Part shown: positions 1-39,778 of the stretch, one piece after another | How the letters are laid out: each line of letters starts with the position of its first letter | Numbering within the stretch: the stretch's first letter is position 1 | Source: Clostridia bacterium | Lineage (GTDB): Bacteria > Bacillota > Clostridia > Oscillospirales > Acutalibacteraceae | NCBI GenBank assembly: GCA_017465505.1 | Contig: JAFTWB010000011.1 | Location: 1-39,778, forward strand | DNA: 39,778 bases | Direction of reading: 5' to 3' | Made by a program: the position numbers and the translations under genes | The notes under the pieces: generated by a model | Told to the model about the DNA's origin: nothing | Databases searched by the model: none | What the model saw: only the letters and a program-made list of their open reading frames with translations

Positions 1-88
1 ACTACAGAGAAAACCGTTTAAAGCGGTTAGCCTGTAAGGGATTTATTTATGAAAATAATCGCCTTTGACCGTTGGGCGATTATTTTTT
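1..88 (+). ncRNA. Candidate antitoxin RNA, copy 1 (5' promoter outside window)
   Basis: The first bases match the start of the second copy at 323-354 (CTACAGAG, then AACCG/CGGTT). They run into an intrinsic terminator at 54-90 that overlaps the 3' end of the small peptide gene on the other strand. By analogy with copy 2, which has a near-perfect promoter, this is probably the convergent antisense RNA of a type I toxin-antitoxin module. The promoter would lie just left of the window, so this copy is inferred. Confidence 0.5.
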
Positions 89-90
89 TA
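54..90. terminator. Bidirectional terminator, module copy 1
   Basis: AATAATCGCC (54-63) pairs perfectly with GGCGATTATT (75-84). A run of T follows on the plus strand and TTTTC on the minus strand, so it can end both convergent RNAs. The stop codon of the minus-strand peptide lies inside the stem. Confidence 0.75.
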
Positions 91-151
91 TGTATTTAAT
101 GACTTCCGCAAGAGCTACAAGTAATAATACAAGTATAACTGTTTCAGCCAT
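80..151 (-). CDS. Small hydrophobic peptide, candidate type I toxin (copy 1)
   Basis: This 23-residue peptide starts MAETVILVLL and ends EVIKYIKK: one transmembrane helix with a charged start and a lysine-rich tail. That is the build of membrane-depolarising type I toxins and holin-like peptides. The SD GGGGGTGAT lies just upstream, and ACTCCC in the leader can pair with GGGGGT and hide it. A sigma-A promoter lies at 214-242. The stop codon lies within the shared terminator. A second copy at 408-479 keeps the length, the ETV and the KYIKK tail, which argues for real coding. The toxin role is inferred from architecture; I did not recognise a named family. Too short for normal gene calling. Confidence 0.7.
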   Translation of the reverse strand: MAETVILVLLLVALAEVIKYIKK

Positions 152-213
152 ACATATCACCCCCATCCTTTGGGAGTGCTAACCGCCTTAACTTCTCTGT
201 AGTTTACTTTTTA

Positions 214-242
214 ATTATACTATATAAAGAAAAGTAAATCAA
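214..242 (-). promoter_or_regulatory. Sigma-A promoter of toxin-like peptide 1
   Basis: Read on the minus strand: -35 TTGATT (237-242), 17-bp spacer, -10 TATAAT (214-219). The transcript would begin near AAACTACAGAG. Confidence 0.8.
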
Positions 243-290
243 CCTAAGAAACGAAACACCACAACAACCGCCGAGCCTGCTTGTCGCATA

Positions 291-319
291 TTGACAATCG
301 CCTTTGCGTAGTATATAAT
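291..319 (+). promoter_or_regulatory. Consensus sigma-A promoter of antitoxin RNA 2
   Basis: TTGACA (291-296), 17-bp spacer, TATAAT (314-319): both boxes match the consensus exactly. Such a strong promoter in front of a non-coding stretch suggests an abundant small RNA. Confidence 0.85.
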
Positions 320-325
320 GAAACT

Positions 326-416
326 ACAGAGAAAACCGTTTAAAGCGGTTAGCCATCGAACAAGGCTATTATATTTCTACGATAACCGTCCAATTGCAGT
401 TGGGCGGTTATTTCTT
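326..416 (+). ncRNA. Candidate antitoxin RNA, copy 2
   Basis: About 90 nt, from the start set by the promoter at 291-319 to the terminator hairpin at 382-411. It has no plausible ORF. Its 5' part holds a small hairpin (AACCG/CGGTT), and its 3' part is complementary to the end of the peptide mRNA on the other strand. Convergent transcription into one bidirectional terminator is the layout of Fst/RNAII and TxpA/RatA type I systems. Both RNAs of the pair also begin with the same sequence. Confidence 0.65.
382..416. terminator. Bidirectional terminator, module copy 2
   Basis: ATAACCGTCC (382-391) pairs with GGGCGGTTAT (402-411), with one G-T pair; TTTCTTT follows on the plus strand. It overlaps the stop codon of the peptide at 408. 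Confidence 0.7.
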
Positions 417-479
417 TATGTATTTAAAGATTTCAAGCAGAAATGCTAATATAACAATTAACAAAACTGTTTCAACCAT
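408..479 (-). CDS. Small hydrophobic peptide, candidate type I toxin (copy 2)
   Basis: A 23-residue peptide starting MVETVLLIVI and ending EIFKYIKK: a single transmembrane helix with a basic tail. It is paralogous to the peptide at 80-151, with the same length, the same ETV and KYIKK, and conservative changes between. The GGGGGTGAT ribosome site is again faced by an upstream ACTCCC that can mask it. Promoter at 543-571; antisense RNA at 326-416. Two copies that have diverged but stayed open support real genes. Function as a toxin is inference. Confidence 0.7.
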   Translation of the reverse strand: MVETVLLIVILAFLLEIFKYIKK

Positions 480-542
480 ACATATCACCCCCAAACTCTC
501 GGGAGTGCTAACCGCCTTAACTTCTCTGTAGTTTACTCTTTA

Positions 543-571
543 ATTATACTATATAAAGAAAAGTTAATCAA
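543..571 (-). promoter_or_regulatory. Sigma-A promoter of toxin-like peptide 2
   Basis: Minus strand: -35 TTGATT (566-571), 17-bp spacer, -10 TATAAT (543-548). Nearly the same as the copy 1 promoter at 214-242. Confidence 0.8.
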
Positions 572-594
572 CATAAAACTACTGAGCATATTAA

Positions 595-629
595 AAGCTA
601 CTCGGCATTGACGAGTAGCTTCTTTTTTT
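595..629 (+). terminator. Intrinsic terminator
   Basis: AAGCTACTCG (595-604) pairs with CGAGTAGCTT (612-621), followed by CTTTTTTTC on the plus strand. No gene is seen directly upstream on that strand. It may insulate the small-RNA modules from the operon to the right. Confidence 0.6.
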
Positions 630-654
630 CTGAGCAATTATAAAACACATCAAG

Positions 655-681
655 TAAAAACCCCGCCGTTAAGCGAGGTTT
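655..681 (-). terminator. Terminator of the 954-2500 operon
   Basis: On the minus strand AAACCTCGC pairs with GCGGGGTTT around a TTAACG loop and is followed by more T. It is the first strong terminator after the zinc-ribbon gene. Confidence 0.6.
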
Positions 682-698
682 CGAATGAATTAAAGTTA

Positions 699-945
699 TC
701 AAAAGGCGGAACTGCCCTGTCGTGGCGAGCGGTAGTGATATTCGCCTTTGGCGAGTGGTATTGGCTTTTGCCAGTGGTATTGCTTCGCAGTGGTATTGTC
801 CTTACGGACAGTTTTTGCGTTTAACCCCACCGTTGATGACTGGTCAAAGTTACATCAAACCTTTCCAAAGGTGGAGTTGCCCTGTCGTGGCTAACGACCG
901 GAACTGCCCTGTCGTGGCTAACGACCGGTTTACCTACCGTGGCTA
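699..945 (-). repeat. Mini-hairpin repeat, ACCACT-linker type (copy A1, inverted)
   Basis: This non-coding stretch belongs to the repeat family also seen at 2558, 15299, 16993 and 26809, here in the opposite orientation. Read on the minus strand it holds a module with GGAAAGGTTTGATG and CATCAACGGTGGGG, then short hairpins such as TCCGTAAGGA, TGCGAAGCA and GGCAAAAGCC, each joined by AATACCACT. It also has hairpins of the type GTCG-TTAGCCA-CGAC. A core of roughly 125 bp is nearly identical to the copy at 15299. ORFs called here are artefacts. Confidence 0.85.
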
Positions 946-953
946 ACGGCTGG

Positions 954-1610
954 TTATCTTCTGTAAATAAGGTGTGCAAAAACCGTGCTCAGGGCAATTA
1001 CCATCATTTCAATTACCGCAAGGAAAGCCACGTATTTTGCACTTACTCCTGCAAAGTCCGTAACAACAAGGGGATAAATAAACACCCACACCACCGCAAG
1101 AATACTGATTATTGCCACAAGCACCGTGCCCACTCTGATACGCCCGATTCGGCAGATAAGTCCTGCCACAAGGGCATTTGCAAGGACCAGCCCGTTGAGA
1201 AAAGCAAAGTTTGCAATTTCCTCTTCAAAAATATGAGAGGCAACTCCGCTAATCATAAGATAGCCGAAACCGCACTCCAGAGCGATTAAAAGGATAAAGC
1301 ACACAACTCTTTTAAGCTCTCGGAAAAATCTCCGTATGCTGCCAAAAAGTCCGAAAGCACCCATAACCAAGGCACCAAAGGCAACGTCGTTGGATTCGTC
1401 CACCTGAGGATGAGCCTTGCGGTACTCCTTCTCCTTCTGAAGCTCAAGCTTTTTCTGCTCGGTGTAATTAAGCTTTCTTTCGGGCTCTGCCTGAGCCTCT
1501 TTATGTACTGCCTTTTCACCGAAAAGCTCCGCCTCGGTGAAAGCAGTGTCGCAAAATTCGCAACGTCGTTTTTCAAGGTCCAGAAGACCTCCGCAATTAG
1601 GACAATTCAT
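954..1610 (-). CDS. Zinc-ribbon multipass membrane protein
   Basis: 218 residues. The N-terminus has a zinc ribbon with C3-x2-C6 and C17-x2-C20 (MNCPNCGG...CEFC). A charged linker of about 60 residues follows, then four or five hydrophobic segments from about residue 95 to the end. Zinc-ribbon membrane proteins of this type are common in clostridia and have no settled function. It starts two bases after the stop of the hydrolase gene, and its GGAGGAA ribosome site lies inside the last codons of that gene, so the two are probably translationally coupled. Its stop codon sits at the edge of repeat A1. I assign no specific role. Confidence 0.8.
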   Translation of the reverse strand: MNCPNCGGLLDLEKRRCEFCDTAFTEAELFGEKAVHKEAQAEPERKLNYTEQKKLELQKEKEYRKAHPQVDESNDVAFGALVMGAFGLFGSIRRFFRELKRVVCFILLIALECGFGYLMISGVASHIFEEEIANFAFLNGLVLANALVAGLICRIGRIRVGTVLVAIISILAVVWVFIYPLVVTDFAGVSAKYVAFLAVIEMMVIALSTVFAHLIYRR

Positions 1611-1612
1611 AT

Positions 1613-2500
1613 TTATTCCTCCGCAATTTTCCAGTACCAGGTGAAATCTTCCATAACCCAGTCGATAATGCCCTTGTGCCTTAAAGAGCTCAGGTGGCTT
1701 TTAACAGTTGAGGTTATCATAACAAGGCCCATAAGGTCAAGTTTCAAGCCGAAATTTCTGCAAAGATTTGCGGTAAGCTCCTCGGCAGTAAGAGGCTTTT
1801 CTCTAAGAATTTTAAGGATTTCTTCTCGGATTTCAAGAAGGTTTTTAATATTTTCCTCAGCAAGAGTGCTTATGTTTTCCGTCACCTCAGCGTGAGCAGG
1901 CACACAAAGCTTGCCGTCAAGCTCTTTGAGCTTTTCAAGGGTTTCAAGCTGGGTGTCGATGTCGTAAACATAGCAGATTTTCACCTTATCCAAGGTGTCC
2001 TTGCTGTTTACAACGTCAGCGATAAAGTACACATCGTCAGGAGTTTTTATGCCAATCATATGAGCGGTGTGACCGTAAAGAGGAAAAATCTCAGTACCCT
2101 TTGGCAGAGGCGCCTCAGCGATGTTATAAGTCTTGCAGGAAGGAGTATTCATAAACTTTTTGCGAAAATCCCTGCAAGGAAAACCGCCGTAAACAAGGGT
2201 AGCCTCCACATCCGAAAACTCAATGAGCACATCCTCCACCTCAGCGGTGTACGCCTTGCACCCTGTGGCCTCGCAGATGTATTTGTTACCCCCTGCGTGG
2301 TCAGTGTGAGAGTGGGTGTTGAGGATGAAATCAACCTCAAGTCCCATTTCCCCAAGAGTTTTAAGCACCCTTTTGGCGGATTTTTCGCTGATTCCCGTAT
2401 CAATAATAAAAACCCTTTTGTCGTCGATTTTATATACGCCGATTTTGGTGGGCATATCAAAATAAAATGTTCTGTCTGTAAGTTTAATTAAATCAAACAT
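1613..2500 (-). CDS. Metallo-beta-lactamase-fold hydrolase
   Basis: 295 residues, full length for the family. The metal-binding motif H63-x-H65-x-D67-H68 (THSHTDHAGG) is present, with later metal ligands suggested by GHTAH near residue 144 and PAHAE near 203. The C-terminal 70 residues look like a winged-helix region (LTAEELTANL, LRHKGIID), as in MBL-fold proteins with a C-terminal DNA- or substrate-binding lobe. Substrate unknown; glyoxalase II-like or other thioester/phosphodiester hydrolysis is possible. First gene of a two-gene operon with the zinc-ribbon membrane protein, with promoter at 2522-2550. Confidence 0.9.
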   Translation of the reverse strand: MFDLIKLTDRTFYFDMPTKIGVYKIDDKRVFIIDTGISEKSAKRVLKTLGEMGLEVDFILNTHSHTDHAGGNKYICEATGCKAYTAEVEDVLIEFSDVEATLVYGGFPCRDFRKKFMNTPSCKTYNIAEAPLPKGTEIFPLYGHTAHMIGIKTPDDVYFIADVVNSKDTLDKVKICYVYDIDTQLETLEKLKELDGKLCVPAHAEVTENISTLAEENIKNLLEIREEILKILREKPLTAEELTANLCRNFGLKLDLMGLVMITSTVKSHLSSLRHKGIIDWVMEDFTWYWKIAEE

Positions 2501-2521
2501 AAATTCATCTCCAACTAAACT

Positions 2522-2550
2522 ATTATACCAAGATTCAACGAAAAAATCAA
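2522..2550 (-). promoter_or_regulatory. Sigma-A promoter of the hydrolase operon
   Basis: Minus strand: -35 TTGATT (2545-2550), 17-bp spacer, -10 TATAAT (2522-2527). A GGAGATG ribosome site lies just before the ATG at 2500. Confidence 0.8.
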
Positions 2551-2557
2551 CGTACCC

Positions 2558-2712
2558 CTGCCGTTAGCCAGTCGTTAGCCACGACGGGGCAACTCCACCT
2601 TTGGAAAGGTTTGATGTAACTTTGACCAGTCATCAACGGTGGGGTTAAACGCAAAAACTGTCCGTAAGGACAATACCACTACCGTTAGCCACGGTGGGCA
2701 ATTCCGCCTTTT
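2558..2712 (+). repeat. Mini-hairpin repeat, ACCACT-linker type (copy A2)
   Basis: Contains GTCG-TTAGCCA-CGAC and ACCG-TTAGCCA-CGGT hairpins, the GGAAAGGTTTGATG/CATCAACGGTGGGG module, and TCCGTAAGGA followed by CAATACCACT. Two partial units stand head to tail. Nothing coding. Confidence 0.85.
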
Positions 2713-2771
2713 GAAAGGAAAGACGAAACTTTTAACTTTCATCAACGGCGGTATCAAAGGTAAAAAACTAT

Positions 2772-3018
2772 AATCGCAGGTGTAACCTGCCACCAAAACG
2801 TTTGCGTAGCAAACATATCGCACTGCTTGCAGTATATCGCATTTGCGTAAGCAAATATATCGAATTGACGAAGTCAATATATCGCTCCGACCATCGGTCG
2901 GCTGTGCCACCGAAACGTTTGCGTAGCAAACACATCATTTTGCGTCAGCAAAACATCATTAGCGAAAGCGACATCACATTGCAAAGCAATACATCACTGC
3001 AATGCCTCAGCATTGCAA
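2772..3018 (+). repeat. Mini-hairpin array, ATATCG and ACATCA linkers (array B)
   Basis: A run of about eleven unrelated short palindromes. The first part is joined by ATATCG: GTTTGcgtagCAAAC, ACTGCttGCAGT, ATTTGCgtaaGCAAAT, ATTGACgaaGTCAAT, CCGACcatcGGTCGG. The second part is joined by ACATCA(T/C): TTTGCgtcaGCAAA, GCgaaaGC, ATTGCaaaGCAAT, GCAATGCctcaGCATTGC. Linkers are constant and stems vary. Lies between two tandem minus-strand genes. Confidence 0.85.
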
Positions 3019-3087
3019 CAAAAGGGAATCGCCCCCGATTTCTCGGAGGCGAAAGTGTAAACAAGAATATTTAAAGGGTAGTTATTT

Positions 3088-6000
3088 TTAAACTTCTTCC
3101 CACTGATTTGTGGAGTTGTTATAAGCCTTGCCAAGCTGAGCAGCCATATCGTCTGTCTTGCAGTGGTCGCCGCCTGCGTTGAATACAACATTTGTATGAC
3201 CTGCAGGAAGCTGAAGCTTATAAAGTCCGTTACCTAAAGATTCCATAGCTGTGCCGGGCCAAACTGTACCATCGCCGCCGTCAGGCCAGGAATGGCAATG
3301 GATATTACCCCAGCCTGCGTTATCTTTGAAGTAAACGCAATCAGCAGAAACTGTAATATCGGAATTGTTATTGTTGTTGCCGCCGTTATTGGTGTAAGGC
3401 TGCCAACTGCCGTCCCAAATCATACCTGTACCCTGAATCTTAATGTCGTCTGTCTGGTCACCGTCACCGTTGAATACAACGTTGGTGTGACCCTCGGGGA
3501 GCTGAATACGGAAGATACCGTTTCCTAAGGACTCCATAGGAGTGCCGGGCCAAACTGTGCCGTCGCCGCCGTCAGGCCAGGAGTGACAGTTTACGCTGCT
3601 CCAGGTGGACTTGAGGTAGATGTAATTATCGGGCTCAGCAGGCTCAGTTACAGGAGGCTCTGTAACAGGAGGCTCAGTTACAGGAGGCTCAGTTACAACG
3701 GGCTGAGTTACGGGAGCCTGTGTAACAGGGGGCTGAGTCACAACAGGCTCTGTAACAGGAGCCTGTGTAGGCTGAACAGTTGTGGGAGCTTCTGTGGGCT
3801 CGGGCTCAACAGTAGGCTGAGTAATTGGTGCCTGTGTGGGCTTAACTGTGGGCTTGGGAGCCTCTGTGGGAGTAACCGCCTGAGTTGTGCCGGGAACAAC
3901 ATAGTACTGACCAACTGTGAAAATCTTGATAATATTTGCACAAAGCTTCTGGATAGTTGTTACGTCCTTTACGTTAACCTTAACGTCGCCGTTAACATCT
4001 GCAACGATAATCTGGATTGTTTCCAGAGTAATCATTTTTGCAAGAGCCTTCTGCATAACTGTTGCGTCCTTGATTGTAACCTTTGAGTTCTGGTCAAGGT
4101 CGCCGTACAGATATTTCTTGTCGGGAGTGATTGTGGGGTTTGTGGGCTTAATAACCTGTGTGGGAGTTGTAGGTGCAGGAGGAATAACGATAATGTCGTC
4201 GTCCTCTGAGGGCTCTGTCTTTACAGGAGCCTGTGTGGGCTTGGGAGCCTCTGTTGCCTGAGTAACAGGCTGAGTTACGGGAGGCTGTGTGGGCTTGGGA
4301 GCTTCTGTTGCCTGAGTAACGGGCTGAGTAACAGGGGGATTGGTTACAACAGGCTGTGTCACAACAGGCTGTGTGGGCAAAATGTCCTCGCCGTCATAGA
4401 TTTTTGTGTGCTCTTTCCACTCTTCGTTCACGCAAATCATTGCGTTGCCTGTGTACTGTAAGCCTTCCTCGGCAGGATACTGGTTGTTACCATTGTCAGA
4501 GAAGATAACCTGACAATTTTCAAAGCCAGCAGGAGGCTTGAGATACCAGATATTGTTGCCGATATTTTCCATTGTAAGGCCGGGCCACTCTGTCGCACCC
4601 TGACCGTTTTTGTAAACATAGCATTTTACGCTGCCCCAGTTTGTGGAAGAGTTGTCGTAGTAGATACCAGGGTCGGCTGCAACAGAGAGGTTGTACTCGT
4701 AGGTTACTGCCTCGCTTGTTTCCTTGCCGTTTGTTGCCTTTACTGTGATAGTAGTCTTTGTGCCTGCGGCTGTGCCCTTACCAACAGTGATTTTCTGGCC
4801 GTTTGTAAAGGACTGGAAAGCACCGCCGTTAATGGAGTACTGACCGCTTGTAGCATTTTCATATTTAAGAGTAACAGGGAATGTATCTGTTGTATAGTTG
4901 GTTGAGCCGGGCTCTGCGTAAGCAGAAGGACCCTGAACAATGGGAGCAGCATTTAAGATAACTGCAATACCGCTCTGACCAACCTGACCTGACATCTGAG
5001 AATTTGTAACATTCCATGTAGAACCTGAAACTAAATCCTTGTATGTGCCGGGCTTGGTTGTACCGCCTGCATTGGGAACAGTAACATTTCTGTCACTGCC
5101 TGAACCTAATACGATAGTTGCACCACTTTCACGGCAAACAACAGCAACGTTGTCAGCTGTTGTCATATATTCCTTTTCGCCGTCACAAGCATTCTTAAGC
5201 TGGTTAACTGCGGCTACTTCGGGCTTTTTGAAGTTTACGCTGCCCTTCTGGCCTGCCATAATGGAGTCTTTGTCCTTCTGATTGGGACGAGAGAAGTAAA
5301 GTGCAGAAGCACCATTCTGAGATGCTACAACTGCATATGCACGGTCGATTTTGTTCTGGTCGATGTGCTGAGAAGAGTCGTGTCTGCCGTCGGGGTTGTT
5401 GTTTGAATATGTATCGTGGCTTTCTGCCCAGTAAACAATCTTATTCTTTGCAACACCGCGGGAAGCGTAGTTACCTACAGAATTGCTGACCTGACCGTTT
5501 CTGAATGACATTCTTACGTCACCGCTGTAGCCGGAGTCAGTAACTGAGATATAATTTGAATATTCCTTCATAAGGCTCTCGGAAAGGCTTCCGTTATTTG
5601 CAACGGGATCATCAAGAATCTCACCATAGTGCCACATTCCTGAAACAGCACTTGTTACCTTAGGCCAGAACTGACAATTCTGCTCAGAGGGAACAGCGAT
5701 ATGCTTTGCAGCATCCCAACGGATACCGTCAACGCCGATTGAAGAAAGCTCCTTTACATAGTCAGAAACCTTCTGCTGAACAAAAGGATGCTCAGAATTA
5801 ATATCAGGCATACCGATTCCGCCCTGGTGAATCTGCCAACGGTTGCTGTAATCAATGCTTCCGCCATGACTATGCCAATACTGACCGTCCTTAAGCTCGT
5901 TCTGTATGTCACTGTGGTCACCTGCAAGGTGGTTTGCAACTACGTCGACAACTACCTTGATACCGTATTTTTCAGCCTCCTGACAAAGAGTCTGTAAATC

Positions 6001-6360
6001 GTTCTTTGAACCAAGAGAGTTGTTGCCAACATAGAAACCCTTAGGCTGATAAAGCCACCACCAGCAACCTGAATTTGCAGGCTGTGCAGGAGAGGTCTGA
6101 ACAGCGGTAAAGCCTGCTTCGGCAATACTCTTAAGCTCTGCCTTGATGTCATTATACTTCCAGTCAAAGCAATGAAGAATCGCACTGCCCTGAATGTTTT
6201 TCATTAAACCATAGTTTGCACCGTTCTCTGCAAGCTCTGTGTTTGCGGCTACCTCTGCTACCTCAACACTTGCTGCAGTTGCTGAAAAGCTAAGGCCGCA
6301 GAAGGTTGAGAGAATGGTCATTACAGCAAGCAAAAGGCTTAAAAATCTCTTCGTTTTCAT
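3088..6360 (-). CDS. Secreted GH13 alpha-amylase with starch-binding modules and internal dockerin
   Basis: 1090 residues from the ATG at 6360, chosen because GGGAGG precedes it and a longer frame would run into the promoter. Signal peptide 1-30. GH13 catalytic domain about 50-475: region I DVVANH 139-144, nucleophile D216 in GIRWDAAKH, acid/base E247 in GEIL, and D316 in ESHD; these cleave alpha-1,4-glucan. A CBM26-like starch-binding module lies at 566-655. Pro/Thr linkers (TQATEAPKPTQ) flank a type I dockerin at about 751-812 with two calcium loops (DLDQNSKVTIKD, DVNGDVKVNVKD). Two more CBM26-like modules at 911-990 and 1005-1090 share HSWPDGGDGTVWPGT. The dockerin implies docking on a cohesin scaffold, as in the R. 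bromii amylosome. A central rather than terminal dockerin is notable. Confidence 0.95.
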   Translation of the reverse strand: MKTKRFLSLLLAVMTILSTFCGLSFSATAASVEVAEVAANTELAENGANYGLMKNIQGSAILHCFDWKYNDIKAELKSIAEAGFTAVQTSPAQPANSGCWWWLYQPKGFYVGNNSLGSKNDLQTLCQEAEKYGIKVVVDVVANHLAGDHSDIQNELKDGQYWHSHGGSIDYSNRWQIHQGGIGMPDINSEHPFVQQKVSDYVKELSSIGVDGIRWDAAKHIAVPSEQNCQFWPKVTSAVSGMWHYGEILDDPVANNGSLSESLMKEYSNYISVTDSGYSGDVRMSFRNGQVSNSVGNYASRGVAKNKIVYWAESHDTYSNNNPDGRHDSSQHIDQNKIDRAYAVVASQNGASALYFSRPNQKDKDSIMAGQKGSVNFKKPEVAAVNQLKNACDGEKEYMTTADNVAVVCRESGATIVLGSGSDRNVTVPNAGGTTKPGTYKDLVSGSTWNVTNSQMSGQVGQSGIAVILNAAPIVQGPSAYAEPGSTNYTTDTFPVTLKYENATSGQYSINGGAFQSFTNGQKITVGKGTAAGTKTTITVKATNGKETSEAVTYEYNLSVAADPGIYYDNSSTNWGSVKCYVYKNGQGATEWPGLTMENIGNNIWYLKPPAGFENCQVIFSDNGNNQYPAEEGLQYTGNAMICVNEEWKEHTKIYDGEDILPTQPVVTQPVVTNPPVTQPVTQATEAPKPTQPPVTQPVTQATEAPKPTQAPVKTEPSEDDDIIVIPPAPTTPTQVIKPTNPTITPDKKYLYGDLDQNSKVTIKDATVMQKALAKMITLETIQIIVADVNGDVKVNVKDVTTIQKLCANIIKIFTVGQYYVVPGTTQAVTPTEAPKPTVKPTQAPITQPTVEPEPTEAPTTVQPTQAPVTEPVVTQPPVTQAPVTQPVVTEPPVTEPPVTEPPVTEPAEPDNYIYLKSTWSSVNCHSWPDGGDGTVWPGTPMESLGNGIFRIQLPEGHTNVVFNGDGDQTDDIKIQGTGMIWDGSWQPYTNNGGNNNNNSDITVSADCVYFKDNAGWGNIHCHSWPDGGDGTVWPGTAMESLGNGLYKLQLPAGHTNVVFNAGGDHCKTDDMAAQLGKAYNNSTNQWEEV

Positions 6361-6400
6361 TCTGTTTTCCTCCCTATATAATGTAAAAAAATCCAGCCTC

Positions 6401-6429
6401 ATTCTAACAAAAGAAATAGGTAAAATCAA
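6401..6429 (-). promoter_or_regulatory. Promoter of the amylase gene
   Basis: Minus strand: -35 TTGATT (6424-6429), 17-bp spacer, -10 TAGAAT (6401-6406). It overlaps the extended open frame and so excludes the longer start. Confidence 0.7.
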
Positions 6430-6486
6430 ATTAAAAACCCCGATTTTGCCCCTTAAAAAGCAACAAACTTTTCGGACAAGTTTTAG

Positions 6487-6526
6487 TAAAAAATAACAAA
6501 CCGACAGCCAAAAACAGCCGTCGGTT
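6487..6526 (-). terminator. Terminator after the S24/S26 peptidase gene
   Basis: Minus strand: AACCGAC (6520-6526) pairs with GTCGGTT (6499-6505) around a 14-nt loop, followed by TGTTATTTTTT. A second small hairpin, TGCCTA-TTAG-TAGGCA with TTTTTTG, stands at about 6615-6633 on the plus strand. The rest of 6530-6643 is AT-rich with no other signal. Confidence 0.5.
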
Positions 6527-6643
6527 ACCTTTTCAAATCCTATTTTTTATATAAGAGTTGCTTTTTTTATCCTCAAAAAAGTGAATTTTTGAAAAAATTT
6601 CATAAAATTATTTTTGCCTATTAGTAGGCATTTTTTGCTCTTT

Positions 6644-7117
6644 TTAAGGCTTTTTCTTACCTCGAATTATCCTCTTTATAGCAGTCTTCAGGTAATATTT
6701 TCCATTTCTTATCTTTCTTACCAGTTTGATAACAGGCTTTCTGAGATAAAAATTATCCACCCAGAAGCGCACATACCTCAGATATTTCTTGTCGTCAGCA
6801 GAAATATATTTCTCTTTTCGAAAAAAGCCTGTGACAACACCAATGACATTTTCGTCGGTAATGTCGTATTCTTTCTCAAAAAGGCCGTCACCGCAAATAA
6901 CATAGCCCTCGTCGTTAACCTCTATAACACGATGGACAACGTACCTGTCAAGCCTGTCCTTATAAAGAGGGATATCGTACTTTTTGAGCCTGCCTGACAC
7001 AGGATTTATGACCACGGAATCCTTGCCGTGGCGAATCATAGGCCACATAGAAACGCCCTTGGGATGAATAACAAAGTTACCCCTTGCCACGGCGTCCTCA
7101 ATTTTCGCCATTTTCAT
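6644..7117 (-). CDS. S24/S26-family peptidase-like protein (signal-peptidase fold)
   Basis: 157 residues. GVSMWPMI holds the likely nucleophile S23, and YVVHRV holds H62 where SipW-like and related enzymes carry the general base; GYVICGDG is the following conserved strand. There is no N-terminal membrane helix, unlike a true signal peptidase I, and the C-terminus is very basic (IKRIIRGKKKP). It may process a small set of peptides or be tethered through the basic tail. It lies 60 bp downstream of the thiN-like gene and may share its transcript. Substrate unknown; LexA-like self-cleavage without a DNA-binding domain is less likely. Confidence 0.75.
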   Translation of the reverse strand: MKMAKIEDAVARGNFVIHPKGVSMWPMIRHGKDSVVINPVSGRLKKYDIPLYKDRLDRYVVHRVIEVNDEGYVICGDGLFEKEYDITDENVIGVVTGFFRKEKYISADDKKYLRYVRFWVDNFYLRKPVIKLVRKIRNGKYYLKTAIKRIIRGKKKP

Positions 7118-7177
7118 TCAATCACTTCTTTGAAGCTATAATTTAGTAGTGTAACACATTATGCTTTGCATTACAAG

Positions 7178-7804
7178 TTACATTTTCTTCACTTTTACAA
7201 GGAGCAGACAGCCGTCTTCCACCCTTACCTCTGCTTTTTTACCCTTAAGGACTTCGTTGCTCACTCCGTACTGGTAATCGCAGGAAATCTCGGCATTTTC
7301 CAGAGGGTACTTTGCGTTTTTTATGCTTATACCTGTGGTTTTGCCGAAAATGTTAAGGAGGGAAAAATACGGGAAAGTACAGGGAATTTCTACGCTCTTA
7401 TTGCCCACTGCCTGCATTTCAGAGTAATCGTCTGCAATTAAAGCGGAAAAGCCCCTGTCAAAAAGCATTTTCAAAATAGAAACATTACCCAGAGTATGGT
7501 CAAGCCTCTGCCCTATTACACCCAGAAGCAGAAAATCTTCAAAGCCTCGCTTAATCGCCTCTTTTACGGCAAAAACCGTATCGGTGTCGTCCTTTTCCCG
7601 AGGCAAAACAATAGTTTCCACCTCAAGCTCAGGGTTAACTGAGGAGTCAAAATCTCCCACAATAAGAGAAGGCTCAGCACCAAGACAAGGTGCGTGTCTC
7701 AGACCACAGTCGCAGAAAATAAAGAAATCGTCATCTTTAAGATATTGCTTTGCGTTTTCATAATCAAGAATATCAGCTCCGCCGACAATAACACAACGTT
7801 TCAT
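7178..7804 (-). CDS. thiN: Thiamine pyrophosphokinase
   Basis: 208 residues, normal for the family. It transfers pyrophosphate from ATP to thiamine to make thiamine diphosphate, in the cytoplasm. Family motifs are visible: the start MKRCVIVGGAD, the metal/ATP segment IVGDFDS, EKDDTDT, GVIGQRLDHTLGN, and the thiamine-binding region near GVSNEV at the C-terminus. In many Firmicutes thiN follows rpe and rsgA; here it stands alone, with only the S24/S26 peptidase downstream. The upstream gap is filled by hairpin array C. Confidence 0.93.
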   Translation of the reverse strand: MKRCVIVGGADILDYENAKQYLKDDDFFIFCDCGLRHAPCLGAEPSLIVGDFDSSVNPELEVETIVLPREKDDTDTVFAVKEAIKRGFEDFLLLGVIGQRLDHTLGNVSILKMLFDRGFSALIADDYSEMQAVGNKSVEIPCTFPYFSLLNIFGKTTGISIKNAKYPLENAEISCDYQYGVSNEVLKGKKAEVRVEDGCLLLVKVKKM

Positions 7805-7829
7805 TTTATCACCAAATTATATTATAGCA

Positions 7830-8055
7830 CAAATGTATTTGCAACGCAAATACAATGAAGTATCTCTGCGAGATATGAAGTTTGTCTTGGGACAAATGAA
7901 ATTTCGCTTCTGCGAAATGAAGTATTTTCCATTGGAAAATATGTCGGTGGTATGCTGACGCATACTATTATACCATATTTGCACTGCAAATACTTCATAA
8001 CGAAGTTACTTCATACGCAAATGCGTACTTCATATCACTTGCAAGTGATATTTCA
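7830..8055. repeat. Mini-hairpin array, ATGAAGT/ACTTCAT linkers (array C)
   Basis: About ten short palindromes. Left half: GTATTTGCaacGCAAATAC, TATCTCtgcGAGATA, TTTGTCttggGACAAA, TTTCGCttctGCGAAA, TATTTTCCattGGAAAATA, joined by ATGAA(G/A)T. Centre: GTATGCtgacGCATAC. Right half: ATTTGCactGCAAAT, AACgaaGTT, ACGCAaatGCGT, ATCACTtgcAAGTGAT, joined by ACTTCAT. The linker flips strand at the centre, so the array is one large inverted repeat. It fills the gap between divergent thiN and the methylase gene. Confidence 0.85.
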
Positions 8056-8057
8056 TT

Positions 8058-8108
8058 AAACAAAAAAGCTCCCTTAGGGGAGACACTCCGTAAGGAAGTG
8101 TCTCCTTG
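8058..8108 (+). repeat. Left inverted element flanking the R-M cassette
   Basis: AAACAAAAAAGCTCCCTT is followed by a hairpin GGAGACACT/AGTGTCTCC. The same element occurs inverted at 11385-11431 on the other side of the restriction-modification genes. It may also serve as a terminator-like structure, since CCTTTTT follows. Confidence 0.7.
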
Positions 8109-8164
8109 GCCTTTTTACGAGTATTCATAACTGCCTTAAAAGTATTGCAAAAACATTAATGATA

Positions 8165-8193
8165 TTGACATCGTTCGCACAAAAGAGTATAAT
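8165..8193 (+). promoter_or_regulatory. Consensus promoter of the methylase gene
   Basis: TTGACA (8165-8170), 17-bp spacer, TATAAT (8188-8193); the ribosome site GAGGTG lies at 8213-8218. A strong promoter allows early methylation when the cassette enters a new host. Confidence 0.85.
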
Positions 8194-8224
8194 TATATCA
8201 TTAAGGATCCTGTGAGGTGTTATT

Positions 8225-10408
8225 ATGTATATATCAGTTTCTAATGCAGCAGAAAAATTTAATATATCCAAAAGAAGAGTTCAACTTTTGTGTGAGCAAG
8301 GTCGTATTGAAGGTGCTAATAGAATGAGCGGTGTATGGTTAATTCCTGCTAATGCTCAAAAACCTACTGATGCACGAAGAAAAAGTACTGTGCCTGAAAA
8401 TCAATTATCATTATTTGATGATCTTTATAAAATTGAGGCAGAAAAATTAAGTATTACTCAGGTTTGTGAGTTGCTTTCTATTTCTCAAGCAACTGCTAAA
8501 AACTGGATTAGACTTGGAAAATTGAAGATTGGTTCTGATGGTGAAACATTTGATAAGAAGTATATAGAAACACTTATCTCAGAAATAAAGAGCGGAAAAG
8601 ATAATCGTTTGAAAAGTCGAAGGAACAAAAAAAGTGTAAGCGGCAAAGTCCTATACAAAGATTACATCAAAAACAATCATAATCGTGAAATTGTTGAAAG
8701 TATTTTGAACTCTTGCGACCAAATGACAGAAGATGAATTGAGGGTGATTCTCGCTAATTTCGCTATACAATTATATCGACAAAGCGGAGGGATAGTTGTA
8801 TCAGATAATTTGTTGCTTGAAGGGAAAAGTGATATTACAAGTAATGATGTATTCAATAGCTTGATTAAAGACTTACTTGGCAACATTGATGTATCACAAA
8901 TAACGTTAACAAATATTCAAACTGCTTTGAATAGTAAAGTCCAGTTAGTTCCCTTAGAAGATACTTTGGGATTTGCGTATATTTCTCTTCGAGATTTAAG
9001 TCACCGCAAACAAACCGGTGCATATTACACGCCCGAAAAAACTGTTAATACGCTTATTTCCAATTTAAAAAAATGTGTTAATACTCAAAACAAGACATTA
9101 TGTGATCCTTGTTGTGGAACAGGAAATTTTCTTATCGGTCTTGTTGGAAATGGGGTGGAAATTGAGAAACTTTATGGTCAAGATATCGATGAAATTAGTA
9201 TTCTAATTACACGAATCAATATGTTTTTACTTGATAACACCCTTACTAAAGAGCAATTGTACTCTCAATTTGTTTGTGGTGATACCCTTTCCAATACTTT
9301 TTCACGTAAGTTCACTGTAGTATTGGGTAATCCACCGTGGGGATATGATTTCAGTAAGGAAGAAACTGCTTATCTTACCACTAATTATATTACGGCTAAA
9401 AACAAAGGTATGGAGTCATATGATTTGTTTATTGAAAAAGGAATGTCAATGCTTGAAGAAAGTGGATACTTGGCATATGTATTGCCGGAAGCAATTTTGA
9501 GCGTAAACTCTCATCAACAAGCAAGAGAACTGATAGTAAAAAACACAGCGTTTAAGTTTGTAAGTTATTTAGGAAACGCCTTTTCAGGAGTGCAATGCCC
9601 TGCTATTATTTTAGGCATTCAGAAAGGTTACCACGGAGAAACAAAAGGTTGCAGAATTGAACTAAATAACGAGGAATTTATTATCAATGCGAATAGAGAT
9701 GTAGATGCAACATCATTTTCTTTTAATATGTGCGATGAAGAATACGATTGCTTGCGAGTGATTAGTTCAGTGCAAAATGCTAAATATCTTGCAAATAATG
9801 CTAGGTTTGCCTTGGGAATTGTTACCGGCAACAATAAAGAGTATATCACAAACGAAAAATCAGACGGAATGGAAGTTATTCTAAAAGGAAGTGATATTTT
9901 TAGATATGCTATGAAACAAACCGATAACTATATTCGGTTTGCTCCTGAAAATTTCCAGCAAGTTGCACCAACCGAAATGTACCGAGCAGAAGAAAAGTTG
10001 TTGTATAGATTTATTGCTGAGGTTCCTGTTTTTACGTATGATAATCAGCAAACTCTTTCGTTGAACAGTTGTAACATCTTAATACCCCAAATTGAAGGTA
10101 TGAATATCAAGTATGTTTTAGCGATTTTGAATTCTAGTGTAGCAGCTTACTTTATCAACAAAAAATACAATTCTGTTAAGCTGCTAAGATCACACATAGA
10201 GTCATTGCCAATACCTATGGTAAGTGCTAAAAAACAAAATGGCATTATAAAAAAAGTAGACCACATAATGAATTCGAACGAAAGCATTAGTGGTCTATAT
10301 GAAGAACTGGATAATGAAATTATGGAGTTGTATTCTTTATCAATAGGACAAAAGGATACAATTCGAAAAGCACTCCAAAGAAAAAACCAATTTTTAAACA
10401 TCCAATAA
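8225..10408 (+). CDS. Type II N6-adenine DNA methyltransferase with N-terminal HTH domains
   Basis: 727 residues. Residues 1-50 form a helix-turn-helix domain (ISKRRVQLLCEQGRIEGA...WLIPANAQKP), and a second HTH-like unit covers about 75-120 (ITQVCELLSISQATAKNW). The methylase core has TGAYYTP (264-270), motif I DPCCGTGNF (294-302) binding S-adenosylmethionine, and catalytic motif IV NPPW (369-372), typical of gamma-type N6-adenine enzymes of the Eco57I/N6_Mtase group. The last 220 residues would read the target. It ends 15 bp into the 3' end of the convergent nuclease gene. More AT-rich than the neighbouring dockerin genes, suggesting transfer. Target sequence cannot be read from here. The first HTH matches the one in the Fic protein at 38688. 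Confidence 0.9.
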   Translation: MYISVSNAAEKFNISKRRVQLLCEQGRIEGANRMSGVWLIPANAQKPTDARRKSTVPENQLSLFDDLYKIEAEKLSITQVCELLSISQATAKNWIRLGKLKIGSDGETFDKKYIETLISEIKSGKDNRLKSRRNKKSVSGKVLYKDYIKNNHNREIVESILNSCDQMTEDELRVILANFAIQLYRQSGGIVVSDNLLLEGKSDITSNDVFNSLIKDLLGNIDVSQITLTNIQTALNSKVQLVPLEDTLGFAYISLRDLSHRKQTGAYYTPEKTVNTLISNLKKCVNTQNKTLCDPCCGTGNFLIGLVGNGVEIEKLYGQDIDEISILITRINMFLLDNTLTKEQLYSQFVCGDTLSNTFSRKFTVVLGNPPWGYDFSKEETAYLTTNYITAKNKGMESYDLFIEKGMSMLEESGYLAYVLPEAILSVNSHQQARELIVKNTAFKFVSYLGNAFSGVQCPAIILGIQKGYHGETKGCRIELNNEEFIINANRDVDATSFSFNMCDEEYDCLRVISSVQNAKYLANNARFALGIVTGNNKEYITNEKSDGMEVILKGSDIFRYAMKQTDNYIRFAPENFQQVAPTEMYRAEEKLLYRFIAEVPVFTYDNQQTLSLNSCNILIPQIEGMNIKYVLAILNSSVAAYFINKKYNSVKLLRSHIESLPIPMVSAKKQNGIIKKVDHIMNSNESISGLYEELDNEIMELYSLSIGQKDTIRKALQRKNQFLNIQ

Positions 10409-10942
10409 ATCATAAAGTTCTTCATATGTAAGCCATTGGATAAAATGATTTTTCATATGATAATCAATGCTGTTGCGATTTAGATGGAATTGTCCTTCTC
10501 CCTCATTGCCTTTATGTTGCTTATCTGAGTATCCAAAACAAGAAAGAATTTCGTTAGAATGCATTTTAAAAATAGCTATACGATCAGCGAAAAACAAACC
10601 ATAGTATAGAACATCAAATTCAAATCGCTTTACTTGTTGAATATTACAATCGAAATCGTAATTATACATATCAGTGCTACATAAAGCGCGATTCCCAAGA
10701 TTAGCTTTCTTGCATTGATCGATAGAATTTGACCTGCTAATAACAGCTTCATTTGCTTTCATAACAGTAGAGAACTTTATTTCAATTCTCTGATGCCCTA
10801 CTTCATCATATCTGTCGTGAAATTGATTGTGAGATTTTTCAAAATTATATAGCGCTTCGATCATGAGTTCGGCAATTGTTCCAAACCTACGTGTGCGTAG
10901 AGCAAAAATTCCGTCTCTAAATTCTCTTATTTCATTTGTCAT
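10394..10942 (-). CDS. Putative type II restriction endonuclease
   Basis: 182 residues. A PD-(D/E)xK-like core is visible: E29 in the first helix (AELMIEAL), D43/D46, then E54-x-K56 in RIEIKFSTV, where K is the catalytic lysine. The rest has no known motif; restriction enzymes diverge fast, so context is the main evidence. It lies 3 bp after the controller gene on the same strand and meets the methylase gene tail to tail with a 15-bp overlap, a standard C-R/M layout. Expected to cut unmodified DNA at the site protected by the methylase. The nuclease call is inference from motif and position. Confidence 0.7.
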   Translation of the reverse strand: MTNEIREFRDGIFALRTRRFGTIAELMIEALYNFEKSHNQFHDRYDEVGHQRIEIKFSTVMKANEAVISRSNSIDQCKKANLGNRALCSTDMYNYDFDCNIQQVKRFEFDVLYYGLFFADRIAIFKMHSNEILSCFGYSDKQHKGNEGEGQFHLNRNSIDYHMKNHFIQWLTYEELYDLLDV

Positions 10943-10945
10943 TGC

Positions 10946-11155
10946 TTATTCCTCCAAAAACAATTTGTAGGTTTCAATTTCAAGAGCGTCTGCTATTCTT
11001 TGAATGTTTTCTAAGGAAATACTTCTGCGATAACATTCAATGGCGCTGATATAAGTACGATGCATACCACATTTACCAGCAAATGCTTCTTGTGATATGC
11101 CTAAGGCTATACGGTATTTCTTCAAGTTAGTTCCAAATACTTTTACAATATCCAT
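10946..11155 (-). CDS. Restriction-modification controller protein (C protein), XRE family
   Basis: 69 residues, almost entirely one XRE helix-turn-helix (ISQEAFAGKCGMHRTYISAIE), the size and form of C proteins such as C.PvuII and C.AhdI. Such proteins dimerise on C-boxes upstream of their own gene, switching expression of C and the nuclease on late and then limiting it. The nuclease gene follows after 3 bp. A candidate C-box lies at 11196-11206. Confidence 0.85.
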   Translation of the reverse strand: MDIVKVFGTNLKKYRIALGISQEAFAGKCGMHRTYISAIECYRRSISLENIQRIADALEIETYKLFLEE

Positions 11156-11195
11156 AGCTACGATCCCTCCCTATTACACATTTTAACTTTATGAA

Positions 11196-11206
11196 CACTA
11201 TAAGTC
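11196..11206 (-). promoter_or_regulatory. Candidate C-box overlapping the controller promoter
   Basis: On the minus strand GACTTATAGTG resembles the half-symmetric C-box pattern GACT-N3-AGTC. It lies about 40 bp before the C gene and overlaps the likely -35 region of a weak promoter (-10 near GTTAAAATG), as expected for autoregulation. Confidence 0.55.
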
Positions 11207-11283
11207 TACACACAATAAGTAACTGCGGAAATTAAAAACCACTAGCATCTTTATTCAGATTATCTGAGAAAGTGTCATAGTGG

Positions 11284-11342
11284 GTTACGCACTTTGAAAA
11301 GGTGTGTAACAAAAAGCGGCGTAGCCAATGGCCACACCGCTT
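11284..11342 (-). terminator. Hairpins and likely terminator downstream of the LRR gene
   Basis: AAGCGGCGTAGCC (11314-11326) pairs, with two mismatches, with GGCCACACCGCTT (11330-11342); on the minus strand TTTTTG follows. A second hairpin, GTTACGCAC (11284-11292) with GTGTGTAAC (11302-11310), stands next to it. It probably ends transcripts from the LRR dockerin gene. Confidence 0.55.
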
Positions 11343-11384
11343 AACGAAATCAATTATTCAGTTTAGATACAAGAGCATCGCATT

Positions 11385-11431
11385 GGGGCACACTTCCTTA
11401 CGAAGTGTGCCTCAAGGGAGCTTTTTTGTTT
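11385..11431 (-). repeat. Right inverted element flanking the R-M cassette
   Basis: Read on the minus strand it is AAACAAAAAAGCTCCCTT followed by a hairpin with arms GGCACACTT and AAGTGTGCC, matching 8058-8108 in inverted orientation. The stems differ in sequence (GAGACACT versus GCACACTT) while the tip CGTAAGGA is shared. The stop codon of the LRR gene lies at its edge. Confidence 0.7.
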
Positions 11432-14400
11432 AGATAATACCTGCAAGCTTCTTCTGGATAGCAGTTGCGTCCTTAACGTTTACCTTGCCGTTGCCGTCGA
11501 AATCTGCAAGTGCCTGAGCCTCTTCGTCGAAATCAACAATCTTTGCAAGGAACTTCTGGATAGCTGTTGCATCCCTGATATTGAGCTTGCCGTCCTTGTT
11601 TGCGTCGCCAAGGTCGAACTCAGAGGCAGCCTCTGTAACAACATAGAAGCTGAAGTGCTCGGTGGTAAACACCATAAAGCCGTCAACAAACTTTGCCTTC
11701 ATATCGGTGAGTGTGCCGTCATCCTCAAAGCGGTAAACCTTTGCGTTTTCGTCATCGCAAGGAATCTTTACTGTAACTGTGCCGTCGGGCTGAACAGCCT
11801 CGCCGTCCTCGACAAGAGTAATGTCAAAGAACTTGGAAACCTTTTCGCCTGAAAGCTTGAGGTTAACCTCGTCAAACTTAATCTTCTCTGTAACTTCAAC
11901 TACGGAAAGAGTTGCATTTGTAACAGCCTCAACAACGATTTCTGTCTTCTCGTCCTTCTGAGACTGGAACTGAGGAGGCTCGTAGCCGAGAATCTCTACA
12001 TAAAATGTGTCGTCGTACTCTTCGCCGTTGTCGTCAGTCCACTTTACAACAACCTTGCACTCACCGGGCTGAGAGCTGTCGAAGCCCTCGAAGGTGAAGC
12101 CCTGAAGCTCTACAACAGTATCGTCAGAATAGTGAGCCTCTACTCTGATACCCTCGGGGTTGAACTCGTCACCTGTAGCGTACTGCTGCTGATAAGTGCC
12201 GTCAACCACTCTGATAAAGTCAATGCCCTTTACATAAACCTCAAAGGTGAGCTCAGCACCGCTTAAGGTTTCAGCCTTAATCTCAACTGTATCGTTCCAG
12301 TAGCTGGTAACAAGGTTAAGACCGTCAATGTCAACAATGCCGTCGTTGCTTGATGTAAGCTTGATAACCTCGTCGCCGTCCTCGGGATTGATTACAAACT
12401 CAAGAGGATAAACTTCTTTTTCATCAAGAATAAGCTTTGTAACGCCGTCCTTTAAGGAAAGGGAAGTGATATCCTTAACACTGTCAACGAACTTGAAGCC
12501 GTTGTCATTTGCAAACTGCTCTACAAAAGAACCTGTCTGGCTGTAGAGAGTTGTCTTTGAGGGATAGGAGAATGCATTGTCTGCAATTTCCTCAGCACTT
12601 TCGGGAATAGTAACATCGAAAAGCTCAACGCAGTTCATAAATGCCTCTTCGCCGATAGTCACGATACCCTTGGGAAGCTCAATAGCCTTAAGGCTGAAGC
12701 AATCTTTGAAGGTGCTTTCCTTGATTTCTTTTACTGTATAGTCAGCAAAATCAACATCTGTAAGATTTTCGCAAGCCTCAAATGCTTTGCTGCCCAGAGT
12801 TCTCACATCTGAGGGAATGTTAACACTCTTTAAGCTTGTGCAGTTTTTAAATGCACCGTTGCCGATTGTGTTTACGTTCTCGGGAATAACTGCTTCGTCA
12901 AGGCTTGCACAGCCATAAAATGCCTCATTAGCGATTTTTTCGAGGCTCTCGGGAAGCTCAACGCTCTCAAGAGAAGTACAGCCGTAAAGTGCACTGTCAG
13001 CAAGCTCCTTGAGGTTTGCAGGAAGCTTTACATCTGTAAGAGCTGTACAACCGCCAAGAACAGCCTTTTTGATAATTGTGTCGGGGTTTGCAAACTCAAT
13101 TGTTTCAAGACCTGTGCAGGTGTTGAAAGCAGATTTATCAACCAGCTCAACAGTCTCGGGAACAGTCATAGACTTAATGGAAGCACAGCTTGCAAAAGCA
13201 CCCTCGCCGATTGTCTTTAAAGTAGAGGGGAAGGTAACATCAGAAAGTCTTACGCAACCCTGGAAAGCGTGGTAGTTAACAGACTCTACGCCCTCGGGGA
13301 TAACGATTTTCTCAACATTATATGCACCTGCAAGCACACACTCGGGAATGTACTTGGAGCCCTCTTCAAATGTAACTGTCTTTAAGTTTTTGCAGAAATG
13401 AAAAGGTCCTCTTTCAAGGTTATATGTCTTGCCGTCAAATGTATAGTCGTCAGCAAAAGCCTCTTCGTTGGACTTTTCAAGAGAAGCAGGAATTGTGATA
13501 CTCTCAATTGCAGTGTTTGCAAAAGCTCTGTTTCTTAATTCCTTAAGGCTATTGGAAAGCTCAACAGACTTAAGAGAGATACAGCTGTCGAAAGCTCTTG
13601 AACCAATAACTGTTACTGTGTCGGGGATATCTACCTTAGCAAGTCTTACGCAGTCGATGAAAGCCTCTTCCTCGATAGTAATTACTGTGTCGGGGATTGT
13701 GATTTCTTCAATGCTTACGCAGCCTGCGAAAAGCTCTTTGGCAATCTTTGTTGTGCCACGCTGGAAAGTAACTGTCTTTAAGTCCTCACAGAAAGAGAAA
13801 GGACCTCTCTCAACGTCGTACTCACCGCCGTTAAACTTATAATTTGTTGCAAATGCGGATGTTGCACCACCGCTTACAGCTCTGGGAATCTCAACAGACT
13901 TAAGTGCAGAGTAGCTGAATGCACTTGCACCAAGGCTTGTAAGGCCCTTGGAAAGCTCAATGCCTTCAAGAGAACGAGCGTTATAGAAGGACTCGTTGCC
14001 AATCTTTGTAACACTGTCGCCCATTGTAACCTTGCTTAAGTTGTAGCAATCCTTAAAAGCAGCCTCTTTGATTTCAGTAACTGTATCGGGAAGTGTAATT
14101 TCTTCAATACCGGGACAGCCTGCGAAAAGGAAGTCAGCAACTACAGTTGTACCCTTCTCAAAGGTAACTGTCTTTAAGCTCTGGCAAGCAGCAAAGGGAC
14201 CGTTTGCAACAGAGTACTCAACGCCGTCCTCTTCGTACTTTGTGTTGAAAACGCCGTCGTCAGCGTCAACAAGTGACTTGGGAATGAAGATTTCTTTAAC
14301 CGCAGTACCTGCAAAAGCACCCTCGCCTACAAATGTAAGGCTCTTTGAAAGCTCAACGCTCTCAAGTGCAGTACAGTCTGCAAAAGCGTCATTTTTGATT

Positions 14401-14750
14401 TCTGTAACTGTGTCGGAAACATCAACTGCAGTCAGAGCAGTACAGCCCTCAAATGCTCTTCCCTCAATTGTTTCAACACCGTCGGGGATGAAAACACTTG
14501 TGAGAGCCTTGTTGTTTTTAAAGGCTTCACCGCCGATAGTTTTAACGGCAGCACCTGAGATTTCTGCAGGAATAACTACCTCAGCAGCTTCGCCGTCGTA
14601 ACCTGTGATTGTAACTGCTTCGTTGTCAACTGTGTACTTTAAGCCGTTCTCTGCTGTAAGTTCTTCAGCAGAAACCGCAACCATAGGCATAGCACCTACA
14701 AGCACAAGAGCAGACAGCAACACAGCTAAAAGCTTCTTTGTGATTTTCAT
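11430..14750 (-). CDS. Secreted BspA-type leucine-rich-repeat protein with C-terminal dockerin
   Basis: 1106 residues. Signal peptide about 1-28 (LLAVLLSALVLVGA...VSA). Roughly residues 35-740 are repeated LRR_5 units of the form F.GC..L..V.IP..V..I...AF. Residues about 770-960 look like bacterial Ig-like domains (YATGDEFNPEGIRVEAHYSD matches the Big_3 style). A short beta domain follows, then a type I dockerin at 1044-1106 with two calcium loops (DANKDGKLNIRDAT, DFDGNGKVNVKDAT). LRR_5 proteins often bind host or microbial surfaces; the dockerin implies display on a cohesin scaffold. AGGAGG precedes the ATG. Binding partner unknown. Confidence 0.93.
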   Translation of the reverse strand: MKITKKLLAVLLSALVLVGAMPMVAVSAEELTAENGLKYTVDNEAVTITGYDGEAAEVVIPAEISGAAVKTIGGEAFKNNKALTSVFIPDGVETIEGRAFEGCTALTAVDVSDTVTEIKNDAFADCTALESVELSKSLTFVGEGAFAGTAVKEIFIPKSLVDADDGVFNTKYEEDGVEYSVANGPFAACQSLKTVTFEKGTTVVADFLFAGCPGIEEITLPDTVTEIKEAAFKDCYNLSKVTMGDSVTKIGNESFYNARSLEGIELSKGLTSLGASAFSYSALKSVEIPRAVSGGATSAFATNYKFNGGEYDVERGPFSFCEDLKTVTFQRGTTKIAKELFAGCVSIEEITIPDTVITIEEEAFIDCVRLAKVDIPDTVTVIGSRAFDSCISLKSVELSNSLKELRNRAFANTAIESITIPASLEKSNEEAFADDYTFDGKTYNLERGPFHFCKNLKTVTFEEGSKYIPECVLAGAYNVEKIVIPEGVESVNYHAFQGCVRLSDVTFPSTLKTIGEGAFASCASIKSMTVPETVELVDKSAFNTCTGLETIEFANPDTIIKKAVLGGCTALTDVKLPANLKELADSALYGCTSLESVELPESLEKIANEAFYGCASLDEAVIPENVNTIGNGAFKNCTSLKSVNIPSDVRTLGSKAFEACENLTDVDFADYTVKEIKESTFKDCFSLKAIELPKGIVTIGEEAFMNCVELFDVTIPESAEEIADNAFSYPSKTTLYSQTGSFVEQFANDNGFKFVDSVKDITSLSLKDGVTKLILDEKEVYPLEFVINPEDGDEVIKLTSSNDGIVDIDGLNLVTSYWNDTVEIKAETLSGAELTFEVYVKGIDFIRVVDGTYQQQYATGDEFNPEGIRVEAHYSDDTVVELQGFTFEGFDSSQPGECKVVVKWTDDNGEEYDDTFYVEILGYEPPQFQSQKDEKTEIVVEAVTNATLSVVEVTEKIKFDEVNLKLSGEKVSKFFDITLVEDGEAVQPDGTVTVKIPCDDENAKVYRFEDDGTLTDMKAKFVDGFMVFTTEHFSFYVVTEAASEFDLGDANKDGKLNIRDATAIQKFLAKIVDFDEEAQALADFDGNGKVNVKDATAIQKKLAGII

Positions 14751-14781
14751 AAAAACTACCTCCTATAATTTTACCTCATAA

Positions 14782-14810
14782 ACCTTACCACTTCACCAAA
14801 ATGAAGTCAA
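14782..14810 (-). promoter_or_regulatory. Likely promoter of the LRR dockerin gene
   Basis: Minus strand: -35 TTGACT (14805-14810), 17-bp spacer, weak -10 TAAGGT (14782-14787). Confidence 0.5.
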
Positions 14811-14981
14811 GATTTACCCGTAATGTTTGTAGATATGAAAGAATGTTGATTCCTCTTTTTTGCCTTTCTTTAGCGAAAAACATATACAAAGTTTGTTGTG
14901 ATAGAATCCGTTTCTATAATATAAAAAATATAATACAACTATACTTCGCATACATTTCAGCCTCATATCCCTCCTTATAAT

Positions 14982-15009
14982 AAAAAAGTGCGCAGCCGAA
15001 GCTACGCAC
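14982..15009 (-). terminator. Terminator of the structured RNA
   Basis: Nine-pair stem (15001-15009 with 14988-14996, one G-T), TTCG tetraloop, then TTTTTT on the minus strand. Confidence 0.85.
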
Positions 15010-15141
15010 TGCAAAAATGCATAACTCCAATTGCTGCTACACAAGTTTTCGGCCCCAAAAAGGTGCGGAAAAACAGAGATGCACTTTCACCTTGTTAAAA
15101 TGCACCTTTTCGAGCCAAAATATACAAAAACTTGTGTAGCC
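14982..15141 (-). ncRNA. Free-standing structured small RNA of unknown family
   Basis: About 160 nt with its own consensus promoter and a textbook terminator, and no credible ORF. Stem 1: 14 perfect pairs, GCTACACAAGTTTT (15140-15127) with AAAACTTGTGTAGC (15049-15036). Inside it, after an asymmetric internal loop of about 10 nt, stem 2 of about 15 pairs (15116-15102 with 15066-15051; GGTGC/GCACC at the tip). Apical region of about 35 nt, whose TGCATTTT can instead pair with AAAGTGCA. 3' terminator hairpin GTGCGTAGC-TTCG-GCTGCGCAC then TTTTTT. The long rod with an internal bulge is reminiscent of 6S RNA, but I see no decisive conserved element. It is not SRP RNA or tmRNA. Confidence 0.7.
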
Positions 15142-15146
15142 CTTTT

Positions 15147-15175
15147 ATTATAGCACAGAGATATTTAATTATCAA
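15147..15175 (-). promoter_or_regulatory. Promoter of the structured RNA
   Basis: Minus strand: -35 TTGATA (15170-15175), 17-bp spacer, -10 TATAAT (15147-15152). The predicted start at about 15140-15142 falls exactly at the base of stem 1. Confidence 0.85.
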
Positions 15176-15298
15176 GGTTAAGATGAAATATGCTTTCATA
15201 TCTGCGGCTCGTTCCTTTTTTATCGCCGTGACCATATATTACCAAATTTAAGGCAAAAAATACATAACAAAATCTGCAAAATAACCCACCCTATTTTG

Positions 15299-15450
15299 CA
15301 ACCGTTAGCCACGGTGGGCAGTTCCACCTTTGGAAAGGTTTGATGTAACTTTGACCAGTCATCAACGGTGGGGTTAAACGCAAAAACTGTCCGTAAGGAC
15401 AATACCACTGCGAAGCAATACCACTGGCAAAAGCCAATACCACTCGCCAC
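15299..15450 (+). repeat. Mini-hairpin repeat, ACCACT-linker type (copy A3)
   Basis: ACCG-TTAGCCA-CGGT hairpin, GGAAAGGTTTGATG/CATCAACGGTGGGG module, then TCCGTAAGGA, TGCGAAGCA and GGCAAAAGCC hairpins joined by AATACCACT. Nearly identical to copy A1 but in opposite orientation. The rest of 15176-15298 shows no recognisable signal. Confidence 0.85.
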
Positions 15451-15460
15451 GTCTGGACAA

Positions 15461-15489
15461 AAAAAGACCCCTCGCTGAAAAACGAGGGG
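15461..15489 (-). terminator. Terminator of the membrane XRE regulator gene
   Basis: Minus strand: CCCCTCG (15489-15483) pairs with CGAGGGG (15474-15468), followed by TCTTTTTTTG. Confidence 0.85.
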
Positions 15490-15495
15490 ATAAAA

Positions 15496-16908
15496 TCACC
15501 TAAAGGCATATTCAAATTCTACTATGGCAAGTCTGTTTGTTTCAAGGTCATAATAGCCGTTTAAGAAAGTATATGTGCCTTTCTCTGTGGGAGCGGCATT
15601 AAGCTCGTCTGTATCAAGATTATACACAAAATAATAATCCGCACCATCCATACCGCCGCCGTATTCTACTATATCCTCAATCTCCAAGGGAATATATCTT
15701 ATCCACTTTTCGCTTAGGAAAATGTCATTTTCCAACTCTGTTGCATTCTTCTCTTCAAATATAAAAAGTCCTGTAATTTTCCTTTGATTACTATAAGGAT
15801 ATTCCTTTATACTGGCCGACTGAAAAGGCGGCAGCTCCACGCTTGTGTATGTTTCTATCTTTTGGAGATATTCCGTTGATTTTGTGCTGATTAAAGGAAA
15901 AAACACCGAAAACATAGAAAATCCAAACAAAATCACCGTCATAGCGATTCCTATTATAATACTCGGTCTGCCCTTATCCGCCTTTTTCTTAAGGTAAATA
16001 CCAAGTCCCAATGCACCCAACGAAAAAGGAATAAACAATGCAAACATCCACATTTCCTTTAACGCTTCATCTTGGGACAAAGTAGTCACCAGTATCGCAC
16101 ACAAAAAAGCAGAGGCAATGGAAATTCCGTTAAGGACGCCTGCCAGATTGTTCCACACCGATGTAACAGGATTTACAACCTTTCTCAGCGGTGTCTTTTT
16201 TACCGCCTGTTCAACCAAGGATTCCTGAGAAAGCTCCCTTCTCTTGATTATCCATGACTGTCCCAGACTTACAAAAATATAAAAATCCTTTAAAATAACG
16301 ATTTGGTCAATATCTTTATAGTATATTTTTTCTGATTCAACACACTCGTCATTCATATACATAGAGGCAACCATAAAGTCGTCATACATATCATAACGGC
16401 AAAGTGTGCCCACAACTCTTCCTGCTTTTTTCCTTGCGTTGGCGTTTGCCACAATATTCGACTTTATACACATTCCCATAGAGAGTGCACTCAAGCCCAG
16501 AAACACACTTGCAAAGACGTCCTCGGTACCCTCTACCATTGAGTATATCAGTGCTATTACAAACAGAACTATATTTACTATCATACCAAATCTGAGGGCT
16601 TTTGTTTTCTGCTTGTGAAGTCTGCCAAACTCCTCACGGCTGAGATTAACCGTTATACTTTCCACAGGCGGATTTACGGCAGACACCTGTTTTTCTTCAG
16701 CCTCTTTCTCTTCCAAAGAAAAAAGCTCATCAAGGCTTACTCCGAAAATCCTCTTAAGCAAAATCAGGTTATCTATTGTAGGCAGGGTCTGGCCTTTTTC
16801 CCACAGGCTGATTGTCTGTCGGCTGACATTCAGCTTCTGTCCCAGCTCGTCCTGCGATATATGCATATTTTTTCGATAATGTAAAATTTTCTCGCCTAAA
16901 GTCACCAC
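15496..16908 (-). CDS. XRE-family regulator with multipass membrane domain
   Basis: 470 residues from the GTG at 16908, six bases after AAGGAG; the TTG at 16914 touches the ribosome site and is unlikely. Residues about 5-60 are an XRE helix-turn-helix (ISQDELGQKLNVSRQTISLWE). After a linker there are about five membrane helices (near 105-125, 130-148, 258-280, 290-310, 320-345) with a soluble loop between the second and third, then an outer domain of about 120 residues. This joins a DNA-binding head to a membrane sensor. No ligand can be named. An 11-bp palindrome upstream of its promoter may be its operator. Confidence 0.85.
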   Translation of the reverse strand: MVTLGEKILHYRKNMHISQDELGQKLNVSRQTISLWEKGQTLPTIDNLILLKRIFGVSLDELFSLEEKEAEEKQVSAVNPPVESITVNLSREEFGRLHKQKTKALRFGMIVNIVLFVIALIYSMVEGTEDVFASVFLGLSALSMGMCIKSNIVANANARKKAGRVVGTLCRYDMYDDFMVASMYMNDECVESEKIYYKDIDQIVILKDFYIFVSLGQSWIIKRRELSQESLVEQAVKKTPLRKVVNPVTSVWNNLAGVLNGISIASAFLCAILVTTLSQDEALKEMWMFALFIPFSLGALGLGIYLKKKADKGRPSIIIGIAMTVILFGFSMFSVFFPLISTKSTEYLQKIETYTSVELPPFQSASIKEYPYSNQRKITGLFIFEEKNATELENDIFLSEKWIRYIPLEIEDIVEYGGGMDGADYYFVYNLDTDELNAAPTEKGTYTFLNGYYDLETNRLAIVEFEYAFR

Positions 16909-16931
16909 AAGCAACTCCTTTCGTTGCTTTT

Positions 16932-16960
16932 ATTATAATTCAGCCTGCAAAATTCATCAA
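16932..16960 (-). promoter_or_regulatory. Promoter of the membrane XRE regulator
   Basis: Minus strand: -35 TTGATG (16955-16960), 17-bp spacer, -10 TATAAT (16932-16937). Confidence 0.75.
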
Positions 16961-16963
16961 GCA

Positions 16964-16974
16964 CAAGTTACTTG
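16964..16974. promoter_or_regulatory. Possible operator of the XRE regulator
   Basis: Perfect palindrome CAAGT-T-ACTTG three bases upstream of the -35 box, with further CAAG/CTTG half-sites on both sides (TCAAGCAC at 16957 and 16980). Autoregulation is an inference. Confidence 0.4.
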
Positions 16975-16992
16975 ATTTTGTCAAGCACCGCT

Positions 16993-17196
16993 TGCAACCG
17001 CTCGCCGCGGTGGGCAGTTCCGCCTTTTGGCAGGTTTAATCTGACTTTTAACTACATCAACGGCTGGTCAAAGGTAAAAAAACTATAATCGCAGGCAAAG
17101 CCTGCCACCACAATGTTTGTGTTTACACAAACACATCATTGCGTAGCAACATCATCAGCCGTGCGACATCATTTTGCAACGCAAAACATCATTAAA
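16993..17196 (+). repeat. Composite mini-hairpin repeat (partial A type plus ACATCA-linker array)
   Basis: Starts with a diverged A-type unit whose leading hairpin is ACCGC-TCGCC-GCGGT, then a shared joining segment AACTATAATCGCAGG, also found at 2766. An array follows: GCAGGcaaaGCCTGC, GTTTGTGTttACACAAAC, TTGCgtaGCAA, GCCgtGC, TTTGCaacGCAAA, joined by ACATCA or variants. Same order of parts as 2690-3018. Confidence 0.8.
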
Positions 17197-17198
17197 AC

Positions 17199-17229
17199 AA
17201 AAAAACGGACACCGCAAATGCGATGTCCG
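17199..17229 (-). terminator. Terminator of rpoBC
   Basis: Minus strand: CGGACA (17229-17224) pairs with TGTCCG (17211-17206), inner CGC/GCG, followed by TTTTTTTG just after the rpoC stop. Confidence 0.85.
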
Positions 17230-17243
17230 AAATTTTTGTTTTA

Positions 17244-20200
17244 TCACTCAGTGGGAGCTGTGGGTGCCTGGGGAATGAAGTTCTCCTCAAGCTCAACGTC
17301 GGTGTAGCGACGCATACCTGTACCTGCGGGTACCAGCTTACCGATGATAACGTTCTCCTTAAGACCGATAAGGGGATCAACCTTACCCTTAATAGCGGCG
17401 TCTGTGAGAACTCTTGTTGTTTCCTGGAAGGAAGCAGCAGAGAGGAAGCTGTCTGTTGCAAGAGAAGCCTTGGTAATACCCAGGAGAAGCTGAGTCCAGC
17501 TTGCTTCCTTAAGGCCTTCTTCGCCTGCTTCAATACGCTTACGGATTTCTCTGTTGGCGTGGATAACCTCGTTCTTGTCGTACATCTGGCCGCCGAGGAA
17601 CTCTGTTGAGCCGGGATCGTCAACCTTAACCTTCTTCATCATCTGGCGAACGATAACCTCGATATGCTTATCGTTGATATCAACACCCTGTAAGCGGTAG
17701 GTAGACTGTACTTCGCTGATGAGGTAATCCTGAACAGCCTGAGCACCGAGAATTGCAAGAACATCGTGGGGGTTAACAGCACCATCGGTGATTTTGTCAC
17801 CTGCTTTGATAATCTGACCCTCCTGAACCTTAACTCTGAAGCCGAAGGGAATGAGGTACTGTCTTTCGTCCCCTGTTTCTTTATTGAAGATAACAGCGTG
17901 ACGGTTGTTCTTGATATCCTCAAAGCGAACCTCACCGTCAATCTCGGAGATAATAGCAAGGCTCTTGGGCTTTCTGCTTTCGAAGAGTTCTTCAACACGG
18001 GGAAGACCCTGTGTGATATCTTCTGCGGAAGCAACACCACCTGTATGGAAGGTTCTCATTGTAAGCTGTGTACCGGGCTCACCGATAGACTGAGCAGCGA
18101 TAATACCAACAGCTTCACCAACTGTAACAGGCTGACCGTTTGCAAGGTTAACACCGTAGCACTTGCGGCAAACGCCGTGCTTGGAGTGACAACCAAGTAC
18201 AGAACGGATTTCGATTTTCTCAACGCCTGAGTTAACAATAAGAGTAGCCTCAGCGTCTGTAATAAGTGTATCCTTGGAAACAAGAACGTTGCCGTTCTCG
18301 TCCTTAAAGTCGTGAACAAGGTATCTGCCGAGAAGACGCTCGTGCATATCCTCGATAACCTGCTTACCACTCTTAATGTCAAATACTTCAAGACCCTCTG
18401 TGGTGTGGCAATCGTCCTCACGGATGATAACCTCCTGAGAAACGTCAACAAGTCGACGTGTAAGGTAACCTGAGTCAGCAGTACGAAGAGCTGTATCGGC
18501 AAGACCCTTTCTGGCACCACGGGAAGAAATAAAGTATTCCAGAATGTTAAGGCCTTCACGGTAGTTAGCCTTGATGGGGATTTCGATTGTCTTACCGGAT
18601 GTGTTGGCGATAAGACCACGCATACCTGCAAGCTGACGAATCTGGCTCATACTGCCTCGAGCACCTGAGTCTGCCATCATAAAGATGGGGTTGTATCTGT
18701 CAAGACCCTTCTGAAGAGCAGAAGTAACGTCGTTAGTTGCCTTGTCCCAGATTTTGAGGACTTCTGTGTATCTTTCTTCGTCAGAACGCAGACCCATCAT
18801 ATACTCGTCGCGGATTGCGTCAACGTCCTTCTCAGCCTGAGCTAAGATTTCCTTCTTCTGGGGAGGAATAATAGCGTCGCAAACAGCAACGGTAATAGCA
18901 CCACGGGTGGAGTACTTGTAGCCCTGACTCTTGATGTCGTCAAGAACTCTTGCGGTAATCTCTGTGCCGTGATATTTGATACAGGCGTCAATGATTTTAC
19001 CAAGCTGCTTCTTACCAACAAGGAAGTCAATCTCAAACTTAAGGAGATTTTCGGGGTTAGTTCTGTCAACAAAGCCAAGGTCCTGAGGAATGGGATTGTT
19101 GAAGATAATCTTACCCATTGTTGTATCAACCAAAGCAGTACGCTCTACGCCGTCAATAACTGCTGTGCGTCTTACTTTAATCTTGGAGTGAAGTGTGATG
19201 TAGCCTGTGGAGTAAGCCATCATAGCCTCATCCACATCCTTGAACACCTTACCCTCACCCGGCTCATTGTCCTTATCAAGTGTAAGGTAGTAAGAACCGA
19301 GAATCATATCCTGTGTAGGAACTGCAACAGGGTGACCGTCGGAAGGCTTGAGTAAGTTGCCTGCGGCAAGCATAAGGAAACGTGCCTCGGCCTGAGCCTC
19401 TGCGGAAAGGGGAACGTGCACAGCCATCTGGTCGCCGTCGAAGTCAGCGTTGTAAGCTGTACAAACAAGGGGATGAAGCTTTAAAGCTCTACCCTCTACT
19501 AAAACAGGCTCGAATGCCTGAATACCAAGTCGGTGAAGTGTTGGAGCACGGTTGAGTAAAACGGGATGACCCTTGATTACAACCTCAAGTGCGTCCCAAA
19601 CCTCGGGCTTTGCTCTTTCAACTGCTTTTCTTGCAGCCTTAATATTCTGAACTGCCTTTGTTTCAACAAGACGCTTCATAACGAAGGGCTTGAAGAGCTC
19701 CAGAGCCATCTCCTTGGGAAGACCGCACTGGTACATCTTAAGCTCAGGGCCAACAACGATAACGGAACGGCCTGAATAGTCAACTCGCTTACCAAGAAGG
19801 TTCTGTCTGAATCGACCCTGCTTACCCTTAAGCATATCGGAAAGGGACTTGAGAGCACGGTTGTTGGGGCCTGTTACAGGTCTGCCGCGTCTGCCGTTGT
19901 CAATAAGTGCGTCAACAGCTTCCTGAAGCATACGCTTCTCGTTGCGGATGATGATATCGGGAGCCTGAAGCTCAAGAAGTCTTTTAAGACGGTTATTTCT
20001 GTTAATAACTCTACGGTAGAGGTCGTTAAGGTCACTTGTTGCAAAGCGGCCACCGTCCAGCTGTACCATAGGTCTGATATCCGGGGGAATAACGGGAATA
20101 ACGTCAAGAATCATCCACTCGGGACGGTTGCCTGACATTCTGAAGCTTTCTACAACCTCAAGTCTTTTCTGAAGTCTTAACTTCTTCTGACCTGAAGCGT

Positions 20201-20789
20201 CCTCAAGCTCAGCCTTAAGCTCAGCTGAAAGCTCATCAAGGTCGATTTCCTTAAGAAGGTCACGGATAGCCTCAGCACCCATAGCTGCCTTGAAGTCGTC
20301 CTCGTACTTCTCACGCATATCACTGTACTCACGCTCGGTGAGGAACTGCATTTTCATAAGGTCACGGCAGTCGCCGGGATCTGTAACGATATACTGAGCA
20401 AAGTAGAGAACCTTCTCAAGCATTCTGGGAGAAATATCTAAGATAAGGGAAATTCTTGAGGGAATACCCTTGAAGTACCAGATGTGGGATACAGGGGCAG
20501 CAAGCTCAATGTGACCCATTCTCTCACGTCTTACCTTTGCACGTGTAACCTCAACACCGCAACGGTCACAAACCTTGCCCTTGAAGCGGATTCTCTTGTA
20601 CTTACCGCAGTGGCACTCCCAGTCCTTTGTAGGTCCGAAAATACGCTCGCAGAAAAGACCGTCACGCTCAGGCTTTAAGGTACGGTAGTTGATGGTTTCG
20701 GGCTTTTTAACCTCGCCGTGTGACCAAGCCCTGATTTGCTCAGGAGAGGCCAAGCCGATTTTTATAGAATCAAAAACAGTATTATCCAT
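17244..20789 (-). CDS. rpoC: DNA-directed RNA polymerase subunit beta'
   Basis: 1181 residues, full length for a Firmicute. First zinc ribbon C59-x-C61...C74-x2-C77; the absolutely conserved NADFDGDQ at 447-454 carries the three catalytic aspartates that hold the active-site magnesium. A second zinc cluster lies near residue 870 ([11 protein letters not shown]). It forms the RNA polymerase core with beta, alpha2 and omega. It starts 14 bp after the rpoB stop, with AAGGAGG in the gap. The C-terminal tail is short (QAPTAPTE). Nothing is missing. It is not followed by rpsL-rpsG-fusA-tuf here. Confidence 0.99.
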
Positions 20790-20803
20790 TAGCTTTTACC
20801 TCC

Positions 20804-23800
20804 TTAAAATTCGTCACTGCCGTGGTCGTCGTAAAAATCAAAGTCGTCGGAGTCATCAATAAGTGAGCTCTCGTCGAACATATTGCCTTCTTCGCCTTCT
20901 TCGTCAATCATAAAGCCTTCCATATCGGAAGTCATAACGTCGTCGCCGTCGAAGTCAACATCATTTGCAGGTACTAAATCCTCGTCCTCGTCAAACTTCT
21001 GCTTAAGGTCGATTTCCTCGCCATCTCTGTCAAGAACACGAACATCAAGAGAAAGGGACTGAAGCTCTTTAATAAGAACCTTGAAGGACTCGGGAATACC
21101 GGGCATAGGAATGTTCTGACCCTTAACAATAGCCTCGTAAGTCTTAACACGACCAACAACGTCGTCAGACTTAACAGTCAGAATTTCCTGAAGTGTATAA
21201 GCAGCACCGTAAGCTTCCAGTGCCCAAACTTCCATTTCACCGAAACGCTGGCCGCCGAACTGAGCCTTACCGCCCAGAGGCTGCTGTGTAACGAGAGAAT
21301 AGGGGCCTGTGCTTCGTGCGTGAATCTTATCGTCAACAAGATGATGGAGCTTGAGGTAGTACATATAACCAACAGTTACAGGGTTATCGAAGTAATCACC
21401 TGTTCTGCCGTCCTTAAGCCAGGTCTTGCAATCCTTTGTGATACCGTTCTGTCTTAAGCACTCACCAAAGTCAATGCCTACAACCTGACTCTTATCGGGA
21501 TACTCGCCTCGCTCGCTTCTTGCTCGCATTTCGTCGTAAGCGTCGAAGATATCCTGCTCGTGAGCACCGTCAAATACAGGAGTCATAACCTTAATGCCGA
21601 GAGCCTTTGCAGCATAGCCAAGGTGAACCTCAAGCACCTGACCGATGTTCATACGGGAAGGAACGCCCAGAGGGTTAAGAACAATGTCAAGAGGAGTACC
21701 GTCGGGAAGGAAGGGCATATCCTCAACAGGAAGAATACGGGAAACAACACCCTTGTTACCGTGACGACCTGCCATCTTATCGCCCACACTGATTTTTCTC
21801 TTCTGAGCAAGGTAAACTCTTACTACCTTGTTAACGCCGGGCTTAAGCTCATCACGGCTGTCCTCACGGGTAAACACCTTAACGTCAACAACGATACCGC
21901 ACTCGCCGTGGGGAACTCTGAGGGAAGTATCTCTTACCTCTCTTGCCTTCTCACCGAAGATTGCTCGAAGGAGTCTTTCCTCGGCAGTAAGCTCGGTTTC
22001 ACCCTTGGGAGTAACCTTACCAACTAAGATGTCGTCTGCGTGAACCTCAGCACCGATGTGGATAATACCGTCCTCATCAAGGTCTTTGAGCATATCCTCA
22101 CCAACATTGGGGATGTCACGGGTAATTTCCTCAGCACCAAGCTTTGTATCTCTGGCTTCGGTTTCGTACTCTTCAATATGAATAGATGTGTAAACATCAT
22201 CTCTAACAATTTTTTCGGAAATAAGAACAGCGTCCTCGTAGTTATAACCTTCCCAGGTCATAAAGCCGATGAGAGCGTTCTTACCAAGGGAAATCTCGCC
22301 GTCCTTTGTAGCAGGGCCATCAGCAAGAACCTCGCCCTTTACAACTCTCTGGCCACGGGTAACAACAGGAATCTGGTTGATACAGGTACCCTGATTGGAG
22401 CGTAAGAACTTAATAACCTTGTAATCCTTAATAAGACCGGAGTCGTACTGAACACGGATGGTTTCAGCGTCAGCGCTCATAACTACGCCGTCTTCCTCAG
22501 CAAGAATACAAACGCCTGAGTCTGTACCTGCCTTGTACTCCATACCTGTGCCGACAAAGGGGCTCTGGGTAACCATAAGGGGAACAGCCTGACGCTGCAT
22601 GTTAGCACCCATAAGAGCTCGGTTTGCGTCGTCGTTCTCAAGGAAGGGAATCATAGATGTAGCAACAGAGATAACCATTCTTGGTGAAACGTCCATATAG
22701 TCGAACTTCTTAACGTCAAGCTCAACGAACTCATCTCTGTGACGGCCAACAGCACGGGCTGTTGTGAAGTGACCCTCATCATCAAGAGGAGTATTAGCCT
22801 GAGCTACATAGAACTCATCCTCCTGATCAGCTGTCATATATACAACCTCGTCAGTAACTCTGCCTGCCTGCTTGTCGATTTTTCTGTAAGCGGCCTCAAT
22901 AAAACCGTACTCGTTAATCTGAGAGAAAGTAGCAAGGTAAGAGATAAGACCGATGTTAGGACCTTCAGGAGTTTCGATAGGACACATTCTGCCGTAGTGG
23001 CTGTAGTGAACGTCTCGAACCTCGAAGCCTGCACGATCTCTGGAGAGACCGCCGGGACCAAGAGCAGAAAGTCTTCTCTTATGAGTAAGCTCTGCAAGGG
23101 GGTTTGTCTGGTCCATAAACTGAGAAAGAGGGGATGAACCGAAGAACTCCTTGATAGCAGCAGTTACGGGTCTGATATTTATAAGTGTGTTGGGAGCAAG
23201 TGACTCAACATCCTGTGCCTGAAGAGTCATTCTCTCGCGGATAACACGCTCAAGACGGCTAAAGCCTATTCTGAACTGGTTCTGTAAAAGCTCGCCTACG
23301 CAACGGATACGACGGTTACCAAGGTGGTCGATGTCATCTGTTGTGCCAACGTGCTCTGCAAGGTTGTTCATATAGTTGATGGAAGCAAAGATATCGTCCA
23401 AGATAATGTGATTGGGCACAAGCTCTGCTGCTCTTGCCTTAATCATTTCCTTAAGCTCTGCCTCGTTCTCGGCTGCGTCTAAAATCTCGCAAAGTACAGG
23501 GAAGTAAACCTTCTCCTTGATACCGCACTCAGCGTCTGCGTCAAAGTTAACATAGCAAGCGATGTCTACCATATTGTTGGAGATAATCTTAATCTCCTTA
23601 CCCTCAACAGAAACAAAAGCCTCTCTTACACCTGCGTTTTCAATTACCATAGCCTTTGCTCTGGAAACTGTTTCGCCACGGTTTGCGAGCACTTCGCCTG
23701 TTCTGGGGTCAGCAATGGGAGCTGAGAGCACCTGATTTGCAAGTCTTTGAGAAATACCAAGCTTTTTGTTATACTTGTAACGGCCGACTCTGGACATATC

Positions 23801-24601
23801 GTAACGTCTGGGGTCGAAGAAAAGGCCGTTTAAATGTGCCTGAGCACTTTCAACTGTGGGAGGCTCGGAAGGTCTTAATTTGCGGTAAACCTCGATTAAG
23901 CCTGTTTCCACGCTGTCGGTGGTGTCCTTCTCAAGAGTTGCCTTGATACGGTCATCTTCACCGAAATATTCTAAAATCTCGGCATTTGTGCCAAGACCTA
24001 ATGCACGCAAAAATACTGTAATGGGAATCTTGCGGTTTTTATCAATACGAACATAGAAAACATTGTTTACGTCGTTTTCATATTCAAGCCAGGCACCACG
24101 GTTAGGAATAACTGTGGAAGAGAAAAGCTCAAAGCCTGTCTTGTCGTGGTCCATCTTGTAGTAAACACCGGGAGAACGAACAAGCTGAGAAACAATAACT
24201 CTCTCTGCACCGTTGATAACAAAAGTACCGCTGTCTGTCATAAGGGGGAAATCACCCATAAAGACGTTGGATTCTTTGATTTCGCCTGTTTCTTTATTCA
24301 GGAGTCGTGCTGTAACTCTCAGTGCTGCGGAATAAGTTGCGTCCCTTTCCTTGCACTCGATTACACTGTAATTGGGATGGTCTACGTCCAGAGTGTAGTC
24401 GATAAAATCGAGAATAAGGTTACCTGAGTAATCTGTAATCTCCGATACATCTCTGAATACCTCTTTCAGTCCCTCGTCGAGGAACCACTGGTAAGACTTC
24501 TTCTGAACTTCGATGAGGTTAGGCATCTGGATAACTTCATCAATATTAGCGAAGCTTACTCTCTCGCTGTTGCCGAGCTTAACGGGCTTAGCGTTAATCA
24601 T
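20804..24601 (-). CDS. rpoB: DNA-directed RNA polymerase subunit beta
   Basis: 1265 residues from the ATG at 24601 ([10 protein letters not shown]), preceded by AAGGAGTGA; the longer open frame adds 26 residues unlike any beta subunit. It shows the rifampicin-pocket region ([17 protein letters not shown], then [14 protein letters not shown]), with the residues at the E. coli D516, H526 and S531 positions unchanged, as in sensitive enzymes. [11 protein letters not shown] and the C-terminal region with [19 protein letters not shown] are intact. The very end is acidic ([11 protein letters not shown]). Neither rplJ nor rplL lies upstream, which is less usual. It has its own promoter and a leader of about 190 nt. 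Confidence 0.98.
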
Positions 24602-24788
24602 TAGGCATATCACTCCTTTTTGAAATTCTAAGTTGCTCCACCGCAAAAGGGGCAACCAAAGGTAAAAGTGCGGTAACAAAAAACTTCCATAAATTTACCA
24701 CTTGACAAGCGGAGATTTATGTGATATATTTCTCAGTTCACGATTTTGTGAAATCTGAAAAGGGGTAAATCCCCCCATAATGTTACAT
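24602..24788 (-). promoter_or_regulatory. Long structured leader of rpoBC
   Basis: About 187 nt between the promoter and the rpoB start. Read on the minus strand it has a GGGG-ATTTA-CCCC hairpin, then TTTTCAGATTTCAC pairing with GTGAACTGAGAAA around AAAATC (one bulge), then GTTGC/GCAAC close to the ribosome site. No terminator is obvious. It may set translation or attenuation of rpoB; the role is inferred. Confidence 0.45.
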
Positions 24789-24794
24789 CATAGC

Positions 24795-24823
24795 ATTATA
24801 GGAGAAAAAACCTGCAAAGTCAA
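24795..24823 (-). promoter_or_regulatory. Promoter of rpoBC
   Basis: Minus strand: -35 TTGACT (24818-24823), 17-bp spacer, -10 TATAAT (24795-24800). The stretch 24830-25015 beyond it shows only a small GGTGTCA/TGACACACC hairpin near 24970. Confidence 0.8.
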
Positions 24824-25017
24824 GGGTTTTTTCTCATTTTTTCTGAAATTTTTTGTCTTTAATTCTAATACGCAATCATTTTTTAAAATCACTTGTTCTC
24901 AGTAATTCAAGAAACACCCGACGCAGTGTATTGTTTTTGGCTCGCTTTTCCCATTCCCTGCCACTTTTTGTGGTGTCAACTTCTGACACACCCTCAATAT
25001 ATAGTGCCCCCAGGGCA

Positions 25018-25200
25018 ATATTTGCGTAGCAAATACTTCATAATACTTTACTTCATACACATTTTGTGTACTTCATATTCCCCTAAGGAATACTTCATTT
25101 AAAAAGGGTTAATGAAATATCGCCCTTGTCCATATGAAATACACCCGTGTATTAAGTATTGCAACGCAATATAAAGTATTTTCCGTCGGAAAATATATTT
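25018..25200. repeat. Mini-hairpin array, ACTTCAT/ATGAA linkers (array D)
   Basis: Left half joined by ACTTCAT: ATTTGCgtaGCAAAT, ACACAttttGTGT, ATTCCcctaaGGAAT. Right half with ATGAA or TAAAG joins: ATACACccgTGTAT, TATTGCaacGCAATA, TATTTTCCgtcGGAAAATA. As in array C the linker flips strand at the middle. The TATTTTCC/GGAAAATA stem also occurs in array C with a different loop. Confidence 0.8.
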
Positions 25201-25204
25201 CCCC

Positions 25205-25230
25205 TGAACCAACCCCACACATAAATCGTA
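25205..25230 (+). promoter_or_regulatory. ECF-type promoter of the sigma/anti-sigma pair
   Basis: TGAACC (25205-25210), 16-bp spacer, CGTA (25227-25230), close to the sigma-W-type pattern TGAAAC-N16-CGTA. It lies 35 bp before the sigma gene, so the sigma factor probably drives its own operon. Confidence 0.6.
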
Positions 25231-25265
25231 TATATAGTGAAAGCTTTCAGAAAGGAGGTTTTGCC

Positions 25266-25757
25266 GTGAACAAAATCTCAGAATACATAAACCTTTACGG
25301 CAGGGACTTAAGCAGACTCTGCACCTCTCTCACAAACACCCGAGATGACGCACAGGACCTTTACCAAGCCACTTGGGAAAAAGCAATCCGCAAAATTTCA
25401 AAATACGATAGCTCAAAGCCTTTTGATAAATGGCTCTTTGCAATCTGCGTCAACACCTTCAAGGATATGGTAAAATCCCCTTTTCGCAGAAAAATCCTGC
25501 AATTTGACAAAACCGAGGAGCTGGAGCGTACACTTAACTCCATCTCAGACACCGAAATCTCCCGTGACGAATTTTTAAGCCTGCACTGTGCTATCAAAAA
25601 GCTGACCGTAGAAAAACGTCAGGTACTTGCCCTTTACTACTTCAAGGACTATTCCTTAAAGGAAGTAGCCCGGATTTTAAATATCCCCGAGGGCACGGTA
25701 AAATCACGCCTCAGCAGTGCAAGGCTGGACTTAAGAAAGGAGCTTGAAAATGAGTAA
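25266..25757 (+). CDS. ECF RNA polymerase sigma factor (first locus)
   Basis: 163 residues from the GTG at 25266, seven bases after AAAGGAGG; the upstream extension of the frame runs through array D and the promoter and is not coding. Sigma-70 region 2 covers about 8-75 (RDDAQDLYQATWEKA...KPFDKWLFAICVNTFKD). Region 4 covers about 105-158 (LTVEKRQVLALYYFKDYSLKEVA, EGTVKSRLSSARLDLR). Group IV sigma factor that redirects RNA polymerase in response to envelope signals. The next gene overlaps it by 8 bp, as is usual for an anti-sigma partner. Confidence 0.92.
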   Translation: MNKISEYINLYGRDLSRLCTSLTNTRDDAQDLYQATWEKAIRKISKYDSSKPFDKWLFAICVNTFKDMVKSPFRRKILQFDKTEELERTLNSISDTEISRDEFLSLHCAIKKLTVEKRQVLALYYFKDYSLKEVARILNIPEGTVKSRLSSARLDLRKELENE

Positions 25758-26808
25758 CCTCAGCGACGAAAAACTCGACAAAATGCTTATAGCTTACTGC
25801 ACCAGAGAAGAAGACACCTTTACCTATAAAAAACCGAAAAAATTCAGGCACACTGCCCTTATCGCCGCCTGTCTTGTCCTTGTGATGTTGGCAGGAATCA
25901 TCTTTGTCCCTGCAATCTTTGGCGACAGAGAGGTGGACTTTATCATCGTTGCCAACGCACAGCCTCTCAGTGAAGGCGGCTTTGCCTCGGCTGACGAAAT
26001 CACCCCCGACTTTTTTGTGGACATTGAAAACACCTGCGGCAATTTAGTGTCCTTTGACCTTGACGAGGTGCTTTATGAGGACGCAAAGCCTTACAATTAC
26101 GTTCAGAAATACGCCTTTCTCTCCCTTGTGACCAACCTGAACATCAACGTTAAAGGCGAAGACATCAAAACCGTCACCTACAAATTCAGCAAGGGTGCTT
26201 TCTGCCCCACCAATTACTCAGCTTACGGAGGCGACCCCGATATTGAAGAAAAAGTTTACAGAACAATCTTCTTTGGCTACGATTTGGCGAGGACAGAATT
26301 TACCTACGACTACGAAAAAATGCCTCTGATTCTTCTGGGCTACTCCCCTGTTTATACAGAAGGTGCAACCTATGAGGGAGAAACCCTTTACTTTTCCTCT
26401 CCTCTTGAAGTAGCACAAAGTCACCACGGCTTCGGTTGCACCGAAAGCTATGTTTACTCCACAAATGAGCAGGAGCTTATAGAAGAATACGGCTGGGCAA
26501 GAGTAACAAACCACGGAGTCCATTGCTCCGCTCCATCGGTAGTTACCGAAGAAGAAAAAGCAGTATTAAGAGAATACGCCAAGGCTGACGATATGATTGG
26601 CTTTTTCAATTACCAGAACCTGATTTTCAAACGCCTTATCGACGGCACAACAATTGACATAACCGTCACTAACAAATGGGGCAACTCCGCCACAAAAACC
26701 CTTGAGCTTATTTATACCCCCAAGGAAGTAACCGACGTGGAGTTTTACACTGACCGCCAGATTGACACCCTATCCAACGGCACAATCAGTGCCAGGTTAA
26801 CGGGTTAA
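25750..26808 (+). CDS. Single-pass membrane anti-sigma-like protein
   Basis: 352 residues from the ATG at 25750 (AAAGGAG seven bases upstream), overlapping the sigma stop codon. A short cytoplasmic N-terminus of about 33 residues (LSDEKLDKMLIAYCTREED) is followed by one membrane helix at about 34-54 and a large outer domain with no motif I recognise. The topology and position fit an anti-sigma factor that holds the upstream sigma factor at the membrane. No zinc motif. The outer domain would be the sensor. The gene ends in a hairpin repeat of the TTAGCCA type. Confidence 0.75.
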   Translation: MSNLSDEKLDKMLIAYCTREEDTFTYKKPKKFRHTALIAACLVLVMLAGIIFVPAIFGDREVDFIIVANAQPLSEGGFASADEITPDFFVDIENTCGNLVSFDLDEVLYEDAKPYNYVQKYAFLSLVTNLNINVKGEDIKTVTYKFSKGAFCPTNYSAYGGDPDIEEKVYRTIFFGYDLARTEFTYDYEKMPLILLGYSPVYTEGATYEGETLYFSSPLEVAQSHHGFGCTESYVYSTNEQELIEEYGWARVTNHGVHCSAPSVVTEEEKAVLREYAKADDMIGFFNYQNLIFKRLIDGTTIDITVTNKWGNSATKTLELIYTPKEVTDVEFYTDRQIDTLSNGTISARLTG

Positions 26809-27187
26809 CCGCAGGTTAGCCACCTGAGGGCAGTTCCGCCTTTTGAAAGGTTTGATGTAACTTTAAACTTTCATCAACGGCGGGGTTAAAAGTAAAACTG
26901 TCCGTAAGGACAATACCACTACCGTTTGCCACGGTGGGCAATTCCGCCTTTTGAAAGGTTTGATGTAACTTTAAACTTTCATCGACGGCGGGATTAAAAG
27001 TAAAACTGTCCGTAAGGACAATACCACTACCGTTTGCCACGGTGGGGCAATTCCGCCTTTTGAAGGGTTTGATGTAACTTTAAACTTTCATCAACGGCGG
27101 GGTTAAACGCAAAAACTGTCCGAAGGACAATACCACTGCGTAGCAATACCACTGCGAAGCAATACCACTCGGCAACGCCGAATAACA
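26809..27187 (+). repeat. Three tandem A-type units plus hairpin array (copy A5)
   Basis: Three head-to-tail units of about 108-109 bp starting at 26819, 26928 and 27036. Each has a GCCA-loop hairpin (CAGG-TTAGCCA-CCTG, then ACCG-TTTGCCA-CGGT twice), TTCCGCCTTTTGAA, GGTTTGATGTAAC, CATCAACGGCGGGG and TCCGTAAGGACAATACCACT. The last is followed by TGCGTAGCA, TGCGAAGCA and CGGCAACGCCG hairpins joined by ATACCACT. ORFs on the minus strand here are repeat translations, not proteins. Confidence 0.88.
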
Positions 27188-27195
27188 CTAAAACA

Positions 27196-27231
27196 AAAAC
27201 CTCGCCGCAAATCAACACGGCGAGGTTTTTT
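27196..27231. terminator. Bidirectional terminator
   Basis: AAACCTCGCCG (27197-27207) pairs with CGGCGAGGTTT (27218-27228), followed by more T on the plus strand and TTTTTG on the minus strand. Confidence 0.75.
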
Positions 27232-27283
27232 AACGAAAAATAAATTATGAATACTGAATAATGAACAATTTTGATGGCAAGGT

Positions 27284-27458
27284 TCACGTGCGATTATAAA
27301 ACCCTTCCTCCGAGAGGAAAGGGGACCGCTTTAGCGGTGGAAGGAGCCTGCGAAGGTTACAGGGAAGATGAAGGAGAAAGGTTCGCACTCTCCCTCAGTC
27401 AACCTACGGTTGCCAGCTCCCTCTCGGAGGGAGCTTTTGCTACAATAACCTCCATCAA
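27284..27458. mobile_element. REP/MITE-like interspersed element
   Basis: About 170 bp with inverted ends CCTCCGAGAGG and CCTCTCGGAGG, internal hairpins GACCGCTTTAGCGGTGG and TCAACCTACGGTTGCC, and TCCCTCAGTC. Elements of this style are widespread in gut Firmicutes, are non-coding, and are presumably moved in trans. It ends just before the serpin stop. Confidence 0.65.
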
Positions 27459-27466
27459 ACAATAAA

Positions 27467-28681
27467 TTACAGGCTCATCAGTGTTCCCATAAAAACAGGC
27501 AGGTTATTCTCCATATCCATAATCATATACACAAAGGGTCTGTCTAAGTTTACTTCTTTCACATCCTGAGGTGCACCTGCTCCGTAAACGGTAACAGCAG
27601 TAGCGGCACCTGCTTTTGTGCCTTGCTCGGTAACAGAGATTTTTGTACTGTGAGCCACATCCCCGATGTAGATGTTGCCACCCTCAACCTTGCCCAGAGA
27701 AGAAAAATCCGCCTCTGAGCTGTCAAAAGCCGCAGAAAGTCCCATATCCTCAAGAGCAGAATTTAAACTCAGGCTGGTGTCGCTTTCAAACTTGGGCATT
27801 TTGGCGTGTACCGAAACCTCCTGCACATTGCTGAAAATTTCACCGAGCTTTTCACCGTTAAGAGAAGCAACATAATCCTTCACGCTCACACCCTCATCAG
27901 GAAGAAGTGTCGCAAAGGCAAAGTCACCACCCTCGTAGTATTTGAGAAAGCCCTTGGCGTCGGTATCTTCAAGGTAATAGCTCTCGGTGCTGAAGAGAAA
28001 CTCTGTGCTCTGAGTCACGTTTTTCTCCGTAATAAACTCATCCTCTTTGACACTTTTCTCTGTGTAAGGGGTCATCCACTCAGCCTCAAAAAGCAAGGCA
28101 TTCACAAGGCACACCACGGCTCTCTTGTCAAGGTCGCTGATAACCTGCTCCACAAGCCCGTCTGTGTTTTCCTTTACCCAAGCGTTTATATCCCTCACGG
28201 TTTTCGAGCTGAAAGGAGTCTTAAAAATCTCAGCCTCGTGAAAATCACTGTTTCTTTGCAGAAAATCGTCATAAACAGTTAACCCCTCGGTGTCGTTAAG
28301 CCAAAGTGAATTTGCCACAGAAAGCTGGGGGTTTTCTGCAAGGTAATTAAGAGCAAGATTTCTCAGCTCTTCCTTATTCATACCAAGAACCTCTTCAAGT
28401 TCCCTTAGGGTTTCACCCTCTGCTCCCTCTGTAACCATCGCCAGTGCAAGAGCTACGGACAAGGGAGAGAGCAGACAGTTTTCCTTTCCGTCAAAGGAAT
28501 TTTTCAGAAGCTCCAAAGAAAAATCCATATAGCTTTCCGATTTAACGGGAGCGTCCAAAATCTGAATTTCCTTACGGGAAAACTCACCGCTTAAATCCTG
28601 TACTTCTCCTGTGCACCCCGAAAGTGCAAGAGAAAGAACAAGGGTTAATACTAAAAAAACCGCTGTAATTTTAATTTTCAT
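27467..28681 (-). CDS. Lipoprotein serpin (serine protease inhibitor)
   Basis: 404 residues from the ATG at 28681, right after GGAGGT. Lipoprotein signal with lipobox ALSGC (C23), so probably anchored on the outer face of the membrane. The serpin fold is clear: NCLLSPLSVALALAM, VNALLFEAEW, MPKFESD, RPFVYMI near the end. The hinge EQGTKAGAATA (352-362) keeps the small residues needed for loop insertion, so it should be inhibitory. Counting from the conserved hinge Gly puts P1-P1' at about A368-G369, which would suit elastase- or subtilisin-like proteases. It lies 23 bp downstream of an anti-sigma-like gene and is likely controlled by the sigma factor at 29942. Serpins of gut bacteria such as Eubacterium siraeum inhibit host and microbial proteases. 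Confidence 0.93.
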   Translation of the reverse strand: MKIKITAVFLVLTLVLSLALSGCTGEVQDLSGEFSRKEIQILDAPVKSESYMDFSLELLKNSFDGKENCLLSPLSVALALAMVTEGAEGETLRELEEVLGMNKEELRNLALNYLAENPQLSVANSLWLNDTEGLTVYDDFLQRNSDFHEAEIFKTPFSSKTVRDINAWVKENTDGLVEQVISDLDKRAVVCLVNALLFEAEWMTPYTEKSVKEDEFITEKNVTQSTEFLFSTESYYLEDTDAKGFLKYYEGGDFAFATLLPDEGVSVKDYVASLNGEKLGEIFSNVQEVSVHAKMPKFESDTSLSLNSALEDMGLSAAFDSSEADFSSLGKVEGGNIYIGDVAHSTKISVTEQGTKAGAATAVTVYGAGAPQDVKEVNLDRPFVYMIMDMENNLPVFMGTLMSL

Positions 28682-28704
28682 ATATACCTCCTGATACAAT
28701 CTCT

Positions 28705-29955
28705 TTATTCAAAAAGCCAAATCCGCTCGGCGGTGTAAGCTGTTTCGTCAATAGATTTTTGAGCGGACTTATAGTAGCTTACTTCAACCATTGTTCCTAC
28801 GGGGAAATCATCCTCGGTAGGTGCTAAGCTTATGGTGGTTGTACCCCATTTTTCATAGCTTTCTGTACGGGTGTTTTCGGTAAACTCTACAACCGCAGTA
28901 TGGTTTGTGTAATAAAATACCTGCTGTCCGTTTTCTCCGCTAAGTGTGCCTGTAAAGCCCTTATCGTTCCACTTATCAATTCTTACCAGCACAGTCTGAG
29001 GCATACTTAAATCGCTTATAGATGAAATCCACATTTCAGATTTACCCAAATACTTAGGAGCATTATAGTCATTTACAAGCACCTCTACCCTGCTTCCCTC
29101 AGGAAAATCATCTTCGGTAGGAATGCGGTTTTCAAACTTTCCGCCCTGCTTCTTTACACGGATATTTTCGTCAAACTTAACTGTAAGCTCTTTGTCAAAA
29201 GGCAATTCGCCCGAGCCGCCCTCTGAACCTTTAATTATGCCTGTAAATTCATTCTTACCCCATTTTGTAATCTCTACGTAATAAGTTGCTATTAAAAAAC
29301 CGTTGGGCCCTCTTTCTACCGGTACGTTCTTTATGTTGTGTATCTCTATTGCTCTTATAACCTTATGGGCTTTGCTGTTAAAAAAGCTGTTTCGCACCTT
29401 GCTGAATACCACATACAACTTATTACCCACGGGAAACACCTTTTCGGTAGGACTGCCTTGTTCAAAAAAAGAATCCCCTACCCCATTCCAAGAGTAGTTC
29501 TGTGCATATATTATATTTTTATCAAACTTAACCTTGACCTTCATACCATTGGTTAATTCTTCATTTCCGCTTTCAAGCACCAACGCATAAAAACAGTTTC
29601 TTTTCCATTCTGTTATCTCAAGATACACCGCATATTCAGACGAGGTCATTGACATTGACCCTGCCACAGAGCCAAAGGTTCCTCCGTATTTAAATTCGTC
29701 AACAGGCTTAGTTTCTCCCTTTGTGCCTGCCCAAGCGCTGTTATTTTCGCCCTTGCCACCTCTGAGAGGCAAATCAAAGCTCTGCACTGTGCCAAAAACC
29801 GCCACTAAAGCTATACACAGGCAAGCCGCAGCAGATAGAGTCCTCAGCCACAAAGCCTTGTGGTTTTTCTTTCTTTTTCTTAAGGCGTCTGTTTCCTCAA
29901 TGATATCGTCATCAATAAAAGAGAGAGCCTCGCTTAATTTTTCAGCAGTCAACAA
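28705..29955 (-). CDS. Membrane anti-sigma-like protein with three repeated outer domains
   Basis: 416 residues. The start is TTG at 29955, supported by GGAGG six to seven bases upstream and by the 14-bp overlap with the sigma gene. Cytoplasmic N-terminus about 1-35 (LSEALSFIDDDIIEE), one membrane helix about 36-56, then three related domains of about 100 residues, roughly 106-205, 222-313 and 318-416. Each has the pattern V.I..W....F.G...G, then FDEN.R, then PTEDDFP.G..VEV; the first is the most diverged. The arrangement implies an anti-sigma factor whose outer repeats sense the signal. No known ligand. Confidence 0.78.
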   Translation of the reverse strand: MLTAEKLSEALSFIDDDIIEETDALRKRKKNHKALWLRTLSAAACLCIALVAVFGTVQSFDLPLRGGKGENNSAWAGTKGETKPVDEFKYGGTFGSVAGSMSMTSSEYAVYLEITEWKRNCFYALVLESGNEELTNGMKVKVKFDKNIIYAQNYSWNGVGDSFFEQGSPTEKVFPVGNKLYVVFSKVRNSFFNSKAHKVIRAIEIHNIKNVPVERGPNGFLIATYYVEITKWGKNEFTGIIKGSEGGSGELPFDKELTVKFDENIRVKKQGGKFENRIPTEDDFPEGSRVEVLVNDYNAPKYLGKSEMWISSISDLSMPQTVLVRIDKWNDKGFTGTLSGENGQQVFYYTNHTAVVEFTENTRTESYEKWGTTTISLAPTEDDFPVGTMVEVSYYKSAQKSIDETAYTAERIWLFE

Positions 29956-30508
29956 TAAAACCCTCCTTCAGAAGATATTCTCTCAGCCTGAGCCTTGTGC
30001 GGTACAGAGTGGTCTTTGCCTTGCTCTCACTTACGCCCACATATTTTGCAACCTCTTTAAGAGAGTCACAGAAGTAGTACCGACCCACAAAAAGAGCCCG
30101 AGCCTCCTTATTCAAGCTTCGCAAAAACTTATTTATGGCACAGACAAGCTCCTTGTTTTCCATATTCTCTTCCACGCTTTCTTTAGAGTCAAGACACTCC
30201 TCAAGCTCCGAAACCGAGAGGGCAAAATTTGAATCAATCCGCTTTTTGCTTGTCCTTTTGCGAAAAATATCAATGGAAATCCTGCGGGTGAGCTTAGAAA
30301 GATATGTAGAGAGCACCACCGGTCTGTGAGGCGGAATAGAGTTCCACGCAGAAAGATAGGTATCGTTGACGCTTTCTTCACTATCGGAAATGTCCGAGAG
30401 AATAGAATAAGCAATCTTAAAGAGATATCTGCCGTACTTACTCTCTGTTTCCTTTAAAGCCAGCTCATCTCTGTTAAAATAAAGCTCAACAATTTTTTCG
30501 TCCTGCAC
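29942..30508 (-). CDS. ECF RNA polymerase sigma factor (second locus)
   Basis: 188 residues, GTG start with AGAGGTGG four bases upstream. Region 2 covers about 15-90 (RYLFKIAYSILSDISDSEESVNDTY...AWNSIP) and region 4 about 125-180 (LNKEARALFVGRYYFCDSLKEVAKYV, SESKAKTTLYRTRLRLREYL). First gene of an operon with an overlapping anti-sigma-like gene and a serpin. An ECF-type promoter 33 bp upstream suggests autoregulation. Confidence 0.92.
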   Translation of the reverse strand: MQDEKIVELYFNRDELALKETESKYGRYLFKIAYSILSDISDSEESVNDTYLSAWNSIPPHRPVVLSTYLSKLTRRISIDIFRKRTSKKRIDSNFALSVSELEECLDSKESVEENMENKELVCAINKFLRSLNKEARALFVGRYYFCDSLKEVAKYVGVSESKAKTTLYRTRLRLREYLLKEGFIVDC

Positions 30509-30540
30509 AAAACCACCTCTTTCTGCCCTCTGCTATATAT

Positions 30541-30566
30541 CTCGTAAAAAATAAAATATGGTTTCA
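30541..30566 (-). promoter_or_regulatory. ECF-type promoter of the sigma/anti-sigma/serpin operon
   Basis: Minus strand: TGAAAC (30561-30566), 16-bp spacer, CGAG (30541-30544), preserving the AAC and CG core of ECF promoters. Confidence 0.6.
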
Positions 30567-30599
30567 CCTTTTAAAAATATTTTACCACACTCTTTAAAA

Positions 30600-30635
30600 A
30601 TAAAAAAGAGAAGACTCCAACCGAAATCTTCTCTT
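30600..30635 (-). terminator. Terminator of the third sigma operon
   Basis: Minus strand: AAGAGAAGA (30635-30627) pairs with TCTTCTCTT (30614-30606), then TTTTATT. It follows the lipoprotein gene stop. Confidence 0.8.
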
Positions 30636-30660
30636 AAAAAAAGTCAATCAATGTAATAAC

Positions 30661-31092
30661 TTAATAATATTCCGCCTCATAAAAGTAGAGCTTGTCGCAA
30701 ATCTTCTCTGACTCATACCTGTCACCTTGCTCTAATGCGTTGTAATCATTAAAAGGCGAATAAAAGAATCCGCAATAGTAGGAGTAGCCTGCCGCCAGAC
30801 CTTTGCCGCCGCAATAAAAATCTACATAATTGTCGTCTGCGTAAACTTTTTTCACAATTTTGTAGCCCTCAAACTGAGAAAAATCGCCCTTTTCCTCGCA
30901 CTCTCTCAGTTTATCGATATTTTCCTCTACAAACTTTATAATCTCCTCTTTGGGCACACTGTCATCAGAATTAAGTATTGACCCAAGAAACACCACACTT
31001 GCCACAAATTCTTCTGCCGATTCGCAAGCCGAAAAAGAGAAAAGCACCAGCAATACCAACAAAACGGCAACTGCTTTTTTCATCCCTTTCAT
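30661..31092 (-). CDS. Small lipoprotein of unknown function
   Basis: 143 residues from the ATG at 31092, eight bases after GGAG. Lipoprotein signal KKAVAVLLVLLVLFSFSAC with the lipid-modified C23. The mature part is acidic and rich in aromatic residues (YYCGFFYSPFNDY, YFYEAEYY). I recognise no domain. The start codon overlaps the region just after the anti-sigma stop, so it is the third gene of the operon with the sigma factor at 31685 and the zinc-finger anti-sigma gene. It may be a target or signal-sensing partner. Confidence 0.7.
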   Translation of the reverse strand: MKGMKKAVAVLLVLLVLFSFSACESAEEFVASVVFLGSILNSDDSVPKEEIIKFVEENIDKLRECEEKGDFSQFEGYKIVKKVYADDNYVDFYCGGKGLAAGYSYYCGFFYSPFNDYNALEQGDRYESEKICDKLYFYEAEYY

Positions 31093-31097
31093 TCCTT

Positions 31098-31679
31098 TCA
31101 CTCCTTGCCCATACACTTTGCATAAAAAGAAGAAAGGATTTTTGACGCTACACACAAAACTAAAGCTACAAAAGCACCAATTCCCGGATAAAGAAAGTTT
31201 TCACCAAAATTACCATAATGAATCACTGCCCAAGCAAAGCCACACAGGGAAAACATGAAATTAAACAAAGAAGAAAACCACGAAAAAACCTTTGTGTTTT
31301 TATAAAATCTTACGAAATACCAGTTTGCAAGGGACACCATAAAAGCCGTGGCAGGAACAATAAGCATATATGCCCAGTTGCCGTTTGAAGAGCCCAAGGG
31401 AGTAACAGACTCAAAGGTAACTCCAAGAATAATAAGGGCAAAGGACACAAACAACGCCACAGACTGAATCAAGGACGCCTTAAACTGCTCTATCCTGCTG
31501 ATTTTTTCAGGCACAGAGATAGACACCTCTTCACAAAAATCCTTGCCCTTCATATTCTCCAGTGCCTTACTGCAAGACTTGCAGTTTTTCAGGTGGCTCT
31601 CAATAAGCTCTGCACTTTCAGCACTGCAACAATCGTCAAGATACAAAGGGAGCAAATCCAAAACAACATTACAATCCAT
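31098..31679 (-). CDS. Zinc-finger anti-sigma factor, multipass membrane
   Basis: 193 residues. The N-terminal anti-sigma zinc finger has H29-x3-C33-x2-C36 (SHLKNCKSC), with C3 a possible further ligand (MDCNVVLDLLPLYLDDCCS). Four membrane helices follow at about 69-88, 104-124, 137-155 and 160-182. ZAS-family proteins bind and hold their partner ECF sigma factor. It starts 5 bp after the sigma gene and overlaps the ribosome site of the lipoprotein gene. The lack of a large outer domain suggests sensing within the membrane or through a partner. Confidence 0.88.
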   Translation of the reverse strand: MDCNVVLDLLPLYLDDCCSAESAELIESHLKNCKSCSKALENMKGKDFCEEVSISVPEKISRIEQFKASLIQSVALFVSFALIILGVTFESVTPLGSSNGNWAYMLIVPATAFMVSLANWYFVRFYKNTKVFSWFSSLFNFMFSLCGFAWAVIHYGNFGENFLYPGIGAFVALVLCVASKILSSFYAKCMGKE

Positions 31680-31684
31680 AAATC

Positions 31685-32161
31685 TTACCTCATTTCTTCT
31701 GCTAATTTAAGCTTTGCACGGTAGAATGTAACCCTCGCCCAGCTTTCGCTTTTGCCGAAGAGTGTGCTGATGTCTTTAAAAGAAAGTCCTGCAAAAACCG
31801 ACAGCATAAACACTTCCTTGTAAGGCTCAGCCAAAGTATGCAGGGCTCTCAACGCCTTTTGAGAAAGCTCCTTTTCCTCGAAGCTTTTCTCCACATCAAA
31901 GCCTTCGTCCGCAAGGTCTGCCTCTTCGAAAGAGGCGGTTTTCTTCTCTCTGTTTATATGGGCAAAATATGTATTCTTGGCAATACTGCACAGCCACAGA
32001 GAAACCTTCTCTTCTTTTTTCAGAGAAGCAAGATTTATATACGCCCTGTAAAAGGTTTCCTGAGTAAGCTCCTCGGCAAGAAAACTGTCCTTGCACATTT
32101 TCAGCAAAAACCTGTAAACAAGCCCTCGGTTTTCTTCAAAAACCCTCTCAAAATCAGCCAC
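31685..32161 (-). CDS. ECF RNA polymerase sigma factor (third locus)
   Basis: 158 residues from the GTG at 32161, preceded by GGCGGTGAG; a longer frame adds 12 residues but lacks a ribosome site. Region 2 covers about 5-70 (GLVYRFLLKMCKDSFLAEELTQETFYRAY) and region 4 about 105-155 (LAEPYKEVFMLSVFAGLSFKDISTLFGKSESWARVTFYRAK). It forms an operon with the ZAS anti-sigma gene and a lipoprotein. Confidence 0.92.
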   Translation of the reverse strand: MADFERVFEENRGLVYRFLLKMCKDSFLAEELTQETFYRAYINLASLKKEEKVSLWLCSIAKNTYFAHINREKKTASFEEADLADEGFDVEKSFEEKELSQKALRALHTLAEPYKEVFMLSVFAGLSFKDISTLFGKSESWARVTFYRAKLKLAEEMR

Positions 32162-32185
32162 ATTCTCACCGCCTTTCGTATATAA

Positions 32186-32211
32186 GACAAGAAACAAGCC
32201 AAAACGTTACA
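32186..32211 (-). promoter_or_regulatory. Possible ECF-type promoter of the third sigma operon
   Basis: Minus strand: TGTAAC (32206-32211), 16-bp spacer, TGTC (32186-32189), similar to sigma-X-type TGTAAC-N16-CGTC apart from the first base of the second box. Weak evidence on its own; supported by similar sites at the other two loci. Confidence 0.4.
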
Positions 32212-32254
32212 AATAAATTATACAATTTTTTTACTATCTTTCAACACAAATAAA

Positions 32255-32283
32255 GTGACAAACTCAAAAGAATGTGCTATTCT
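32255..32283 (+). promoter_or_regulatory. Promoter of the PH-domain protein
   Basis: GTGACA (32255-32260), 17-bp spacer, TATTCT (32278-32283); GGGAGG ribosome site before the ATG at 32312. Confidence 0.6.
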
Positions 32284-32311
32284 TATTTATATATGAAAGG
32301 GAGGTTTTACA

Positions 32312-32698
32312 ATGGCTAAAAAAGATACCGCACAGTATGTATGGAAAGACAGAAAACGCACAATTTTCGGCTTGCCCTTAAGCTTTACCATCTATAAGCT
32401 TACTGAGGAAAAGCTTTTTGTGGAAACAGGCTTTCTTTCCAAAAAGGAAGAAGAGGTAAGGCTTTACCGCATTATGGACCTTACTTTAAACCGTCCTCTG
32501 GGCCAGAGGATTTTCGGTCTGGGCACAATTCACTGTTGCACCGCCGACAAGTCTACCCCTGAGTTTGACATCAAGAAAATCAAAAATTCCAGAGATGTCA
32601 AAAATCTACTTTCCGATATGGTAGAAAAAGAGCGTCAGGCAAAAAGAGTTTCCAGCCGTGAATTTATGGACGACGACTTTGAGCACGACGAGTTATAA
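32312..32698 (+). CDS. Bacterial PH-domain (bPH2-like) protein
   Basis: 128 residues. The central 75 residues (FGLPLSFTIYKLTEEKLFVETGFLSKKEEEVRLYRIMDLTL) follow the bacterial pleckstrin-homology pattern of YdbS/YdbT-type proteins, where such domains often carry membrane helices; here none is present, so it is likely cytosolic. An acidic C-terminal tail (MDDDFEHDEL) follows. It stands alone between two divergent or convergent operons and shares a terminator with the gene at 32751. Function unknown; a role in membrane or envelope stress is possible given the sigma loci beside it. Confidence 0.8.
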   Translation: MAKKDTAQYVWKDRKRTIFGLPLSFTIYKLTEEKLFVETGFLSKKEEEVRLYRIMDLTLNRPLGQRIFGLGTIHCCTADKSTPEFDIKKIKNSRDVKNLLSDMVEKERQAKRVSSREFMDDDFEHDEL

Positions 32699-32737
32699 AA
32701 ATAAAAAAGAAAAAACAAAACAACACAAGACAAAAAC

Positions 32738-32770
32738 AAGCGACAGTTTCTCATTGAACTGTCGCTTGCT
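32738..32770. terminator. Bidirectional terminator between convergent genes
   Basis: AAGCGACAGTT (32738-32748) pairs perfectly with AACTGTCGCTT (32757-32767), with GCTTGTTT after it. The stop codon of the minus-strand gene lies in the loop. Confidence 0.75.
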
Positions 32771-33713
32771 TGTTTAACTGAAATAAATAGTCGTTATAGG
32801 TGTAAAAATCCTCGCTCTGGTGGCAGAAAGCTTCGCAGATGTGTGTATATTTCCGCAGGCGGTTGAGGATTTTTTCCTCTTCTTCGGAAAACAGGTTTAT
32901 CATATCTTCCTTTGAGTTGATTTCGCAGTCCTTTGTGCAGTAAACTCTTCCCGGTTCGTTTCCAAAGGGACAAAGATTTCCGTGACGGCACACAAGACAC
33001 CCCTTAAGCCTCACACCCTCAGGGAGATTTTTCTGCAAATGGGCAAAGGCGTCTATCCACAGATAGTCGTTTCCTTTTCCCCGATAAAGCTGAGATTCAA
33101 ATTCCAGAGTAATGCTCACAGCAGGATAATTCTGCTTTCTCAGCACCTCGGAACAACTAACCTCGCCGTTGTAATTAAGGCTCAGCTCAGCCCTTTTCTC
33201 TCCCTGTTTTGTTTCAAGAATTACGGTTTCTTTAAAAACCTTATGAAGCTCATACCACGCAGGCTTTAAGAAATTATCCCACTGCACACTCACCTCGTCA
33301 AAGGTAAAAAAGGAAGTAAAAAACGGGTCTTCTCCAAATGCGTCAAGATAATAGAGGTTATCTTCAAAAACATCCAAACTATAAACCGTCAGACCGTTTT
33401 CCTTAAGCTCACTCAAAAACATTTCAATAGCTTTTTCGCCCTCAATAATTTCGTGCTTTGAAGCAACAACACCGCCATCTTCTCTTTTTTCGTACTCTGC
33501 AACCCTCTTTATGGATTTAAGACAGAAATTTCTGAAAGTAATCAAGGCTTTCTCAATTTCCATATCCTCATCCTCAGGATTTTGAGGAGCATTTTTGCTG
33601 ACATTCAAATGCCTTGCAGAAATAACCAGCTCCTTATTTTCAAAGCTTTCAAAATCAAGCTCACTGTCGTGAAAAATAAAGTCGAACAGTTTGTTTACAG
33701 ATGTATATTTCAT
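32751..33713 (-). CDS. Unknown protein with C-terminal cysteine cluster, third gene of the HepT/MntA operon
   Basis: 320 residues; no family recognised. The N-terminal 230 residues are acidic and mixed alpha/beta in character (WDNFLKPAWYELHKVF, VSITLEFESQLYRG). The C-terminal part has C239-x2-C242-x5-C248-x10-C259-x3-C263 (GCLVCRHGNLCPFGN, VYCTKDC), which looks like a zinc site or a metal cluster. It starts 17 bp after the HepT gene, with GGAGAA upstream, so it is probably made with the toxin-antitoxin pair. Its last codons lie in the shared terminator. It may be unrelated cargo or a partner of the pair; I cannot tell. Confidence 0.75.
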   Translation of the reverse strand: MKYTSVNKLFDFIFHDSELDFESFENKELVISARHLNVSKNAPQNPEDEDMEIEKALITFRNFCLKSIKRVAEYEKREDGGVVASKHEIIEGEKAIEMFLSELKENGLTVYSLDVFEDNLYYLDAFGEDPFFTSFFTFDEVSVQWDNFLKPAWYELHKVFKETVILETKQGEKRAELSLNYNGEVSCSEVLRKQNYPAVSITLEFESQLYRGKGNDYLWIDAFAHLQKNLPEGVRLKGCLVCRHGNLCPFGNEPGRVYCTKDCEINSKEDMINLFSEEEEKILNRLRKYTHICEAFCHQSEDFYTYNDYLFQLNKQATVQ

Positions 33714-33730
33714 TTTATTCTCCGCTTTTG

Positions 33731-34066
33731 TTATACAATTTCTTTTAATTCACAGAGCAACTCAGGTAAATCCGAATTTACAGTTTCATAAACCACCGAC
33801 AAATCTACCCTGCCGTAATCGTGAACAATCCTGTTACGCATACCTTTCATAGCACGCCACGAAATTGCCCCGTAATAAGATTTGAAATCCTCAGAAAGCT
33901 TATCGGAGTTTTCTGCAATCTGAATCAGTCTGAACATAACCGAATCAACAAGTATTTCATTCTTTTCAAGCTCTGCCTGACTCAGCCCTTTTGTATGTTT
34001 TAAAACAAATTCTATATCTGTGATAATCTTATTCAGATAATAAGCATTATCCTTTTTATTATCCAT
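33731..34066 (-). CDS. hepT: HepT-like ribonuclease toxin (DUF86)
   Basis: 111 residues, the family length. The HEPN active-site motif R-x4-H-x-Y is present as R77...H82-D-Y84 (RNRIVHDYG). HepT toxins cut RNA. The paired MntA nucleotidyltransferase neutralises them by adding AMP to the tyrosine of the motif. Its start overlaps the end of the MntA gene by 8 bp, the usual order (antitoxin first). The motif is intact, so it should be active if freed. Confidence 0.92.
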   Translation of the reverse strand: MDNKKDNAYYLNKIITDIEFVLKHTKGLSQAELEKNEILVDSVMFRLIQIAENSDKLSEDFKSYYGAISWRAMKGMRNRIVHDYGRVDLSVVYETVNSDLPELLCELKEIV

Positions 34067-34529
34067 AAATTTTCACCCCGTCCTTTAAAATTTCATTTAT
34101 TAAATCGATATTTTCATTCAGCTGTTGAACATTTAATAAATCAACCTTTTTCTGCAACGCTTCACGCAAGGCTTCTGCAAGCTCAAAAAACCTCATACCC
34201 GAAATACTTGTAGAAATCAACAGGTCAACATCGCTTTTTGCGTGAGCCTTGCCCTTGGCATAAGACCCAAAAAGATAGCAGTAATCCACCTTAAAATCAG
34301 CGAAAACCGCTCTGCAAGCTTCTTTGATTTTCTCCAATGTCAAAATACCGTTTTCTTCATCAACAAAGCCGTATTTCATCAACTTAGTCATCATAAATTC
34401 ATACTTTATAGAGTCTGATTTGCTTGGGTCTGTTTCGTAATTCTGGTAAGTTCTCAGGGGAATTTCCAAATATTCTGCACACTGAGCCTGTGTCAGTTTC
34501 TTTTTCTTTCGCAATTCTTTCAGGGTCAT
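34059..34529 (-). CDS. mntA: HTH-MntA antitoxin: XRE domain fused to minimal nucleotidyltransferase
   Basis: 156 residues. Residues 1-60 are an XRE-type helix-turn-helix (LTQAQCAEYLEIPLRTYQNYE). Residues about 75-155 are a minimal nucleotidyltransferase with the signature G88-S89 and D100-x-D102 (LFGSYAKGKAHAKSDVDLLI). MntA proteins AMPylate and block HepT. The fused DNA-binding domain makes this antitoxin able to repress its own operon, and TACGCAA/TTGCGTA palindromes lie upstream. The ATG at 34529 follows AGAGGTGATG. Confidence 0.9.
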   Translation of the reverse strand: MTLKELRKKKKLTQAQCAEYLEIPLRTYQNYETDPSKSDSIKYEFMMTKLMKYGFVDEENGILTLEKIKEACRAVFADFKVDYCYLFGSYAKGKAHAKSDVDLLISTSISGMRFFELAEALREALQKKVDLLNVQQLNENIDLINEILKDGVKIYG

Positions 34530-34549
34530 TTTTCATCACCTCTGCTAAG

Positions 34550-34578
34550 ATTATAACATCAAAAGCACAAATACGCAA
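34550..34578 (-). promoter_or_regulatory. Promoter of the mntA-hepT operon
   Basis: Minus strand: -35 TTGCGT (34573-34578), 17-bp spacer, -10 TATAAT (34550-34555). The -35 box is itself a half-site of the operator repeat. Confidence 0.7.
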
Positions 34579-34582
34579 GCAA

Positions 34583-34634
34583 AATACGCAACTTTTGCGT
34601 ATTATCCGAAAACATTTTACGCAATTTTTGCGTA
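34583..34634. promoter_or_regulatory. Paired palindromic operators upstream of mntA-hepT
   Basis: Site 1: AATACGCAA-CTT-TTGCGTATT (34583-34603). Site 2: TACGCAA-TTT-TTGCGTA (34618-34634). Centres are 33 bp apart, about three helical turns. Extra half-sites lie at 34571-34578 and near 34650. These are the likely binding sites of the HTH part of the antitoxin. Confidence 0.7.
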
Positions 34635-34670
34635 TTATCAAAAGCTAAAACACGCAAAAACTTTAGTTTG

Positions 34671-35945
34671 CTAAAACTCAATTTTCTCGGGAAAGGCAAC
34701 TTTTCTCATTATCCCCCACATTTTATCAATGTAAGAAAGGGTGTAATAATTCTCGTAATAATGATAGTAAAAAGCACCCTTGAGGGTCATTTTGTACTCC
34801 CCTTTGTCCTTCTCATAGGTGACAAAGCCCAGCTTTCTCGCAAGCCTCAGCTCCTTGCCGTACATTTTCTTAAGAGGCACCTTGAAAAACTTTTCAAAAT
34901 CCCTCTCCTGCACCTTTGTGGTGTAGGCAGTCCAGAAAAGCCAGTAAATCATCCTCTGCCTCTCGCTAAAGCGGATGGTCAAGGACGTGGGCAGGGTTTT
35001 GCTTTCTATACGCTTTATGTACTCCTCAACGGAGAAAGTATTGATTTTGAACTGATTTCTCAGAAGTGTGGTGGCCGACGCACCAAAGCCCAAGAAATTC
35101 TCCCTTGTCATAGAAGAATACTTCGCACCCTTTTCCTTGGAAAAGGTCCAGATAGAATCCCTCTCGTAGCCTTTTTCATAGCAATAAAGGGTGATATCGT
35201 CCAGAAGCTTTCTCTTCTCCTTTTTCTTCATAGCCCTGACCTTGCTTTTGGTAAAGGTGAAATCTATAAAAGGATAAACGGCAATGTGATTTGCCCCGAC
35301 CAAAAAAGCGGTGTCGATGTCAGACTTCAAATCCTCAAAGGTCTGGTTTGGTAAAGCGAAGATAAAATCCATTGAAACCGTTTCAAAGGGCACTGCCTCA
35401 AGGGCTTTTTTCAGAGCAAGGGTGTCCACGGCTTTTCTGCCCAGAATGTTCTGAAATTTTTCCTGAAAGGACTGGATACCGATACTGATTTTGGTAACCC
35501 CTGCTTTTTTAAGCTTTAAAAGAATCTCGGCAGTTACGTTTGAGGGGTGAAGCTCCAGACCCACTCCCTGAGAAATCTCAAAGTACTCCTCAAGAGCCTG
35601 GATAATCTCGCCGATTCTCTCAACAGCAAGGGCAGGTGTGCCGCCTCCGAAGTAAAGGCTGGTGACCCTTTTCTTTTCCGACAAGTTCTTTTCCGACAGA
35701 TTCTTTCCCACCAAATGGATTTCCTGCAAAAGATAATCAATATATCTGTCCAGAAGCTCCTTATCATACAGAATTTTGCAATAAGGGCAGAAGCTGCAAA
35801 TGCTTTTGCAAAAAGGAATGTGAACGTAAAGCCCAAGATTTTCAGCATTTTCAAAGGGCAACACCGAGTCATATTCATTTGTAAAAGTAAAGGGCTTAAC
35901 AGACCTTGTCAGCCACATTCTGGTTAAATTTGTAATTAAACTCAT
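34671..35945 (-). CDS. Radical SAM enzyme, HemN/HemW-like
   Basis: 424 residues. The 4Fe-4S cluster motif is in GLYVHIPFCKSICSFCPYC (C-x3-C-x2-C), followed by YFGGGTPAL (SAM-binding GGE-type strand), ISIGIQSFQE, and DFIFALPNQTFEDL, all typical of the coproporphyrinogen oxidase-like group. The C-terminal part has the HemN-like helical region. The group includes true HemN, the heme chaperone HemW, and methyltransferases. The partner gene, a second radical SAM protein 13 bp upstream, suggests a shared biosynthetic task rather than heme synthesis. A five-residue tandem duplication (NLSEKNLSEK) lies near residue 85. Confidence 0.85.
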   Translation of the reverse strand: MSLITNLTRMWLTRSVKPFTFTNEYDSVLPFENAENLGLYVHIPFCKSICSFCPYCKILYDKELLDRYIDYLLQEIHLVGKNLSEKNLSEKKRVTSLYFGGGTPALAVERIGEIIQALEEYFEISQGVGLELHPSNVTAEILLKLKKAGVTKISIGIQSFQEKFQNILGRKAVDTLALKKALEAVPFETVSMDFIFALPNQTFEDLKSDIDTAFLVGANHIAVYPFIDFTFTKSKVRAMKKKEKRKLLDDITLYCYEKGYERDSIWTFSKEKGAKYSSMTRENFLGFGASATTLLRNQFKINTFSVEEYIKRIESKTLPTSLTIRFSERQRMIYWLFWTAYTTKVQERDFEKFFKVPLKKMYGKELRLARKLGFVTYEKDKGEYKMTLKGAFYYHYYENYYTLSYIDKMWGIMRKVAFPEKIEF

Positions 35946-35958
35946 AGCTCAGACCCAA

Positions 35959-36861
35959 TCAGATATACTTTAAATAAGTTCTCAGCATTTCAAAGATAAT
36001 TTTCACATTACCCCTGAAAAGCAGGGTGTATTCCGCCACAAAAAAGTAACCGCACTCATTGCAAAGGCCTTCAACCTCGATACATCTGCCGCAGGTGGAA
36101 ATTTTGCCATTTTCAATAACCACGCACTGGTGACAAGGCGTTGGAAAACTATTGTTAATAAGGTGCTTGAAGGCACTTTTTAAGTTAAAAACAGGGGCAC
36201 CTTCCTTCATCATCTGAGAAATCACTCGGCAACAATCCGCCTTTTCCTCTTTGCTTAAGGCAAGCTCCCTTGTGTCGGGATAAGGAGTGTGAAAATTAAA
36301 GGAAACCGCCCTGATATTCTTTGTGTCACGGGCAGTAAAGCAAACGTCTTTGACGGTGTCCTTGTTAATCTGATTTATGGCCATATAAAGGCAGATATTA
36401 TCAGCCGTGGCGTTTTTTATGTTTTCTATAATTGTATCGTAGCAGTTGCCACGGATAGCGTTATGACGCTCTCTGTCGCCGTCAAGGCTTAAGAGAATCA
36501 GGTCAGCCTCAGGCAAATCAATGGGATAGGTTCCGTTTGTGACAGTGTTCACAATGAGAAAGCCCATTTCTTTAGCCTCAACCACCAAATCTCTGAGGGT
36601 GATGTCGCCATCTCTCCACAGAAAGGTTTCGCCGCCGCAGAAAAAGAGAATCCGCACACCCATATCGTAAAGAGTCTGCATTTCCCTTTTAATCTGTGAA
36701 TAAGGATGTACCACAGCGGTAATATTATTTACGGAGCAGTGCTTGCACTTAAGGTTGCACTTGTCAGTAAGAATAACTGTGCCGAGAATGGGCTTTTTCC
36801 GGCGGAATAAAACCGTCTTCACCCCAAACCCTGCAAAATATAAAAACGAAGAAAGCTTCAC
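35959..36861 (-). CDS. Radical SAM protein with C-terminal cysteine cluster
   Basis: 300 residues, GTG start after AGGTGA. Cluster motif C-x3-C-x2-C in LTDKCNLKCKHC (about 35-42), FFCGGETFL as the SAM-binding motif, TNGTYP, and LLSLDGDRERHN, all of the SPASM/HpnH/MoaA-like type. C-terminal cysteines (PCHQCVV, CGRCIEVEGLCNEC) are right for an auxiliary iron-sulfur cluster. A short hydrophobic stretch at the start (LSSFLYFAGFG) may touch the membrane. First gene of a two-gene operon. Candidate roles are peptide or lipid modification; the substrate cannot be read from the sequence. Confidence 0.85.
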   Translation of the reverse strand: MKLSSFLYFAGFGVKTVLFRRKKPILGTVILTDKCNLKCKHCSVNNITAVVHPYSQIKREMQTLYDMGVRILFFCGGETFLWRDGDITLRDLVVEAKEMGFLIVNTVTNGTYPIDLPEADLILLSLDGDRERHNAIRGNCYDTIIENIKNATADNICLYMAINQINKDTVKDVCFTARDTKNIRAVSFNFHTPYPDTRELALSKEEKADCCRVISQMMKEGAPVFNLKSAFKHLINNSFPTPCHQCVVIENGKISTCGRCIEVEGLCNECGYFFVAEYTLLFRGNVKIIFEMLRTYLKYI

Positions 36862-36909
36862 AAAATCACCTGACCTTTTATCCTTGTAAAAAATATAATC
36901 TTTAACACA

Positions 36910-36938
36910 ATTATATCACAGATAATAGCCCTGTTCAA
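36910..36938 (-). promoter_or_regulatory. Promoter of the radical SAM operon
   Basis: Minus strand: -35 TTGAAC (36933-36938), 17-bp spacer, -10 TATAAT (36910-36915). Confidence 0.75.
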
Positions 36939-36991
36939 TAAATATGTCGATTAAAGGCGAAAGCTTTTTCTCAAAAATTATCCCATAAGCC

Positions 36992-37020
36992 TTGACAAAC
37001 CATTTCTTATGTGATAAAAT
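36992..37020 (+). promoter_or_regulatory. Promoter of tRNA-fMet
   Basis: TTGACA (36992-36997), 17-bp spacer, TAAAAT (37015-37020), 33 bp before the tRNA. Confidence 0.8.
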
Positions 37021-37053
37021 AGTTTACGTTCCTCAAGGGACACAATTTTATAT

Positions 37054-37131
37054 CGCGGAGTAGAGCAGCCTGGTTAGCTCGTCGGGCTCATAACCCGGAG
37101 GTCGTTGGTTCAAATCCTTCCTCCGCAACCA
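37054..37131 (+). tRNA. Initiator tRNA-fMet (CAT anticodon)
   Basis: Acceptor arm CGCGGAG with CTCCGCA leaves the first pair as C-A mismatch, the hallmark of the initiator. The anticodon stem has GGG/CCC around CTCATAA, the second initiator feature. GGTTCAAATCC T-arm; the 3' CCA is encoded. A terminator follows at once. Confidence 0.95.
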
Positions 37132-37133
37132 AA

Positions 37134-37164
37134 AAAGACGGTTTTTCAAAACCGTCTTTTCTTT
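37134..37164 (+). terminator. Terminator of tRNA-fMet
   Basis: AAAGACGGTTTT (37134-37145) pairs with AAAACCGTCTTT (37148-37159), followed by TCTTTT. Confidence 0.85.
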
Positions 37165-37440
37165 TGCCAATTTTTCTTAAAACGCCTGAAAACTGCTTAG
37201 ATATGCGGTTTTCAGAGCAAGGCAAAAACAAGTTGAGAAAAGTAGAGTTAAAATAAATACAGTTAAATCGCAGTCAAAATTGCTGTCAATTTTGCAGTCA
37301 GTAACTTTTAGAAACGCTGTAATCATCGCATTTGTTATTAAATTAAGTATTTTAAACGCAGTCAATTTACAAAAATAGTCTAAAAACCACTGAATCGTAA
37401 TTCTGATTAATAAAACACAAATCACATTTCGGAGGTAAAG
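37165..37440. other. AT-rich gap between tRNA-fMet and TnpV
   Basis: No convincing gene. It holds several GCAGTCA/GCTGTCA words and AAAATTG-CTGT-CAATTTT near 37275-37292. GGAGGT at about 37431 belongs to the next gene. It may be a decayed element end. Confidence 0.4.
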
Positions 37441-37443
37441 ACT

Positions 37444-37803
37444 ATGTCAACAACAAATATTACTTACACACGACAGGGCAACTATCTTCTCCCTGATTTA
37501 ACACTTCCCGAACAAAAAAATTTAGCAATCGGTGTTTTCGGTCAGCGACATAAAAATTATTTGCTCAATCACCACAAAATCAGATACTATAATTTACTGG
37601 CAAGCTGTAAGCTTGCAGAATATTTATCCGACATTGATAACAGAGCTAACGATATGTTCGCTTCCCTCGTAAAACAAATAGCAGAAAACGAAAACATCAC
37701 CGAACAACTAAAAGCAGAAAATCCAATATTTTGGATTCAGAGTATGAACAATATCCGTAACAGAGCAACCGAAATCGTAAACAACGAAATAATCTATACC
37801 TAA
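37444..37803 (+). CDS. tnpV: TnpV-family transposon-associated protein
   Basis: 119 residues, the whole family length. YLLPDLTLPEQ, IGVFGQRHKNYL, LLASCKLAEYLSDID and NIRNRATEIVNNEIIY follow the TnpV pattern found on Tn4451-like mobilisable and conjugative elements of clostridia. The molecular role is not known. It stands without a recombinase, mobilisation gene or other transposon parts, so it is probably a leftover of an integrated element next to the tRNA. GGAGGT precedes the ATG, and a strong terminator follows. Confidence 0.9.
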   Translation: MSTTNITYTRQGNYLLPDLTLPEQKNLAIGVFGQRHKNYLLNHHKIRYYNLLASCKLAEYLSDIDNRANDMFASLVKQIAENENITEQLKAENPIFWIQSMNNIRNRATEIVNNEIIYT

Positions 37804-37810
37804 ACGCAGA

Positions 37811-37852
37811 ACGGCAAGGAGAATTTTTATCTTTCTCCTTGCCGTTTGCTGT
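37811..37852 (+). terminator. Terminator of tnpV
   Basis: ACGGCAAGGAGAA (37811-37823) pairs perfectly with TTCTCCTTGCCGT (37833-37845), then TTGCTGTT. Confidence 0.75.
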
Positions 37853-37902
37853 TATGTGTATTTAATGTGTTTCTATAAATTGTGTGTGTAAGTCTGAATC
37901 AA

Positions 37903-38364
37903 CTACTTTTCCATATATACAAAAGTTAACTCATGGTTTACAGCTTTTTCACAAATAATTCTGTATCCAAATTTCTGATACAAACGAATGTTATTCACGC
38001 TTCGGGTACTTGTGAACAGCTCGTATCTTCTATCGGGAAAATATTGCTCGATTTCAGACAGGAGCTTAGTACCATAGCCCTTGCCCCTGTAATCAGGATG
38101 AACCATAAGTTTACCTATAGATACTGTTTCATTATTTTCTTTTGCTCTGACAGAGCCTATAATAACATCGTCTTCATCAACCATTTTAAGAATAACTCCA
38201 ACCTTATATTCATCTATCACTTCATTTAATGTTTGTCTCAGTGGTGGAATATCATTAGTGCCAAACAAAGCCGCCTCGCTTTGATATGAAAGATACTGAA
38301 GCGTTAGTATTTCCTGTAAATCATCAATCTGTGCTTTTTCTATTCTTACTTTAATATCTTTCAC
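37903..38364 (-). CDS. GNAT-family N-acetyltransferase
   Basis: 153 residues, GTG start. VIIGSVRAKE and IGKLMVHPDYRGKGYGTKLLSEIE contain the acetyl-CoA binding signature (R/Q-x2-G-x-G/A). LYQKFGYRI is the usual last strand. It transfers an acetyl group from acetyl-CoA to an amine; the acceptor is unknown. Monocistronic, between TnpV and the Fic gene; probably accessory. Confidence 0.9.
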   Translation of the reverse strand: MKDIKVRIEKAQIDDLQEILTLQYLSYQSEAALFGTNDIPPLRQTLNEVIDEYKVGVILKMVDEDDVIIGSVRAKENNETVSIGKLMVHPDYRGKGYGTKLLSEIEQYFPDRRYELFTSTRSVNNIRLYQKFGYRIICEKAVNHELTFVYMEK

Positions 38365-38592
38365 TTAAATTAGCCTTCTTTCATTAAATCCAATTAATCT
38401 GATTGTTATTATACCATTCACTCTTCATTTTGTCTATCGTTTAAAATGCCCGAGAACAGCATATTTCGAGAAATCGAGCCAAAAGGTATATTCACCCTAA
38501 CCTTTTAATTTATCGTCTCAGAAACCGCTTAAACACTAAAGTTTTATATCTAACTTTGTCTACATATCTTCTAAATGTTTATATAGCATTTT

Positions 38593-38645
38593 ATCGGCAA
38601 TATTTATACATTTATCTTAAATAATATTATTGTTATTTTGCCGAT
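38593..38645. promoter_or_regulatory. Inverted repeat over the Fic promoter
   Basis: ATCGGCAA (38593-38600) and TTGCCGAT (38638-38645) are exact inverted copies 45 bp apart centre to centre. The right one lies between the -35 and -10 boxes. They may be operators for the HTH domain of the Fic protein. The rest of 38370-38590 shows nothing I can name. Confidence 0.45.
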
Positions 38646-38658
38646 AGTGTGGTATACT
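38630..38658 (+). promoter_or_regulatory. Promoter of the HTH-Fic gene
   Basis: TTGTTA (38630-38635), 17-bp spacer, TATACT (38653-38658). Confidence 0.65.
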
Positions 38659-38687
38659 ATATACATAGAAACTGTAAGGAGGTAGCT

Positions 38688-39575
38688 ATGAAATACTTAT
38701 CTGTGGCTGAAATAGCCGATAAATGGGGAATCTCTGAGCGTAGCGTAAGAAATTATTGTGCTCAGGGCAGAATTGCCAATGCTAAGCTTATCGGCAAGAT
38801 TTGGAGCATACCTGAAAACGCACAAAAGCCTGAACGACTTAACAAAAAGAATTCTGCTCCGTCGCTTTTAAGTATTCTCCGTGAGCAAAAGAACGCAAAA
38901 ACAAGCGGTGGAATATATCATAAAATTCAGATTGAGCTAACATACAACTCAAACCACATTGAGGGTAGCCGTCTGACCCACGACCAAACTCGCTATATAT
39001 TTGAAACAAATACAATCGGTTTTGAAAATGAAGCTGTCAATGTGGATGACATCATCGAAACCTCTAACCATTTCCGTTGTATTGATATTGTTATCAAACA
39101 AGCTGGTGCTACTCTTAGCGAAAAATTCATCAAGCAACTGCACTCCACACTTAAAACCGGTACAAGCGACAGTCGCAAGGATTGGTTTGCTGTTGGCGAA
39201 TATAAAAAGATTCCTAACGAGATTGGCGGATGTGACACTGCTCTTACAGAAGAAGTCGTTGATAAAATGAGAAAGCTCCTTGCCGATTACAACGCAAAAA
39301 GCAATATCACCTTTGATGATATTGTAGAATTTCATGTAGCTTTTGAACGCATACACCCATTCCAAGACGGTAATGGTCGTGTTGGTAGACTTATTCTTCT
39401 CAAAGAGTGCCTCAAGCACAACATCGTGCCGTTTATAATCGAAGATAACCTGAAGCTTTTCTATTATCGAGGTCTGAAAGAATGGCACAACGAGAAAGGC
39501 TATCTGATTGACACCTGTCTGACAGCTCAGGACAGATTCAAAGCTTATCTTGATTATTTCAGGATTGAATACTAA
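38688..39575 (+). CDS. Fic-family protein with N-terminal HTH domain
   Basis: 295 residues from the ATG at 38688 (GGAGGTAG directly upstream); a longer frame starts inside the promoter. Residues 1-50 are a helix-turn-helix (ISERSVRNYCAQGRIANAK...WSIPENAQKP) matching the N-terminus of the methylase at 8225. S88-x3-E92-G93 (SNHIEG) is the inhibitory-helix motif placed before the Fic core. The catalytic motif HPFQDGNGRVGR is complete at 223-234, so AMP or another nucleotide group can be transferred to a target protein. The target is unknown. The inhibitory motif within the same chain makes it a class II-type Fic. The next gene starts 20 bp downstream and may be co-transcribed. Confidence 0.93.
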   Translation: MKYLSVAEIADKWGISERSVRNYCAQGRIANAKLIGKIWSIPENAQKPERLNKKNSAPSLLSILREQKNAKTSGGIYHKIQIELTYNSNHIEGSRLTHDQTRYIFETNTIGFENEAVNVDDIIETSNHFRCIDIVIKQAGATLSEKFIKQLHSTLKTGTSDSRKDWFAVGEYKKIPNEIGGCDTALTEEVVDKMRKLLADYNAKSNITFDDIVEFHVAFERIHPFQDGNGRVGRLILLKECLKHNIVPFIIEDNLKLFYYRGLKEWHNEKGYLIDTCLTAQDRFKAYLDYFRIEY

Positions 39576-39594
39576 ATGAGGAGGATGCAAATTT

Positions 39595-39778
39595 ATGAGT
39601 ATAGAAACAGCCGCAAATCGAAAATCCGCTTCAAGAGGATACCAATATTACTGTGATAACAAGGTTAAGTCAGTTACAAAAATTGACGACACTCACTATA
39701 GTGGTGAAGTATCAGGAAGTGGAAATACGCCTTACAGTGTAACAATAGACCTGGAACACCCAAAGCGTTCAAAGTGCA
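39595..39778 (+). CDS. SWIM zinc-finger-like protein, N-terminus only (cut by window edge)
   Basis: 61 residues are visible before the window ends. ATG at 39595 after GAGGAGG. The segment RGYQYYCDNKVKSVTKIDD and VSGSGNTPYSVTIDL resembles the strand part that precedes the CxC of SWIM domains; the last complete codon is a cysteine, where the zinc motif should begin. Such N-termini occur in SNF2-type helicases and stand-alone SWIM proteins. Which one applies cannot be seen here. Confidence 0.6.
   Translation, partial: MSIETAANRKSASRGYQYYCDNKVKSVTKIDDTHYSGEVSGSGNTPYSVTIDLEHPKRSKC

Follow-up and report, generated by a model that had tools for sequence, protein, structure and literature searches.

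Intergenic hairpin arrays in a Clostridia genome as putative gene-less copies of mobile elements that carry an IVP (PF05635) gene

What kind of element leaves runs of perfect palindromes, different from one to the next and joined by constant short words, in the gaps between the genes of a Clostridia bacterium? The question is raised by the window, i.e., the whole stretch of 39,778 nucleotides that was analysed (contig JAFTWB010000011.1), in which an earlier note had described palindrome runs at eight places. All eight were read and found to be real. With array limits drawn by hand, they hold 53 perfect hairpins (stem of at least 5, loop of 2-5) in 2082 bp, far more than in 30 dinucleotide shuffles (mean 9.5, maximum 16), so that shuffled composition does not account for them. 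For stems of at least 6, the count was 29 versus 2.4 in the shuffles. The word AATACCACT occurs 12 times in the window versus 0.21 times expected, and the described design of variable palindromes joined by constant linkers was borne out, with reversed control linker patterns giving 0 matches genome-wide. The intergenic position of the arrays also held, on the evidence of the sequence and its ORF list. Our preferred reading, to which we give a probability of about 0.85 on the basis of sequence comparisons, places the window arrays in a family of mobile elements. Full members carry the gene for IVP (PF05635), a four-helix bundle protein named "23S rRNA intervening sequence protein", and the arrays of the window would be copies that lack it.

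Arrays of the window and their occurrence elsewhere

The window contains the following array features.

709..975, minus strand: AATACCACT-linker array with head repeat (linkers at 754-762, 773-781 and 789-797, minus strand)
2558..2771, plus strand: head module with a terminal AATACCACT linker at 2672-2680
2772..2905, plus strand: ATATCG array of six hairpins (linkers at 2815, 2834, 2857 and 2879), a member of a ten-copy family in the genome
2906..3020, plus strand: ACATCA array (linkers at 2932, 2953, 2971 and 2991)
7826..8059, both directions: mirrored array with ATGAAGT arm, centre and ACTTCAT arm
15299..15452, plus strand: head module and AATACCACT array (linkers at 15401, 15417 and 15436)
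16993..17196, plus strand: ACATCA array with a head module, immediately past the 3' end of rpoC
about 25005-25200, both directions: two-armed array, with an ACTTCAT arm at 25035-25098 and then a reverse-linker arm
26809..27190, plus strand: a unit of about 108 bp repeated in tandem (three copies) and a AATACCACT linker-hairpin run (five linkers)

Modules with differing linkers are combined in the stretches 2558-3020 and 16993-17196. The ACTTCAT linker had been seen together with its complement, which is explained by the oppositely oriented arms of the arrays at 7826-8059 and about 25005-25200. The stems had been called unrelated; they do vary, but nine further arrays in the genome are related to the ATATCG array at 2772, with stems that are identical or pairwise changed and stand in unchanged order. 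At the gathering score, Rfam gave one tRNA in the window and otherwise nothing. The arrays thus match no Rfam family, in agreement with the earlier remark that no named element with this design was known to its author, and the tRNA as the sole match places no array inside a 23S rRNA gene. A comparison of positions 2690-3060 with plasmid and phage collections gave no match at E 1e-5.

In the genome of the window (G000, 1.9 Mb, 84% complete), there are 30 spaced AATACCACT pairs, 27 spaced ATATCG triples and 33 spaced AYWTCAC triples, with 0 matches for each reversed control pattern, and arrays occupy at least 38 separate loci (listed places merged by eye). A scan of named genomes gave at least 116 array stretches and at least 118 matches. 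Among the 118 matches listed, 86 had at least 2/3 foldable spacers and 32 had fewer than two hairpin spacers, some of the latter being plainly other repeats. The matches listed come mainly from rumen/gut Clostridia, Oscillospiraceae and Ruminococcus MAGs, and also from Akkermansia, of which both loci listed are hairpin arrays too. Eight IVP frames lie within 7/116 array stretches among the matches listed, and IVP was found in five of the six genomes examined behind named-genome array loci.

The regular alternation of constant and variable parts recalls CRISPR, but in the arrays the variable parts are palindromes and the constant parts are linkers of 5-9 nt. Small dispersed repeats and heptamers (STRR) are carried by cyanobacteria. 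The LIMP palindromes of Lobosphaera mitochondria are, like the arrays, dispersed between genes. According to the available part of the report, LIMP stems are constant and repeated and the loop is invariant (PMC4524435), whereas in the arrays the stems vary and the linkers are constant.

IVP genes next to the arrays

A gene family that co-occurs with the arrays, as envisaged in the earlier note, was found in IVP. Among 147 genomes of the order, IVP was present in 44 of the 45 array-rich genomes (at least five array matches), G098 being the sole exception, versus 31/102 genomes below five matches; these counts treat related genomes as separate. A PF05635 search gave matches in 40 of 59 genomes and three IVP genes in the genome of the window, for which the NCBIfam name is four helix bundle protein (TIGR02436). 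These matches lie on contigs C5, C1 and C11, and no IVP gene was found within the window. Each of the three genes has an array directly upstream, with a AATACCACT-type linker at C5:24547, ACATCA at C1:56443 and ACTTCAT at C11:143129, the last being the same linker as in the window array 7826..8059. Three of the four window linkers recur in this way. The fourth, ATATCG, is found in arrays adjoining IVPs L175, L098 and L088 in other genomes. No ATATCG-class IVP was found by the PF05635 search in the 84% complete assembly of the window's genome, and the ATATCG arrays of this genome are therefore orphans as far as the assembly shows.

A different protein might drive such arrays. If they were REP/BIME-like repeats, their spread would depend on a Y1 transposase, either RAYT or another of the IS200/IS605 group, whose recognition site is a hairpin next to a fixed word. 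The layout is similar, with a hairpin and a short word, inverted pairs and many gene-less copies (PMC2817692, available part), the genome of the window has two Y1_Tnp matches, and Y1_Tnp was found in 24/45 array-rich versus 28/102 other genomes (p 0.005). However, 21 of the 45 array-rich genomes, including the richest (G156, 80 matches), gave no Y1_Tnp match, and the gene that adjoins the arrays is IVP, which the linker follows. Because of this weak association and these 21 genomes, a Y1 transposase was rejected as the driver, and we consider this explanation improbable. The Avd protein of DGRs is a relative of IVP, and by analogy with it the arrays might be retro-copied by a reverse transcriptase; this is less probable still. 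The excerpt of PMC10053308 describes PF05635 as resembling Avd, a related protein family, but the arrays have no reverse transcriptase association: RVT_1 is absent from the genome of the window, was found in 11/45 array-rich versus 36/102 other genomes, and together with Y1_Tnp is missing from 17/45 array-rich genomes, the richest among them. A reverse transcriptase was also rejected as the driver.

For IVP, a phmmer search gave a single clear solved relative, 2rld, with five chains, and S23p of X. campestris is a homopentamer ring (PMC4990558). In the excerpts available of these papers, IVP is still termed functionally uncharacterised (PMC11270868), the role of the IVS is called unclear, and a role of its frame in mobility is proposed, not shown (PMC4990558). 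In the literature searched, with most subscription papers outside reach, we recognised no published description of hairpin arrays tied to IVP.

To see how linkers are distributed over IVP proteins, 68 of about a hundred matches and then 65 from a second listing were read as loci, of which L131 and L164 were dropped for internal stops. A script assigned a hairpin-array label at 75/131 loci (34/66 in the first set and 41/65 in the second) and left 56/131 unlabelled. The reading of the first 66 loci set the linker patterns, which were left unchanged for the 65 held-out loci, all from other genomes. Prediction from the nearest training protein was right for 30/41 hairpin-labelled held-out loci (shuffled mean 6.9, largest 16 in 10,000 shuffles) and for 47/65 of all held-out loci (shuffled mean 16.4, largest 31 in 10,000 shuffles). 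The 11 misses comprise nine with an unlabelled neighbour and two (L198 and L225) with a conflicting one. A tree of 130 IVPs, which has few columns and many open forks, required 10 linker changes over 69 firmly labelled rows versus 31-40 in 300 shuffles; L236 is absent from the tree (wrong frame taken) and present among the 65 held-out loci. Of the 69 labelled rows, 64 fall into a single clade of 81 (SH-aLRT 91), with heptamer-flanked IVPs branching around it, and L157 has a linker foreign to its clade. Judged by these protein comparisons, the linker class goes with the IVP subfamily. Information about linker class in IVP columns had its highest mean in residues 1-28, a result that kinship confounds and from which we derive no recognition helix. 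Outside the hairpin clade, the labels of L140, L178, L180, L184 and L215 seem to stem from heptamer runs or from an adjacent array; these five rows were kept in the tree count and removed, with L157 and L225, from the column-information analysis.

Many IVP loci (L153, L158, L164, L172 and L175) share a common order: a terminator-like hairpin, a first hairpin and about three reverse-linker hairpins, followed by the 3' strand of the first hairpin again, about three forward-linker hairpins and IVP. Inverted arms flank a gene in the two relatives L088 and L098, and they also flank the IVP gene in L161, L174 and Akkermansia L402, the last with three stems on one side of IVP that recur in mirror image on the other. 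Deeper-branch IVPs (e.g., L155, L115 and L145) have inverted heptamer runs as flanks, without hairpins. Inverted flank similarity exceeded the 99th percentile of 357 control pairs in 23/63 IVP loci, and direct similarity did so in 6/63; five of 68 loci were left out since their flanks were short or masked. The 11 minus-strand loci left unturned matter little, because the test sets one flank against the reverse complement of the other. ARAGORN found a nearby tRNA gene in 12 and a tmRNA gene in one of 13 loci, which had been picked since a tRNA seemed near.

Loops, filled sites and changes of stems

Many arrays lie in front of IVP or behind a terminator or tRNA gene, a position that would also suit arrays that act as RNA, i.e., as leaders or 3' ends that are bound by IVP or RNase III and duplicated for their effect on transcripts. 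IVP is known from IVS with a stem that RNase III cleaves (PMC4990558, available part), the stems of the arrays covary, and 27/63 tetraloops are of the GNRA type. On the other hand, triloops predominate (194 of 306 distinct stem-loop units), led on the linker strand by GAA (58), AAA (31) and GCA (30). Loops of the form G(N)A or G(NN)A number 142 on the linker strand versus 3 on the other strand, and, of the 306 units, 262 are closed by C-G and 13 by G-C. This bias tracks the linker strand in both arms, which leaves one arm per transcript with the unfavoured loops. It was found in 39/91 units where the linker reads with the IVP gene (1 opposite) and in 34/60 where it reads against the gene (0 opposite). 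Since arms of either direction show the bias, it is not set by transcription, and we regard an RNA function as the origin of the arrays as unlikely. DNA minihairpins with GNA loops, e.g., d(GCGAAGC), are reported to be extraordinarily stable (PMC5713398, citing Hirao 1994, in the part available). As indirect evidence, the loop bias points to single-stranded linker-strand DNA.

Two sites bear on movement of the elements. The array beyond rpoC is present in the genome of the window, and none was found there in the 15 other same-genus genomes read by eye (33 with a match). The other site, in a phylum different from that of the window's genome, is an Akkermansia gap between two genes that we take to be TM2-like and DJ-1/PfpI-like, read in 14 loci. 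Six loci (six species) have the gap filled with IVP between hairpin arrays, the gene being forward in L404, L407, L408 and L409 and reversed in L405 and L410. In L411 and L412 (two species), the gap is empty and contains a terminator-like hairpin alone. L417 has the neighbour gene and no IVP, and five further loci that lack the neighbour gene are uninformative. In three of the six filled loci (L404, L407 and L410), the outer flanks on both sides correspond to the arms of the empty-site hairpin, as if the element were seated in its tip; in L408 and L409 the fit is partial. Between L402 and L398, the flanks are 88% identical and the element between them is inverted and 79% identical; it either flipped or entered twice.

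In eight paralogues of the ATATCG array (8/10 family copies, the other two having a different head), 224/224 pair cells are paired, with nine cells in four pairs changed on both sides and one cell changed on one side. Where arrays are alike at 2/3 hairpins, the difference at the remaining one is confined to the loop in 37 cases and otherwise concerns one pair (1), two pairs (6), more than two pairs (6) or stem length (15); hairpins with at least 4 perfect pairs were taken, and decayed ones are undercounted. There are 20 mismatches among 2349 pairs in 413 folded units. A wobble test gave 8 G.T versus 5 A.C and no strand preference. The earlier suggestion of a copying process that makes palindromes receives some support, as stems differ by two-sided changes or whole-hairpin replacement and unpaired intermediates are rare. 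The rewriting of several bases at once, with few intermediates, agrees with template switching between arms (PMC8794818, available part), in small counts that selection on pairing could mimic. As a separate observation, the right ends of L408 and L409 have a perfect and an imperfect hairpin at the same place, which looks like one such rewriting.

In its strict form, the earlier suggestion holds that every hairpin is a new product of snap-back synthesis at the linker. Loops of the form C(GNA)G do fold compactly, and whole hairpins are swapped between otherwise like arrays, but stem order is kept between copies and the same three stems are mirrored across IVP in Akkermansia L402, and we give this idea little credence. 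The notion that hairpins are made singly at a fixed word was not sustained: arrays disperse as whole units, and full forms adjoin IVP genes. Because the arrays move whole and adjoin IVP, and because the word goes with the IVP subfamily, the fixed word looks like a recognition word and not like a start point for palindrome synthesis.

Proposed movement of IVP elements

The reading of the window arrays as copies of IVP elements rests on the combination of these observations. IVP adjoins the arrays or lies between their arms, the word follows the protein subfamily, and arrays are nearly confined to genomes with IVP. Furthermore, whole arrays disperse, one insertion has filled and empty sites, and the loops are biased on the linker strand. 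It is likely, though less so than the element reading as such, that IVP also recognises the linker. The IVP ring would bind linker words on the single-stranded linker strand folded into minihairpins, e.g., at a replication fork. Copies of the folded strand could then be placed elsewhere by host replication or repair, perhaps at the tips of terminators and other hairpins, and template switching between the arms would keep the stems perfect as their sequence drifts. We propose this single-strand DNA route of movement tentatively.

The likeness to REP/BIME repeats and their RAYT partners includes a palindrome beside a constant word, inverted pairs around a gene and gene-less copies (PMC2817692 and PMC3733652, in the parts available). 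The repeat type also follows the partner protein, with IVP here replacing RAYT. The differences are that the protein is IVP and not a Y1 transposase, that stems vary between hairpins, and that GTAG/CGTC tags are lacking, the array linkers being ATATCG, AATACCACT, ACATCA, ACTTCAT and others. With the IVS of 23S rRNA, the complete members share the IVP/S23p gene and inverted terminal repeats (the 23/63 IVP loci and the mirrored hairpins of L402). Further likenesses, found in the available text of PMC4990558, are the heptamers that run in tandem next to the frame of one IVS and a seat in a host-RNA helix, comparable with the Akkermansia hairpin-tip site. Unlike the IVS, the window arrays are intergenic, gene-less and built of linker-joined hairpins, at no fewer than 38 places in one genome. 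The simplest account of these comparisons would make the IVP element a parallel of REP/RAYT in logic and a relative of the 23S rRNA IVS in ancestry.

More broadly, IVP elements could represent a class of mobile elements without their own transposase. In such a class, a ring-forming four-helix-bundle protein would recognise the word that punctuates single-stranded DNA minihairpins, each lineage with its own word. Elements and their gene-less followers would enter hairpin tips during host replication, stems would be rewritten whole by template switching, and the 23S rRNA IVS would be a special case that landed in an rRNA hairpin. We put this generalization forward as a speculative one, somewhat less probable than not. 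Most likely, IVP elements are selfish, without host function. Since each protein subfamily is tied to its linker, binding can be tested directly across the whole IVP family. If the proposal is true, it describes a REP/RAYT-like partnership that needs neither of the catalytic families tested (Y1 transposase and reverse transcriptase), accounts for abundant intergenic repeats of gut Clostridia, and offers a natural system for the origin and persistence of perfect hairpins. The reading may also bear on the appearance of 23S rRNA IVP among CRISPR-linked proteins, where it is named in a figure legend in the available part of PMC10910872.

Tandem units and heptamer runs

Two features of the window lie in the region 26809-27270:
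26809-27130, a unit of about 108 bp present three times in tandem (CCGTTTGCCACGG...GTCCGTAAGGAC)
27233-27270, a degenerate short run, TTATGAATACTGAATAATGAACAATT, at which a gene is absent

The unit of about 108 bp is also the head of the other arrays of the family named by the linker word AATACCACT. The short run resembles the heptamer runs flanking other genes for the 23S rRNA intervening sequence protein (IVP, PF05635). At loci L155, L115, L145, L180, L215 and others, such genes lie between 7-nt words repeated in inverted runs that lack hairpins, and in the tree of 130 IVPs these proteins were positioned outside the clade that holds most IVPs with a hairpin-array label.

Array centre and resemblance to CRISPR

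At loci L101, L175, L158 and L135, the first hairpin's 3' strand appears again in the array centre, which gives the first 5' strand two possible partners, a switch-like layout. A repeat finder might mistake hairpin arrays of this kind for CRISPR; the legend of a figure on CRISPR-linked proteins names the 23S rRNA IVP (PMC10910872).

Genomic neighbourhood and Akkermansia elements

Genes for tRNA or tmRNA, with their terminators, adjoin the elements at L153, L158, L164, L172, L144, L394 and others, loci that were chosen for this adjacency. In Akkermansia, an IVP element occupies the same site in opposite orientations, differing by species (L402 and L398; L404-L410). A further IVP element type, found at the Akkermansia locus L397 and present in several copies, has the hairpins ACGCGCC and CGCCCGC with longer T-rich words as spacers.
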